This document shows, piece after piece, positions 1-61,136 of a DNA stretch of 61,136 nucleotides. Every line of letters begins with the position of its first letter. The first letter of the stretch is position 1. The notes beneath the pieces were generated by a model. It made no database searches, was not told the DNA's origin, and worked only from the letters and a program-made list of their open reading frames with translations. A program made the position numbers and the translations under genes. Source of the DNA: Rhodocyclales bacterium (GTDB lineage: Bacteria > Pseudomonadota > Gammaproteobacteria > Burkholderiales > Rhodocyclaceae); NCBI GenBank assembly GCA_016235165.1, contig JACRLX010000040.1, positions 10,203 to 71,338 of the forward strand, read 5' to 3'.

Positions 1-84
1 GTCATTCCGGCGGACGCCGGAATCCAGGGCCCAACTCGGCGCCGATGCTGGATTCCGGGTCGCGCTGCGCTTGCCCGGAATGAC
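1..84. repeat. Dispersed inverted-repeat element, copy A (complete)
   Basis: Two imperfect palindromes face each other. The left half (1-27) starts GTCATTCCGG and ends CCGGAATCCAG. The right half (48-84) starts CTGGATTCCGG and ends CCGGAATGAC. The ends are therefore inverted repeats of each other, about 84 bp apart. The same architecture recurs at 482-557, 25186-25252 and 29814-29878, so this is a repeat family, probably a non-coding MITE- or REP-like element. Confidence 0.85.
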
Positions 85-120
85 GATATAGAGTCTGCCC
101 CCGGATCGAGTCGGGGGCAG

Positions 121-147
121 GCTATTCCGGCGAACGCCGGAATCCAG
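121..147. repeat. Dispersed inverted-repeat element, copy B (half element)
   Basis: A single left half (ATTCCGGCG, two bases, CGCCGGAAT, then CCAG) of the family seen at 1-84. It ends only 12 bases before the start codon of the GIY-YIG gene, so it makes up part of that gene's 5' flank. The partner half is missing. Confidence 0.8.
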
Positions 148-159
148 TACGCTACCGAC

Positions 160-447
160 ATGAAACTTCCCTGCGTCTACATCCTCGCCAGCCAAAGAAA
201 TGGCACCCTCTATGTCGGCGTGACGTCCAATCTGGTTCAACGCATCTGGCAGCACAAGAGCGATCTCGTGGAAGGATTCACCAAGAAGTACGGGGTTCAT
301 ATGTTGGTCTGGTACGAGGCGCATGAGACGATGGACTCGGCTATTGCGCGTGAGAAGACGCTCAAGGGTTGGCGTCGGGCATGGAAGCTTGATCTGATCG
401 AGGAAGCCAATCCCGCTTGGCGTGACTTGTATGGAGACATCGTCTGA
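160..447 (+). CDS. GIY-YIG nuclease superfamily protein (small, YhbQ-like)
   Basis: 95 residues. The N-terminus has the GIY-YIG core as VYILASQRNGTLYVGVT (residues 6-22), followed by an Arg in VQRIWQHK and a conserved EGFTKKYGV and AREKTLKGW region, the usual layout of single-domain GIY-YIG proteins. This fold is known from DNA endonucleases. The cellular role of these short stand-alone members is not established. Repeat halves flank the gene on both sides (121-147 and 482-557), and no ribosome binding site is obvious upstream. It stands alone on the plus strand, convergent with the exporter gene that ends at 594. Function is inferred from the domain only. Confidence 0.85.
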   Translation: MKLPCVYILASQRNGTLYVGVTSNLVQRIWQHKSDLVEGFTKKYGVHMLVWYEAHETMDSAIAREKTLKGWRRAWKLDLIEEANPAWRDLYGDIV

Positions 448-481
448 ATTGCTGCGGCAGACAGCATTCCAGCGAATGGGC

Positions 482-557
482 GTCACCCCGGACTCCGATC
501 CGGGGTCCAGAAGGTTTGTCCTCGCCCCAGCTGGATTCCGGCATTCGCCGGAATGAC
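482..557. repeat. Dispersed inverted-repeat element, copy C (complete)
   Basis: The left half (482-510, with CCCCGG/CCGGGG arms) and the right half (531-557, CTGGATTCCGGC to GCCGGAATGAC) are arranged as inverted halves like copy A. It lies between the GIY-YIG stop and the 3' end of the HlyB-like gene and may act as a hairpin at this convergent junction. Confidence 0.85.
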
Positions 558-593
558 GGCAAGGACAGTGGTTTTCGTAGCTCGCCATAGTCG

Positions 594-2795
<2,202 letters not shown>

Positions 2796-3095
2796 GGGAA
2801 CACCTGCCGCAGCAAGCACCCGTGCGCCGACCTAGCATGGAATGAACGTCACTTTTCAATCCCTCCCCGGATTCTTGGATTCGGTTCACAACGCAAGCTG
2901 TCGGCATTCTCAATCGCAAGACAGCAACCCAAATGAATACCAGAAAGGTAGCAGTTCCGGCGAAACTTCGCACCTGTCAGAAATGACAGGTTTTTGCCAA
3001 AAAATGAAGATATTTGCCTTGCCCGGACGTAAGCGCCCAGGACCAAGGCTCGAGTCAGCCCAACAAGATTACGCTGTCGACGCCGGGAACTGCTG
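2796..3095. other. 300-bp intergenic region upstream of the exporter gene
   Basis: No credible gene. It is visibly richer in A+T than its neighbours. It must hold the promoter of the minus-strand exporter and the 3' end of the yej operon. The only clear structure is the hairpin at 2972-2995. Confidence 0.6.
2972..2995 (+). terminator. Perfect hairpin with T-tract, or operator palindrome
   Basis: ACCTGTCA (2972-2979), loop GAAA, TGACAGGT (2984-2991), then TTTT. Stem and T-run would make a plus-strand intrinsic terminator, but no plus-strand gene precedes it. Its position 5' of the minus-strand exporter also fits an operator for a dimeric regulator. Structure is certain, role is not. Confidence 0.5.
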
Positions 3096-5081
3096 CTACA
3101 CCTTGAAGCAGCGCACCATCTGCGTCGCACCGACGCGGGTTTCGCCGGGGTAGTCGCGTTTGCATTCCGCGCCGGCAAGCGGGCAGCGCGGATGGAAATG
3201 GCAGCCGGCCGGCGGATTGGCCGGTGACGGCATGTCGCCGGCCAGCTTCGCCGCATCGCCGCGCACGCCATCGACGCGCGGCACGGCCGCCAGCAGCGCC
3301 TGAGTGTAGGGGTGGCGCGGCGAGCGCAGCACCTCCTCCGCGCTGCCGTACTCGACCACGCGGCCTAGGTACATCACCGCCACGTCGCGGGCCAAGTAAT
3401 CCACCACGGCGATGTTGTGGGTGATGAACAGGTAGGCCAGTTGCAGCTCGCGCTGCAGATCGGCGAGCAGGTTGAGGATCTGTGCCTGCACCGAGACATC
3501 CAGCGCCGAGGTCGGCTCATCGCAGATCAGCACCTTGGGCTTCACCGCCAGGGCGCGGGCGATGGCGATGCGCTGGCGCTGACCGCCGGAGAACTCGTGC
3601 GGATAGCGATTGGCCATCTCGGCACGCAGGCCGACTTTTTCCAGCAGCTCGGCGACGCGCCGTGAAGTATCTCCACCCACCGTGCCCAGCGCGCGCATGC
3701 CCTCGGCGATGATCTCGCCGACGCGCAGGCGCGGATTGAGGGAAGCGAAGGGATCCTGGAATACCATCTGCATCTTGGCGCGCAGCGGCCGCAGCTCGGC
3801 AGCCGAGCGCGTGCTGATCTCCAGGCCGTCGAGCTGCACGCGGCCGGCCGTGGGCCGGATCAGTTGCAGCATGGCCTTGCCGGCGGTGGTCTTGCCGCAG
3901 CCGGACTCGCCGACCAGGGCCAGGGTGCGCCCGGGCATCAGCTGCAGCGACACGCCATCGACGGCGCGCACCGCACCCACCGCGCGCTGCAGGATGCCGC
4001 GGCGGATCGGGAAATGCACCTTGAGGTCCTCGACCGCCAGCAGGGGCTTGTCCGCGCCGCAAATCGCCGTGTCACCAGCGCCGACTCCCGCGGCAACCGC
4101 GGGCGCGGCATCGGCCAGGACGCAGCGCACGCGCTGGCCGTCGGCAAGTTCGCGCCAAGGCGGCGGCGCCGTGCGGCACTGCTCCGTCGCCTCGCCGCAG
4201 CGCTCGACGAAGCGGCAACCGGCGTACAGCGTATCGGCCGGCGGCACGCTGCCGGGAATGGTGGCCAGCGCCCCGCCACGCCGTTCGGCATCGGGCAGCG
4301 CGGCGAACAGCCGCACCGAGTAGGGATGCGCCGGACGGGCGAAGAAGGCCGCACGCGGCGCCTCCTCGACCAACTGGCCGGCATACATGACGCCGATGCG
4401 GTCGGCCATGCGCGCCACCACGCCGAGGTCATGGGTGATCAGCAGCAGCGCCATGTCTTGCGTGCGCCGCAACTCATCGAGTAAGTCCAGCACCTGGGCC
4501 TGGATGGTGACGTCGAGCGCCGTGGTCGGCTCGTCGGCGATCAGCAATCGCGGCGCGCCGGCCAGGGCAATGGCGATCATCACGCGCTGGCGCAGACCGC
4601 CGGAAAGCTGAAAGGGAAACTCGTCCAGCCGCCGTTTGGCGTCAGGGATACCGACCTGGTCGAGCAATTGTTCGGCACGCTCGCGCGCCTGCTCGCCGCG
4701 CAAGGCGGAATGCAGTTCCAGCGCCTCGACGATCTGGCGGCCGACGCTGAGCACCGGGTTGAGACTGGTCGCCGGCTCCTGGAAGATCATGCCGAGCTGG
4801 CCGCCGCGATACTCGCGCATGCTGGCCTCGGGCAGGGCCAGCAGCTCGCGGCCGGCGAAGCTGACCGTGCCGTCGGCGGCGCGCGCGCCGGGCGGCAGCA
4901 GGCGCATCAGGCCCAGCGCGGTCATCGACTTGCCGCAACCGGATTCGCCGAGCAGCGCATAGCATTCGCCGGCGGCGATGTCGAAGGAAATGCCGTCCAC
5001 CGGGCGGACCACGCCGGAGCCGCGCAGGGAGCCGCTTTGCGGGATGTGGATGGCGAGGTCGCGGACCTGGAGCAGGCTCAT
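3096..5081 (-). CDS. yejF: Dual-ATPase subunit of a peptide ABC importer (YejF-like)
   Basis: 661 residues with two complete ABC modules in one chain. Walker A motifs are GESGCGKS (45-52) and GESGCGKT (about 391-398), and each module has [12 protein letters not shown] and DEPT motifs. Each ends in the HPY oligopeptide-type tail, and the first has the Cys-rich segment seen in OppD/OppF-type proteins. The start at 5081 forms an ATGA overlap with the upstream gene. An ATG at 5096 is possible but less likely. It powers the YejB-YejE permease encoded upstream. The interdomain linker (about residues 331-340) is encoded by a copy of a dispersed 30-bp repeat, giving GVGAGDTAI. Confidence 0.92.
4061..4088 (-). 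repeat. Dispersed about-30-bp repeat (family 2), in-frame copy in yejF
   Basis: Reads, on the gene strand, GTCGGCGCTGGTGACACGG plus GCGATTTG. It matches the family consensus seen at 9838, 21373, 27659, 40447 and 56680. It is read in-frame as GVGAGDTAI in the linker between the two ATPase modules. Confidence 0.8.
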
Positions 5082-6565
5082 CGCAGAACTTCCCAAAACC
5101 CGCCCTTGGCCGGACCGGCCCGCCGCAACCGCCCGGATTCTCGCAGGCGGCGAATGGCTCGCTCAACCGCACTTTGTGACCTGCCCAGGACTGCCGCCAA
5201 TTCGGGAATGGAAAGTCCTGGTTGCGCCCGCAACAGCCGCAGAATTTCGTCGGGCGTTTTCCCCGGCGTTTTCCCCGGCGTTTTCCCCGGCGTTTTCCCC
5301 GGCGTTTTCCCCGGCGTTTTCCCCGGCGTTTTCTCCGGCGTTTTCTCCGACGTCTTCTCCGACGTCTTCTCCGACGTTTTCTCCGACGTTTTCTCCGGCA
5401 ACGCGAAGCTCATCACCACCGCCCCGGCAGGCACCGACAGCCGCGGCGGTTCATGCCCGGCATCCTGCATCAGACGGGCAATCTTCAGCGTGCCGCGCCC
5501 CCATGTCTCGATGATGCCACGCAGGTAAAAGACGCGGGCGATCATCGGGTTCCATGGGCGCGATTCATGCTCGCGGAACAAGGCTTCCGGCGTCAGGCCG
5601 AAATGCAGTTCGCCGGGGGAAATGATTTCCAGGCGATCATCATATAGCGCGACCCCGACCGCGCCACCGCCATTGGCATAATCACGATGGACGAAGGCAT
5701 TCGCCAGAGCCTCGCGCAAGGCCTCCACTGGCAGGAGCGGCGTGTCTTCACGCTCCATGCGGCCGGGGATGACGCGCCCTGCCACCGGCAGCGACTCGAT
5801 CAGGAAACGTTCGGCCCGACGCATCAGGGCAAAGGCGTTGCCACGGAACTGGCGGTTATCGAGAAACTCGTCGCGCGTCACGCCCCGGAAGCGGGCCACC
5901 TTGAGCAGGAGCTGGGGAAAGTCCGGCGCTTGTTCTTCCTCCTTGCAGAACAGCACCACGGCGGCTCGCGTCAGGCGATCCTTATCCGTCAGCAGGCCAA
6001 GCCCCCGCAGCATCTCCAGCGGATCGCGAGTGCCGGGATCGTCGATCCGGCCGCGACGTATCGCTTCCTCCAGCGTCAGGGCCAGCTCGCGCACATCCAA
6101 CCGTGCGATGTTCCAGCCATCCACCGGCTGATTCTCCCAACGCTCCACCGCGTGCGTTTCCTCCAAAAGGAGGCGCTGATAGTTCCCACGCGGCATGACC
6201 CGCGTCGTGTTGAGCACACGCTCGTAAGCCACGCCACGAAAAGCCACCGGCGCACGCGCCGAACGCTCGACGTTGACCAGCAGCAGTTCCTGTCCGGCGG
6301 GTAGTTCCACGCGCTGGACGGAAGGAAACATCGGCGGCTCGAATCCCTGGAAGTCCTGGGCGAGTTCCTCCAGCGTACGGTCGGAAACCGTCTGCCCCAG
6401 CAACTTTCCCGCCGGTGTCACGCCGAACAGCAAACGCCCGCCCGAGCCATTGCCGAAGGCGCACAGCGTTCGGCAGGCCCGCTCGCGCTCGGCCGTCGAT
6501 TTCTTGAATTCCAGGCGATTCGACTCGCCTTGCGCGACCAGCTTTCGCAGCGCCTGGAGCTTCAT
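5078..6565 (-). CDS. AlbA_2/HATPase-type ATP-binding regulator with C-terminal winged helix
   Basis: 495 residues. ATG at 6565 overlaps the yejE stop as ATGA, which fixes the start. The N-terminus (GESNRLEFKKS, residues about 13-23) is the AlbA_2-like domain of COG2865 proteins. A GHKL-like region (HRDYANGG, then DDRLEIISPG) follows. Residues 391-438 are twelve tetrapeptide repeats (EKTS x4, EKTP x2, GKTP x6). The last 55 residues are a winged helix-turn-helix (LSIPELAAVLGRSQSAVERAI). Family members are usually called putative transcriptional regulators and their ligand is unknown. Its position between permease and ATPase genes of one transporter, coupled at both ends, suggests co-expression with that transporter. 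Whether it regulates it is inference. Confidence 0.85.
   Translation of the reverse strand: MKLQALRKLVAQGESNRLEFKKSTAERERACRTLCAFGNGSGGRLLFGVTPAGKLLGQTVSDRTLEELAQDFQGFEPPMFPSVQRVELPAGQELLLVNVERSARAPVAFRGVAYERVLNTTRVMPRGNYQRLLLEETHAVERWENQPVDGWNIARLDVRELALTLEEAIRRGRIDDPGTRDPLEMLRGLGLLTDKDRLTRAAVVLFCKEEEQAPDFPQLLLKVARFRGVTRDEFLDNRQFRGNAFALMRRAERFLIESLPVAGRVIPGRMEREDTPLLPVEALREALANAFVHRDYANGGGAVGVALYDDRLEIISPGELHFGLTPEALFREHESRPWNPMIARVFYLRGIIETWGRGTLKIARLMQDAGHEPPRLSVPAGAVVMSFALPEKTSEKTSEKTSEKTSEKTPEKTPGKTPGKTPGKTPGKTPGKTPGKTPDEILRLLRAQPGLSIPELAAVLGRSQSAVERAIRRLRESGRLRRAGPAKGGFWEVLR
5252..5395 (-). repeat. 12-bp minisatellite, twelve tandem units, in coding sequence
   Basis: Twelve consecutive 12-bp units. 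On the plus strand the commonest reads CGGCGTTTTCCC and the variants carry CTC or GAC/GTC changes. Each unit adds four residues (GKTP, EKTP or EKTS) to the linker of the AlbA-type protein. The unit is a multiple of three, so gain or loss of copies keeps the frame. Confidence 0.95.
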
Positions 6566-7908
6566 TTCGCCAGCCTCGGATCGAAGGCGTCGCGCACCGC
6601 GTCGGCGAACAGGTTGGCGGCCAGCACCAGCGCGAACATGAAGGCGAAGGCGGCCGCCAGCGACCACCAGACCATGGGCTCGCGCGCCAGCTCCATGCGC
6701 GCGGTGTTGATCATGGTGCCGAAGGAGATGGTGCTCGGATCGACGCCGACGCCAACGTAAGACAGCACGGCCTCGGCCAGCACCAGGCCGGAGAAATCCA
6801 TCACCAGCGCGATCAGCACGATATGCATCAGGTTGGGCAGGATGTGGCGGCCCATGATCGCGAAACGGCCGACGCCGAAGGCCTGCGCCGCCTGGACGAA
6901 TTCGAGCTCGCGCAGCTTCAGCGTCTCGCCGCGCAAGAGGCGCGCCACGCCGGTCCAACTGGTCATGCCGAGGATCAGGCACAGCGCCAGCAGGCGCGCA
7001 TCGGCGCGTTCGGCCGAGCTGGCGAACCACTGCGGATGGGTGTCGATGATCACCTGCATCATCAGCACCGCGGCGGCGATCAGCAGCACGCCGGGGATCG
7101 AGGAGAGAGTGGTGTAAAGGTACTGGATCAGGTCATCGACCCAGCCGCCGACGTAGCCGGCAAGTATGCCCAGCAGCACCGCCAGCGGCAGCATCACCAG
7201 CGTGGTCAGGGTGCCGATCAAGAGGCCCGTGCGTATGCTCTTGAGCGACAGGTAGAGCACGTCCTGGCCGACCTTGTCGGTGCCGAAGACATGGTAGCCG
7301 CCGGCCAGCCCCGTCATCGCGCCGCCCAGCAGCAGGATGGGCAGCAGGGTGTACAGCACGGCATCGATGGCGATGCCGTCCGGCCGGCGCAGCCGGTGCA
7401 GCAGCACGCGCAGCAGCCACCAGAGCGCGAGGCCGACGGCGGTACCGAGCAACACGCGCTTGATGATGTCGCCGCCATGGGCGTCGAGATCCTGGCCCAG
7501 GTGCGCGCCGCCGTGCTTGAGGCGGGGAAAATCGCGCTGCGTGCCGTCGGTGCTGGTTTCCTTGGCGTAAAGGTGGGTCGCCAGCGGCGCCGAATAGGTT
7601 TTCTCCGGCCGGGTACGCAGGCCGACCAGCAGGGCATCGAGCGCGGAGTTTAGTTCTACGGCATAACGCACCGGCTCGCCCGGCTTGCCTTCCAGCCTGA
7701 CCCGGTAATGCAGGGTATCGAGCAGGCCGATGACGACGAACACCGCCAGCACCGTCGCCGCCGCCATCGCCACGCCGTCCCGCAGCACCCGGCCCCAGGC
7801 CGCGCGCAGGTTGTCCTCGCGTCGCGCCCAGAGCACCAACCCGATGATTGCCGCAATCAGCACGAAGAGCAGCGCATCCGACCAGAGGACGACGACCTGG
7901 AAACTCAT
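6562..7908 (-). CDS. yejE: Peptide ABC importer permease (YejE-like)
   Basis: 448 residues. Hydrophobic helices near the N-terminus are followed by a long extracytoplasmic segment (about 75-150) and a five-to-six-helix BPD_transp_1 domain. The cytoplasmic EAA loop is visible as EFVQAAQAFGVGRFAIMGRH. It forms the membrane channel with YejB for peptide uptake powered by YejF. It overlaps yejB by ATGA at its start and the AlbA-type gene by ATGA at its end. No periplasmic binding protein is encoded nearby, so the substrate cannot be read from context. Confidence 0.92.
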   Translation of the reverse strand: MSFQVVVLWSDALLFVLIAAIIGLVLWARREDNLRAAWGRVLRDGVAMAAATVLAVFVVIGLLDTLHYRVRLEGKPGEPVRYAVELNSALDALLVGLRTRPEKTYSAPLATHLYAKETSTDGTQRDFPRLKHGGAHLGQDLDAHGGDIIKRVLLGTAVGLALWWLLRVLLHRLRRPDGIAIDAVLYTLLPILLLGGAMTGLAGGYHVFGTDKVGQDVLYLSLKSIRTGLLIGTLTTLVMLPLAVLLGILAGYVGGWVDDLIQYLYTTLSSIPGVLLIAAAVLMMQVIIDTHPQWFASSAERADARLLALCLILGMTSWTGVARLLRGETLKLRELEFVQAAQAFGVGRFAIMGRHILPNLMHIVLIALVMDFSGLVLAEAVLSYVGVGVDPSTISFGTMINTARMELAREPMVWWSLAAAFAFMFALVLAANLFADAVRDAFDPRLAK

Positions 7909-8882
7909 TGCAGTCGTACCCTGGGATCGGCGATGGTGTAGGAAATGTCGGTCGCCAAGAGGCCGACGATGTAGAGCACCGAGCCGATGAAGACCATCGA
8001 GCGCACCACGGCGAAGTCCTGGGCGTTGATGGCGTCGATGGTGTAGCTACCCAGGCCCGGGATGCCGAAGAAGGACTCGGTCAGCAGGCTGCCCATGAAC
8101 AGCGTCGGGATCACCACCACCACGCCGGTGAGGATGGGGATCAGGGCATTGCGCAGCACGTGGCGGAACAGCACCACGCGCTCGGGCAGGCCCTTGGCGC
8201 GCGCCGTGCGCACGTAGTCGCGGGTGATCTCTTCGAGGAAGATGGTGCGGTACCAGCGCACTGACGAGCCTACGCCAGACACCACGTTAATAACCACCGG
8301 CAAGATGAGGAACTTGGTGGCGTCGAGGCCCGCGCCATAGCCGGAGATCGGCACCAGGTGCCAGACATTGGACACCAGCCACTGGCCACCGATGATGTAG
8401 AACAGTCCTGAAATGGACATCATCGCCACGCACAGCACCACGCCGGCGAAATCCAGCGCCGTGGCGCGAAAGAAGACCAGCAGCAGGGCAAAGGAAATCG
8501 CCACGAAGAGGCCGAGGATGAAGGTCGGCACGGCGATGGCGAGGCTGGGGCCCATGCGCGAGGTGATCTCGCGGGCGATGTCGCGGCCGTCGTCGGCGCG
8601 GCCGAAGTCGCCGACGAACATGCGCACCGACTTGCTGAACAGGATGGTGTCGGTCACCGCGGCGCTGCCCGCGGCCCTGGCATTCCACAGCAGCGGCTTG
8701 TCATAGCCACGCTCGGCCTTCCACTTCTCGATCGCCTCGGGCGTCACGCGCTTGACGCCGAGCTGCATGCGCGCCATGTCGTCGGGCGTATTGACGACGA
8801 AGAACAGGGCGAAGGTGAGCAGGTTCACCCCGATCAGGATCGGGATCGCATACAGCAGGCGGCGGACGATGTAGGCGAGCAT
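7905..8882 (-). CDS. yejB: Peptide ABC importer permease (YejB-like)
   Basis: 325 residues, OppB/DppB type. The N-terminus MLAYIVRRLLYAIPILIGVN is the classical first helix. A long periplasmic insertion follows and then the conserved permease core with an EAA-like loop (DYVRTARAKGLPERVVLFRH). YejB homologues have this extended N-terminal periplasmic segment, which DppB lacks. It starts 9 bp after the upstream gene and is coupled to yejE by an ATGA overlap. Confidence 0.92.
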   Translation of the reverse strand: MLAYIVRRLLYAIPILIGVNLLTFALFFVVNTPDDMARMQLGVKRVTPEAIEKWKAERGYDKPLLWNARAAGSAAVTDTILFSKSVRMFVGDFGRADDGRDIAREITSRMGPSLAIAVPTFILGLFVAISFALLLVFFRATALDFAGVVLCVAMMSISGLFYIIGGQWLVSNVWHLVPISGYGAGLDATKFLILPVVINVVSGVGSSVRWYRTIFLEEITRDYVRTARAKGLPERVVLFRHVLRNALIPILTGVVVVIPTLFMGSLLTESFFGIPGLGSYTIDAINAQDFAVVRSMVFIGSVLYIVGLLATDISYTIADPRVRLQ

Positions 8883-8891
8883 CGCTGCGGA

Positions 8892-9974
8892 TTATCGCCC
8901 CGCCGGAGCCGATCCGGGCAGCTCGCGGCCGAGCAGCATGGCGAGGAAATCGCCGCGCATGGCCGGCGTGAACTCATGGCGGCTGACGAACTCGGTCGCC
9001 GCACCGGGCCCGGCCCATTGCAAGCCCCAGATCGGCGCGATGCGGGTCGGCAGCATGGCGTAGCGCGCATCGCCGACGAAGCCGGGCTGGCGCCCGTCCT
9101 CCACGGCGAAGCCGTCGGAAAAGGCGCGGAAGCGCTCGATGTCGGCCAGCCGCCGCGCCTCGCCGGCGGCGATGCGACGCGCCGCCTCAGGCGCCAGCAG
9201 CGGCATCGCTTCGCCCGGGTAGTGGCGCAGCGTCAGCCCAAGGTGAAAGGCATCGGCCTGCACCACCCGTCCGTCATGGACATACAGCCCGCGCCAGAGC
9301 AGCAGATTGGCCAGCGTCGGCTTGACCGAAAGCTGCGCCGGCTGGTGGCCGCGCGTCCGTGCCAGTTCGCGCAGCGCCCCTTCGGCACGCTGCTGCTGGA
9401 AGGCGCTGAAACCCAAGTAGGCGGTGGCAAGCACCAAGCCGATCGCCACGGCGCGCGAATCGGCGCGCCGCAGGAAGAGCCACAGCGGCACGGCCAGCAG
9501 CAGCGTGAAGACGGGATCGAACACGGCGACCAGGTTCCACGCCGCCGGCTCGCGCGAGAACGGCAGCCAGAGGTGGGTGCCGTAGCTGGTGCAGGCATCG
9601 AGCAACGGGTGGGCGAAGTAGCCGAGCAGGCAGGAGGCATACAAGAGGCCGAAGCCGAGCCGGCGGCGCAACCATGGCCACAGCAGGCCGGCGACGACCA
9701 GGGCGCCGAGTGGCGCGAACAGCAGCGCGTGGGTGAAGTGGCGGTGGTAGTCGAGCACCAGCAGTGCATCCTCGCCGCTCTGGATGAAGGCGTCGATGTC
9801 GGGCGCAAGGCCGGCGATGGCGCCCGCGAGGGCCGCAGATCGCCGTGTCGTGAGCGCCGACTCTTGCGCCGTTTTCGGTGCCGCATCCGGTGCCAATTCG
9901 CGCGCCTGTCGGCGCAGCGCGGCAGCGCCGGCGGCAAAGCTCGCGCCCATCACGGCATGGGTCAGTGGGTCCAT
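8892..9974 (-). CDS. YdjM-like inner-membrane metal-dependent hydrolase family protein
   Basis: 360 residues. It begins MDPLTHAVMGASFA and carries the histidine/aspartate pattern of this family (DPLTH, APDID, YHRHFTHAL, HPLLD), which is thought to bind metal, with several membrane helices in between. Residues 190-360 form a less conserved soluble tail. E. coli YdjM is LexA-regulated and its biochemical role is unknown. It sits 9 bp from each neighbour in the yej operon. A copy of the family-2 repeat lies in-frame near residue 40, between the first histidine motif and the next helix. Confidence 0.8.
   Translation of the reverse strand: MDPLTHAVMGASFAAGAAALRRQARELAPDAAPKTAQESALTTRRSAALAGAIAGLAPDIDAFIQSGEDALLVLDYHRHFTHALLFAPLGALVVAGLLWPWLRRRLGFGLLYASCLLGYFAHPLLDACTSYGTHLWLPFSREPAAWNLVAVFDPVFTLLLAVPLWLFLRRADSRAVAIGLVLATAYLGFSAFQQQRAEGALRELARTRGHQPAQLSVKPTLANLLLWRGLYVHDGRVVQADAFHLGLTLRHYPGEAMPLLAPEAARRIAAGEARRLADIERFRAFSDGFAVEDGRQPGFVGDARYAMLPTRIAPIWGLQWAGPGAATEFVSRHEFTPAMRGDFLAMLLGRELPGSAPAGR
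9838..9863 (-). repeat. Dispersed about-30-bp repeat (family 2), in-frame copy in the ydjM-like gene
   Basis: On the gene strand the core GAGTCGGCGCTC is followed by ACGACACGGCGATCT. It differs from consensus mainly in the loop. It is translated in a different frame from the yejF copy (ESALTTRRS). Confidence 0.65.
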
Positions 9975-9983
9975 GCGGGAATC

Positions 9984-10679
9984 TTAGCTGGAACCGGCGG
10001 GCGGCTTGGCGCGCAGCTTCGCCAGCCTTTCCTTCTGCCGCGCGATGAAAGCTTCGTTGCGCGGCCAGGCGCCGCTGCGAATGCGCGTGGCGACGGCACC
10101 CGCCGCGGCGCTGCCGAGCGCGAACAGCAGCAGCGGCAAGAGGATGGGCGCGAGGCTGGCGAGCAGCAGCCAATCCGCCGCGCGCACCAGCGTTGCCAGA
10201 CGCGGCGGCCCGCCGGCGGCGAATTGCAGCGTGCGCGCCGCCATCACCGCCAGCATGCCGTCGCAGGCCAGGGCGCCGATGCCGAAGGGAATGCGGCAGG
10301 AAAGGTCGGTCAGCCTGCCCGAGATGCCGATGAAGGCCAGGGAAACGCTGCCGCCGCAGTCCCGACCGCCGCCGCCGAAGGCCACCCAGTTGCCGATCAC
10401 GGCCAGCCCGCCCAAGGCAAGGATGCCGAACAGGCGCGCGGCCAGCGGCGACTGCGGCCCGGCGATCAGCGCCAGCCCGGCGCCGCCAAAGCAGCCGCCG
10501 GCGGCGACCCCCAGCATGGCGGGACCATTGATGCCCTCATCCCGCAAGGGGCCAATGCCGAAGGCTGCCAGCGCAATCAAGGCACCACAGGCGATCAGCA
10601 GCAGGCCCAGGACATGCGCTGCGGTGGGAGAAAGCGGCTTCGATTCGGCCATGGTCGGGCGATTATGCGCCACCGACAT
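9984..10679 (-). CDS. Hypothetical membrane protein
   Basis: 231 residues, not recognised as a named family. The sequence shows about five hydrophobic helices (roughly 20-45, 50-75, 82-100, 125-150, 165-195) rich in Gly, Ala and Leu, two cysteines in the middle (DCGG, LSCR) and a basic C-terminal tail (RQKERLAKLRAKPP). An alternative start at 10652 (MAESKPLSP) would remove nine residues. It is the first gene of the yej operon and ends 9 bp before the YdjM-like gene. Confidence 0.7.
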   Translation of the reverse strand: MSVAHNRPTMAESKPLSPTAAHVLGLLLIACGALIALAAFGIGPLRDEGINGPAMLGVAAGGCFGGAGLALIAGPQSPLAARLFGILALGGLAVIGNWVAFGGGGRDCGGSVSLAFIGISGRLTDLSCRIPFGIGALACDGMLAVMAARTLQFAAGGPPRLATLVRAADWLLLASLAPILLPLLLFALGSAAAGAVATRIRSGAWPRNEAFIARQKERLAKLRAKPPAGSS

Positions 10680-10756
10680 CCCGACCGCGGCAATGGCTTT
10701 CCCGCCGCAGCCAACCTACAATGTGAGGCGGAGGGGGACTGGACTTGGGGAGGCCG

Positions 10757-11638
10757 ATGGAGACTGCACGCGCAATTCTCTTTGCCGACATCGCCGGCAG
10801 CACCGGGCTTTACGAATCCAGCGGCGACACGGTCGCCATGGCAGCCGTGGTCGAGTGCGTCGCCAGCCTGAAGGACACCACCACGGCTTACGGCGGGCGC
10901 GTGGTCAAGACCATCGGTGACGAGGTGATGGCGATATTCGCCTCGGCCGGGCAGGCGATCCAGGCGGCGAACGCCATGCAGTCGCGCTTTGCCGACCTCG
11001 CCGGCGTCAAGGCCGGCATCAAGCTGAAGATAGGCCTGCATTACGGGCCGGTGATCGAGGCCGACGGCGACTGCTTTGGCGACACGGTCAACCTCGCCGC
11101 ACGCCTGACCAGCCTCGCCTCGCCGGAGCAGATCCTGACCTCGCATGAAACCTTCGAGGCTCTGCCCAACTACCTTCGCGCCACCTGCCGCAAGCTGTAT
11201 TCGACCTCGGTCAAGGGGCGCAAGGGCAAGGTGACCATCATCGAAGCCTTGTGGCGCCAGGATCAGGGGGAGACGATACTCTCCGACAACTCGGCGGTGG
11301 CCGAGGCCCATTACCGCGCGGCGACGATCGGCTTTCGCGGGCAGACTTGGCGGATCGACGAGGCGCAGCCGGAAGTCGTCATTGGCCGCGACCAGTCCTG
11401 CGCCGTCGTGGTCGACGTGGCTACCGCGTCGCGGCGCCATGCCAGCGTAATCCTGCGCAAGCAGAAAATCGTGATCGAGGACCATTCCAGCAACGGCACC
11501 TTCGTGCGCCTGCAAAATGGCCAGGAACTCCTGTTGCGCCGGGAAGACCTGGTGATCGCCGGCGCCGTGCTGGTCGGGCTCGGCGCCTCGCTGACCGCCG
11601 AGGGGCAGGAACCGCTGACGATCAGCATCGCCGGCTGA
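10757..11638 (+). CDS. Class III adenylate cyclase with C-terminal FHA domain
   Basis: 293 residues from ATG at 10757, placed just after a strong GGGGAGG. An upstream TTG at 10745 is in frame but would overlap that site. The catalytic domain covers about 1-165: metal-binding D11 and D55, the adenine-selecting K51 in KTIGDE, D109 in CFGDTVN, and N112/R116 for the transition state. The FHA domain (about 185-280) has GRDQSC, SRRHA and SSNGTF and should bind phosphothreonine peptides. It probably makes cAMP in the cytoplasm under control of a phosphorylated partner. No kinase gene is adjacent. The gene is divergent from the yej operon. Confidence 0.88.
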   Translation: METARAILFADIAGSTGLYESSGDTVAMAAVVECVASLKDTTTAYGGRVVKTIGDEVMAIFASAGQAIQAANAMQSRFADLAGVKAGIKLKIGLHYGPVIEADGDCFGDTVNLAARLTSLASPEQILTSHETFEALPNYLRATCRKLYSTSVKGRKGKVTIIEALWRQDQGETILSDNSAVAEAHYRAATIGFRGQTWRIDEAQPEVVIGRDQSCAVVVDVATASRRHASVILRKQKIVIEDHSSNGTFVRLQNGQELLLRREDLVIAGAVLVGLGASLTAEGQEPLTISIAG

Positions 11639-11649
11639 ACGGCGGCGGA

Positions 11650-11901
11650 CTACTGCAGGTAGGTGATTTCCATCTGCGAATCGAGGCCGGTGACCATGTC
11701 GAGGATATCGCCGGTGATGGCTTCGTCCTCGTCGCTCCAGGTGGCGTCGATGGCGGTGGATTCGGTCACCAGCGGCGTGATGTCGAAATCGACGAAGCGA
11801 TCGCCGACCTTGAGCACCCAGATGCCGGAAGGATGTTCGACCAGCTCCCAGTCGTCGGGAATCTCGAGTTCCGCGTTGAGTACGAGGGACAGCTTTTTCA
11901 T
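11650..11901 (-). CDS. Conserved hypothetical small acidic protein
   Basis: 83 residues. The start at 11901 is fixed by GGAG six bases upstream. An ATG at 11907 would touch that site. The protein is acidic (LEIPDDWELVEHPSGIWVLKVGDRF, then ATWSDEDEAITGDILDMV), with no signal peptide, cysteine or helix-turn-helix. No family was recognised. It is convergent with the cyclase gene, with 11 bp between stops. Confidence 0.65.
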   Translation of the reverse strand: MKKLSLVLNAELEIPDDWELVEHPSGIWVLKVGDRFVDFDITPLVTESTAIDATWSDEDEAITGDILDMVTGLDSQMEITYLQ

Positions 11902-11963
11902 GTGCATCTCCGGCATTCGTGGCAAGGCCACCATGCTAATCGATCCCGGCGGGACGGGGTAGG

Positions 11964-12296
11964 ATGCCGCAACATTCGGCCGTGGCGACGCGCGCCCTGC
12001 GCGACGCCACACCCAAGCGCCTGGCCATCCTCGGCTCGGGCGCGCTGGCACGCAGCCATGCGCTGGCACTGGCCGCCGTGGCGCATGCGGTCGGCGCGCC
12101 GCGCCCAGCCTGGCGCGAACTCGACGACGAGGCAATGGAGAACTACGTGATCGCCGACAACCGGCAGGCGGCGGAAAACGAATCCGGCGACGTGATTCTT
12201 TCCGGCGCGACGGTGCACTGCGAAATCGGCGAGGTGCTGGTCGGCGAGGTCGCGGTACCCGCCGGACGCACCGTCATCTTCAAGGCGCTGGGATAG
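11964..12296 (+). CDS. Hypothetical protein, possibly interrupted by an in-frame TAG
   Basis: 110 residues, no recognised family. Codon third positions are strongly GC, as in real genes here. The C-terminal half (DVILSGATVHCEIGEVLVGEVAVPAGRTVIFKALG) looks like a beta-rich fold. The N-terminus is Ala/Arg-rich and its start is uncertain. After the TAG at 12294-12296 the same frame continues with coding-like codons for 19 more residues and stops with TAA at 12354-12356, so the gene may once have been longer. Confidence 0.4.
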   Translation: MPQHSAVATRALRDATPKRLAILGSGALARSHALALAAVAHAVGAPRPAWRELDDEAMENYVIADNRQAAENESGDVILSGATVHCEIGEVLVGEVAVPAGRTVIFKALG

Positions 12297-12352
12297 GCGG
12301 TGGAAGATGCCGTCGCCGCGCGCATCGTGTACGCGGCGGCGTTGGCCGAACG

Positions 12353-13126
12353 CTAATTCATACCCGCCCGGCGCGCCCGCTGCCAGGCCTGCACCGCCTG
12401 GTTGGCGTGGGCGAACATCGGCTCGGAAACCTCGCGCGGCAGGTTCTGGCGCAGCGCGGTGAATAGCGCAGCGTTGATCTCGCGTGCCAGCTCGGTGCTT
12501 GCCGCCGCCTCGCTCAGGCAGCGCAGCTGGATGTGGGCCAACGCGTCGGCGACGAAGCGCCAGCCCAGCAGCGGCATCTTCACCGTCAGCGCCACCATCA
12601 TGCCACCCAGGGCAGCGAGCAGCGTCTCGGCCTCGGCGCGCTCCTCGCAGGCGATCATCGCGTGCCACAGGCCGAGGTGGATGTTACGCCGCAGGTCCAT
12701 CTTGAAATCGACGGCACTGCCCTCGCCGGCCTCGATCGCGGCAAAGGCCCGCTGGAAACGCGCGTCGGCCGCCGCGTCGAGCCCGGTGCGCAATTCGCCC
12801 AGCAGTTCGCTGATGCCGGGTATCGCCGAGAGGCGGAAGGCCTGGCACCAGGCCAGGCCCCACTGATCGATTCCGGCCAGCAGCAGCGCCAGGCGCAGCG
12901 CGCGGGCCTCGTCGTCGTCACCGGCCTGCGCCCAGTTGCGCGAGAGGCGCGCAATCTCGGCCACGGCGCCGCGCAAGGCGGGCTCGTCCTGCTCCAGGGT
13001 CAGGCGGAACAGGCGCGTGAAGGCGTCCTGTGCCATACGCGCAGCAAGGCGCTGTATCTCGGGTGGCACCCGTGGCGCCAGGGTGTCGGGCGGCAGGGAA
13101 AACTCCATGCCGGTGGTTTCGCTCAT
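12353..13126 (-). CDS. Hypothetical alpha-helical protein
   Basis: 257 residues from ATG at 13126 (MSETTGMEF). Predicted mostly helical and Ala/Leu/Arg-rich, with no signal peptide or clear membrane segment. Repeated motifs of the type RLFRLTLEQ, EIARLSRNWAQA and ALFTALRQNL suggest a helical-repeat scaffold. No family was recognised and no catalytic motif can be pointed to. It is divergent from the S4-RbgA pair and convergent with the preceding hypothetical gene, whose extended frame ends at its stop codon. Confidence 0.65.
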   Translation of the reverse strand: MSETTGMEFSLPPDTLAPRVPPEIQRLAARMAQDAFTRLFRLTLEQDEPALRGAVAEIARLSRNWAQAGDDDEARALRLALLLAGIDQWGLAWCQAFRLSAIPGISELLGELRTGLDAAADARFQRAFAAIEAGEGSAVDFKMDLRRNIHLGLWHAMIACEERAEAETLLAALGGMMVALTVKMPLLGWRFVADALAHIQLRCLSEAAASTELAREINAALFTALRQNLPREVSEPMFAHANQAVQAWQRARRAGMN

Positions 13127-13183
13127 GCTCGAATTCCGTTCTTGAAAGCCACCATTATGCGGACCAGCCTGCTCGCCGGCCAG

Positions 13184-13210
13184 CTCGCCGTGGCGCCAGC
13201 GCCGACTTTC
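13184..13210 (+). repeat. Family-2 repeat, weak copy
   Basis: TCGCCGTGG followed by CGCCAGCGCCGACTTTC matches one full arm and part of the other arm of the 30-bp consensus. It is in the intergenic promoter region between the hypothetical gene at 13126 and the S4-domain gene. Confidence 0.5.
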
Positions 13211-13286
13211 GGCCCGGCCGGAGAGGCGACGGCGTACAAAGGGCAACCGAGGGGTCGCGACTATAATCCGCGCCTCCGGAGCCCCC

Positions 13287-13517
13287 ATGACCACCCAGCG
13301 CTTTCCGCTTCAGGGCGAGTTCATCGAACTCAACGTCCTCCTCAAACTGCTCGCGCTGGCCCCTTCCGGCGGCGCGGCGAAGGCCTTGATCGCTGGCGGC
13401 GAAGTCCGTGTCGACGGCGCGGTGGAAACCCGCATCCGGCGCAAGCTGCGCGCGGGCAATGTCGTCAGCGTGGCCGGAACGGAAATCACGATCGCGGCTG
13501 AGGGCGAATTGCCATGA
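13287..13517 (+). CDS. S4-domain RNA-binding protein (YbcJ-like)
   Basis: 76 residues, nearly all of it one S4 RNA-binding fold: GEFIELNVLLKLLALAPSGG (9-28), then AKALIAGGEVRVDGAVETR and RRKLRAGNVVSV. This is the length and motif order of YbcJ/YaaA-type stand-alone S4 proteins, thought to bind structured RNA such as rRNA. The stop overlaps the start of the downstream GTPase gene as ATGA, so the two are probably translationally coupled, which supports a ribosome-related role. Confidence 0.85.
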   Translation: MTTQRFPLQGEFIELNVLLKLLALAPSGGAAKALIAGGEVRVDGAVETRIRRKLRAGNVVSVAGTEITIAAEGELP

Positions 13518-14398
13518 GCATACAGTGGTTCCCCGGCCACATGACTTCGGCGCGCAAGAAGGCGGCCGAGACCATGGCGCAGACCGACGTGGTGATCGAG
13601 GTGCTCGACGCGCGCCTGCCCGAGGCCAGCAGCAACCCGATGATCCGCGAGCTGCGCCTGGCGCGGCAGCGGCCCTGCCTCAAGCTGCTGAACAAGGCCG
13701 ACCTCGCCGACCCGGAGGCCACCCGCGCCTGGCTGGATTTCTACAATGCCCAGCCCGGCGTCAAGGCGGTGGCCATCTCCTGCAAGAAGCCGGGCGACGC
13801 GACGCGCGTGCCGGCACTGTGCAAGACCCTGGCGCCGCACCGCAAGGACGGCATCAAGCCGCTGCGCATGCTGATCATGGGCATTCCCAACGTCGGCAAA
13901 TCAACACTGATGAATGCCCTGCTCAAGCGTCGCGTCGCCGCCGTCGGCGACGAGCCGGCGGTGACCAAGTCGCAGCTCTCGCAGGATCTCGGCCCGACCA
14001 TGAGCATCACCGACACGCCGGGCCTGATGTGGCCGAAGATCGCCCATGACAGCGACGGCTACATGCTGGCCGCCAGCCACGCCATCGGCCGCAACGCGGT
14101 GATCGACTCGGAAGTGGCGGCCTTCCTCGGCGCACTCCTGCTGGAACGCTATCCCGGCCTGCTGGCGGCGCGCTACCAGCTCGACGAAGCGGGTGCCGAC
14201 GGCATCGGCGTGGTCGAGGCGGTGGCCAGGAAACGCGGCTGCATCACGCGTACCCGCCATGGCAGCGAACTCGACCTGGAAAAGGCAGCGATGATCCTGC
14301 TCACGGATTATCGCGATGGCAGGCTCGGGCGCATCAGCCTGGAAACGCCGGCCAGCCGATCCGCCATGCTGGCGCAAGCGATAGCCGAGGAATCCTGA
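13514..14398 (+). CDS. rbgA: Ribosome biogenesis GTPase (RbgA/YlqF family)
   Basis: 294 residues. The family-specific N-terminus IQWFPGHMTSARKK is intact. G motifs are circularly permuted: G4 (LNKADL, about 60-65) comes before G1 (GIPNVGKST, about 121-129), G2 region and G3 (DTPG). The C-terminal helical domain is present. In Bacillus RbgA this enzyme helps assemble the late 50S subunit. In proteobacteria the role is inferred by homology. It is coupled to the S4 gene upstream and ends 24 bp before the cytochrome gene on the other strand. Confidence 0.92.
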   Translation: MSIQWFPGHMTSARKKAAETMAQTDVVIEVLDARLPEASSNPMIRELRLARQRPCLKLLNKADLADPEATRAWLDFYNAQPGVKAVAISCKKPGDATRVPALCKTLAPHRKDGIKPLRMLIMGIPNVGKSTLMNALLKRRVAAVGDEPAVTKSQLSQDLGPTMSITDTPGLMWPKIAHDSDGYMLAASHAIGRNAVIDSEVAAFLGALLLERYPGLLAARYQLDEAGADGIGVVEAVARKRGCITRTRHGSELDLEKAAMILLTDYRDGRLGRISLETPASRSAMLAQAIAEES

Positions 14399-14422
14399 AG
14401 CGCCCTGGGGCGCCAACAACGG

Positions 14423-15364
14423 CTACTTGCTGTGACAGGTGAGGCAGATGGTGCTGCCCGAGGCCGTCTTGCGCAGGAAGGAAGGCAGGAAGGCGCTGCC
14501 CGTGCCGGCCGAAGGCACGCCATGGGGATCATGGCAGGAGCCGCATTCCACTTCGGCGCCCTGGCCGGTGTCGTACATGCGGATCTCCGATTTCTGCAAG
14601 CGACCGTCGCCGTTCTCGTCGAAGAACAAGGTGGTACCGCCCGTCTTGGCGACGGAACCGTTCGGGGTTTTCCAGTCCGTGCCGCCGCCCGTGGTGGCGG
14701 GGTAGGTCACGCCGACCGGATGATCGTTGCGCAGGTCGGTGCCGATGGCGAATACGGTGAAGTCGGTCGCGGTCGGCGCAATGATGGCGCCGAAGCCTGT
14801 CGGATTGTGGCAAACCAGACACTCGGTGGAACTGAGGCCGAGATGGGAACCGACCGATGAGCCGCTCGGCTGCCAGGTTTCGAGGAAGGCGAAATTTGGA
14901 TTCGAGCTGTACTTGCCGGCGCCGGGCATGTTCATCACCGCGTCCACCGCCTGCTGGCCATCGTGGCACGAAAGGCACACCAGCGAGGAGCCGCCGGGCT
15001 GGGAATAGGACTGCGAGGCGCCGGTGCCAAGCAGGTTGTAGGTGGTATAGGTGGTACTGGGAATGGCACGGTTCCACAGCGGCGCGGCAATGGTGTTGTT
15101 GGCGCCGTGCGGGGTATGGCAATACACGCAGACCTGGCCGTAATCGTTGCGCGAGGTGTCCATTTGCCCCGCGCCGCCGGCATTCGGACCGCCGCTCAAC
15201 AGATCGACGCCGGTCTTGGAGCGTTGCGTCATGTTGTGGCGGGTATTGACGATGCTGTTCATGTTGCTGAACTCGGTCGGCCGGTCGGGCCCGCCCCAGG
15301 CCGTTGTCATGACAACAAGCTGGACAGCAACCGCCGCCATTATGCGATACAGATTATTGCGCAT
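14423..15364 (-). CDS. Periplasmic pentaheme cytochrome c with an EF-hand-like loop
   Basis: 313 residues from ATG at 15364, preceded by a strong AGGAGGAGG. Residues 1-24 are a signal peptide ending TAWG. Five CxxCH heme-binding motifs lie at 79-83, 130-134, 182-186, 274-278 and 307-311, the last at the extreme C-terminus. Between hemes 3 and 4, residues 249-260 (DENGDGRLQKSE) match an EF-hand calcium loop at positions 1, 3, 5, 6 and 12. The spacing resembles the doubled-CXXCH (NapC/NrfB-like or octaheme-like) exported cytochromes. The electron partner is unknown. It is divergent from an NHL lipoprotein gene with which it may be co-regulated. Confidence 0.88.
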   Translation of the reverse strand: MRNNLYRIMAAVAVQLVVMTTAWGGPDRPTEFSNMNSIVNTRHNMTQRSKTGVDLLSGGPNAGGAGQMDTSRNDYGQVCVYCHTPHGANNTIAAPLWNRAIPSTTYTTYNLLGTGASQSYSQPGGSSLVCLSCHDGQQAVDAVMNMPGAGKYSSNPNFAFLETWQPSGSSVGSHLGLSSTECLVCHNPTGFGAIIAPTATDFTVFAIGTDLRNDHPVGVTYPATTGGGTDWKTPNGSVAKTGGTTLFFDENGDGRLQKSEIRMYDTGQGAEVECGSCHDPHGVPSAGTGSAFLPSFLRKTASGSTICLTCHSK

Positions 15365-15485
15365 CGCTCGCCTCCTCCTCTTGTTATGCCGATGAATTGT
15401 ATTCGATTGCGGCCGGGATTGGAATGGGGAAATCGATGAAAACCTTGCCGGACGCGGGATTCGAGGCAATGCCATGGCGTCATAG

Positions 15486-15514
15486 CGAGAACCATAGAGC
15501 ATGAATTGTTCTCG
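15486..15514. promoter_or_regulatory. Inverted repeat, candidate operator between divergent genes
   Basis: CGAGAAC (15486-15492), 15 bp, GTTCTCG (15508-15514). It lies in the 255-bp region shared by the cytochrome and NHL lipoprotein genes, about 105 bp from the lipoprotein start and 120 bp from the cytochrome start. The symmetry is exact but no regulator is assigned. Confidence 0.4.
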
Positions 15515-15619
15515 TCGAAAGCACTTCCCGAAGTTGAGAATTCCCTTCCGGCGTGAACTTACTGCGTAGAATCTCCCGCCGTCGCAACAATCACTACACA
15601 AGCGGGAGGACTGCGCAGG

Positions 15620-16753
15620 ATGCTTTCGGCGCGACTGGTGAATCTGTGCTTTTGCCGAAAGGTGGGCGACGGATTGGCGTGCCTTGCCGTGATTCTCGCA
15701 GCCTCGGCCTGCGCCCCGCACAAAAAGCCGGAGGCCGCCGCCAAGGCCGCCGAGCCGACACTGCTGTGGCCGCAGCCGCCCGATCAGCCGCGTTTCGAAT
15801 ACGAAACCATCCTCCAGTCCGCCGCCGACATCACCATCGTCTCCGAATCGGAGCGTTGGCAACGCGCGATTCGCGGCTTGTCAGGTGCCGTCAGCGATGC
15901 GCCCGTGATCAGTCGCCCGACCGCCATCGCCAGCCGCAAGGGGCGGATTTATGCCGCCGAGCCGTCGGTCAAGGCAATCACGGTATTCGACATTCCGCGC
16001 CAGAAGATCTTCCGCTTCGGCCAGCGCGACCCGAACCTGCTGAAGCGCCCCCAGGCACTGGCAGTCGACGACAAGGACCGCATCTACGTGCTCGACACCC
16101 AGTTGCGCAAGGTCATGATCTTCGACGACATGGGACTGTTCCTGCATTCGCTGCCGATTGCCGCGAAGCTGTCCAGCCCCGCCGGCATCGCCGTCAGCGG
16201 CGACGGAGAGACCATCTACCTGGTGGACCGGGGCAGCGTGGAAGGTGACGATCACCGCGTCGTGGCACTGGCGCGCGACGGCAAGGAGCGCTTCGAACTC
16301 GGCCCCCGCGGCAGCGGCCCCGGCCAGTTCAATATTCCCCTGGCGGCGGCAACCGCGCCGGATGGAACCCTGTACGTCGTCGATTCGGGGAATTTCCGCA
16401 TCCAGGCCTTTACCCCGGCGGGCAAGTTCAAGTTCCAGTTCGGCGGCATCGGCACCGGCATTGGCAACTTTGCCCGACCAAGGGCCATCGCGGTCGACGT
16501 CGAAGGCAAGGTTTTCGTCGGCGACGGCGGTTTCAACAACGTCCAGGTCTTCAGCCCGTCCGGAGATCTGCTGATGCCGCTCGGTCGCCTCGCTCGCGAC
16601 CCGGGTCCGGGCAATTTCGCCTTGCTGGCCGGAATCGCGGTGGACGAAACCAGGCGCCTGTATGTACTCGATCACTATTTCCGCAAGATCGAGGTCTATC
16701 GCCGGCTCGGCGACGAGGAAGGGAAACTCAAGGCGCGCGCGATCCGGCGTTAG
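15620..16753 (+). CDS. NHL-repeat beta-propeller lipoprotein
   Basis: 377 residues. A hydrophobic N-terminus ends in a lipobox-like ASAC (about 29-32), suggesting a lipid-anchored periplasmic protein. The rest is a six-bladed propeller of NHL type: PTAIASRKGRIYAAEPSV, PQALAVDDKDRIYVLDT, PAGIAVSGDGETIYLVD, PLAAATAPDGTLYVVDSGN, PRAIAVDVEGKVFVGDGG and LAGIAVDETRRLYVLDH. NHL propellers bind proteins or sugars rather than catalyse. Such genes often accompany multiheme cytochromes, and here one is directly divergent. A partner role in that electron-transfer system is inference. Confidence 0.82.
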   Translation: MLSARLVNLCFCRKVGDGLACLAVILAASACAPHKKPEAAAKAAEPTLLWPQPPDQPRFEYETILQSAADITIVSESERWQRAIRGLSGAVSDAPVISRPTAIASRKGRIYAAEPSVKAITVFDIPRQKIFRFGQRDPNLLKRPQALAVDDKDRIYVLDTQLRKVMIFDDMGLFLHSLPIAAKLSSPAGIAVSGDGETIYLVDRGSVEGDDHRVVALARDGKERFELGPRGSGPGQFNIPLAAATAPDGTLYVVDSGNFRIQAFTPAGKFKFQFGGIGTGIGNFARPRAIAVDVEGKVFVGDGGFNNVQVFSPSGDLLMPLGRLARDPGPGNFALLAGIAVDETRRLYVLDHYFRKIEVYRRLGDEEGKLKARAIRR

Positions 16754-16756
16754 GCC

Positions 16757-17560
16757 CTAAAACGCGTCCAGTCTTGGTTCAGCGAGATTCAGCGCCGAAT
16801 CGACGAAGTGAAACAGGACAGTAGGCGGATGCCATCCGGGAGCAGAACGCAGCACCTTTTTCACTGAGTCGTTCATCATTACCGCGATGCGGTAATTGGC
16901 GGGAAACGTCCTGTCCCAGCGCGGCAGGATTTTCTTGATGTAGTCGAGTTCATGCTCCTCGCGCTGGATGATGCCCATGGTCTCCAGCAGGCTCAATTTT
17001 GGCCAGTGTTCGCCACCCGGTCGCCCGCGGGTCACGATGCCCATGAAGCGCTCGAAATCGGCAAAGTAGGGGTCGGAAGGCTCGATCATCCTGCCATTGG
17101 AATAGATGGCGTCCATCAGGTAGGTGACCGTGAAATCGCGTGGAGAACGCTTCGACCACTGGTAAATGATGTCGTGCAGCGCCGCCGACATGCAGAGTTC
17201 GAGATGGCCGCCGACGATATAGACGTGGGAGGCGGTGACTTCGAAGCGGATCTCGCCGCCCTGCGAATACACCCAGTGATCCGGGTAGCAGTCCGCCATG
17301 AAATAGAACTCGTCCGGGGTGTCGTCCTGCAGGTAGATCACCGGAATCTTGCGGCTCTTGGCAAAGCGCACCGCCTCATCGACGCCGCGCTTGGTGGCAA
17401 AACGCGCATCGTAGGTGGAGGACTGATGGACCACGATCATCACCGAGTCGTCGGCGATCCTGACCTGGTCGGGCGGCGTGAGCGGGTGATTGCGGCATGC
17501 CCCAAGCGCCGGCAGCGCAAGCAGCACCAGGTACAACAGCGACAGCAGACGGAAGAACAT
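16757..17560 (-). CDS. Hypothetical lipoprotein
   Basis: 267 residues from ATG at 17560. The N-terminus MFFRLLSLLYLVLLALPALGAC has a canonical LGAC lipobox, so the mature protein should be lipid-anchored. No family was recognised. Visible features are an alpha/beta-like core (RIADDSVMIVVHQSSTYDA, RKIPVIYLQDD, HVYIVGGHLELC), which resembles an isochorismatase-like or HAD-like sandwich without clear catalytic motifs, and acidic residues in TPDEFYFMADCYPDH. It is convergent with the NHL lipoprotein gene, with only 3 bp between stops. Confidence 0.65.
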   Translation of the reverse strand: MFFRLLSLLYLVLLALPALGACRNHPLTPPDQVRIADDSVMIVVHQSSTYDARFATKRGVDEAVRFAKSRKIPVIYLQDDTPDEFYFMADCYPDHWVYSQGGEIRFEVTASHVYIVGGHLELCMSAALHDIIYQWSKRSPRDFTVTYLMDAIYSNGRMIEPSDPYFADFERFMGIVTRGRPGGEHWPKLSLLETMGIIQREEHELDYIKKILPRWDRTFPANYRIAVMMNDSVKKVLRSAPGWHPPTVLFHFVDSALNLAEPRLDAF

Positions 17561-17870
17561 GGAACCGGATTCAGATTCAGGATGCGGGCGGAGGATTTTT
17601 AAATATCCGGCAGAGCAATTCCATCGGGGAGCCCCCGAGTTCCACGCCACCGCATTCCGCAGTGCAGCATTTATCGAAAGGGCTCCCGAAACCGCCCGAA
17701 CCGGCCAGCTGGCCGACAGACCTGTGGAGAAACTTGCGGATAAAGCGGTTTACAGAGGCAGCGACTATCAGTATAGTTTCGCTTGTATTACAGAACTATG
17801 TTCCGCTATGCAGAATCGCACCGATGGCATCGGCCGGTTCAAAACATTCCAATACCCGGAGGAGAACAGC
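17561..17870. other. 310-bp intergenic region upstream of the liv operon
   Basis: No gene seen. It contains the sigma70-type promoter at 17749-17777, about 87 nt of leader and a good ribosome binding site (GGAGGAG at 17858-17864) before livK. Confidence 0.7.
17749..17777 (+). promoter_or_regulatory. Sigma70-type promoter for livK and the catabolic cluster
   Basis: TTTACA (17749-17754), exactly 17 bp, TATAGT (17772-17777). Transcription would start near 17784, giving a leader of about 87 nt before livK at 17871. Both hexamers are within one or two bases of consensus and the local sequence is more A+T-rich than its surroundings. Confidence 0.65.
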
Positions 17871-19109
17871 ATGACGCAGAGCACTTTCCGCAGTCTGGCC
17901 CTTGCCGCAAGCCTTGCACTGATGGGCGGCGGCGCCTACGCCCAGGTCAGGATCGCCTACATCGATCCGCTCTCCGGGCCCTTCGCCAATGTCGGCGAGG
18001 CCGGCCTCAAGGGCTTCAAGGAGGCCGCCGAGATCCTGGTGAACCAGAAGGGCGGCATCATGGGCCAGAAGCTGGAATTCACCGGCTTCGACAACAAGGG
18101 CAGCCCGCAGGAAACCCAGATCCAGTTGAAGGCGGCGATCGACCAGGGCTTCCGCTTCGTCACCCTGGGCAACGGCTCCGGCGCCGCGCATTCGCTGATC
18201 GACGCGGTCAACAAGTGGAACGCGCGCAACCCGGACAAGACCGTGCTGTTCTTCAACTACGCCGCCGTCGACCCGACGCTGACCGGCGAAAAATGCAGCT
18301 TCTGGCACTTCCGCTTCGACGCCAACACCGAAATGAAGATGGAGGCGATCACCAACTTCATGGAAAACGACAAGAAGATCAAGAAGGTCTTCATCATCGG
18401 CCAGGACTATGCCCACGGCCATCAGGTGGCCAAGGCCGCCAAGGAAATGCTGGCGAAGAAGCGCAAGGACGTCAAGATCGTCGGCGAGGACCTGCACCCG
18501 ATCGGCCGCGTCAAGGATTTCGCCCCCTACATCGCCAAGATCAAGGCTTCCGGCGCCGACACCGTGATCACCGGCAACTGGGGCAACGATCTCTCGCTGC
18601 TGATCAAGGCGGCCAAGGATGCCGGGCTCAAGAGCCGCTTCTACACCTATTACGCGGGCGGCCTGGGCACACCGCAGGCCATGGGCGCGGCCGGCGAAAA
18701 CCAGGTGCTGCAACTGACCGAATGGCACATGAACGTGCCGACCAAGAACACCGAGAAGTTTGCCCTCGACTTCAACAAGAAGTATCCCGGTGTCTGGTTC
18801 TACTACCTGCGGGTCAACAACATGGTGCAGATGGTGGCCCAGGCGATGAACACCGCCAAGTCTACCGACCCGAAGGCCGTGGCCCTGGCGCTGGAAGACA
18901 TGCGCTTCCAGGTCGACACGGGCGAGGTCTGGATGCGCAAGAGCGACCACCAGGCCATGCAGCCGCTGTACATCTCGATTTTCAGCAAGGCCGACGGCAA
19001 GACGGTGAAGCATGATTCCGAAGGCACGGGTTACGGCTGGAAGACCCTGGCCACGATCTCGCAACGCGATTCGCAACTGCCGACCGCCTGCATCATGGAA
19101 AGACCCTGA
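17871..19109 (+). CDS. livK: Branched-chain amino acid-type ABC transporter, periplasmic substrate-binding protein
   Basis: 412 residues from ATG at 17871. The first 24 are a signal peptide ending AYA. The mature protein starts QVRIAYIDPLSGPFANVGEAGLKGF, typical of type I periplasmic binding proteins of the LivK/HAAT class, with two Rossmann-like lobes and DYAHGHQVAKAAKEM in the hinge region. In this context the ligand is more likely an organic acid or related carbon source than a branched-chain amino acid, because the downstream genes encode CoA-ester catabolism. The gene is first in the liv cluster and is separated from livH by 235 bp of hairpin-rich sequence. Confidence 0.9.
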   Translation: MTQSTFRSLALAASLALMGGGAYAQVRIAYIDPLSGPFANVGEAGLKGFKEAAEILVNQKGGIMGQKLEFTGFDNKGSPQETQIQLKAAIDQGFRFVTLGNGSGAAHSLIDAVNKWNARNPDKTVLFFNYAAVDPTLTGEKCSFWHFRFDANTEMKMEAITNFMENDKKIKKVFIIGQDYAHGHQVAKAAKEMLAKKRKDVKIVGEDLHPIGRVKDFAPYIAKIKASGADTVITGNWGNDLSLLIKAAKDAGLKSRFYTYYAGGLGTPQAMGAAGENQVLQLTEWHMNVPTKNTEKFALDFNKKYPGVWFYYLRVNNMVQMVAQAMNTAKSTDPKAVALALEDMRFQVDTGEVWMRKSDHQAMQPLYISIFSKADGKTVKHDSEGTGYGWKTLATISQRDSQLPTACIMERP

Positions 19110-19189
19110 ACCGGGCGAGCCGGAGCGGCAGAGGAGAACTTTCCCCTGGGCACGTTCCGGCTCACCCTCCCAACCGCTACGCGGCCCAC

Positions 19190-19273
19190 GGCTGGCTTTG
19201 CACAGCCAGCCGGCTGCGGCGGCGCGACGCATGCGTCGCGAAACCCCGCCTCGCCCCCCTCACGGGGGAGGCG
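19190..19273 (+). repeat. Three consecutive inverted repeats between livK and livH
   Basis: Hairpin 1: GGCTGGCT (19190-19197) with AGCCAGCC (19204-19211). Hairpin 2: an exact 18-bp palindrome CGCGACGCATGCGTCGCG (19223-19240). Hairpin 3: a GC-rich imperfect stem, 19247-19273, with CCCCC/GGGGG. Such structures between a binding-protein gene and its permease genes commonly stabilise the upstream message or lower read-through, as known for malE-malF in E. coli. Here that effect is inferred. Confidence 0.75.
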
Positions 19274-19344
19274 ATTGATCTGCTCGCTGCGCTCGACCAT
19301 CAACCCGGGGGCTACTCCCGACCTTAACCACTCTTGAGGATGCA

Positions 19345-20283
19345 ATGGAGTTCGTCGTCATCTCGCTCTTGAACGGCATCACCTACGGCCTGCTGCTGTT
19401 CATGCTTTCCAGCGGCCTGACGCTGATTTTCAGCATGATGGGCATCCTCAATTTCGCCCATGCCAGCTTTTACATGCTGGGCGCCTATTTCGCCTACCAG
19501 ATCAGTACCTGGACGGGTTTCTGGCCCGGCCTGATCGTGGCTCCGCTGCTGGTCGGCGCGGTCGGGGCATTGGTCGAGCGCTACGGCCTGCGCCGTGCCC
19601 ACCGTTACGGCCATGTCGCCGAACTGCTGTTTACCTTCGGCCTCGCCTTCGTGGTCGAGGAACTGGTGCACCTGATCTGGGGCAAAACCTCGGTCGACTA
19701 CAAGATTCCCGCCGAACTCGACGGCACCCTGTTTTCCCTGTTCGACACCGACTTCCCGATCTACAAGGGCTTCATGATGCTGGTCTCGGTCGGCATGCTG
19801 GTCGCCCTCTACGCCCTGCTGACGCGCACCCGCATCGGCCTCATCATCCAGGCCGCGCTGACCAAGCCGGACATGGTCGAAGCGCTCGGCCACAACGTGC
19901 CGCGCATTTTCATGCTGGTGTTCGGCGGCGGCACCGCGCTGGCCGGGCTGGCCGGCGTGATCGGCGGCAATGCCTTCATCACCGAGCCCGGCATGGCGGC
20001 AGCGGTGGGCAGCATCGTCTTCGTCATCGTCGTCGTCGGCGGCCTCGGCTCGCTGGGCGGCGCCTTCATCGCCTCGCTGCTGATCGGTTGCATCCAGACC
20101 TTCTCGGTGGCGCTGTCGATTTCCATCACCGATGTCTTCGCCCTGGTCGGCATTGCCCTGCCCGAAGGCTCGCAGGTGGCGCGCCTGACCATCACCCAGC
20201 TGGCGCCGGTGCTGCCCTACCTGCTGATGGTGGCGATCCTGATTTTCCGCCCGCGCGGCCTGATGGGCTCACGCGAGTCATGA
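19345..20283 (+). CDS. livH: Branched-chain amino acid-type ABC transporter permease
   Basis: 312 residues, about eight membrane helices. The N-terminus EFVVISLLNGITYGLLLFML and the GLTLIFSMMGILNFAHASFYMLG segment are LivH signatures. A cytoplasmic ATPase-contact loop is present (ALTKPDMVEALGHNVPRIFML). It pairs with LivM in the inner membrane. The stop codon overlaps the livM start as ATGA. Confidence 0.93.
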   Translation: MEFVVISLLNGITYGLLLFMLSSGLTLIFSMMGILNFAHASFYMLGAYFAYQISTWTGFWPGLIVAPLLVGAVGALVERYGLRRAHRYGHVAELLFTFGLAFVVEELVHLIWGKTSVDYKIPAELDGTLFSLFDTDFPIYKGFMMLVSVGMLVALYALLTRTRIGLIIQAALTKPDMVEALGHNVPRIFMLVFGGGTALAGLAGVIGGNAFITEPGMAAAVGSIVFVIVVVGGLGSLGGAFIASLLIGCIQTFSVALSISITDVFALVGIALPEGSQVARLTITQLAPVLPYLLMVAILIFRPRGLMGSRES

Positions 20284-21557
20284 GCCCGGCGATCCTCAAT
20301 CGTGGCCGCCTGGCGGTCTGGGGTGGCTGCCTGGCCCTGGCCCTCGCCCTGCCGCTGGTACTCAAGAGCGGCTTCATCATCTCGCTGCTGTGCCAGATCG
20401 GCATCATGGCGGTGTTCTCGCTTTCCTACAACATGCTGCTCGGCCAGACCGGGCTGCTTTCCTTCGGCCACGCGGTGTACTACGGCCTCGGCGCCTTCGC
20501 CACGATGCACCTGCTCAATGCCATTGGCAAGGGCGGCGGCCCGCTGACCACCGCACTGCTGCCCCTCGCCGGCGGCCTGGCCGGCATGGTGGCGGGCGTG
20601 GTGCTGGGCTACGTGACGACGCGCAAGGCCGGCACCACCTTCGCCATGATCACGCTCGGCATCGGCGAACTGGTCGCCGCCTGCTCGCTGATGTTCCCTG
20701 CCGTGTTCGGCGGCGAAGGTGGCGTGTCGGGCAACCGGGTGGTCGGCAAGGAGGCCTTCCTCGGCTTCACCTGGGGCCCGCAGGTCGAGATGTACGGCCT
20801 CATCGTGCTCTGGGCCTTCGCCTGCACCGTGGCCATGTTCGCGCTGACGCAGACGCCGCTCGGTCGCATGGCCAACGCCGTGCGCGACAACCCCGAGCGC
20901 GCCGAGTTCGTCGGCTACGACACCGAGCGCGTGCGCTTCCTGATGGTTATCCTGTCCGGCTTCTTCGCCGGCATCGCCGGCGGGCTCTCGGCGCTCAACT
21001 ACGAGATCGTCACCGCCGAGACGCTCAATGCCCATACCTCGGGCATCGTGCTGCTGATCGCCTTCGTCGGCGGCATCGGCTTCTTCTACGGCCCGATCAT
21101 CGGCGCCATCCTCGTCACCGTGATGCAGATCGTGATCGGCGGCATGACCCACGCCTGGCTGCTCTACTTCGGCCTGTTCTTCCTCTTCATGGTGCTGGTG
21201 GCGCCGGGCGGCATCGCCAGCCTGATCGCCGTCCAGCGCAACCTGTGGCAGGCCGGGCTGCTCGGCCGCATGCTGCCGCACTATCTTGCCGTGACGCCGC
21301 CGGTGTTGGTACTGCTGACCGGGCTGGTGGGACTGATCGAACTCGGCTATGCCCTGCTCAGCGGCGACGCAGGAGTCGGCGCTGGCGACACGGCGACCAG
21401 GGTGCTGGGCATGCAGTTGCATCTCGGCGCGCCCGGCCCCTGGCTTACTGCCCTGGCCATCACCGGCATCGGCCTGATCCTGACACGCTGGATCGGCGGC
21501 CGCCTCGGCGTGGCCTGGAACGCCACGCTGGCGACGCTGTACGGAGACAAGGCATGA
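20280..21557 (+). CDS. livM: Branched-chain amino acid-type ABC transporter permease
   Basis: 425 residues, longer than most LivM proteins because of extra C-terminal helices. The family core is intact: FSLSYNMLLGQTGLLSFGHA, TLGIGELVAACS and the ATPase-contact loop AVRDNPERAEFVGYD. The C-terminal extension (about 325-425) has two or three further hydrophobic segments. Between them, residues about 365-373 (GVGAGDTAT) are encoded by a copy of the family-2 repeat, in the same frame as in yejF. ATGA overlaps join it to livH and livG. Confidence 0.93.
   Translation: MSPAILNRGRLAVWGGCLALALALPLVLKSGFIISLLCQIGIMAVFSLSYNMLLGQTGLLSFGHAVYYGLGAFATMHLLNAIGKGGGPLTTALLPLAGGLAGMVAGVVLGYVTTRKAGTTFAMITLGIGELVAACSLMFPAVFGGEGGVSGNRVVGKEAFLGFTWGPQVEMYGLIVLWAFACTVAMFALTQTPLGRMANAVRDNPERAEFVGYDTERVRFLMVILSGFFAGIAGGLSALNYEIVTAETLNAHTSGIVLLIAFVGGIGFFYGPIIGAILVTVMQIVIGGMTHAWLLYFGLFFLFMVLVAPGGIASLIAVQRNLWQAGLLGRMLPHYLAVTPPVLVLLTGLVGLIELGYALLSGDAGVGAGDTATRVLGMQLHLGAPGPWLTALAITGIGLILTRWIGGRLGVAWNATLATLYGDKA
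21373..21398 (+). repeat. Family-2 repeat, in-frame copy in livM
   Basis: GAGTCGGCGCTGGCGACACG followed by GCGACC. It matches consensus at nearly every position except the 3' arm end and is translated as GVGAGDTAT in a loop near the LivM C-terminus. Confidence 0.8.
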
Positions 21558-22324
21558 GCGCGCCGGCGATCAGGATCAAGGACCTGAAGAAGAACTTCGG
21601 CGCCAGCGAGATCATCCGCGGCGTCGACCTCGACATCCGGCGCGGCGAGCGCCACGCCATCATCGGCCCCAACGGCGCCGGCAAGTCGACCCTGTTCCAC
21701 CTGATCAGCGCGCGCCTGCCGATCACGTCCGGCGCCATCGAACTCAAGGGCGAAAACGTGGTCGGCCTCAAGCCCTTCGAGATCAACCGCAAGGGGCTTT
21801 CGCGCAGCTTCCAGATCACCAACATCTTCCACAACCTCTCGGTGTTCGAGAACCTGCGTTGCGCCGTGCTGTGGTCGCTGGGTTACCGCTATTCCTTCTG
21901 GCAGCGTCTGGCCAGCCTCAAGGATGCGCGCCTGCGCGCCGAGCAGGTGATGGAAGACATCGGTCTCGACAAACGGCGCGACACGCCGGCCGGCATCCTC
22001 TCCTACGCCGAGCAGCGCGCGCTGGAAATCGGCATCACCATCGCCAGCGGCGCCGACGTGATCCTGCTCGACGAACCCACCGCCGGCATGAGCCACTCCG
22101 AAACCGACGACGCCGTGGAGCTGATCCGCCGCGTCAGCGAGGGCAAGACCCTGGTCATGGTGGAGCACGACATGGGCGTGGTGTTCGGGCTGGCCGACCG
22201 CATTTCGGTACTGGTGTATGGGCAGATCATCGCCACCGACACGCCGGCCGCAATCCGCTGCAATGCCGCGGTGCAGGAAGCCTACCTCGGGACCAGCCCG
22301 CATTTGGGAAATGAGCATGACTGA
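21554..22324 (+). CDS. livG: Branched-chain amino acid-type ABC transporter ATPase
   Basis: 256 residues. Walker A is canonical (GPNGAGKST, about 36-44). The Q-loop region SRSFQITNIFHNL, the unusual signature LSYAEQRALEIG and Walker B VILLDEPTAGMS follow the LivG pattern, and the H-loop is VEHDM. It hydrolyses ATP on the cytoplasmic face together with LivF. The start is fixed by an ATGA overlap with livM. Its end overlaps the livF start by 8 bases. Confidence 0.93.
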   Translation: MSAPAIRIKDLKKNFGASEIIRGVDLDIRRGERHAIIGPNGAGKSTLFHLISARLPITSGAIELKGENVVGLKPFEINRKGLSRSFQITNIFHNLSVFENLRCAVLWSLGYRYSFWQRLASLKDARLRAEQVMEDIGLDKRRDTPAGILSYAEQRALEIGITIASGADVILLDEPTAGMSHSETDDAVELIRRVSEGKTLVMVEHDMGVVFGLADRISVLVYGQIIATDTPAAIRCNAAVQEAYLGTSPHLGNEHD

Positions 22325-23024
22325 TCCCATACTCGAGGTCGCCGACCTCCACGGCTACTACGGCAAGAGCCACGTCCTGCATGGCGTCAATCTGCACGTC
22401 AGGCAAGGCGAGATCGTCTGCCTGCTCGGCCGCAACGGCGTCGGCCGCTCGACCACGGCCAAGGCGGTGATGGGCCAGGTGCTGGCCAAGGGCAGCGTGC
22501 GCTTCAAGGGCCGCGAGATCCTCGGCATGAAGGCCTACGAGATTGCCCGGCTCGGTATCGGCCTGGTGCCGGAAAACCGCGACATCTTCCCCGACCTCAC
22601 GGTGCGGCAGAACCTGATGCTCGGCGTCAAGGACCCGCGCGCGGTCGGGCGCTGGAGCATCGACGACATGTATGCGCTGTTTCCCCGCCTCAAGGAACGC
22701 GACGGCACGCCCGGCGGCGTGCTCTCCGGCGGCGAACAGCAGATGCTGACCCTGTGCCGCACCCTGATGGGCGACCCCGACTTCGTCATGATCGACGAGC
22801 CGACCGAGGGCCTGGCGCCGAAGATCGTCGAACTGGTCGGCGAGTTCCTCCAGGAAGTGCGGAAGCGCGGCATCTCGATCCTGCTGATCGAGCAGAAGCT
22901 GGCCATCGCGCTCGACATTTCCGAACGGCTCTACCTCATGGGCCATGGCCGTATCGTCTTCGAAGGCACGCCCGCCGACCTCAAGAACAACGCCGCCATC
23001 CGCAAGGAATGGCTGGAAGTATGA
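22317..23024 (+). CDS. livF: Branched-chain amino acid-type ABC transporter ATPase with Arg in Walker A
   Basis: 235 residues from ATG at 22317, with an in-frame ATG at 22311 also possible. LivF features are present: LHGYYGKSHVLHGV, signature LSGGEQQML, Walker B FVMIDEPTEGLAP and switch LIEQK. The Walker A loop reads GRNGVGRSTT, so the lysine that contacts ATP phosphates is arginine (codon CGC at 22447-22449). It forms the second ATPase of the LivHMGF importer. If the substitution abolishes turnover, LivG would have to carry the cycle at one composite site. It could instead be a tolerated clade-specific variant. Confidence 0.92.
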   Translation: MTDPILEVADLHGYYGKSHVLHGVNLHVRQGEIVCLLGRNGVGRSTTAKAVMGQVLAKGSVRFKGREILGMKAYEIARLGIGLVPENRDIFPDLTVRQNLMLGVKDPRAVGRWSIDDMYALFPRLKERDGTPGGVLSGGEQQMLTLCRTLMGDPDFVMIDEPTEGLAPKIVELVGEFLQEVRKRGISILLIEQKLAIALDISERLYLMGHGRIVFEGTPADLKNNAAIRKEWLEV

Positions 23025-23064
23025 TTTTCGACCCACCGCACAACACCATCCGCAAGGAGCACGC

Positions 23065-25149
23065 ATGAGCAGCGCCAAGTACGAAGTGCACGGCAGCACC
23101 GCCGTCATCACCCTCGACAATCCGCCGGTCAACGGCCTCGGCTACGACCTGCGGGTCGGCATCGTCGCCGGCATCGACCGCGCCACCGCCGATCCCGCCG
23201 TCACGGCCGTGGTCATGATCGGCAACGAGCGCGCCTTCTCGGGCGGCGCCGACATCCGCGAGTTCGGCTCGCCCAAGGCCTATGCCCTGCCCAACCTGCC
23301 GACGGTGATCCAGATCGTCGAGAACTGCCCCAAGCCGGTGGTCGCCGCGATCTCCGGCGTGTGCATGGGCGGCGGCTTCGAGCTCACGCTGGGGGCGCAT
23401 TTCCGCGTCGCCAAGCCCGACGCGAAGATCGCCCTGCCCGAAGTGAAGCTGGGCCTGATCCCCGGTGCCGGCGGCACCCAGCGCGGCCCGCGCATCCTCG
23501 GCGTCGAGGGCGCCCTGAACCTGATGGTCAAGGGCGATCCGGTCCCCGCCTCGGCCTTCAAGGGCACGCCGCTGATCGATGAATTCGTCGAGGGCGACCT
23601 GCTGCCGGCCGCGCTGGCCTTTGCTACCAAGGTGGTGGCCGAGAACCGCCCCATCCGCCGCATTTCGGAAATGAAGGTGGACTACCCGAACCACGAGGCC
23701 TTCCTCCAGTTCGCGCGCAACATGATCAAGGGCGTCGCCGGTCCCTTCCCCGCCCCGGCCAAGTGCGCCGACGCCATCGCCGCCTCGCTGACCAAGTCCT
23801 TCGCCGAAGGCATGAAGGTCGAGCGCGAGCTGTTCATCGGCCTGATGGGCACGCCGGAATCCCGCGCGCTGCGCCACCTGTTCGCCGCCGAGCGCTCCGC
23901 CAGCAAGATCCCCGACATTCCCGACGACACGCCGACGCGCAAGATCGGCCGCGTCGGCGTGATCGGCGCCGGCACCATGGGCGGCGGCATCACCATGAAC
24001 TTCCTCAATGCCGGCATCCCCGTCACCATCCTCGAAATGAAGCAGGAGGCGCTGGACAAGGGCGTAGCCATCATCCGCAAGAACTACGAGAACTCGCTGA
24101 AGAAGGGCAAGCTGAGCCAGGAGAAACTGGACCAGCGCATGGGCCTGCTGTCGACCACGCTGAGCTACGACGACTTCAAGGATTGCGACCTGATCATCGA
24201 AGCCGTGTTCGAGGACATCGGCGTCAAGGAGACCGTGTTCAAGACCCTGGACGGCATCGCCAAGCCCGGAGCGATACTGGCCTCCAACACCTCGACGCTG
24301 GACGTGAACAAGATCGCCAACTTCACGAAGCGCCCGCAGGACGTGGTCGGCATGCACTTCTTCAGCCCGGCCAACGTCATGAAGCTGCTGGAAGTGGTGC
24401 GCGGCGCGGCGACGGCCAAGGACGTGATGGCCACCGTGATGCAGGTCGCCAAAAAGATCCGCAAGACCGCCGTGGTCTCGGGCGTCTGCGACGGCTTCAT
24501 CGGCAACCGCATGATCGAGCACTACGGCCGCGTCGCCGGCTTCCTGCTGGAAGAAGGCGCGACCCCGGCGCAGGTGGACAAGGCACTGGAGAAATGGGGC
24601 ATGGCCATGGGGCCCTTCCGCATGGGCGACCTCGCCGGCAACGACATCGGCTGGGCGATCCGCAAGCGCCGTTATGTCGAAAAGCCCAACATCCGCTACG
24701 CCAAGTTCGCCGACAAGCTTTGCGAGCAGGGCCGCTACGGGCAGAAGACCGGCAAGGGCTGGTACCTCTACAAGGCCGGCGACCGCAAGGCGATCCCCGA
24801 TCCCGAAGTCGACACCATGCTCGAGGCCTACCGCAAGGAACTGGGCATCACGCCGCGCAGGATTTCGGATGCCGAGATCGTCGAGCGCTGCATTTACGCC
24901 CTGGTGAATGAGGGCGCGCGCATCGTCGAGGAGGGCATCGCCGCCCGCGCTTCCGACATCGACATGATCTACCTCACCGGCTACGGCTTCCCGATGTTCC
25001 GCGGCGGGCCGATGCTCTACGCCGACGAGATGGGCCTGTACAACGTCGCCCGGCGCATGCAGGCCTTCGCAGCCAGTTCCGGCGACGCCTTCTGGGAGCC
25101 CGCGCCGCTGATCGCCAGGCTGGTTGCCGAAGGCAAATCGCTCACCTGA
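23065..25149 (+). CDS. Bifunctional enoyl-CoA hydratase / 3-hydroxyacyl-CoA dehydrogenase (FadB/FadJ-like)
   Basis: 694 residues. Residues 1-190 are a crotonase domain with the oxyanion loop AFSGGADIREF and the catalytic region LPEVKLGLIPGAGGTQ. From about 293 an NAD-binding domain begins (VGVIGAGTMGGGI), followed by the dehydrogenase motifs ASNTSTL, GMHFFSPANVMKLLE and the C-terminal helical domain with GNRM and LTGYGFPMFRGGPM. It catalyses steps two and three of beta-oxidation in the cytoplasm. An AAGGAG sits 7 bp before ATG at 23065. It follows livF by 40 bp, presumably in the same transcript. Confidence 0.93.
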   Translation: MSSAKYEVHGSTAVITLDNPPVNGLGYDLRVGIVAGIDRATADPAVTAVVMIGNERAFSGGADIREFGSPKAYALPNLPTVIQIVENCPKPVVAAISGVCMGGGFELTLGAHFRVAKPDAKIALPEVKLGLIPGAGGTQRGPRILGVEGALNLMVKGDPVPASAFKGTPLIDEFVEGDLLPAALAFATKVVAENRPIRRISEMKVDYPNHEAFLQFARNMIKGVAGPFPAPAKCADAIAASLTKSFAEGMKVERELFIGLMGTPESRALRHLFAAERSASKIPDIPDDTPTRKIGRVGVIGAGTMGGGITMNFLNAGIPVTILEMKQEALDKGVAIIRKNYENSLKKGKLSQEKLDQRMGLLSTTLSYDDFKDCDLIIEAVFEDIGVKETVFKTLDGIAKPGAILASNTSTLDVNKIANFTKRPQDVVGMHFFSPANVMKLLEVVRGAATAKDVMATVMQVAKKIRKTAVVSGVCDGFIGNRMIEHYGRVAGFLLEEGATPAQVDKALEKWGMAMGPFRMGDLAGNDIGWAIRKRRYVEKPNIRYAKFADKLCEQGRYGQKTGKGWYLYKAGDRKAIPDPEVDTMLEAYRKELGITPRRISDAEIVERCIYALVNEGARIVEEGIAARASDIDMIYLTGYGFPMFRGGPMLYADEMGLYNVARRMQAFAASSGDAFWEPAPLIARLVAEGKSLT

Positions 25150-25185
25150 GCGCCAACGTGATCATCGACCCGCAACCCGTCACCC

Positions 25186-25252
25186 GTCACACCGGCGCAC
25201 GCCGGTGTCCAGGCCAGCCGCACGACTGGATTCCGGCGTTCGCCGGAATGAC
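25186..25252. repeat. Dispersed inverted-repeat element, copy D (complete)
   Basis: The left half (25186-25212) has ACCGGCG and CGCCGGT arms. The right half (25226-25252) is CTGGATTCCGGCG to CGCCGGAATGAC. It occupies most of the gap between the FadB-like and thiolase genes, inside the catabolic cluster. Confidence 0.85.
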
Positions 25253-25286
25253 GGCCATTTGCGCCAACTGAATTCTGGAGACTCAC

Positions 25287-26465
<1,179 letters not shown>

Positions 26466-26467
26466 TC

Positions 26468-27241
26468 ATGAGCGTAAAAAAACTGTTTGACCTCACCGGC
26501 AAGATCGCCCTCATCACCGGCGGCTCGCGTGGCCTCGGGCTGCAGATGGCCGAAGCGCTGGGCGAGATGGGGGCGAAGCTGGCCATCACCGCACGCAAGG
26601 CCGACGAACTGGCCGAGGCGAAGGCCCATCTCGAAGCGCAAGGCGTCGAGGTGCTGACCGTGGTCAACGACCTCTCCAGGTTCGACCAGATTCCCGGTCT
26701 GGTCGATACCGTGGTCAAGCACTACGGCAAGATCGACATCCTGGTCAACAACGCCGGCGCCACCTGGGGAGCGCCGGCCGAGGACTACCCGCCGGAAGCC
26801 TGGATGAAGGTGATCAACCTCAACGTCAATGGCATGTTTTTCCTGACGCAGGCGGTGGGCAAGCGCTGCTTCATCCCGCAGCAATCGGGGCGCATCATCG
26901 TCACCGCTTCGATCGCCGGCCTGCGCGGCAACCCGCCGGACATGCAGACCATCGCCTACAACACCAGCAAGGGCGCCGACGTCAATTTCGTGCGCACGCT
27001 CGCCGCCGAGTGGGGCAGGCACAACATCAACGTCAACGCCATCTGCCCCGGCTTCTTCCCTTCGAAGATGGCCAGCGGCATCATGGAAAAGCTCGGCGAC
27101 CGGATCATTGACGGCACCGCCCTGCGCCGCGTCGGCGGCCCGGAGGACCTCAAGGGTCTGATCGTGCTGCTGGCCTCCGAGGCCGGACGCCACATCACCG
27201 GCCAGGCCATCGCCGTCGACGGCGGCAGCAGCAGTTTCTAA
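26468..27241 (+). CDS. Short-chain dehydrogenase/reductase (SDR)
   Basis: 257 residues. The cofactor loop is TGGSRGLG (17-24), the NNAG motif is present (LVNNAGATWG) and the active site is S plus YNTSK (about 163-167). The C-terminus GQAIAVDGGSSSF is typical of classical SDRs. It oxidises or reduces a hydroxy/keto pair with NAD(P). In this cluster the substrate is probably a CoA ester or free acid. A 4-oxoacyl reductase role, as for LvaD of the levulinate pathway, is a hypothesis. It starts 2 bp after the thiolase stop. Confidence 0.9.
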   Translation: MSVKKLFDLTGKIALITGGSRGLGLQMAEALGEMGAKLAITARKADELAEAKAHLEAQGVEVLTVVNDLSRFDQIPGLVDTVVKHYGKIDILVNNAGATWGAPAEDYPPEAWMKVINLNVNGMFFLTQAVGKRCFIPQQSGRIIVTASIAGLRGNPPDMQTIAYNTSKGADVNFVRTLAAEWGRHNINVNAICPGFFPSKMASGIMEKLGDRIIDGTALRRVGGPEDLKGLIVLLASEAGRHITGQAIAVDGGSSSF

Positions 27242-27251
27242 GCCCGGGACT

Positions 27252-27653
27252 ATGAGCGAAGCGGCGGATTTCTTCGGCCTCTCGGTTCCCTTCCTCAAGC
27301 ATCTCGGCGTCAAGGCCGAGATGGCCGAGGGTGGGCGCTCGCGCATCTCGCTCGAACTGCGCCCCGAACTGCTCAACAGTTTCGAGGTCTCGCACGGCGG
27401 CGTGATCATGACCCTACTCGATGTCGCCATGGCGGTGGCCGCACGCGGCCAGCAGAAGCATCCGGCGGGCGTGATCACCGTCGACATGTCGCTCAACTTT
27501 CTGCGCTCCGCCAAGGGCCGCATCGTCGCCGAAGGCAAGGTCTTGCGCGGCGGCCGCTCGCTCTACTTCTGCGAAGGCGAGGCCTTCGACGGCAGCGGTG
27601 AACTGATCGCCAAGTCGCTGGGCACCTTCAAGCTGCGCCGGCTGGAAAGCTGA
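27252..27653 (+). CDS. PaaI-type acyl-CoA thioesterase
   Basis: 133 residues, a single hotdog domain. The motif NSFEVSHGGVIMTLLDVAMAVAA carries the HGG and catalytic Asp/Glu pattern of the PaaI family, and the C-terminal strands (YFCEGEAFDGSGELIAKSLGTFKL) complete the fold. It should hydrolyse dead-end acyl-CoA thioesters and recycle CoA in the pathway. It starts 10 bp after the SDR gene. Confidence 0.88.
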   Translation: MSEAADFFGLSVPFLKHLGVKAEMAEGGRSRISLELRPELLNSFEVSHGGVIMTLLDVAMAVAARGQQKHPAGVITVDMSLNFLRSAKGRIVAEGKVLRGGRSLYFCEGEAFDGSGELIAKSLGTFKLRRLES

Positions 27654-27658
27654 GCCGG

Positions 27659-27688
27659 AAATCGCCGTATCACCAGCGCCGACTTTCA
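27659..27688 (+). repeat. Family-2 repeat, intergenic copy
   Basis: GAAATCGCCGTATCACCAGC continuing CGCCGACTTTC. This is the best full-length copy: arms GAAA-TCG-CG and CG-CGA-TTTC can pair with one bulge and one mismatch around a 9-nt loop. It lies between the thioesterase and MDR genes. Confidence 0.8.
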
Positions 27689-27719
27689 ACCCCGAACCTG
27701 CACCCGCAAGGAACACATC

Positions 27720-28715
27720 ATGGAAAAGAACCAGCGCATCGTCCTCGCCAGCCGCCCCGCCGCCTGGGTCGAGGAAAGCAACTTCCGCTTCGAGGAAGCC
27801 GACATCCCGGAGCCCGGCGACAACCAGGTGCTGGTGAAGAACGAATGGCTCTCTCTCGACCCCTACATGCGCGGCCGCATGTCGGATGCCAAGTCCTATG
27901 CCAAGTCGGTGGAAATCGGCGAGGTCATGGTCGGCGGCTGTGCCGGTGAAGTCGTGGCCTCGAAGCACCCGAAGTTCGCGCCCGGCGACAAGGTGGTCGG
28001 CGCACTGGGCTGGCAGCTCTATGGCGTGGCCGATGGCGCCGCGCTGCAAAAGGTCGACGCCTCGATGATCCCGCTCTCGGCCTACCTCGGCCCGGTGGGC
28101 ATGCCCGGTGTCACCGCCTGGGTCGGCCTCAACGACATCTGCGCGCCGAAGCAAGGCGAAACCGTGGTGGTCACCGCCGCTTCCGGCGCGGTGGGCAGCG
28201 TGGTCGGCCAACTGGCCAAATTGCGCGGCGCGCGCGCGGTGGGCATCGCCGGCGGCGCCGAGAAGTGCCGCTACGTGGTCGAGGAACTCGGCTTCGACGC
28301 CTGCATCGACTACAAGGCCGGCAACCTGCGCGGCGACCTCAAGGCCGCAACACCGAAAGGAATCGACTGCCTGTTCGAGAACGTCGGCGGCGAGATCTTC
28401 GACAGCCTGCTCGGGCGCATGAACCCCTTTGCCCGCATCGCCGTCTGCGGCCTGATCGCGCAGTACAACTCGGCCCCCTACCCGATGCAGAACATAGCCT
28501 CGGTGCTGATCAACCGCATCAGGATGCAGGGCTTCATCGTCTCGGACGACATGAGCCGCTGGCCGCCCGCGCTGAAGGAACTCGGCGGCCTGGTCGCCAC
28601 CGGCAAGCTGAAGTACCGCGAGACGGTCGCCAACGGCCTCGCCGCCGCCCCTGCCGCCTTCATCAGCCTGCTCAAGGGCGGCAACTTCGGCAAGCAACTG
28701 GTGAAACTCGTCTGA
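27720..28715 (+). CDS. MDR-family NADP-dependent oxidoreductase (CurA / prostaglandin reductase-like)
   Basis: 331 residues. The N-terminal catalytic domain has the pattern FRFEEADIPEPGDNQVLVKNEWLSLDPYMRGRM, which is diagnostic of the zinc-free leukotriene B4 12-hydroxydehydrogenase/CurA group. The NADP loop is ASGAVGSVVGQ and no zinc-binding cysteines are present. Family members reduce the carbon-carbon double bond of enones and 2-alkenals. In this cluster it may reduce an enone or unsaturated carbonyl intermediate. The stop is 2 bp before the phosphotransferase start. Confidence 0.88.
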   Translation: MEKNQRIVLASRPAAWVEESNFRFEEADIPEPGDNQVLVKNEWLSLDPYMRGRMSDAKSYAKSVEIGEVMVGGCAGEVVASKHPKFAPGDKVVGALGWQLYGVADGAALQKVDASMIPLSAYLGPVGMPGVTAWVGLNDICAPKQGETVVVTAASGAVGSVVGQLAKLRGARAVGIAGGAEKCRYVVEELGFDACIDYKAGNLRGDLKAATPKGIDCLFENVGGEIFDSLLGRMNPFARIAVCGLIAQYNSAPYPMQNIASVLINRIRMQGFIVSDDMSRWPPALKELGGLVATGKLKYRETVANGLAAAPAAFISLLKGGNFGKQLVKLV

Positions 28716-28717
28716 CC

Positions 28718-29785
28718 ATGAGTCAAGCACATACCGGCACCCGCCCGGTCACCGAAAAGGACGGTCTCGACACCGTCCGCCTCGCGGCGTGGATGAAAGC
28801 CAACGTGGAGGAATTCTCCGGCGAGCTGCTGGTTGAGAAATTCAAGGGCGGCCAATCCAACCCGACCTTCATGCTCACGGCAGGCGGCCGCAAGTACGTA
28901 ATGCGCCGCAAGCCGCCCGGCAAGCTGCTGCCTAGTGCGCATGCCGTGGACCGCGAGTACAAGGTGATCACGGCGCTGGCCGGCACCGATGTTCCGGTGG
29001 CGAAGACTTACGCGCTGTGCACCGACGAAAGCGTCACCGGCACCATGTTCTACATCATGGACTGCGTCGACGGCCGCATCATGTGGGACCCCTCGCTGCC
29101 GGGCATGAGCCCGGTGGAGCGCGCCGCCATCTTCGACGAGATGAACCGCGTCATCGCCGCCCTGCACCAGGTGGATTACACGACCGTGGGCCTCGCCGAC
29201 TATGGCAAGCCGGGCAGCTACTTCGCGCGCCAGATCGACCGCTGGAGCAAGCAGTACCGCGCCTCCGAGACGGAGAAGATCGAGGCCATGGACAGGCTGA
29301 TCGAGTGGCTGCCGCAGAACATCCCGGCCGGCGACGAGACATCCATCGTGCATGGCGACTTCCGCCTCGACAACACGGTGTTCCACCCCACCGAGCCGCG
29401 CATGCTGGCGGTGCTCGACTGGGAGTTGTCGACCCTGGGCCATCCGCTGGCCGACTTCGCCTACCACTGCATGAGCTGGCGGCTTTCGCCCGGCCAGTTC
29501 CGTGGCCTCGCCGGCCACGACCTCGCGGCGCTGGGCATCCCCTCGGAAGCCGAGTACGTCGCCGCCTATTGCCGGCGCACCGGCCGGCCACCGATTGCGC
29601 CGCGCGACTGGGAGTTCTGCATGGCCTTCAACATGTTTCGGCTGGCCGGCATCCTGCAAGGCATCATGGCCCGCGCCCTGCAGGGCAACGCCTCCAGCGC
29701 CGAAGCCATCGAAACCGGCAAGCGCGCCCGGCCACTGGCCGAAGAAGCCTGGCGCCAGGTCGAGCGCCTGCTCGCGAACCATTGA
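28718..29785 (+). CDS. APH-family phosphotransferase (ACAD10/11-kinase or LvaA-like)
   Basis: 355 residues from ATG at 28718. N-terminal kinase-like lobe: FKGGQSNPTFML and YVMRRKPPGKLL. Catalytic loop HGDFRLDN (H212, D214, N219) and metal-binding LDWE (D234) mark an active aminoglycoside/choline-kinase fold. Members fused or adjacent to acyl-CoA dehydrogenases include the ACAD10/11 kinase domains and LvaA of the Pseudomonas levulinate pathway, which phosphorylate the 4-hydroxyl of 4-hydroxyacyl-CoA. The adjacent ACAD10/11-type gene supports that assignment here, but no assay backs it. It starts 2 bp after the MDR stop. Confidence 0.88.
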   Translation: MSQAHTGTRPVTEKDGLDTVRLAAWMKANVEEFSGELLVEKFKGGQSNPTFMLTAGGRKYVMRRKPPGKLLPSAHAVDREYKVITALAGTDVPVAKTYALCTDESVTGTMFYIMDCVDGRIMWDPSLPGMSPVERAAIFDEMNRVIAALHQVDYTTVGLADYGKPGSYFARQIDRWSKQYRASETEKIEAMDRLIEWLPQNIPAGDETSIVHGDFRLDNTVFHPTEPRMLAVLDWELSTLGHPLADFAYHCMSWRLSPGQFRGLAGHDLAALGIPSEAEYVAAYCRRTGRPPIAPRDWEFCMAFNMFRLAGILQGIMARALQGNASSAEAIETGKRARPLAEEAWRQVERLLANH

Positions 29786-29813
29786 AAGCTCATGAAGCAC
29801 CGCTCCAACTGCC

Positions 29814-29878
29814 GTCATTCCGGGCTTGCCCCGGAATCCAGATGGTGCGTACTGGATTCCCGCTTTCGCGGGAATGAC
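29814..29878. repeat. Dispersed inverted-repeat element, copy E (complete)
   Basis: The left half (29814-29841) is GTCATTCCGGGC to CCGGAATCCAG. The right half (29852-29878) is CTGGATTCCCGC to GCGGGAATGAC. It fills the gap between the phosphotransferase and acyl-CoA dehydrogenase genes. Confidence 0.85.
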
Positions 29879-29926
29879 GAACCTAAGCGGCTTCGTAACC
29901 CCGCTTAAACCACCTGAGGAAACACC

Positions 29927-31153
<1,227 letters not shown>

Positions 31154-31170
31154 GGAAGCGAGGATCCGCG

Positions 31171-32835
31171 ATGTCCAACCGCCATTTCGCCCACTGGCCC
31201 AAGGGCCTGCCGCGCCACATGACAATCCCCGAGACCGACCTGTTTTACAACGTCGAGGTCTCGGCGCGGCGCTACCCGGCCAAGGCCTTCCTGGTCTTCT
31301 ACGACACCCAGATCAGCTACGCCGAATTCAAGGACGAGGCGGAGCGCATCGCCGGCTGGCTGCAACAGCAGGGCGTGACCAAGGGCGACCGGGTGCTGCT
31401 CTGCATGCAGAACAGCCCGCAATTCGTGCTCGCCTACTACGGCATCCTGCGCGCCAACGCCGTGGTGGTGCCGGTGAATCCGATGAACATGACGACCGAG
31501 TTGCGCCATTACGTGAAGGATGCCGGTGCCAAGGTCGCCATCGTGGCGCAGGACATCTACCCGCAGATGCAGCCGCTGCTCGGTACCGGACCCGAGCAGG
31601 GTCTGGAACGCGTCCTCGTCGCCACCTACTCGGACTATCTCAAGGAACCTACCGACCTCAAGGTGCCGGATTTCGTCAAGGCGCCGCGCCTTGGCCTGTC
31701 CGGCCAAGGCGTCACACTGTGGGCCGACATGCTGGCGGCGAACGCCCGCCCCGGCGCCATCGAGGTCGGCCCCGACGACCTTTGCGTGATGCCCTACACC
31801 TCGGGCACCACCGGCCACCCCAAGGGCTGCATGCACACCCACCGCACGGTGATGCACACGCTGATGGCCGGCTACCAGTGGTTCGGCATCCAGCAGGACG
31901 CGGTGTACCTCGCCGTGCTGCCCTTCTTCCATGTCACGGGCATGCAGGGGAGCATGAGCGGGCCGCTGCAATCGGGCGCCACCGTGGTACTGCTGCCGCG
32001 CTGGGACCGCGAAGCCGCCGCGCAGTGCATCGCCCGTTACGGCGTCACCTCGTGGACGGCGATCCCGACCATGATCATCGACTTCCTGATGAACCCGAAC
32101 CTGGGCAGCTACGACCTCTCCTCGATCACGCGCATGAGCGGCGGCGGCGCCGCGATGCCCGAGGCCATTGCGCAAAAGCTGCTCGACATGGGCATCACCT
32201 ATGTCGAAGGCTACGGACTGTCGGAAACCATCGCGCCTTCGCACATCAACCCGCCGGACCGCGCGAAGAAGCAGTGCCTCGGCATCCCGATCTTCGACGT
32301 CGAATCCATGGTGGTTGACCCCACCGACTTCAGGGAACTGCCGCCGATGGAAGTCGGCGAAATCCTCACCCGCGGGCCGCAGGTGTTCAAGGGCTACTGG
32401 AACAACCCGGAAGCCACGCGCAATGCCTTCGTCGAGATCGACGGCAAGTCATGGTTCCGCACCGGCGACCTGGCCTATGTCGATGAGGACGGTTACTTCT
32501 TCATGGTCGACCGCCTCAAGCGCATGATCAACGCCTCCGGCTTCAAGGTCTGGCCGGCCGAGGTCGAAGCCCTGATGTACCAGCATCCGGCGATCCAGGA
32601 AGCCTGCGTCATCTCGGCCAGGGACCCGCATCGCGGCGAGACCGTCACGGCCATCGTGGTAATCAAGGAAGCGCAGCGCGGCAAGGTCAGCGAGCGGGAC
32701 ATCGTCGACTGGGCGCACGCCAACATGGCCGCCTACAAGTCGCCGCGCATCGTCGAGTTCGTCGACAGCCTGCCCAAGTCGGCCACCGGCAAGGTGATGT
32801 GGCGCAGCCTGCAGGAAAAGGAGATGGCCCGATGA
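31171..32835 (+). CDS. Acyl-CoA synthetase (AMP-forming, long-chain-type)
   Basis: 554 residues. The ATP loop is YTSGTTGHPKG (209-219), followed by the adenine motif GYGLSE, the hinge FRTGDLAYVDEDGY and the C-terminal catalytic Lys in SATGKVMWR. It activates a carboxylic acid to its CoA ester via acyl-AMP, the entry step for the substrate of the cluster. Acyl chain length cannot be read from sequence. The stop overlaps the GST start as ATGA. Confidence 0.92.
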   Translation: MSNRHFAHWPKGLPRHMTIPETDLFYNVEVSARRYPAKAFLVFYDTQISYAEFKDEAERIAGWLQQQGVTKGDRVLLCMQNSPQFVLAYYGILRANAVVVPVNPMNMTTELRHYVKDAGAKVAIVAQDIYPQMQPLLGTGPEQGLERVLVATYSDYLKEPTDLKVPDFVKAPRLGLSGQGVTLWADMLAANARPGAIEVGPDDLCVMPYTSGTTGHPKGCMHTHRTVMHTLMAGYQWFGIQQDAVYLAVLPFFHVTGMQGSMSGPLQSGATVVLLPRWDREAAAQCIARYGVTSWTAIPTMIIDFLMNPNLGSYDLSSITRMSGGGAAMPEAIAQKLLDMGITYVEGYGLSETIAPSHINPPDRAKKQCLGIPIFDVESMVVDPTDFRELPPMEVGEILTRGPQVFKGYWNNPEATRNAFVEIDGKSWFRTGDLAYVDEDGYFFMVDRLKRMINASGFKVWPAEVEALMYQHPAIQEACVISARDPHRGETVTAIVVIKEAQRGKVSERDIVDWAHANMAAYKSPRIVEFVDSLPKSATGKVMWRSLQEKEMAR

Positions 32836-33521
32836 TCATCGTTCACCACCTTGAGCAGTCGCGCTCGCAACGCGTGCTCTGGCTGCTCGAAGAGCTCGGC
32901 CTGCCCTACGAGATCAAACGCTACCCGCGCGATCCGAAGACCCGCCTGGCACCGCCAGAGCTAAGACAGGTGCATCCGCTGGGCAAGTCACCGGTGATTT
33001 CCGACGGCGACCTGGTGCTGGCCGAATCCGGGGCCATCCTCGAATACCTGGCCGAGACCTACGGCCGGCAGGCGACGGGGGAAGCCGCGCAACTGCTGGC
33101 CACGCCGGGCAGCGCCGAGCACCGCCAAATGCGCTTCTGGATGCACTACGCCGAAGGCTCGCTGATGAACTGGCTGGTGATGAAACTGGTGTTCATGAGC
33201 ATTCCGCGCCAGCCCATGCCATTCTTCGTCCGGCCGATCGCGCGCAAGCTCTGCGCCACGGTGCAGGCGAAGCTGATCGACCCGAACCTGAAGTCCGCCA
33301 TGGAGTTCATCGAGGATCACCTGGCGAAGAACCGCTGGTTCGCCGGCGAGCGGCTGACACTGGCCGACTTCCAGATGAGCTTCGCCGTCGCCGCCCTGCT
33401 TTCGCGCGCTGACGCGGCGGGAAGATGTCCGCACATTGCCGGTTGGCTCAAGCGCGTCGAGGCCCGTCCGGCCTGGCAGCGCGGCATCGCCAAGGGCGGC
33501 CCGCTGCTGATGCCGGCCTGA
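32832..33521 (+). CDS. Glutathione S-transferase
   Basis: 229 residues. N-terminal thioredoxin fold (HHLEQSRSQRVLWLLEELGLPYE) with the GSH-binding LAESGAILEYLAE, and a helical C-terminal domain with LTLADFQMSFA. It probably conjugates or isomerises reactive electrophiles formed in the pathway. The ATGA overlap with the ligase gene makes it the last clear gene of the catabolic cluster. Confidence 0.9.
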   Translation: MIIVHHLEQSRSQRVLWLLEELGLPYEIKRYPRDPKTRLAPPELRQVHPLGKSPVISDGDLVLAESGAILEYLAETYGRQATGEAAQLLATPGSAEHRQMRFWMHYAEGSLMNWLVMKLVFMSIPRQPMPFFVRPIARKLCATVQAKLIDPNLKSAMEFIEDHLAKNRWFAGERLTLADFQMSFAVAALLSRADAAGRCPHIAGWLKRVEARPAWQRGIAKGGPLLMPA

Positions 33522-33592
33522 GGCCGACTGGCTCTCACAAACTGCCCGATGCAAGCGTCCGTCATATCGATTTGCCTGATCCCGAAAACGGT

Positions 33593-34459
33593 ATGGTGCC
33601 CAATCCGCAAGCGATGCGCCAACTGAACAACGCCCTGCTGCTGGCGGCGGCGCTGTTCCTGCCGGCGCTTTCGTCCCTTGCGCAATCCGGTAGCGCGGCC
33701 GCGAGCGACCCCAACCTCGAATTCCCCACCCGGCTGCATACGGTGGCGCGCGAGGGCTACACGATCTCGGCGCTGATTACCCACCACGGTACGCCGCAGG
33801 CCTTTCGCCACGGCGTGGCGCTGTTCGCCGGGCATCCCGGCATCCTCAGGCTGCGTGAGGAGGAAGGGGTCTTGCGTTTCGACCTGCGCGGCAACTTCCT
33901 GGTGCGTTCGCGGCGCCAGTGGCTGGATGACGACATCCTGGTGGCGGTGGTGGATGCGCCTTCCGACCAGTGGGCGAGCTTCAGCCAGCAGTGGCGCGAG
34001 ACGCCGCGCTATGGGGCCGACGTGGCGGCGCTGCTGACGGACATTGCGGCCCGCTACCGGGTGGCGGACTGGAGCTTCGTCGGCACCAGCGAGGGCTCGA
34101 TCAGCGCCTTTCACGCGGCGCGGATGAACCCGGCGCTGGCGCGGCGCCTGATCCTGACGGCCTCGGTGTTCAGCCCGTCGCGCAATGGCCCCGGGCTTTC
34201 CGACATCGATCTCGCGACGCTGCCGGCGGCAACGCTGTGGGTGCATCACGAAGACGACCCCTGCCGCTATACCGCCTACCGCGACGCGCAGGAATTCGCC
34301 GCCAAGTCGGGCAAGCCGCTGCTGACGATGCGCGGCGGCGGGCCGGGGCGCGGTGGCGCCTGCGAGGCCCACACCGCCCACGGCTTTGTCGGCGTGGAAC
34401 AGGAGGCGGTACGCGGCATGTTGCACTGGATACGCAGCGGCAAGCTGCCGGCTGGCTGA
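33593..34459 (+). CDS. Exported alpha/beta-hydrolase-like protein
   Basis: 288 residues from ATG at 33593. An ATG at 33614 gives an equally good signal peptide (MRQLNNALLLAAALFLPALS). No strong ribosome binding site decides between them. The mature part is an alpha/beta-hydrolase: nucleophile elbow GTSEGSIS (Ser about residue 167 of the long form), strand RRLILTASVFSP and a C-terminal HGFVGVE region with the catalytic His. The substrate is unknown. It follows the GST gene by 71 bp and could be transcribed with it. Confidence 0.72.
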   Translation: MVPNPQAMRQLNNALLLAAALFLPALSSLAQSGSAAASDPNLEFPTRLHTVAREGYTISALITHHGTPQAFRHGVALFAGHPGILRLREEEGVLRFDLRGNFLVRSRRQWLDDDILVAVVDAPSDQWASFSQQWRETPRYGADVAALLTDIAARYRVADWSFVGTSEGSISAFHAARMNPALARRLILTASVFSPSRNGPGLSDIDLATLPAATLWVHHEDDPCRYTAYRDAQEFAAKSGKPLLTMRGGGPGRGGACEAHTAHGFVGVEQEAVRGMLHWIRSGKLPAG

Positions 34460-34552
34460 GCAGCTCTCCATCGCCCGCCATTCGCGACACCCGCCTATGC
34501 CAACGGCACAGGCCACGCGGTATCGGTCGTCGCGCTTTGTCTGAACCCGCCG

Positions 34553-34577
34553 CGCCGTGGCGCCGGCGCCGACTCTT
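34553..34577 (-). repeat. Family-2 repeat, partial copy
   Basis: CCGTGGCGCC followed by GGCGCCGACTCTT matches the 3' arm of the consensus. It lies about 10 bases beyond the stop of the minus-strand CBS gene, at a convergent junction. Confidence 0.5.
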
Positions 34578-34586
34578 GGCGCTGCC

Positions 34587-35777
34587 TCAGCGCGCCAGCA
34601 GCAGGTAGCCCTGGGCCTGGTTCTTGTCGTCGATTAGCAGTGAAACCTGTAGTTCGGCGTGACAGGACTGGCCATCCGCCGTCCAGGCCAGCAACTGCGT
34701 GTGCAGCCGTCCGTTGGCCAGGTTTTGCGGCGTCATCGCCTGCCGTGCCTGCGGCCAGCCCAGCGTCGCCAGTACCTCGAAGGCATCGCGCCCGCGTGTG
34801 GCAAAGGGCTGCAGCTTGGTCATCGCCAGCACCGCCGGGCTGAAATAGCCGACGCGGCCATCGAGGTCGGTGGTGATCACCGCCGTGCCCACCGCCGAGC
34901 GCAGGATGTTCTCCAGCACGCGCTTTTCGCTCACCGCCGCCTGCCGGCCCTCCAGCGCCTTCTCCTGTTCCTGGATCATGTCCTTGAGGTAGCTGACGTA
35001 CTGGCCTTCGAGTCCGTGCACGACCTCGTGGTGGGTCAGCACACCGCAGACGCCGCCCGTGTCATCGACCACGGCCAGGCGACGGATGCGCGCCTCGTCC
35101 ATGGATTTCACGACGTCATGCAGCAGCGCCGCGCGATGGGTGGTGCGTACCGGACCTTTCATCGTCTCGCGCAGCGTCAGGCCCTGCGGGTCGTCATGCT
35201 CGTGGCACAGGCGCACGATGTCGCGCTCGGAGAGCACGCCCAGCGGCCGCCGCTCTGCATCGACGGCGAAGACGCAACTCTGGCGGCGCTCGTCCATCAG
35301 CGCCACGGCCTCACCCACGGTGGCGGTCTCGGGCAGCAACACCACGTCGGTGGACATGGCGCCGCCGACATCCTTGAAGCGCATGTAGTGCTCGACCCCG
35401 AAGTCGCGCAGGATGTCGCCCTCGCTGACGATGCCGACCAGCAATCCCTCGCCGTCGGTGACGGCGATATGGCGGATGCGCCGCCCGTCCATCAGGTGAT
35501 AGACGTCGATGCACTTCTCGCTTTGTTCCACCGTCACCACCGGCGCCTGCATCAGGTCGGTGCAGGAGAGCGATTTCAGTCCGCCCTTGCGGTGCAGGTT
35601 GCGCACCACGTCGCGCTCGGTGATGATGCCCAGGGTCAGGCGATCCTCCACCACCAGCACCGAACTCACTGCCATGGCCTGCATCTTTTCGAGGATTTGC
35701 GCCGCCGACCAGGCGGTCGGCACTTCGCACACGGTGCGCGTCATGAGTTGCGAAATCGGCTTGTCGTTGGTATCCAT
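34587..35777 (-). CDS. Four-CBS-domain protein with C-terminal PAS domain
   Basis: 396 residues. The start at 35777 (MDTND) is preceded by GAGGAG about 9 bases upstream. An in-frame ATG at 35801 would place that site inside the gene. Four CBS motifs form two Bateman modules: about 8-60, 75-130, 140-195 and 205-260 (each ends in a G-[IV]-[ILV]-T/S-E/H-[RGH]-D/E pattern such as GIITERDVV). Residues about 285-396 are a PAS domain. CBS modules bind adenine nucleotides. The lack of a kinase or cyclase output suggests a soluble sensor or adaptor. Confidence 0.85.
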   Translation of the reverse strand: MDTNDKPISQLMTRTVCEVPTAWSAAQILEKMQAMAVSSVLVVEDRLTLGIITERDVVRNLHRKGGLKSLSCTDLMQAPVVTVEQSEKCIDVYHLMDGRRIRHIAVTDGEGLLVGIVSEGDILRDFGVEHYMRFKDVGGAMSTDVVLLPETATVGEAVALMDERRQSCVFAVDAERRPLGVLSERDIVRLCHEHDDPQGLTLRETMKGPVRTTHRAALLHDVVKSMDEARIRRLAVVDDTGGVCGVLTHHEVVHGLEGQYVSYLKDMIQEQEKALEGRQAAVSEKRVLENILRSAVGTAVITTDLDGRVGYFSPAVLAMTKLQPFATRGRDAFEVLATLGWPQARQAMTPQNLANGRLHTQLLAWTADGQSCHAELQVSLLIDDKNQAQGYLLLAR

Positions 35778-36002
35778 TCCTGCCTGCTCCTCGAAGATCA
35801 AGCGCCGAAATCAGAAGTCGGCGCTGATGAAGCCCCTGCGCAGCAGGGCGGTCGAGCAAAAGACGCTCTCTTCGCCGCTGCGGATGGCGGTACGGCGAAG
35901 CGGAAGTATCGACGCCGTGCGCAGCCAAGTCAATTGACCAGGCAAGGACGGCGCGCCGCGGCGACCTTTGATATCGCCACTGCTTCGCGGCAGGAGGTGC
36001 GG

Positions 36003-36059
36003 ATGAAACAGGCGACGCACTTCTCGCCGTCGCGCCCGGCCGCGGCGGACGGAACATAG
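36003..36059 (+). CDS. Very short frame with strong ribosome binding site
   Basis: 18 codons (MKQATHFSPSRPAAADGT) starting 7 bases after AGGAGGT. The strong site and short length could mean a leader peptide or the surviving 5' end of a lost gene. Nothing supports an actual product. Confidence 0.2.
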   Translation: MKQATHFSPSRPAAADGT

Positions 36060-36077
36060 GCCCTCGATCCCGTGGCC

Positions 36078-36164
36078 ATGCTGACGATCTTCATCGCCTA
36101 CCCCCTGGCGGCGCTGGTGCCACCCTGCGTCTTGTCATTACTGGCCTCGTGGAGGCACCACTGA
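36078..36164 (+). CDS. Short hydrophobic peptide or gene remnant
   Basis: 28 codons encoding MLTIFIAYPLAALVPPCV and LSLLASWRHH, a possible single membrane helix. No ribosome binding site is clear. It is more likely a leftover of a disrupted gene than a functional protein. Confidence 0.2.
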   Translation: MLTIFIAYPLAALVPPCVLSLLASWRHH

Positions 36165-36174
36165 CGGAGCCGCC

Positions 36175-36870
36175 ATGCTCGACAGCAGCCCGATGTACGG
36201 CAGTTCGCAATCGGTGCTGGGCGACCTCGCCGTGCGACTTGCGCTGCGCGAGCACCTGTTCTTCGCCACCAAGCTGTGGCCCCAGGGTCGCGCGGCAGGC
36301 GAAGCGCAGATGGAGGACTCGCTGCGCCGCCTGAAAAGCCCGCGCATCGAGCTGATGCAGATCCACAACCTGGTCGACTGGCGCACGCAGCTGCCGACGC
36401 TGCGCGCGTGGAAGGCCGAGGGGCGCATCCGCTACATCGGCGTCACGCATTACGCGGCGAGCGCCTACCCGGAACTTGAAGCCGTGCTGCGCGCCGAGGC
36501 TCCGGATTTCCTGCAGATCAATTATTCGCTGCTGGAGCCGGAGTCGGCGCAACGCCTGCTGCCGCTGGCGGCCGATCGCGGCGTGGCGGTGATCGTCAAC
36601 TGCCCCTTCGCCGAGGGCGCGCAATTCGGTCGCGTCAAGGGCCGCGCCCTGCCGGCCGCGGCGGCGAACTACGGCTGCCGCTCCTGGGCCCAGCTTTTCC
36701 TGCGCTGGATACTGGCCCACCCGGCAGTAACCTGTGCGATCCCGGCCAGCAGCAAGCTCGAACACCTGGAAGACAACATGGCCGCCAGCCTCGGCCCCCT
36801 GCCCGATCCGGCGGAACAGAAGGCGCTGGCGGATGGCGGGGTTCTGAAAGAGTCGGCGCCCCACGGGGAC
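36175..36870 (+). pseudogene. Aldo/keto reductase, truncated at both ends
   Basis: The frame begins MLDSSPMYGSS at about residue 50 of a typical aldo/keto reductase, so the first two strands are missing. The catalytic residues after that point are visible: D and Y in DSSPMYG, K in FFATKLW, H in QIHNLVDW. Homology ends near LPDPAEQKALADGG and no stop occurs there. The same frame runs through the terminator at 36914 and into antisense of the thiolase gene until 38175. A functional enzyme is unlikely. The organism probably lost it by deletion. Confidence 0.75.
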
Positions 36871-36913
36871 TTCCTTCGGTCGCCGGCGACACGACGACCG
36901 GATCGCCATGAAG

Positions 36914-36943
36914 CCAAAAGCCCGGCCGAAGCCGGGCTTTTGG
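36914..36943. terminator. Bidirectional intrinsic terminator
   Basis: A perfect 13-bp stem, CCAAAAGCCCGGC (36914-36926) and GCCGGGCTTTTGG (36931-36943), with loop CGAA. The A/T runs inside the arms give U-tracts on either strand. It lies 21 bp beyond the stop of the minus-strand thiolase gene and is most likely its terminator. Confidence 0.85.
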
Positions 36944-36963
36944 TCAATGCGGGAAGGCGCTGC

Positions 36964-38151
36964 TTAGATCATTTCCCAGATCGTGGTGATGCCCTGGCCG
37001 CCGCCGATGCACATGGTGGCAAGGCAGTACTTGCTGCCGACGCGCCTGGCTTCGTAGAGGGCCTTGGTGATGATCACCGCACCGGAGGCGCCGATCGGGT
37101 GCCCGATGGCGATGGCACCGCCGTTCGGGTTGGTCTTCGCCGGGTCGAGGCCAAGCACCTTGGCCACGGACAACGACTGCGCGGCAAAGGCTTCGTTGGA
37201 CTCGACCACGCCGATGTCATCGAGCTTGAGCCCGGCCTTGGCCAGCGCAATGCGGGTCGAGGGGATCGGGCCTTCGCCCATGACGTCGTTGGGCACGCCG
37301 CCGATGCCGTAGGCGACCAGGCGGGCCATCGCCTTGTGGCCGCCGGCGGCGGCCTTGGCGGCGTCGGCCAGCACCAGGAAGCCGGCGCCGTCATTGATGC
37401 CGGAGGCATTGCCGGCGGTGACGGTGCCGGCCTTGTCGAAGGCGGGCTTCATCTTGGCCAGGGTTTCCATGGTGGTGGCGGGCTTGACGTGCTCGTCGGT
37501 GTCGAACACCACATCGCCCTTGCGCGTCTTGAGGGTAATCGGGACGATCTGTTCCTTGAAGTAGCCGGCGGCGATCGCGGCGGCGGCGCGGCGATGCGAT
37601 TCGCAGGCGAATTCGTCCTGCATTTCGCGTGTCAGGCCGTGCTTCTTGGCCAGGTTCTCGGCAGTAATGCCCATGTGGCCCGCGCCGAAAGGATCGGTCA
37701 GGGCGCAAACCATGGCATCGAGCAGCTTGGTGTCGCCCATGCGGGCGCCGGTACGCATGGCCGCCGACAGGTAGGCGCCGCGCGACATGACTTCGACGCC
37801 GCCGCCGATCGCGAAATCGGCGTCGCCAAGCAGGATGGCCTGGGCCGAATTGACGATGGCCTGCTGTGCCGAACCGCACAGCCGGTTGACCTGGAAGGCC
37901 ACCGATTCCATGGTCATGCCACCCTGAATCGTGGCGTTGCGATGCACGTAGGCGTAGCGGCCTTCGGTCGGCACCACGTTGCCGACGGTGGCGAAGGTGA
38001 TGGCCTTGGGATCGACGCCGGAGCGGGCGATGGCCTCCTTGATCACCAGGCCGCCCAGGTCGGCCGGTTCCATGCCTGCCAGGGAACCATTGAAAGTGCC
38101 AACCGCGGAACGCGCGGCGCTGAGTACTACGACTTCTCTCTTGTCAGCCAT
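36964..38151 (-). CDS. Acetyl-CoA C-acetyltransferase (biosynthetic-type thiolase)
   Basis: 395 residues. The nucleophile is C92 in NRLCGSAQQA. His is in GHPIGASGAVI and the second Cys in CIGGGQGITTIWE. The segment order resembles PhaA/BktB or short-chain acetyl-CoA acetyltransferases. It may condense acetyl-CoA or cleave short 3-oxoacyl-CoA. No phaB/phaC gene is in the window. It ends in a strong terminator and starts 25 bp from the CobD/CbiB-like gene stop, suggesting an operon with it. Confidence 0.9.
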   Translation of the reverse strand: MADKREVVVLSAARSAVGTFNGSLAGMEPADLGGLVIKEAIARSGVDPKAITFATVGNVVPTEGRYAYVHRNATIQGGMTMESVAFQVNRLCGSAQQAIVNSAQAILLGDADFAIGGGVEVMSRGAYLSAAMRTGARMGDTKLLDAMVCALTDPFGAGHMGITAENLAKKHGLTREMQDEFACESHRRAAAAIAAGYFKEQIVPITLKTRKGDVVFDTDEHVKPATTMETLAKMKPAFDKAGTVTAGNASGINDGAGFLVLADAAKAAAGGHKAMARLVAYGIGGVPNDVMGEGPIPSTRIALAKAGLKLDDIGVVESNEAFAAQSLSVAKVLGLDPAKTNPNGGAIAIGHPIGASGAVIITKALYEARRVGSKYCLATMCIGGGQGITTIWEMI

Positions 38152-38176
38152 TGCGAAAAACTCCTGTTTTTATGAA

Positions 38177-39112
38177 TCAAACGCCAACCCATCCGGAAAC
38201 CCAGATCAGGGCCAGCACCAGCAAAGCGAGCACCAGACTGCGCCACACCAGGCCTATCGTGCTCTGCATGAAATCAGGGTCGGCATCTTCACCCAACCCC
38301 AGCTCGGGGCGATCGGCAAGCTCACCTGTTTCGAGAACCGAATCGTGCACCGGCATGCCCAGACGCACGCCGAGGGCCCCGGCGCCACTGGCCAGCAGTA
38401 TACCGGACCCAGCTTCCGGCCAGCTTACAGCCTGGGTGCGCCAGCAATGCGCGGCACCCTCGAAATCGCCGACCACGGCGAATGACGCGGCGGTAACACG
38501 AATCGGCACCCAGTCGATGAAATGGAAGGCCTGGCGCGCGAACAGGCCGAACTCGCCGAACTCGGCCTCGCCGCGCCGGCCCCAGTGCTGGTCGAGGCCG
38601 TAAGCCAGGCGGTAGAACAGGGCCCCGGCCGGCCCCAGCACGGCGAACCACAGCAAGGGCGCGAAGACATGGCGATGCGAGTCGAGCAGCGCCTGCTCGA
38701 TCGCCAGGCGCGCGATGTCGCCGCTGCTCAGGCGGTCGCCGGAACGCCCCCGCCATTCAGCGAGCAGGCGGCGAGCCTCGTCGAGCTCGCCCTGGCGCAG
38801 GGCGAGATGGATGCCGGTGAAGAAATGGCTGAACTGGCGAAAACCGACCGTCAGGTAGAGCGTGCCTATCCCCAGCAGGACGGCGGCGAGCGGCTGGAAA
38901 TGCCACAGCAGGGCATGGGCCAGCGAAAGCAGCGTCGCCGGCAGGGCGGTGCCCAGCCCCCAGGCCAGGGCGCCATGGTTGCGCCCGCCATCGTTGAATT
39001 TCTCTTCCAGCATTGCCGCCAGACCCGCTATCGGGCGCCGCACCGCGCTTTCGATCGGCAGCGCATGGATTTGTTCAAGGACCAGCGCAACGATGATGGC
39101 GAACAGTGTCAC
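38177..39112 (-). CDS. CobD/CbiB-family membrane protein
   Basis: 311 residues, four to five membrane helices. Regions such as FGTALPATLLSLAHALLWHFQPL and YRLAYGLDQHWGRRGEAEFGEFGLFARQAFHFIDWVPIRVTA follow the CobD/CbiB superfamily, in which CbiB makes the amide bond of cobalamin's aminopropanol arm. Betaproteobacterial members are often found outside cobalamin operons, and none is seen here, so the exact role is uncertain. It precedes the thiolase gene on the same strand. Confidence 0.72.
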   Translation of the reverse strand: MTLFAIIVALVLEQIHALPIESAVRRPIAGLAAMLEEKFNDGGRNHGALAWGLGTALPATLLSLAHALLWHFQPLAAVLLGIGTLYLTVGFRQFSHFFTGIHLALRQGELDEARRLLAEWRGRSGDRLSSGDIARLAIEQALLDSHRHVFAPLLWFAVLGPAGALFYRLAYGLDQHWGRRGEAEFGEFGLFARQAFHFIDWVPIRVTAASFAVVGDFEGAAHCWRTQAVSWPEAGSGILLASGAGALGVRLGMPVHDSVLETGELADRPELGLGEDADPDFMQSTIGLVWRSLVLALLVLALIWVSGWVGV

Positions 39113-39118
39113 TTGTAC

Positions 39119-39748
39119 TCAGGCCCCGGGTTCGAGGAAGCGTTGCAGGGTGACCAGCATGCCGGCGGTGGCGCCCCAGATGAAATAGCCCTGCCAGGGC
39201 ATGGCCCAGAACTCGTGGCGCTCGCCGCGCACTTCGATGGTCTGGCGCTGGTGGTTGGCGCGGTCGAGCAGAAATTCCAGCGGCGGCTCGAATACCTCGG
39301 CGACCTCGAAATCGTCGAGCTTGAGGTTGAGCGGCGGTTGTACCAGGCCAACCACCGGGGTGATGACGAAGCCGGTGCCGGTGCGGTAATCGGGCAGACG
39401 GCCGAGAATCTCGACCTGGGCCGGATCGAGTCCGACCTCTTCTTCCGCTTCGCGCAGGGCGGTGGCCTCGGGGGAAACGTCATCCTCTTCGCAGCGACCG
39501 CCGGGAAAGCTGACCTGACCGGCGTGATCGCGCAGGTGAGTGGTGCGCTGGGTCAACAGCACGGTGGCGCCGGTGGGACGTTGCACCACGGGAACCAGCA
39601 CCGCGGCGGGAGTCAGGGCGCGACCATCGTCGCGCAGCGAGGTTTCGCTCACCGGGCCCGCGACGACGCCTTCGCTGAACCGACGCCGCATCAGCTGCAG
39701 TAATCCTCCGTTAGAATCCGGGGCTGCTTTTTCCAGTGACTCCGGCAT
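39119..39748 (-). CDS. nudL: NUDIX hydrolase, CoA pyrophosphatase-like (NudL)
   Basis: 209 residues from ATG at 39748. An internal ATG at 39691 is preceded at 13 bases by GGAGG and could also be used. It has the CoA-specific LLTQRTTHLRDHAGQVSFPGG segment followed by the Nudix box, GGRCEEDDVSPEATALREAEE, EEVGL. It should cleave CoA and acyl-CoA to 4'-phosphopantetheine and ADP in the cytoplasm. The first bases of its start codon overlap the start codon of the divergent amidotransferase gene (CATG). Confidence 0.88.
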   Translation of the reverse strand: MPESLEKAAPDSNGGLLQLMRRRFSEGVVAGPVSETSLRDDGRALTPAAVLVPVVQRPTGATVLLTQRTTHLRDHAGQVSFPGGRCEEDDVSPEATALREAEEEVGLDPAQVEILGRLPDYRTGTGFVITPVVGLVQPPLNLKLDDFEVAEVFEPPLEFLLDRANHQRQTIEVRGERHEFWAMPWQGYFIWGATAGMLVTLQRFLEPGA

Positions 39749-40448
39749 GAAACCGATCGCAATCTTCCGTCATAGCCCCGGCGAGGGGCCGGGCTATTTT
39801 GCCACATTCCTCGACCGCCACTCCCTGCCGTGGCGGCTGCTCAAGGTCGATGAGGGGGACTTTCCGCCGGCCTCGCCCGATGGATTTTCCGGCCTGTGCT
39901 TCATGGGCGGGCCGATGAGCGTGAATGACGACCTGCCCTGGATTCCGCCCACGCTGGAACTGATCCGCGCCGCCGACGCCCGGGGCATCCCGGTGATCGG
40001 CCATTGCCTGGGCGGCCAGTTGATGGCCAGGGCTTTCGGCGGCACGGTCGGCCGCAACCCGGTCAAGGAACTCGGCTGGGGCGAGGTGGCGGCGACCGAT
40101 GCGCCCGGGGTCGCCGACTGGCTCGACGCCGCGACGCGCTTCGAAGCATTCCACTGGCATGGCGAGACCTTCGGCATCCCCAAGGGGGCAACGCGCATCC
40201 TCGGCAGTGTGCATTGCTCCAACCAGGCCTTCATCCTCGGACCGCACCTGGCCATGCAATGCCATGTCGAGATGACGCCGACCATGATCGAAAGCTGGTG
40301 CGAGCAGTGGGCCGCGGAAGGCGTACCGGCCTCGGCCTCGGTGCAGACACCGGCGGAAATGCAGATTGGAATGGAGGACCGCATCAAGGCGATGCGTGCC
40401 GTCGCGAACCAGCTCTACCTGCGCTGGACTCGCGGCCTCAAGGCCTGA
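39747..40448 (+). CDS. Class I glutamine amidotransferase-like protein
   Basis: 233 residues. The nucleophile elbow is GHCLGGQLMA (about 95-104), and catalytic His is followed by Glu (CHVEM). The N-terminus has IAIFRHSPGEGPGYF, like YfeJ/GMP-synthase-like stand-alone amidotransferases. No synthetase domain is fused or adjacent, so it could hydrolyse another gamma-glutamyl substrate. Its ATG overlaps the nudL start codon on the other strand. No clear ribosome binding site precedes it. Confidence 0.82.
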   Translation: MKPIAIFRHSPGEGPGYFATFLDRHSLPWRLLKVDEGDFPPASPDGFSGLCFMGGPMSVNDDLPWIPPTLELIRAADARGIPVIGHCLGGQLMARAFGGTVGRNPVKELGWGEVAATDAPGVADWLDAATRFEAFHWHGETFGIPKGATRILGSVHCSNQAFILGPHLAMQCHVEMTPTMIESWCEQWAAEGVPASASVQTPAEMQIGMEDRIKAMRAVANQLYLRWTRGLKA

Positions 40449-40476
40449 AAGTCGGCGCCGGCGACACGGCGATTCA
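40447..40476 (+). repeat. Family-2 repeat, intergenic convergent copy
   Basis: GAAAGTCGGCGCCGGCGACA followed by CGGCGATTCA. It fills the 25-bp gap between the amidotransferase and yajQ, overlaps both stop codons' surroundings and may act as a bidirectional hairpin there. Confidence 0.8.
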
Positions 40477-40968
40477 GTCGCGGAAATTCCCGTACTGCAA
40501 GGGGAAGTCGGTCACCGTTTTCTTCACCAGGGCGATGGCCTCCTGCAGCAGGTCGCGCTTGGCGCCCGTGACGCGCACGGCGTCGCCCTGGATGCTGGCC
40601 TGGACCTTGAGCTTGCTGTCCTTGATCAGCTTGACGATCTGCTTGGCCAGCTCCTGCTCGATGCCGACCTTGATGGTCAGCACCTGCTTGGCCTTGTTGC
40701 CGCCGACCGCCTGCACGGGGCCGTGGTCGAGACGCTTGGTGCTCTCGCGTTCCTTCTTTTCCATCTCGGGAAAGAGGATGTCCTTGATCTGGCCGAGCTG
40801 GAACTCGGAGTCACCGTGCAGGGTGATCAGCTTGTCCTTCTCGTTGAGCTCGACGCGGGCCGAGGTGCCCTTGAAGTCGTAGCGGTTGCCGATATGACGC
40901 CCGGCGACGTCGACCGCGTTCTTCAGCGCGACGATATCGGCGTCCGAGGTGATGTCGAAGGAAGGCAT
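40474..40968 (-). CDS. yajQ: YajQ-family nucleotide-binding protein
   Basis: 164 residues, length and sequence typical: MPSFDITSDADIVALKNAVD at the start, KLIKDSKLKVQASIQGDAVRVT and NFRD at the end. YajQ proteins bind RNA and, in some species, cyclic di-GMP. It is the last gene of the arg operon, following ppnP by 14 bp. Confidence 0.95.
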   Translation of the reverse strand: MPSFDITSDADIVALKNAVDVAGRHIGNRYDFKGTSARVELNEKDKLITLHGDSEFQLGQIKDILFPEMEKKERESTKRLDHGPVQAVGGNKAKQVLTIKVGIEQELAKQIVKLIKDSKLKVQASIQGDAVRVTGAKRDLLQEAIALVKKTVTDFPLQYGNFRD

Positions 40969-40982
40969 GGCAGTCTCCGTGC

Positions 40983-41294
40983 TCAACCGAAGTGGCAGAC
41001 GTAGTGATAAGGCTCGCCGCTGACCTCGATGTCGAAGCTGGAGTTGCCGGGCACCGTGAAGCTCTGGCCGGCGCCGCTGGTCTTCCAGTCCTCGCCCTTG
41101 ATGCGGTAGCGGCAGACACCGGCGACGCATTCCATGATTTCCGCGACGCCGGTATTGAAGGTCAGCGTTGCCGGCAGGATCACGCCGACGCTCTTTTTCG
41201 TGCCGTCGGCGAATTGCACGGTGTGGCTGACGCACTTGCCGTCGAAATAGACATTGGCCTTCTTGAACACCGAGACGCTATCGAACTGGCTCAC
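40983..41294 (-). CDS. ppnP: Pyrimidine/purine nucleoside phosphorylase
   Basis: 103 residues, the full length of the PpnP (formerly YaiE, DUF1255) cupin family. Diagnostic stretches are [20 protein letters not shown] and [22 protein letters not shown]. It catalyses phosphorolysis of several nucleosides. It lies one base after the DUF2788 gene stop. Confidence 0.92.
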
Positions 41295-41295
41295 T

Positions 41296-41505
41296 TTAGA
41301 TCCCCCACAGTTTCTGAATGATGAATTTCGCGATAAAGCCGAGCATGCCGAAGGACAGGACGAAGAACAGGACGAAGGTGCCGAGCTTGCCGGCCTTGGA
41401 ACTCCATGCCAGTTCGCCGATGATGAACAGCATGTAAAGCATGAAGGCGCCGAGACCGAAGGTCATGCCGAACTCGGCCATTTGCTCCTCGGAGATGCCG
41501 AACAT
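41296..41505 (-). CDS. DUF2788 family membrane protein
   Basis: 69 residues from ATG at 41505. Two membrane helices (about 13-33 and 43-65), with [19 protein letters not shown] in front, match the DUF2788 family common in Betaproteobacteria. Function unknown. It lies between argG and ppnP with gaps of 23 and 1 bp. Confidence 0.8.
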
Positions 41506-41528
41506 CACCGACCACCCCGTCCTTCCGC

Positions 41529-42773
<1,245 letters not shown>

Positions 42774-42804
42774 TTCATCTTCCTGTCGTGCAAATGTCCT
42801 GCGT

Positions 42805-43728
42805 TCAATCATTCACCCTGCCAAGCAGCAGGAATTCCATCAAGGCTTTCTGCGTGTGCAGCCGGTTCTCGGCTTCATCCCAGACCACGCTGTGCGGGCC
42901 GTCGATGACTTCGGCCGCCACCTCCTCGCCGCGGTGGGCGGGCAGGCAATGCATGAACAGGGCGTCCGGCTTCGCCGCACGCATCATCTCGCCGTCGACC
43001 TGCCAGTCGGCAAAGGCCTTCAGCCGCTGCTCGTTCTCCGCTTCGAATCCCATCGAGGTCCACACATCGGTGGTCACCAGGTCGGCGCCGCGCGCCGCCT
43101 CCATCGGATCGGCAAACTGCGCGAAGTGGGTCGTGCCGTGCAGCCCGGCGCGCTCGGCCTCGACCTCGTAACCGGGCGGCGTAGACACGCGAACCTTGAA
43201 ATCGAAGACCTCGGCCGCCTGCAGCCAGGTATTGCAGACGTTGTTGGAGTCGCCGATCCAGGCCACCGTCCTGCCCTGGATCGCGCCGCGATGCTCGATG
43301 AAGGTGAAGATGTCGGCGAGGATCTGGCACGGGTGGTATTCGTTGGTCAGACCATTGATCACCGGCACCCGCGAATGGCTGGCAAAGCGCTCGATGATCG
43401 CCTGCTCGTAGGTGCGGATCATGACGATGTCACTCATGCGCGAAATCACCTCGGCCGCGTCCTCCACCGGCTCGCCACGCCCGAGTTGCGAATCGCGCGT
43501 ATTGAGGTAGATCGCCGAGCCGCCGAGCTGGTGCATGCCGGCCTCGAACGAAAGCCGGGTGCGGGTGCTGGCCTTCTCGAAGATCATTACCAGCGTGCGG
43601 TCCTGCAGCGGCCAATGGCGCTGGTAGGCCTTGAAGCGGGCCTTGATGATGCGCGAGCGCTCGAAGACGTAGTCGAGTTCCTCGCGCGAAAAATCCTTGA
43701 GCTGCAGGAAATGCCGCGTCGCCGCCAT
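42805..43728 (-). CDS. argF: Ornithine carbamoyltransferase
   Basis: 307 residues. Carbamoyl phosphate binding is by [12 protein letters not shown], plus HPCQ. The ornithine site is [12 protein letters not shown] with the catalytic Cys. It makes citrulline for ArgG and is encoded 2 bp after argD. Length is standard. Confidence 0.97.
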
Positions 43729-43730
43729 GA

Positions 43731-44903
43731 TCAGGCTCCGAGAAAGTCTTTGATCAGGTTGCCCAGCTGGGCCACGAGCTCGCCGGCCTCGGCGTCGCTC
43801 ATCACCAGCGGCGGCAACAGGCGCACCACCTTGTCGGCAGTGACGTTGATCAGCAAGCCAGCGGCCAGCGCCTGCTTGACCAGGTCGCCGCAGGGGCGGT
43901 CGAGTTCGACGCCTATCATCAAGCCGTCACCGCGAATGTCGACCACGCCCGGATTGCCGTCCAGCGCCTTGCGCAGTCCGCCACGAATCGCGTCGCCAAG
44001 CGCGATCGCACGCGCCATCAGGCCGTCGGACTCGATGACATCGAGCGTCGTCAGTGCCGCGACGCAGGCCAGCGGATTGCCGCCGAAAGTGGAGCCGTGG
44101 TTGCCCGGCTTGAACACGCCGGTGGCACGCCCCGCTGCCAGGCAGGCGCCGATCGGCACGCCGGAGCCGAGGCCCTTGGCCAGGGTCATGACATCGGGAA
44201 TGATGCCGGCGTGCTGATGCGCGAACCAGGTACCGGTGCGGCCGATGCCGCATTGCACCTCGTCGACCATGAACAGCCATTTCCGCTCGTCGCAAAGCTT
44301 GCGCAATGCCCGCAGATAATCCCGATGGGCGATGTTGATGCCGCCTTCGCCCTGGATCGGCTCGAACAGCACGGCGACGATGTTCGGGTTGTGGGCAGCG
44401 ACCTGTTCGATGGCGGCGAAATCGTCGAAGGGCACACGCACGAAGCCGGCGACCAGCGGTTCGAAGCCGGCCTGCACCTTGCGATTGCCGGTGGCCGAGA
44501 GTGTCGCCAAGGTGCGGCCATGGAAGGCATGCTCCATGACGATGATAGCCGGCTGGTCGACGCCCTGCTGATGGCCATACATGCGCGCCAGCTTGATGGC
44601 AGCCTCGTTGGCCTCGCAACCCGAATTGCAGAAGAAAACCTCGTCCATCCGCGACAAGGCAGCGAGGCGATCGGAAGCGGCTTCGGCTTCGGCGACCCGG
44701 TAGATATTCGACACGTGGATCAGTCGGCCGACCTGTGCGGCAAGTGCCTGCACCAGGCGCGGATGATTGTGACCCAGGGTATTGACGGCAATCCCGCCGA
44801 GGGCGTCAAGGTAGGACTTGCCCTGTTCGTCGACCAGGCGACAGCCTTCGCCGTGGGTGAAGGCGACCGGCAGCCGCCCGTAGGTATTCATCAGATGCGG
44901 CAT
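43731..44903 (-). CDS. argD: Acetylornithine aminotransferase
   Basis: 390 residues from ATG at 44903 (MPHLMNTYG). PLP lysine in TLAKGLGSGVPIGA and the cofactor site SGCEANEAAIKLAR, DEVQCGIGRTG are complete. Class III aminotransferase. It transfers the amino group to N-acetylglutamate semialdehyde in arginine synthesis and may also serve lysine synthesis. First gene of the arg operon and divergent from the ParA gene with 134 bp between. Confidence 0.95.
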   Translation of the reverse strand: MPHLMNTYGRLPVAFTHGEGCRLVDEQGKSYLDALGGIAVNTLGHNHPRLVQALAAQVGRLIHVSNIYRVAEAEAASDRLAALSRMDEVFFCNSGCEANEAAIKLARMYGHQQGVDQPAIIVMEHAFHGRTLATLSATGNRKVQAGFEPLVAGFVRVPFDDFAAIEQVAAHNPNIVAVLFEPIQGEGGINIAHRDYLRALRKLCDERKWLFMVDEVQCGIGRTGTWFAHQHAGIIPDVMTLAKGLGSGVPIGACLAAGRATGVFKPGNHGSTFGGNPLACVAALTTLDVIESDGLMARAIALGDAIRGGLRKALDGNPGVVDIRGDGLMIGVELDRPCGDLVKQALAAGLLINVTADKVVRLLPPLVMSDAEAGELVAQLGNLIKDFLGA

Positions 44904-45037
44904 GAAAGCACTCCGCCAAAAGCCCCACACAAAAACATACGGCGGCCGAGGAGCAACGCGGCCGCCGTGCTTGGAAACGCCCCTATACTAAGTGAAAACA
45001 CCGTCCCTGTACAGAGCAGGGGCATGGAGGGCAGGCG

Positions 45038-45799
45038 GTGCGGGTCGCGGTTTTCAACCAGAAAGGCGGTGTCGGCAAAACCACCACGGCGCTCAACCTC
45101 GCTGCCGCTCTGGCACGGGCGACCAGGCCGACGCTGATGATCGACCTTGACCCGCAGGCGCATCTGAGCTCGATTCACGGTAACGCCCCGAGCGAGGCTC
45201 AGCACAGCATATTTGCCCTTTATCAGGATAACCGGCCGCTGGTGGATATCGCCATCGCCTGGGAAGGCATCGGCCGCCTGATACCCGCGCATCCGGAATT
45301 GATCAAGGTCGACTCGGTGTTCGGCAAGGGCCCGACCATTCTCAATCGCCTCAACGCCGGGCTGGAGGCCTACGAGGATGGCGGGGACGAGGAATCCGTG
45401 ATCATCGACTGCTGTCCCTTTCTCGGGGTACTGTCGCTGAACGCGATCTTTGCCGCGGATCGGATCCTGATCCCGGTCTCCTCGGATTTCCTCAGCCTGC
45501 GTGGCGCGCTGCAAATCGAGCACACGCTGAAGGCGCTGGAGCCGGTGCTCAAGCGCCGGGTCGAACGGCGCTACCTGCTGACACGCTTCGATCGCCGGCG
45601 CAAGATGAGCTTCGAGGTACAGGAACGATTGCGCCAGCAGTTCGGCGCCGAGTTGTGCGACTCGGTGATATCCGAAAACGTTGCGGTGGCCGAGGCTCCG
45701 GCAGTGAACCGTGACATCTTCGCCCACAGCGCGAACAGTCGCGGTGCCCTGGATTACCTGCAATTGATGGAAGAACTGCTGGCGGCGCGCTTTCTCTAG
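45038..45799 (+). CDS. ParA-family ATPase, orphan
   Basis: 253 residues. GTG start at 45038, preceded by GGAGGG. The deviant Walker A is KGGVGKTTT (9-17), Walker A-prime IDLDPQAHLS and Walker B VIIDCCPFLG. It lacks an N-terminal helix-turn-helix, as in chromosomal Soj-type and MinD/ParA-like positioning ATPases. No parB, centromere-like repeats or other cargo gene is nearby, so the cargo is unknown. It is convergent with a small hypothetical gene. Confidence 0.85.
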   Translation: MRVAVFNQKGGVGKTTTALNLAAALARATRPTLMIDLDPQAHLSSIHGNAPSEAQHSIFALYQDNRPLVDIAIAWEGIGRLIPAHPELIKVDSVFGKGPTILNRLNAGLEAYEDGGDEESVIIDCCPFLGVLSLNAIFAADRILIPVSSDFLSLRGALQIEHTLKALEPVLKRRVERRYLLTRFDRRRKMSFEVQERLRQQFGAELCDSVISENVAVAEAPAVNRDIFAHSANSRGALDYLQLMEELLAARFL

Positions 45800-45828
45800 G
45801 CGCCCCGGCCGAAACCACGCGCCTGCGC

Positions 45829-46050
45829 TCAGCGAACGATGATGTTCGCGACTTCTTCGAAGCTGGCGACCGGAATTCGCACGCTGCCATGATGGCAGAC
45901 GCAATCCATGATCTGGCAGCCGTGGTACATCTGACGCAGTTTGCGCTGGGCCTCGTGTTCGTCGCGACCGTGGATCATCAGGTTATCCACAACCACGCCC
46001 ATTCGCGTCTTAATACGAAATGCATATTTGACGAACTGGTGGGAATGCAT
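45829..46050 (-). CDS. Conserved hypothetical protein (73 residues)
   Basis: 73 residues. MHSHQFVKYAFRIKTRMGVVVDNLMIHGRD is followed by a helical EAQRKLRQMYHGC and a Cys/His group QIMDCVCHHGS. I recall similar unannotated proteins in Betaproteobacteria but cannot assign a function. The Cys-Cys-Cys-His-His set could bind metal. A 13-bp palindrome lies just upstream (46063-46075). It is convergent with the ParA gene. Confidence 0.7.
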   Translation of the reverse strand: MHSHQFVKYAFRIKTRMGVVVDNLMIHGRDEHEAQRKLRQMYHGCQIMDCVCHHGSVRIPVASFEEVANIIVR

Positions 46051-46062
46051 GAAAACCCTTTC

Positions 46063-46075
46063 ACTTCAATGAAGT
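46063..46075. promoter_or_regulatory. Small palindrome upstream of the 73-residue gene
   Basis: ACTTCA, one base, TGAAGT. Its centre lies 19 bp before the minus-strand start codon, where a repressor could act. No regulator is known. Confidence 0.3.
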
Positions 46076-46191
46076 TTCAAGAGTATATGCAGTGGATTCG
46101 CCAAGTTCAAGCTATTTATCTAATTTGGTGAGCATTTTTTCCGGTTCATATGCCGGCTTTGAAATCGGAACGCCATGCTGGGCGCACAAGC

Positions 46192-46220
46192 AAAAAAGGC
46201 TGCACCAGGCAGCCTTTTTT
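46192..46220 (-). terminator. Intrinsic terminator of rpsT
   Basis: AAAAAAGGCTGC (46192-46203), loop ACCAG, GCAGCCTTTTTT (46209-46220). A perfect 12-bp stem with U-tracts on both strands. It is 25 bp beyond the rpsT stop on the minus strand. Confidence 0.9.
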
Positions 46221-46244
46221 GGATCGCGCGAATGCGCGGGAGAA

Positions 46245-46505
46245 TCAGAGTCCCTTGATCGCAGCCGACAGACGGCTCTTCTGGCGCGCCGCCAGATTCT
46301 TGTGCACGATGTTCTTGTCGGCGATCGAGTCGATCACGCTTTGCGATTCCTTGAACACGGCCTGCGCGGCTGCCTTGTCGCCGGCTTCAATGGCCTTGCG
46401 AACCTTTTTGATTGCCGTGCGCAGCGTGGAACGCTGGCTCATGTTGTGGGCGCGCTGCTTGGTCGCTTGACGGGCACGCTTGCGGGCTTGGGCGGTATTC
46501 GCCAT
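46245..46505 (-). CDS. rpsT: 30S ribosomal protein S20
   Basis: 86 residues, basic and helical: [35 protein letters not shown] and the C-terminal [21 protein letters not shown] are standard S20. It binds 16S rRNA early in 30S assembly. Monocistronic, with its own promoter and terminator, divergent from murJ, an arrangement common in Betaproteobacteria. Confidence 0.97.
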
Positions 46506-46540
46506 GTGAGGTAATCCGGTAGATCTGGGAAAGGAGCGGG

Positions 46541-46569
46541 ATTATAAAAGGGCTTTTCACCCATTGCAA
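46541..46569 (-). promoter_or_regulatory. Sigma70 promoter of rpsT
   Basis: On the minus strand TTGCAA (46564-46569), 17 bp, TATAAT (46541-46546). The -10 hexamer is consensus. Transcription should start about 30 nt before the rpsT start codon. Confidence 0.8.
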
Positions 46570-46607
46570 GCGGCTTTTGTGCGCCGCAAGCCGACTACCA
46601 TAGCCGC

Positions 46608-48143
46608 ATGAACCTGCTCCGCGCCCTGGCTACCGTCAGCGGCATGACCCTGCTGTCACGAATTCTCGGCTTTGTCCGTGATTTCATCATCGCCCGGGTG
46701 TTCGGCGCCGGCATGATGACCGACGCCTTCTTCGTCGCCTTTCGCCTGCCCAACCTGCTGCGGCGGCTGTTTGCCGAGGGTGCGTTTTCGCAGGCCTTCG
46801 TGCCGGTGCTGGCGGATTACCGCAGTCGTCGTGGCGAAGCCGAAACCAAGACACTGATCGATCGCGTCAGCAGCGTGTTGTTCCTGATCCTGATCGGCGT
46901 CAGCGCCCTGGGCATGGCCGGGGCGCCGTTGCTGATTGCCGTCACCGCGCCGGGATTCAGCGCCGACGCAGAGAAATTCGCGGTGACAGTGGAAATGACC
47001 CGGATCACCTTTCCCTACATCCTGTTCATGTCGCTGGTCGCCGTGGCGGCCGGGGTACTCAACACCTGGAGCCGCTTCGCCCTGCCTGCTTTCACCCCGG
47101 TGCTGCTCAATCTCGCCTTTATCGGCATGGCGCTGCTTGCCGCGCCCTTTTTCGACCCGCCAATCATGGCACTGGCCTGGGCGGTTTTCCTTGGCGGCGC
47201 ATTGCAACTGGCGATACAGCTACCTGCCCTGGCCCGGATCGGCATGTTGCCCCGCTTCGATCCCGTCTGGCGCGACGAGGGCGTGCAACGCATCCTCAAG
47301 TTGATGGCGCCGGCAGTGCTCGGGGTTTCGGTATCCCAGATCAGCCTGCTGATCAACACAGTGTTCGCCTCCTTCCTGGTCAGCGGCAGCGTATCCTGGC
47401 TCTACTATGCCGATCGGCTGATGGAGTTCCCCGCCGGATTGCTGGGCGCGGCCCTCGGCACGATCCTGCTGCCGAGCCTGGCCAGGACCCACTCCACGGG
47501 CAACGCCGCCGAATTCTCGGCGCTGCTCGACTGGGGCCTGCGCCTGACCCTGATGCTGACCCTGCCCGCCGCGCTCGCCTTGGCAATACTCGCCGTGCCG
47601 CTGCTGTCCACCCTGTTCCAGTACGGCGCCTTTTCCGCCGACGACGTCCTGCGCACGCGCGAGGCGCTGGTGGCCTATTCGCTCGGACTGTCCGGACTAA
47701 TCCTGGTCAAGGTGCTCGCCCCCGGCTTTTATGCGCGCCAGGACATCCGCACCCCGGTACGAATCGCGATCTTCACCTTGCTGCTGACCCAGGCGATGAA
47801 CCTCGCCTTTATCGGCTGGTTGCAGCATGCCGGACTGGCGCTGTCGATCGGGCTGGCCTCCTGCATCAACGCCTTCATGCTCTGGCGTGGTCTGCGCCGC
47901 AGCGGCAGCTATGTGCCCCAAGCCGGCTGGGGCGGCTTTGCCTTGCGCCTGCTGCTCGCCTTGCTGGTTCTGGGCGGCGTACTGTGGTTCGCCGCCGGAA
48001 CCGATGCGTCCTGGCTGGCCAAGAATGGAGCACAGCGGGCACTGCATTTATGCGTCGTTGTCGTCGGCGGCGTCCTTGTCTATTTCTCCGCGCTCTGGCT
48101 GCTCGGTTTCCGGCTGCGCGATTTCCGACGCCGCGCCACCTGA
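46608..48143 (+). CDS. murJ: Lipid II flippase MurJ
   Basis: 511 residues, fourteen predicted membrane helices. The N-terminus [25 protein letters not shown] and [29 protein letters not shown] are diagnostic of MurJ/MviN. It flips lipid II to the periplasm for peptidoglycan synthesis. Its stop codon (48141-48143) is directly followed by the last base of the convergent ggt gene (48144). Confidence 0.96.
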
Positions 48144-49891
48144 TCAGCCGCCCCGTGCCAGCCCTTCGCGGCGTGGATCGGCGGCACCGACCCAGGCGCC
48201 GTTGCGGCGCACGATCACATGCAGGCCGCTGGTCATGTCTACCGCCTGCACCCGATGGCCAAGCAGCTCAAGCTCGCGTCGGGTTGCGGCGTCGAAGCGA
48301 CCGAGTTCGACCTCGGTGGCGCCGTTGCGATTCCCGACGTGCCCGAGTTGCAACGCATCCGCCGCATCCATGTCGCCGTCAAGCAATGCCATCAGGGTGC
48401 GCGCCACATAGTTGATGATGCGGCTCCCTCCGGGCGATCCGAGCACGGCGAACAATTTGCCCTCGGCATCGAACACCAGCGTTGGCGACATCGACGACAG
48501 GGGCCGCTTGCCGGGTTCGGCGCGATTCGCGACCGGCAGTCCTTCGCTTTCGCGGGTCAGCGAAAAATCGGTGAGCTGGTTATTGAGCAGGAAACCCTCG
48601 ACCTGAATTCGGCTACCGAAAGCCGCCTCGATGGAACTGGTCATCGATACGGCATTACCCGCCTGATCGATGATCGACAAATGGGTCGTTGCGGGCAATT
48701 CCGGTGCTTCGCTTTTTCCAAATCCGGTCAGGGATGCCAGCTTGCCCGGCATGGCCTTGTCCATCGCCTTGCCAGGATGAATCAAGCGCGCACGGCGGCC
48801 AAGGTAGTCGGAGGCCAATAGTTGCCTCGTGGGCACCGCAACGAAATCGGGATCGCCGAGATACCTGGCGCGGTCGGCAAAGGCAAGGCGTCCGGCCTCG
48901 GCAAAATGGTGGATCGCCGCGACACGCACTGGAGCCCCCGGCGGCAGACCGCTGCGTTCGACGAGACCAAGTATCTGCAGCACGGCAATGCCGCCCGACG
49001 AGGGCGGTGGCATGCCGCAAATGCGCCATCGGCGATACGCGCCGCAGACGGCCTCGCGCTGACGTGGCCGGTAATCACGCAGATCGTCGAGTGTCAGTCT
49101 GCCACCGCGTTTGCCAAGCTCCGTAACAATACGCTCCGCGAGCGGGCCGCGATGCAGCACCTGACTGCCGCCCGTCGCCAGCCGACGCAGCACCGTCGCC
49201 AGTTCCGGGTTGCGCAGCAGGCTTCCGACCGCCAACGGCCGGCCGTCGACCTGGAAATACAAGGCGCGCGCGGCAGGGTCCTGGCGCAGCAAGGGATCGT
49301 CGCGCAGCAAGGAATGCAAACGCGGGGATACCGCAAAGCCGTTTTCCGCCAAGCGAATCGCCGGTGCCAGCAGGCGTTCCCATTTCAGCTTGCCGTGGCG
49401 CCGGTGCGCGGCCTCCAGCATGGCCGCGAGGCCAGGCACGCCAACGGCATTACCACCGGCAAGCAGTTCGGGGAAGGGAAGCAGGCTGCCATCGCCGCGC
49501 CGGCCAAACTCGAGCGGAAGCGAGCGTGGCGCGGTTTCGCGACCGTCCCAGGCACTGAGCTTTCGTTTTCCCGAGTCCCAATGCAAGAGGAAACCACCGC
49601 CACCGACACCCGAGGATTGCGGCTCGACCAGATTCAATACCCATTGCGCGGCGATCGCCGCATCCAGGGCGTTGCCGCCGAGTTGGAGGATTTCGACCGC
49701 GGCCTCCGTGGCATGCGGATTGGCGGTAACAGCCATGTAAGCCCTGCCGATTGCCGCAGGCTGCGGCAAGTAGCCACTGGTGGCTTCCGGCTGCGGGGCT
49801 TGCGCGAGCGCCGCGAGCGGCAATAAGGCCAGCACCAAGCAAAAACGGGCAGCCCGCAGGCTGCCCGTTGTTTTGCCGAGCAGGCCGAAGA

Positions 49892-49895
<4 letters not shown>
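48144..49895 (-). CDS. ggt: Gamma-glutamyltransferase
   Basis: 583 residues. A GTG at 49895 overlaps the hppA TGA as GTGA and gives a good signal peptide ending ALAQA. The precursor is processed between subunits before the catalytic Thr in ATTHLSIID (about residue 401). The gamma-glutamyl site [12 protein letters not shown] and the lid region [12 protein letters not shown] are present. It hydrolyses or transfers the gamma-glutamyl group of glutathione in the periplasm. The first 50 bases of the gene contain a terminator-like hairpin, so the true start and its expression deserve care. Confidence 0.9.
49845..49868 (-). terminator. Terminator-like hairpin inside the ggt signal peptide coding region
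   Basis: ACGGGCAGCC (49845-49854), loop CGCA, GGCTGCCCGT (49859-49868). On the minus strand it is followed by TTTTT, so it can end hppA transcripts 24 bp past the hppA stop. It also encodes ggt residues around 10-18. Confidence 0.8.
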
Positions 49896-52002
<2,107 letters not shown>

Positions 52003-52038
52003 AAGTCTCCCCCTTGGAATTGATGGACTAAACATGTA

Positions 52039-52066
52039 ATTTTATCACCACATCGAAACCGGACAA
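52039..52066 (-). promoter_or_regulatory. Probable promoter of hppA
   Basis: On the minus strand TTGTCC (52061-52066), 16 bp, TAAAAT (52039-52044), about 30 bp before the hppA start codon. It is in the 273-bp region shared with the divergent PFK gene. Confidence 0.5.
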
Positions 52067-52275
52067 CAGACCGCGCCGGGTTTTGTTGCTTGAAATCTAA
52101 TGAGATTCAGTGGTTCCTTCCGCACCTCCAAGGCACCGCTTGGCGAATTAAGATTGTTTGATAGGTGGATCGGTGAGCTGCATGGGACGATCGGGAATAG
52201 ACCGCTATAGTCTGGTTTTTCACGGCACCACGCGAAACGACACCCACAACCGGAATCAGGGAAAGGAAAACATCG

Positions 52276-53496
52276 ATGCCACAGGGAAAAGTACTGGTCG
52301 CCCAAGGCGGCGGCCCCACCGCCGTCATCAATCAATCCATGGCGGGCGTGGTGCTCGAAGCCCGCAAGTTCCGCAATGTCGAGCTGGTCTACGGCGCCTA
52401 CCATGGCGTGCGCGGCATCGTCGAGGAGGAGTTTCTCGACCTGACCCAGGAAACCAGCCACAACATCGAAATGGTGGCCTGCACCCCCTCCTCCGCGCTG
52501 GGCTCGACGCGCGACAAGCCCGACCTCAAATATTGCCAGGAGATTTTCAAGGTTCTCAAGGCGCATGGCATTGGGTACTTTTTCTACATCGGCGGCAACG
52601 ATTCCTCCGATACCGTGCGCATCGTCAGCGAAGAGGCGCGCCGCGCCGGATACCCGCTGCGCTGCATACACATCCCGAAAACAATCGACAACGATTTGGT
52701 GGGCAACGACCACACTCCCGGATTTCCCTCGGCCGCGCGTTTCGTTTCGCAGGCTTTTATGGGCGCCAACCTGGACAACGCGGCACTTACCGGGGTGTAC
52801 CTCGCCGTAGTGATGGGCCGTCACGCCGGCTTCCTCACCGCCGCGTCCGCACTCGGCAAGAAGTTCCCCGATGACGGCCCGCACCTGATCTACCTGCCCG
52901 AGCGCGTATTCAATGTCGAGAAGTTCCTGTTCGACGTCAAGGCCACCTATGAGAAGTACGGGCGCTGCGTGATTGCAGCATCGGAGGGCATCCATGACGA
53001 AAAGGGCACGCCGATCATCACCCAGCTGGCCTCCGAGATCGAGCGCGACGCTCATGGCAATGTCCAGCTCTCCGGTACCGGCGCGCTGGCCGACCTGCTT
53101 TGTGACCAGATCAAGGAAAAGCTCGGCATCAAACGTGTGCGCGGCGATACCTTCGGCTATCTGCAACGTTCCTTCATGGGATGCGTTTCGGATGTCGATC
53201 AGCGCGAAGCGCGGGAAGTCGGCGAGAAGGCCGTCCAATATGCGATGTGGGGCGACATGGACGGCTCGGTCGCGATCAAGCGCACCGGATTTTATTCAGT
53301 CGATTACCAGCTGGTTCCCCTGGAATCGGTCGCCGGCAAGACGCGGGTGATGGAAGACGAGTTCATCGCCGCCAGCGGCACCGATGTCACCGACGCCTTC
53401 CGCCTCTATTTGCGTCCCCTGCTGGGTTCCGGCATGCCGGATGCCTACCGGCTGCGCCTCAACAAGGTCGCCAAAATCCTGAAGCAAGCTCCCTGA
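52276..53496 (+). CDS. 6-phosphofructokinase, pyrophosphate-dependent type
   Basis: 406 residues. Substrate loop GGGPTAVINQ, and the phosphoryl-donor motifs are GGNDS (106-110) and PKTIDND (134-140). ATP-PFKs have GGDGS with GTIDND. The Asn-Asp and Lys variants fit the PPi-using subgroup, which makes glycolysis at this step reversible. A PPi-PFK next to hppA is known from methanotrophs, and here the two genes are divergent. Donor specificity is inference. A possible -10 (TATAGT at 52206-52211) precedes it. Confidence 0.85.
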   Translation: MPQGKVLVAQGGGPTAVINQSMAGVVLEARKFRNVELVYGAYHGVRGIVEEEFLDLTQETSHNIEMVACTPSSALGSTRDKPDLKYCQEIFKVLKAHGIGYFFYIGGNDSSDTVRIVSEEARRAGYPLRCIHIPKTIDNDLVGNDHTPGFPSAARFVSQAFMGANLDNAALTGVYLAVVMGRHAGFLTAASALGKKFPDDGPHLIYLPERVFNVEKFLFDVKATYEKYGRCVIAASEGIHDEKGTPIITQLASEIERDAHGNVQLSGTGALADLLCDQIKEKLGIKRVRGDTFGYLQRSFMGCVSDVDQREAREVGEKAVQYAMWGDMDGSVAIKRTGFYSVDYQLVPLESVAGKTRVMEDEFIAASGTDVTDAFRLYLRPLLGSGMPDAYRLRLNKVAKILKQAP

Positions 53497-53513
53497 TCTG
53501 CGTTGCGACCGAC

Positions 53514-54623
53514 TCAGTCGCCGAAGCTGATACCGATGTCGCGCCCGGTCTGTAGCGTGTCGCTGTCCAGCGGCACGCCCTTCATGCGCCCGGCGACTTC
53601 CTCCAGCGCAACATAGTTTACGTTGGGAAAACCCAGTGCGACCATGATTCCCGACTGACCTTCGTCGAGTGCACGCACCGCCGCGCTGCCAAAGCGCATC
53701 GCCGCCAGCCGATCGAAGGAAGTCGGACTGCCGCCACGCAGCAGGTGGCCGAGCACCACAGTACGCACATCCTTGCCGGTCTTGTCGGCCAGCACGCGGG
53801 CGACACGCTCGCCCACGCCGCCCAGGCGTTCGGCATGTCCGATCTCGGCGGCTGCGAGTATCTCGCGATGGCCATGGATGGGCTCGGCACCCTCTGCCAC
53901 CATTACCAGCGAGTACATGCGGCCCTCGCTGTCGCGGGCGCGAATCTTGGCCGCCACCTTGTCGATGTCGTACCGGATTTCGGGAATCAGGATCGCGTGG
54001 GCGCTGCCGGAAATGCCCGCATGCAAGGCGATCCAGCCAGCGTAACGCCCCATGACTTCGACCACCATCACCCGCTGGTGGCTTTCCGCGGTGCTGTGCA
54101 GGCGGTCGAGGCACTCGGTGGCAAACGCGACCGCAGTGTCGAAGCCGAAGGTGGTGAAGGTCTTGTCCAGATCGTTGTCGATGGTCTTGGGCACGCCGAC
54201 CACGCGCAAGCCTTTCTGATGCAGCGCGTTGGCGATGGTCAGCGAACCGTCACCCCCGATCGAAACCAGCGCATCGAGTTCCTTGCGCGCGAAGAATTCG
54301 AGGATTTCGTCGGACCGATCGGTGTCGCGCATCGTGCCGTCGGGCATTTTCATCGGGAAATGCAGCGGGTTTCCCTTGTTGGTGGTACCCAGTATGGTTC
54401 CACCCAGATGACCGATTCCCCGCACCCGCTCGCGGGTCAGCCGATACACGCCGCCTTCGGGATAACGCTCCGGAAACATGATGCCGTTGAAGCCGTCGCG
54501 AATGCCGTAGCATTCCCAGCCACGGTTCGCGGCGGCAATCACCACGGAGCGAATCACTGCATTCAAGCCGGGAGCATCGCCGCCGCCGGTACAGACCGCG
54601 ATGCGTCGAATGTGACTGGCCAT
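53514..54623 (-). CDS. 6-phosphofructokinase, second paralogue (ATP-type donor loop)
   Basis: 369 residues. Contains GGGDAPGLNAVIRS, GGDGS (123-127) and PKTIDND (145-151). The first motif is the ATP-type form, the second has the Lys typical of PPi enzymes, as in mixed group III PFKs. It is likely ATP-dependent, but donor use cannot be settled by sequence. It is convergent with the PPi-type gene (17 bp between) and is last in the minus-strand adk operon, 36 bp after adk. Confidence 0.87.
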   Translation of the reverse strand: MASHIRRIAVCTGGGDAPGLNAVIRSVVIAAANRGWECYGIRDGFNGIMFPERYPEGGVYRLTRERVRGIGHLGGTILGTTNKGNPLHFPMKMPDGTMRDTDRSDEILEFFARKELDALVSIGGDGSLTIANALHQKGLRVVGVPKTIDNDLDKTFTTFGFDTAVAFATECLDRLHSTAESHQRVMVVEVMGRYAGWIALHAGISGSAHAILIPEIRYDIDKVAAKIRARDSEGRMYSLVMVAEGAEPIHGHREILAAAEIGHAERLGGVGERVARVLADKTGKDVRTVVLGHLLRGGSPTSFDRLAAMRFGSAAVRALDEGQSGIMVALGFPNVNYVALEEVAGRMKGVPLDSDTLQTGRDIGISFGD

Positions 54624-54659
54624 GACTCCTCCTTTACCGTCTGCGGAAAGCGGAATACC

Positions 54660-55331
<672 letters not shown>

Positions 55332-55368
55332 TTATGCATCACAATGGCTTATAAATCTTTCAGACAAC

Positions 55369-56142
55369 TTACGCCGATTCCTTCGCGGCGTCAAAAAAAC
55401 GCCGCACGCGTTCCAGATCCTCCGCGGTATCAACTCCAGGCGCCGGCGCATGAGCGGAAGCGACGACTGTAATCGCGTAGCCATGCCACAAGGCGCGCAA
55501 CTGCTCCAGGGACTCGATCTGCTCAAGAGGCGACACCGCCAACGACCCATAGTCGCGCAAAAAGCCGACCCGATAGGCATACAGGCCGATATGTCGTTGG
55601 GCACCGAGGCGATTGGGCAGTTCGGTCCGCTTCGAGGCAAAGCAGTCGCGATCCCAGGGAATCGGGGCACGACTGAAGTACAAGGCACGGCCGCTCGCGT
55701 CGCATACCACCTTGACGACATTGGGATTGAAAAACTCGTCGACCGAGCTCAGCGCATGCGCTGCGGTAGCCATCGCGGCATTCGCATCCGCTTCGAGCGC
55801 GAATGCCACGGCATCGATCAGTGACGGGTCCAGCAGCGGTTCATCGCCCTGGACATTGACCACGATTTCGTCGCCATTCCAGCCCATCGCCCGCGCCACT
55901 TCGGCAATCCGGTCGGTGCCGCTGAGATGGTCCGCCCGCGTCATGACAGCTTCGTAGCCCGACGCGCGCACCGTGGCGGCCACTCGCTCGTCGTCGGTCG
56001 CCACGCAAACGCTCCTCGCTCGCGAGCGCATCGCCGCCTCGACCACACGCACGATCATCGGCTTGCCGGCGATATCCGCGAGCGGCTTCCCCGGCAGCCG
56101 GGTCGATGCATAGCGCGCCGGAACGACAATCCGGTAGGACAT
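55369..56142 (-). CDS. kdsB: 3-deoxy-manno-octulosonate cytidylyltransferase
   Basis: 257 residues. The nucleotide loop is [27 protein letters not shown] and the C-terminal [15 protein letters not shown] are standard KdsB. It activates Kdo as CMP-Kdo for lipopolysaccharide. Its ATG shares one base with the stop of the Trm112-like gene (TGATG). Confidence 0.96.
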
Positions 56143-56318
56143 CAGGCCTCGTCGGCGCCAAGCGGACGGGCCTCGTCCTCGAGCATCACCGGAATGTCGT
56201 CCTTGACCGGATAGGCCAGTTTGCAACCCTTGCAAACGAGTTCGGCAGCCGATGCGCGATTTTCCAACGGGCCTTTGCAGACGGGACAGACCAGGATTTC
56301 AAGCAGGCGGACATCCAT
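56142..56318 (-). CDS. Trm112-family / UPF0434 small zinc-ribbon protein
   Basis: 58 residues, too short to be found by length filters. It begins [19 protein letters not shown] and continues with [20 protein letters not shown], so four cysteines form a zinc ribbon (CPVC and CKGC). This is the UPF0434/YcaR family, normally between lpxK and kdsB. The start overlaps the 3' end of lpxK by 20 bp. Function unknown, relatives of eukaryotic Trm112 activate methyltransferases. Confidence 0.93.
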
Positions 56319-57369
56319 TCAGCTTCTCCAGTACGAATTCGCCAAGATCGGGGCTCAGGCGGGCGGCAACGGGCAGCACCCAGACCGGCAGGGACAATTT
56401 GAGCGACGCCAATTTTACGGCATCCTTTTCCGTGGTCAGGATCGCGTCGCCGCCAAAATCGAGATCGGCGGGCGTAAACCAATGATGGTCGGGGAAGGCA
56501 TGTTCCGCGAATTCGACGCCGATCGCCCGCAGATGCGCAAAAAACCGCTCGGGAGCCCCGATGCCTGCGACCGCGTGCAATTCGAGGCCAGCCAGCCCGG
56601 CAACCGTCTGAACGCCCCGCGTTTGATCCAGCGAACGGAACTCGCGTCCTTCCAGCGTCATGCGAAACAAGGGTTGCCCAAAAGTCGGCGCTGGCAGGAC
56701 GGCGATTTCGTTGAGCACCAAGGCATCGACCGAAGCCAGGCGCGATACCGGTTCGCGCAGCGGCCCCGCAGGCAGGCACCAGCCGTTCCATACGCCGCGA
56801 GAGTCGAACACCGCGAGCTCCACATCGCGCACCAGCCGATAGTGCTGCAAGCCGTCATCGGCAAGAATCACGTCGCACTCCGGATCGGCCGCAAGCAGGG
56901 CGCGGCCCGCCGCCACGCGATCCCGGCCGACAAACACCGGGCATCCACAGTTGCGTGCCAGCAGCAAGGCTTCGTCGCCGAACACTTCGGGGGCTCCATT
57001 CATCGGCACTTGCACCGGCCGCGGTGCGTTGCCCCGGTAGCCACGGGTAATTATCCCGGGGCGGCGGCCTTTCCTTTTCAGGGCGTTTGCCAAATGAATA
57101 ACCAGCGGTGTCTTGCCGCTGCCACCCACCGTGATGTTGCCGACCACGACAACCGGCACCGGCAGCCTGGTCGCGCGCAGCAAGCCGTACCGATAAGCGG
57201 CCCGGCGCAATGCGGAAAGTTCGCGAAATACCAGCGAAAAGGGATAGAGCAAACAGGCCGTGGCACCGCGCTGCCGCCAGACGGCGGCAAATCCGCCGTC
57301 AGCGCTGGGCCTGCTGGGTGGCAAAGGAGATATGCGACAGCCCGGCCTGCTGCGCGGCCTGCATGACAT
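56299..57369 (-). CDS. lpxK: Tetraacyldisaccharide 4'-kinase
   Basis: 356 residues in the frame used. P-loop [11 protein letters not shown] (77-87), the LpxK motif DDGLQHYRL and the C-terminal TTEKDAVKL are present. It adds the 4'-phosphate of lipid A at the inner membrane. The start is doubtful: from 57369 it overlaps exbD by 71 bp and no ATG or GTG occurs near the expected site (just before [15 protein letters not shown]). A TTG nearer 57310 may be used. A family-2 repeat copy lies inside (56680-56709). Confidence 0.92.
56680..56709 (+). repeat. Family-2 repeat, copy inside lpxK
   Basis: AAAAGTCGGCGCTGGCAGGA followed by CGGCGATTTC. Both arms match. The loop differs from the consensus by a 4-base change. 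lpxK reads it in antisense, giving [11 protein letters not shown] in a region between conserved motifs. Confidence 0.65.
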
Positions 57370-57718
57370 CGATAACGCTCTGATGCGCGGCCTTGGCGTC
57401 GGCGTTGATGATCACCACCGGCTCCTTGCCGCTGCCCGACACGCGTTTCATGGCGGCGGCAATGGACGCAATATCCCGAGTTCCGAGCGGCGATTTGTTG
57501 ACCAGGACATCGCCGGCGGCAGTGACCACCACGTTGATCTCGTTCGGTAGTTCCTTGTTCTGGGGTGCATCCGCCGTCGGCAGGTTGATTTCCAGGCCGG
57601 AAAATTTGGAGTAGGTGGTGGTGATCATCAGAAAGATCAGGATCACCAGCAATACGTCGATCATCGGGATCAAATTGATCTCGAGTTCCTCCCGATGGCG
57701 TCCGCGCTGGAAGTTCAT
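57299..57718 (-). CDS. exbD: Biopolymer transport protein ExbD
   Basis: 139 residues. One N-terminal membrane helix with the essential Asp (INLIPMIDVLLVILIFLMI, Asp at about 21), then a periplasmic domain. Works with ExbB to energise TonB or a TolR-like function using proton flow. Ten bp after exbB. Confidence 0.95.
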   Translation of the reverse strand: MNFQRGRHREELEINLIPMIDVLLVILIFLMITTTYSKFSGLEINLPTADAPQNKELPNEINVVVTAAGDVLVNKSPLGTRDIASIAAAMKRVSGSGKEPVVIINADAKAAHQSVIDVMQAAQQAGLSHISFATQQAQR

Positions 57719-57727
57719 CGCCGACCT

Positions 57728-58333
57728 CTACTTGCGCTGGCCCTGCATGGTTTCCACCAACTTGACTGCTTCCTGCTCCATTTCGACCAGAAAGCCATCG
57801 ACCAGGGCACGGAAATGACGGTAAAAAATCATGGCGGGAATGGCAATGATCAATCCGAATCCGGTGTTGTAGAGCGCCACCGAAATACCGTGGGCCAGTG
57901 CCTGCGGATTATTGCCGGATGAGGTCGGCGAGCCGAAGATCTCGATCATGCCGACCACCGTGCCGAACAAGCCCATCAGCGGTGCAATCGAAGCAATGGT
58001 GCCAAGCGAGGTCAGAAAGCGTTCCATCTCGTGCGCGGCCGCGCGTCCCGATTCCTCGATCGCCTCTTTCATGATCTCGCGCGAGCTTCCGGCATTGCGC
58101 ATGCCCGCGGCAAGTACGCGGCCCAGCGGCGAGCCGGCTTCGAGGCGCAAAAGTTGCTCATCCGTGATCCCGCGCTGGCGATAGTTGGCAACCGAACTTT
58201 GCAGCAAGCCGGGAGGAAGAATCTTCACGCGGCGCAGGGCGGCCGAACGCTCGATGATCAAGGCAACCGCGATAACCGATGCCAAGAGCAATGGCCAGAT
58301 GGGCCAGCCGGCCGCCTGAATGATCGAAAACAC
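57728..58333 (-). CDS. exbB: MotA/TolQ/ExbB proton channel protein
   Basis: 201 residues, three membrane helices. GWPIWPLLLASVIAVALIIER forms the first and AAHEMERFLTSLGTIASIAPLMGLFGTVVGMI the conserved channel region. Short length fits the ExbB of the exbB-exbD-lpxK arrangement in Betaproteobacteria, proposed to aid lipid A or envelope transport as well as TonB. First gene of the minus-strand operon down to the PFK gene. Confidence 0.94.
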   Translation of the reverse strand: MFSIIQAAGWPIWPLLLASVIAVALIIERSAALRRVKILPPGLLQSSVANYRQRGITDEQLLRLEAGSPLGRVLAAGMRNAGSSREIMKEAIEESGRAAAHEMERFLTSLGTIASIAPLMGLFGTVVGMIEIFGSPTSSGNNPQALAHGISVALYNTGFGLIIAIPAMIFYRHFRALVDGFLVEMEQEAVKLVETMQGQRK

Positions 58334-58691
58334 GGGGACACTCCGAGATTCTGGAAAGGCCGCACTTTAGCCGGACTGGATCGATTCAGCAATATCCTGA
58401 CTTCGCCAATCCCGATTCCCCATCACGAGGTTCGACCGACGGCTTATTCACAATGTCTGTGGATAAGCCTGTGGATCGATGCCAGGAAATCCACAGAATC
58501 CCGCTCGCCATCTGGAGTGCCAACCGAAAGCGCAGAATTTGAACACCAGAAATGCATTGGAATCATTGCCTTGCTGAAACGAAAACTGACAACCCTTGTC
58601 GACGCCGGGGATCGGGGCATGGCACGGGTATTCACCTGGGTTTTGGGCTAGAATTTTTGCATGCGATTTACAGCTGCGTGCCCCCAACCCG
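58334..58691. other. 358-bp divergent intergenic region between exbB and xseA
   Basis: No gene seen. It has a run of DnaA-box-like sites at 58444-58495 and an A+T-rich stretch near 58640-58670 that may hold the xseA promoter. Confidence 0.6.
58444..58495. promoter_or_regulatory. Cluster of DnaA boxes
   Basis: TTATTCACA (58444-58452) and TGTGGATAA (58458-58466) are perfect 9-mer boxes in opposite orientation. TGTGGATCG (58470-58478) and AAATCCACA (58487-58495) each have seven of nine matches. Four sites within 52 bp are far more than chance in GC-rich DNA. They could titrate DnaA or regulate the flanking genes, rather than form oriC. Confidence 0.75.
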
Positions 58692-60023
58692 ATGCCGACT
58701 GACGCGAATGCAATCATCCCGGTCAGCGAATTGAATCGGCGGGTTCGCCTGGCGCTCGAAGGCGAATTTCCATTGCAATGGGTCGCCGGGGAGATTTCCA
58801 ATCTGACGCGTGCCGCATCGGGGCATGTGTATTTTTCGCTCAAGGATGAAACTGCCCAGGCGCGATGCGTGATGTTCCGCTCACGCGCCCAGGCTATTCC
58901 CTGGCGCCTGGAAAATGGGCAGCAAGTCGAGGCCCGTGCCTTGGTCTCGCTCTACGAACCGCGTGGCGACTTCCAACTGGGCGTGGAAAGCCTGCGCCGC
59001 GCCGGGCTTGGACGCTTGTTCGAAGCCTTTGCACGACTCAGGGAGCGACTGGAAGCCGAAGGCATGTTCGCCAGCCAAGGCAAGCGTCCGCTACCGAGTT
59101 TTCCACGGACCATCGGCATCATCGCGTCGCCCCAGGCCGCCGCACTGCGCGACGTTCTCGCCGCAATCCGGCGCCGGGCACCTCACCTGGGTGTCATTCT
59201 CTACCCCAGCCTGGTCCAGGGCGAAGGCGCAGGCGAAAGGATTGCCGATGCCATTACCCTTGCCGGCAAGCGCGGGGAATGCGATGTGTTATTGGTGGTT
59301 CGCGGCGGCGGCAGCATCGAGGATCTCTGGGCATTCAATGAGGAATGTGTCGCCCGGGCGATCGCCGCCAGCCCCTTACCGATCGTCAGCGGGGTTGGCC
59401 ATGAGACAGATAACACCATTGCCGATTTTGTCGCGGATATGAGAGCGGCAACTCCGACCGCCGCAGCGGAGCTCGCGACCCAGCATTGGTTCGCCGCCAG
59501 GCAGCACCTTGTGGAACAGGAAAGTTCGCTGCTGCACTCCTGCGGCAGAAGGCTTGACCAGGCGCAGTACACCCTCGATCAGTTGATGTTGCGCCTGGTT
59601 CATCCCTCGACCAGGCTGGAACGATCGCGTACCAATCTCGACCTGCTGGCGTCGCGCATGAAAGGCACGCTGCCCGAAATGCTGCGACACAAACAATCGC
59701 GGCTGGATCATGCGGCTCTTGCCCTCGGACGATCTGTTCCCAGGATCGATGCCACTTCCGGTCGAATCGAATTGCTCGCCCGCAGGCTGCTTACGGCCGG
59801 ACAGAAGCGACATGCCGAGCACTCCGGACGGGTCAGCCAGCTGGAACGGGCACTGCATCATTTGAATCCGGCCCACACCCTTGCACGGGGCTACGCTGTC
59901 GCGCGCGACGCCAAAGGCGCCGTAATTTCCAATGCCGGGATGCTGGCTACGGGGCAGGCCATCACGGTCCAATTCGCCCATGGCGATATCGATGCCAGTG
60001 TCCTTGTCGCCCGCCCCGACTGA
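58692..60023 (+). CDS. xseA: Exodeoxyribonuclease VII large subunit
   Basis: 443 residues from ATG at 58692 (MPTDANAII). N-terminal OB-fold (ALEGEFPLQWVAGEISNLTRAASGHVYFSLKD), then the catalytic domain with ASPQAAALRDVLAAIRRRAP, VVRGGGSIEDLWAFNEE and GVGHETDNTIADFVADMRAATPTAAAE, and a C-terminal coiled coil. It degrades single-stranded DNA with XseB. xseB is not visible beside it. Confidence 0.95.
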   Translation: MPTDANAIIPVSELNRRVRLALEGEFPLQWVAGEISNLTRAASGHVYFSLKDETAQARCVMFRSRAQAIPWRLENGQQVEARALVSLYEPRGDFQLGVESLRRAGLGRLFEAFARLRERLEAEGMFASQGKRPLPSFPRTIGIIASPQAAALRDVLAAIRRRAPHLGVILYPSLVQGEGAGERIADAITLAGKRGECDVLLVVRGGGSIEDLWAFNEECVARAIAASPLPIVSGVGHETDNTIADFVADMRAATPTAAAELATQHWFAARQHLVEQESSLLHSCGRRLDQAQYTLDQLMLRLVHPSTRLERSRTNLDLLASRMKGTLPEMLRHKQSRLDHAALALGRSVPRIDATSGRIELLARRLLTAGQKRHAEHSGRVSQLERALHHLNPAHTLARGYAVARDAKGAVISNAGMLATGQAITVQFAHGDIDASVLVARPD

Positions 60024-60026
60024 ATC

Positions 60027-60055
60027 TTGCACCAGGCAAAATTCCCGACTACAAT
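60027..60055 (+). promoter_or_regulatory. Sigma70 promoter of sodB
   Basis: TTGCAC (60027-60032), 17 bp, TACAAT (60050-60055). It starts 4 bases after the xseA stop, which makes sodB its own transcription unit. The ribosome binding site ACAGGAGAA precedes the start codon at 60098. Confidence 0.75.
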
Positions 60056-60097
60056 AGTCAACTTTAAGACCCCTACACAAGCTACAGGAGAACTCGA

Positions 60098-60682
60098 ATG
60101 GAACATACACTTCCGCCCCTGCCCTATGCGATGGACGCCCTGGCCCCGCATATTTCCAAGGAAACCTTTGAATATCACTATGGCAAGCATCATCAGGCCT
60201 ACGCCACCAACCTGAACAACCTGGTCAAGGGCACGGAATATGAAAACCTCGACCTCGAATCGATCGTAAAAAAAGCCCCTGCCGGCGGAATATTCAACAA
60301 CTCCGCCCAAGTGTGGAACCACAGTTTCTTCTGGAACAGCATGAAAGTCGGCGGTGGCGGCACGCCGAGTGGCCCGCTTGCCGATGCGATCAACAAGAAA
60401 TGGGGCAGCTTCGACGAGTTCAAAAAGGCATTCCAGGCTTCCGCCGTGGGAAATTTTGGCTCCGGCTGGACTTGGCTGGTCAAGAAGCCGGATGGCTCCG
60501 TCGATATCGTCAACACCTCGGGTGCCGGTACGCCGCTGAACACCGAGAACAAAGCCTTGCTGACCATCGACGTGTGGGAGCATGCCTACTACATCGACTA
60601 CCGCAATGCGCGTCCGAAGTTCGTCGAAACATTCCTCGCGTCGCTGGCCAACTGGGAATTCGCCTCGAAAAACTTCGCTTGA
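60098..60682 (+). CDS. sodB: Superoxide dismutase, iron-type
   Basis: 194 residues, normal length. Metal ligands: His in HYGKHHQAY, His in NHSFFWNSM, Asp and His in [24 protein letters not shown] and the [13 protein letters not shown] region follow the FeSOD pattern, although metal specificity is hard to read from sequence alone. It detoxifies superoxide in the cytoplasm. Confidence 0.95.
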
Positions 60683-60703
60683 CCGTAAATGCCGGCCGAA
60701 TTC

Positions 60704-60726
60704 AAGGGCGCCGACCGGGCGCCCTT
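60704..60726 (+). terminator. GC-rich hairpin between sodB and slyX
   Basis: AAGGGCGCC (60704-60712), loop GACCG, GGCGCCCTT (60718-60726), 22 bp after the sodB stop. Few T residues follow, so it may only weaken transcription into slyX or stabilise the sodB message. Confidence 0.55.
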
Positions 60727-60745
60727 GTTCATTCAGGAACGCGCC

Positions 60746-60946
60746 ATGGAATCGAAAATCACCGAACTGGAAATCAAGTTAAGCCACTGCGAAGACCACA
60801 TCGAGGAATTGAACCGAACGGTATTTCGCCAGCAGCAACAGCTTGAGCTGCTCCAGGCTCAGTTGCGCGAGCTCTACCAGCTTGCCCAAACCGAATCCGT
60901 CGGCGAACGACGCAACGCGCGCGATGACATCCCTCCGCATTACTGA
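60746..60946 (+). CDS. slyX: SlyX family protein
   Basis: 66 residues from ATG at 60746, chosen for AGGAA 6 bases upstream. An in-frame ATG at 60689 would overlap the hairpin. A coiled coil (ITELEIKLSHCEDHIEELNRT, then LELLQAQLRELY) ends in the family signature DIPPHY. Function unknown. Confidence 0.88.
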   Translation: MESKITELEIKLSHCEDHIEELNRTVFRQQQQLELLQAQLRELYQLAQTESVGERRNARDDIPPHY

Positions 60947-61017
60947 GCCACGTTGATGCAAGGCGTCAAGCAGCCGCCCAGCTGATGACCTTAGCGCGGA
61001 TATTTCATAGGGGAGGT

Positions 61018-61081
61018 CGGCGGAACAGCCGTGAGGCGCGTTAATACAGGTGTCTAAGCCGAAATTAACGAGGTTCCGCCG
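61018..61081 (+). repeat. Nested inverted repeats at the probable IS left end
   Basis: CGGCGGAAC (61018-61026) pairs with GTTCCGCCG (61073-61081) and GTTAAT (61040-61045) pairs with ATTAAC (61064-61069). Together they make a long stem-loop that ends one base before the transposase ATG, so it could occlude its translation. Confidence 0.65.
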
Positions 61082-61136
61082 ATGCCAAAGTGTACCGCTG
61101 ATCAGATGTCGTTTGGGCGCCTTGGGCGTCGGGAAA
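61082..61136 (+). CDS. Partial transposase, possibly IS1380-family (5' end only)
   Basis: Runs off the window edge. The 18 visible codons begin MPKCTADQMSFGRLGRRE, which resembles the N-terminus of IS1380-type DDE transposases as I remember them. The preceding 60 bp have inverted repeats as expected at an IS left end. Family assignment is tentative because so little is visible. Confidence 0.5.
   Translation, partial: MPKCTADQMSFGRLGRRE

What the first reader, a model, noticed from the sequence alone, without database searches (positions are those of the whole stretch)
4061..56709. A roughly 30-bp dispersed repeat that also sits in-frame inside conserved genes
Copies match a consensus with arms GAAAGTCGGCG and CGGCGATTTC around the loop CTGGTGACA. 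Good copies: 4061-4088 (yejF linker), 21373-21398 (livM loop), 27659-27688 and 40447-40476 (intergenic), 9838-9863 (ydjM-like gene), 56680-56709 (lpxK, loop changed). Weaker ones: 13184-13210 and 34553-34577. The arms are imperfectly self-complementary, so it can fold. In yejF and livM it is read in the same frame (GVGAGDTA), in ydjM in another frame, in lpxK in antisense. This resembles the protein-invading palindromic elements of Rickettsia, but in a GC-rich beta-like genome. It may be an undescribed mobile or spreading family.
Basis: partly seen in the sequence, partly recalled or inferred. Interest (0 to 1): 0.85.

Follow-up and report, generated by a model that had tools for sequence, protein, structure and literature searches.

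The report
Clade-wide DNA recognition motif with dialects
Hundreds of copies of one two-part DNA word are kept by selection across the genomes of a group of environmental bacteria, spelled differently in different lineages, which looks like a new "recognise your own DNA" signal for natural transformation rather than a jumping element.

Summary
The repeat is real, but it is not an invading mobile element. The window's copies belong to a bipartite motif, RRRAGTCGGCGCYGG-YGRN-ACGGCGA (about 34 bits). The host genome (GTDB genus of Sulfuritalea, Rhodocyclales) holds 558 copies within one mismatch of the core, against 0 for the reversed pattern.

At orthologous sites the two arms are conserved while spacer and adjacent flanks diverge. 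Only 2 of 765 orthologous pairs lack the element by a gap, both larger deletions. In three species position 3 has changed from C to T genome-wide and in place: 82 of 84 pairs, 8 of 9 sites. In motif-poor G016, the arms decay as fast as the flanks. Sister genus G063 keeps the same frame, AAAGTC-N12-ACGGCG, with another middle (AAAGTCAGTC...ACGGCG) and similar density.

This is the pattern of DNA uptake sequences and their dialects, stated to be known only in Neisseriaceae and Pasteurellaceae (passage). The recognition motif is well shown. The uptake function is inferred (about 0.6), and no receptor was found.

The parts
4064..4086 (-). motif core AGTCGGCGCTGGTGACACGGCGA in the linker of yejF (gene 3096-5081, -), read as VGAGDTA
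   Evidence: 23 orthologues of the genus aligned, 3 of them without the motif, no insertion
9840..9862 (-). motif core (2 mismatches) in a YdjM-domain gene (8892-9974, -), same strand, frame read QESALTTRRSA
   Evidence: present in G018
13185..13207 (-). motif core AGTCGGCGCTGGCGCCACGGCGA, between divergent genes in my gene calls (inside a 313-aa ORF without Pfam match)
   Evidence: conserved in G018
21374..21396 (+). motif core in livM-like permease gene (20280-21557, +), read as VGAGDTA
   Evidence: present in G018, G017, G005, T-dialect form in G027, absent in G030 and G006
27662..27684 (-). intergenic motif core AGTCGGCGCTGGTGATACGGCGA
   Evidence: core conserved in G018, G006, G017, G005 while flanks diverge; T-dialect form in G027
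34552..34574 (-). intergenic motif core (1 mismatch) between convergent genes
   Evidence: no orthologous pair obtained
40450..40472 (+). intergenic motif core AGTCGGCGCCGGCGACACGGCGA between convergent genes, right after a stop codon
   Evidence: kept in G006, G017, G005, G008; split by about 60 bp in G018
56683..56705 (+). motif core AGTCGGCGCTGGCAGGACGGCGA antisense in lpxK (56299-57369, -)
   Evidence: kept in G018
60346..60368 (+). doubtful motif-like site (2 mismatches) in a Fe/Mn superoxide dismutase gene (60131-60682, +); the encoded Gly-rich stretch may be ancestral to the enzyme (recalled)
   Evidence: no orthologous pair obtained

Best explanation
The repeat is a sequence-specific DNA recognition motif, most likely a DNA uptake signal for natural transformation (a functional analogue of DUS/USS), kept in the Sulfuritalea-centred clade of Rhodocyclales. 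A surface DNA receptor, presumably a minor pilin, would recognise the bipartite word AAAGTC(GGCGCYGG)NNNNACGGCG on free DNA. Kin DNA would be imported preferentially and recombined, so copies accumulate and are kept wherever proteins and transcription units tolerate them: 3'-intergenic DNA and flexible linkers in the GAG- or PAPT-encoding frames. When the receptor's preference shifts, copies are rewritten in place, giving dialects; when recognition is lost, copies decay. Shown: motif, abundance, constraint on the arms, in-place dialect change, decay in a losing lineage, no insertion signature. Inferred: that the recogniser is a transformation receptor, and the drive mechanism.
For: - Abundance: 558 core copies (276 forward, 282 reverse, <=1 mismatch) in 4.47 Mb; 31 of 31 genus genomes have 22-571; reversed control 0 in these 31.
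- Placement: 131 of 266 copies are intergenic, against 11-18% of random sites in the same loci; of 132 fully genic copies 76 are in same-strand frame 2, 29 in antisense frame 1, and 2-13 in each of the other four.
- Constraint: in intergenic DNA arms 0.92-0.95, spacer 0.58, adjacent flanks 0.63-0.73 (61 pairs, 20 copies). By site, arms beat near flanks at 12 of 12 intergenic and 12 of 15 genic sites; silent third positions 3, 6 and 18 are 0.89-0.90 identical against 0.64-0.66 in flanking codons (5 sites).
- Natural experiment at flank identity about 0.80: arms 0.893 in ordinary genomes (620 pairs) against 0.586 in motif-poor G016 (31 pairs; near flank 0.582) and 0.73 in low-copy G025 and G021. 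Per site: 0.927 (60 sites), 0.608 (13 sites; near flank 0.594), 0.75 and 0.74 (4 sites each).
- Dialects: AGTTGG in G001, G015 and G027 (224-251 exact copies; 0-4 in the other 28 genomes), at the same sites (82 of 84 pairs; 8 of 9 sites); AGTCGGTG as majority form in 60 kb of G061; AAAGTCAGTC..ACGGCG with the same spacing in sister genus G063 (76 copies in 400 kb).
- One clade by RpoB: the 13 genomes in the tree with >=50 copies fall in a 16-genome group (support 100/99).
- ComEC domain in 30 of 30 genomes.
- Dialects and permissive placement are known DUS traits (passages).
Against: - No receptor was identified. The prepilin survey (listing cut, 7 of 13 genomes followed up) found no protein that follows the motif.
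- ComEC does not discriminate: it is also in motif-free genomes and in G016.
- Genic arms (0.85-0.86) are no more conserved than random genic positions (about 0.83); they stand out only against their own poorly conserved surroundings.
- Spacing of 67 exact copies in G002 is no more even than random (CV 0.925 against 0.979, P 0.34).
- Inverted pairs typical of neisserial terminators are rare: 2 neighbours within 100 bp, one of them inverted, among 628 copies, and one inverted pair 3 bp apart in the listing.
- Mobile-element contigs also carry the motif: L294, with integrase, methylase and ParB, has 6 copies in 13.4 kb.
- Between G063 and Sulfuritalea most sites are not shared.
- The motif is longer and rarer than DUS/USS (lengths; abundance recalled).
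- Listings show no report of transformation in this clade (one library, lists cut).
Confidence: 0.6

Rival explanations
1. The motif is the site of another sequence-specific DNA-binding protein (chromosome organisation, recombination hot spot, or a self mark against a nuclease), maintained by selection on each copy.
For: The same constraint, dialect and in-place data fit any recogniser. The arms have partial dyad symmetry (ARTCGSCG half-sites), as a dimer would use (from the sequence).
Against: No orientation map: 34 forward and 33 reverse copies interspersed along the single contig of G002, unlike Chi or KOPS (recalled). The motif was nearly lost in G016, a 99% complete genome, which is odd for a core chromosome function. 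Placement in permissive DNA and wholesale dialect switches are the DUS pattern.
Confidence: 0.27
2. It is a very small mobile repeat (REP, RPE or SDR-like) that inserts into genes and intergenic DNA and is spread by a transposase in trans.
For: Hundreds of dispersed near-identical copies of about 26 bp, with sharp borders, inside genes. Copies differ between close relatives at variable linkers, e.g. G001 against G015.
Against: No clean empty site among 765 pairs. Orthologous copies are conserved and change spelling together. Y1 transposase was not found in motif-rich G018, G072, G132, G177, G117, G153 and G098. Hairpin pairs are not compensated.
Confidence: 0.07
3. The conservation reflects the encoded peptide (VGAGDTA) or an RNA hairpin rather than DNA.
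For: Genic copies prefer the VGAGDTA frame (76 of 132 fully genic copies). A weak hairpin folds on one strand, and C-to-T dialect changes leave G-U pairs.
Against: 131 of 266 copies are intergenic, and others are antisense or in other frames. Silent positions 3, 6 and 18 are constrained. Stem pairs break without compensation, and the other strand folds no better than shuffles.
Confidence: 0.03
4. It is a composition or codon-usage artefact of a GC-rich genome.
For: GC-rich words are common here: outside the motif-bearing genera genomes give 0-37 weak matches at <=2 mismatches, where the reversed control gives 0-27.
Against: Shuffle control 0 in 100. Reversed-pattern control 0 at <=1 mismatch in all 31 genus genomes. 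Stretches of G117 and G177, at 51-52% GC, carry the motif too.
Confidence: 0.01

Closest known systems
DNA uptake sequence (DUS) of Neisseriaceae and its dialects (PMC3630211, abstract part and passages seen)
   Same: Many dispersed copies, genic and intergenic in permissive places; spelling is lineage-specific, consistent with the core phylogeny, and differs genome-wide.
   Different: DUS is 10-12 nt, is read by ComP and often forms inverted terminator pairs. Here the motif is a bipartite 24-26 nt word with a loose 4-nt spacer, inverted pairs are rare, and no ComP was identified. The sequence is unrelated and the order is different.
Uptake signal sequence (USS) of Pasteurellaceae (PMC12616744 and PMC2346458, passages seen)
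   Same: Self-DNA tag with dialects; one orientation preferred in reading frames.
   Different: 9-nt core with extended flanks, Gammaproteobacteria, sequence unrelated.
REP/REPIN and CGTC-tagged palindromic repeats (PMC3733652, abstract part and passages seen)
   Same: 20-40 bp dispersed repeats, sometimes inside genes.
   Different: REPs are stem-loops tagged GTAG or CGTC, and GTAG types go with RAYT transposases. Here there is no tag, no compensated stem and no Y1 transposase in seven motif-rich genomes.
Rickettsia palindromic elements (RPE) and cyanobacterial small dispersed repeats (recalled; RPE also mentioned in passages of PMC3733652)
   Same: Short repeats found in frame inside conserved proteins.
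   Different: Those are described as insertions that lengthen proteins; here the motif replaces existing linker sequence without a clean insertion.
HIP1 of cyanobacteria (PMC4390886, listing and start of abstract seen)
   Same: Clade-wide, very abundant genomic word with debated function.
   Different: 8-nt perfect palindrome connected with methyltransferases; here a long asymmetric bipartite word with dialects.

Membership tests
DNA uptake signals (DUS/USS) | Highly over-represented short motif dispersed over the genome in both orientations | tested here: met
   276 + 282 core copies, reversed control 0; interspersed strands in G002
DNA uptake signals (DUS/USS) | Located in permissive regions, intergenic excess, preferred frames when intragenic | tested here: met
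   131 of 266 intergenic, two of six frames dominate
DNA uptake signals (DUS/USS) | Lineage-specific dialects with genome-wide replacement | tested here: met
DNA uptake signals (DUS/USS) | Maintained in place, changing by substitution rather than insertion | tested here: met
DNA uptake signals (DUS/USS) | Host has type IV pilus and ComEC competence machinery | tested here: inconclusive
   ComEC domain 30 of 30 and prepilin signal 13 of 13, but both are also in motif-free relatives
DNA uptake signals (DUS/USS) | Cognate receptor on the cell surface | tested here: inconclusive
   partial prepilin survey found none that follows the motif
DNA uptake signals (DUS/USS) | Inverted pairs acting as terminators (common in Neisseria, not defining) | tested here: not met
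   2 neighbours within 100 bp among 628 copies; one inverted pair 3 bp apart seen's listing
DNA uptake signals (DUS/USS) | Motif increases DNA uptake or transformation | not testable with these tools
   needs bench work
REP/REPIN with RAYT | Associated Y1 tyrosine transposase | tested here: not met
   no PF01797 match in seven motif-rich genomes; not tested whether the matches elsewhere are flanked by the motif
REP/REPIN and CGTC repeats | Palindromic stem-loop with GTAG or CGTC tag | tested here: not met
   no tag in consensus; stem pairs not compensated
Protein-invading palindromic elements (RPE) and SDR | Insertion adding residues or bases relative to homologues | tested here: not met
   2 of 765 pairs gapped, neither clean; YejF block gap-free in 22 of 23

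The most novel reading that the evidence does not exclude
A third, independently evolved self-DNA uptake code exists in Rhodocyclales. It is a long bipartite word with at least four dialects (AGTCGGCGCTGG, AGTTGGCGCTGG, AGTCGGTGCTGG, AAAGTCAGTC, each followed by ACGGCG at fixed spacing) in at least eight genera. Its conserved ends and swapped middle record receptor evolution, with lineages caught keeping, switching and losing the code.
Probability: 0.55. Interest if true: 0.9.

Novelty: new variant of a known kind. Interest (0 to 1): 0.82.

Why it matters
Only two bacterial families are said to recognise their own DNA by a genomic tag during uptake (statement in PMC12616744, passage seen). A third origin would allow the evolution of such codes to be compared. 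This clade also offers closely related species in three states: code kept, code switched, code lost. That makes the long-standing questions of drive versus benefit, and of receptor-motif coevolution, directly testable.

Tried and rejected
(1) Replichore polarity: the partial listing suggested that copies follow the replication arms in G002. The full listing of one sub-form (34 forward, 33 reverse, interspersed) showed that this was an artefact of the listing order.

(2) RAYT/Y1 transposase as the engine: rejected (20 of 30 genomes have a match, seven motif-rich ones do not).

(3) Hairpin or RNA function: the fold is weak and one-stranded, Rfam gives 0 matches in the window at gathering scores, and pairs are not compensated.

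(4) Receptor: I recalled PF11773 as a ComP family, but the tool shows it is ComGE. It matched 0 of 30 genomes and says nothing about ComP. The prepilin survey by N_methyl (13 genomes) was cut by the listing limit; I followed up 7 genomes, one of them only in part, and 76 predicted prepilins. No orthologue group follows the motif; inconclusive.

(5) Replacement dialect in motif-poor G016: none found in 334 kb. Dialect in the more distant genus of G071: the frame AAAGTC-N12-ACGGCG (<=1 mismatch) occurs once in 106 kb and the top words belong to an unrelated repeat. No frame match in small samples of eight other outside genomes, about 71 kb in all.

(6) Plasmid records: the 15 of 81 records shown have E >= 0.4. 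The two further viral scans (24 stretches, 37 stretches) have few enough fixed bases that chance alone gives tens of hits (my estimate), so they were not used.

(7) A first RpoB tree contained a wrongly translated row (G079). It was dropped and the tree rebuilt. G061, G091, G153 and G032 gave no rpoB match and G078 and G109 only partial ones, so they are not in it.

Limits: orthologue pairs are dominated by the yejF region, so per-site values are given too. Gene calls are my own simple caller. Most genomes are draft assemblies.
Full report
WHAT IS THERE. Its eight places hold, and the repeat is one of hundreds. The 28-mer consensus at <=3 mismatches occurs 142 times in the host genome, and the reversed pattern never. 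The core AGTCGGCGCYGGNNNNACGGCGA at <=1 mismatch occurs 558 times (276/282 by strand) in 4.47 Mb, and 22-571 times in each of 31 genus genomes (reversed control 0 in these). It occurs 0-2 times in each of 30 other genomes of the family and order, where the reversed control gives 0-1.

ANATOMY. From 147 copies (<=3 mismatches) in stretches not chosen for the motif, information is confined to positions -3 to about +22 and sums to 34.3 bits: RRR AGTCGGCG C(Y)GG, a looser YGRN spacer, ACGGCG(A) (same borders). The arms have only partial dyad symmetry. The hairpin is weak and one-stranded. For seven pairs that I chose by hand, 134 cells are broken, 63 have one-sided changes that still pair and 5 show compensating double changes.

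WHERE IT SITS. In loci mostly fetched for the motif, 131 of 266 copies are intergenic, against 11-18% of random sites in the same loci. Intergenic copies lie nearer gene ends (median 38 bp, n=116) than gene starts (128 bp, n=98). Of 132 fully genic copies, same-strand VGAGDTA (76) and antisense AVxPAPTF (29) dominate, with 2-13 in each of the other four frames. These peptides suit linkers. Strands are interspersed along the single contig of G002 (34/33).

NOT AN INSERTION. In YejF the 26-codon block around the motif aligns without a gap in 22 of 23 orthologues, including the 3 without the motif. At a second yejF linker several lineages hold the motif and the others hold unrelated linker sequence of varying length, without an insertion of element size. 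Over all data, 765 orthologous pairs with flank identity >=0.75 contain 2 with the element gapped, both wider deletions in G016. An earlier subset (flank >=0.78) gave 58 of 59 intergenic pairs and 376 of 477 genic pairs still carrying the motif. Of the 101 genic losses, 58 were substitutions without a gap, 40 had partial gaps and 3 had gaps >=15; those three are not clean excisions either.

UNDER CONSTRAINT AS DNA. Orthologous sites were found by flanks alone, so the identity of the element is not conditioned on its presence. In intergenic DNA the arms are 0.918/0.948 identical, the spacer 0.578, and adjacent flanks 0.63-0.73 (61 pairs, 20 copies); random intergenic places give 0.59-0.74 throughout (44 pairs). 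In genes the arms are 0.848/0.863, the spacer 0.652 and the bases next to the element 0.47-0.61 (645 pairs, 49 copies, many from yejF), while random genic places are flat at 0.82-0.86. So genic copies sit in poorly conserved stretches, and their arms are only as conserved as average coding DNA. By independent sites, arms exceed near flanks in 12 of 12 intergenic and 12 of 15 genic sites. Silent codon positions 3, 6 and 18 of VGAGDTA copies are 0.89-0.90 identical, against 0.64-0.66 for third positions in the flanks, though the variable silent position 9 is only 0.48 and position 21 is 0.73 (5 sites). The spacer is not wholly free: its second base is nearly fixed in intergenic copies.

LOSS AND SWITCH. 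At flank identity about 0.80, arms are 0.893 identical in ordinary genomes (620 pairs, 125 copies), 0.726 and 0.731 in the low-copy genomes G025 and G021, and 0.586 in G016, where near flanks are 0.582 (31 pairs, 3 still motif-like). The same by site: 0.927 (60 sites), 0.752 and 0.739 (4 sites each), 0.608 in G016 (13 sites; near flank 0.594). At the 5 sites comparable in both, G016 is lower at 4. Constraint has gone there, and copies decay in place. G001, G015 and G027 spell position 3 as T: 224, 247 and 251 exact copies, against 0-4 in the other 28 genomes. Orthologous copies show the change in place: T in 82 of 84 pairs, while C-spelling genomes keep C in 441 of 447; by site, 8 of 9. G061 tends to T at position 6 (12 copies in 60 kb).

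WIDER CLADE. With <=2 mismatches the motif is abundant (134-796 copies per genome) in seven of 68 genera sampled, weaker in two more (G076, 57; G067, 33), and 0-37 elsewhere, where the reversed control gives 0-27; G109 (37 against a control of 9) and G094 (28 against 7) are mildly above it (150 genomes). In an RpoB tree of 23 genomes the 13 with >=50 copies lie in one 16-genome group (support 100/99), with G016, G067 and G136 as low-copy members. A word count on 400 kb of G063, the nearest genome outside that group, found a different word without prompting: AAAGTCAGTC, 60 exact copies in about 420 kb. Its alignment shows AAAGTC and ACGGCG at exactly the Sulfuritalea spacing, with a different middle: 76 copies at <=2 mismatches in 400 kb, 190 per Mb. 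Sulfuritalea stretches hold 2 of these in 563 kb, and the G063 stretches hold 8 weak matches to the Sulfuritalea word. Within a shared coding region (an isoleucyl-tRNA synthetase-like sequence by my reading, no family search run) G063 has AGTCAGTCC..ACGGTG where a Sulfuritalea-scan record has AGTCGGCGC..ACGGTG, ungapped, and G016 has neither. In another gene the same linker holds the G063 word in one orientation and the Sulfuritalea word in the opposite one. Of 27 G063 copies (of 78 tried) with both flanks matched by translated search, 3 had a same-orientation and 3 an opposite Sulfuritalea motif within 90 bp, so most sites are not shared between the genera. Further out, the frame was found once in 106 kb of G071 and not at all in small samples of eight other outside genomes (about 71 kb in all).

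INTERPRETATION. A word kept in place by selection, not explained by protein or RNA, that changes spelling genome-wide and decays when the system is lost, needs a recogniser whose preference evolves. The known systems with this behaviour are the DNA uptake signals of Neisseriaceae and Pasteurellaceae. Passages of PMC3630211 describe dialects consistent with phylogeny and placement in permissive regions. PMC2346458 reports one orientation favoured in reading frames (passage). PMC12616744 calls the two families the only ones known (passage). I therefore propose an uptake signal with an unknown, probably pilin, receptor (0.6). ComEC is present in all 30 genomes tested, but in motif-free ones too. 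The main rival is another DNA-binding protein. A mobile element is disfavoured.

AGAINST MY READING. Copies are not more evenly spaced than chance, and terminator-like inverted pairs are rare: 2 neighbours within 100 bp among 628 copies, overlapping loci included, plus one inverted pair 3 bp apart in the listing. Mobile-element contigs also carry the motif: 43 viral-collection stretches have an exact core, with 27 further copies in 424 kb, i.e. 64 per Mb against 128 per Mb in the named loci counted alike; one with integrase, methylase and ParB genes has six copies. No receptor emerged, and G016 keeps ComEC.

NOVELTY. A text search found no paper joining 'DNA uptake sequence' with Rhodocyclales. 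Of 16 papers with Sulfuritalea, repeat and uptake, the 10 listed are unrelated by title and start of abstract. A search for the letters of the motif matched 4,819 papers by at least one of three strings; 20 were listed, 18 of them only through a short 7-mer and 2 with the 11-mer, both on unrelated subjects. Of 112 papers with three of four terms on Rhodocyclaceae and transformation, none of the 12 listed mentions Rhodocyclaceae. These cover one open-access library only, so prior description elsewhere is not excluded.

Noticed in passing
window 5217-5420: Head-to-tail copies of a 12-bp unit GGCGTTTTCCCC inside the gene next to yejF (12 overlapping 72-nt members in the repeat list), i.e. a four-residue tandem repeat in the encoded protein.
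   Followed up: no
window 4-27, 124-147, 531-560, 25189-25253, 29852-29881: A second, unrelated palindrome family, GTCATTCCGGCGNNCGCCGGAATCCAG; alignments with relatives break near two of these places.
   Followed up: no
window 26411-26438 and 36991-37018: A 28-bp perfect inverted match, possibly a conserved motif of paralogous genes.
   Followed up: no
L187 (G010), region aligned: A different repeat-like stretch (TTCGACAAGCTCAGGGCGAACGG) sits at the same variable linker where other species carry the motif, so this linker seems to collect repeats.
   Followed up: partly
L294, L263, L290 (viral-collection contigs): Contigs, one with integrase, DNA methylase and ParB genes, carry 4-6 copies of the motif in 8-15 kb; mobile elements of this clade may wear the host's tag.
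   Followed up: partly
L490:19360 region against L090: One linker holds the G063-dialect word in one orientation and, in a record of the Sulfuritalea scan, the Sulfuritalea word in the opposite orientation, without length change.
   Followed up: yes
L492-L495 and other G071 loci: G071 has a very abundant unrelated repeat (words of CAAGGCCGGGGTCAGGCCGCAAGG; 22-28 counts each in 106 kb).
   Followed up: no
L333-L352 and other G016 loci: Motif-poor G016 is enriched for CAGAGGCGCAGAG words instead, not of the AAAGTC frame.
   Followed up: no
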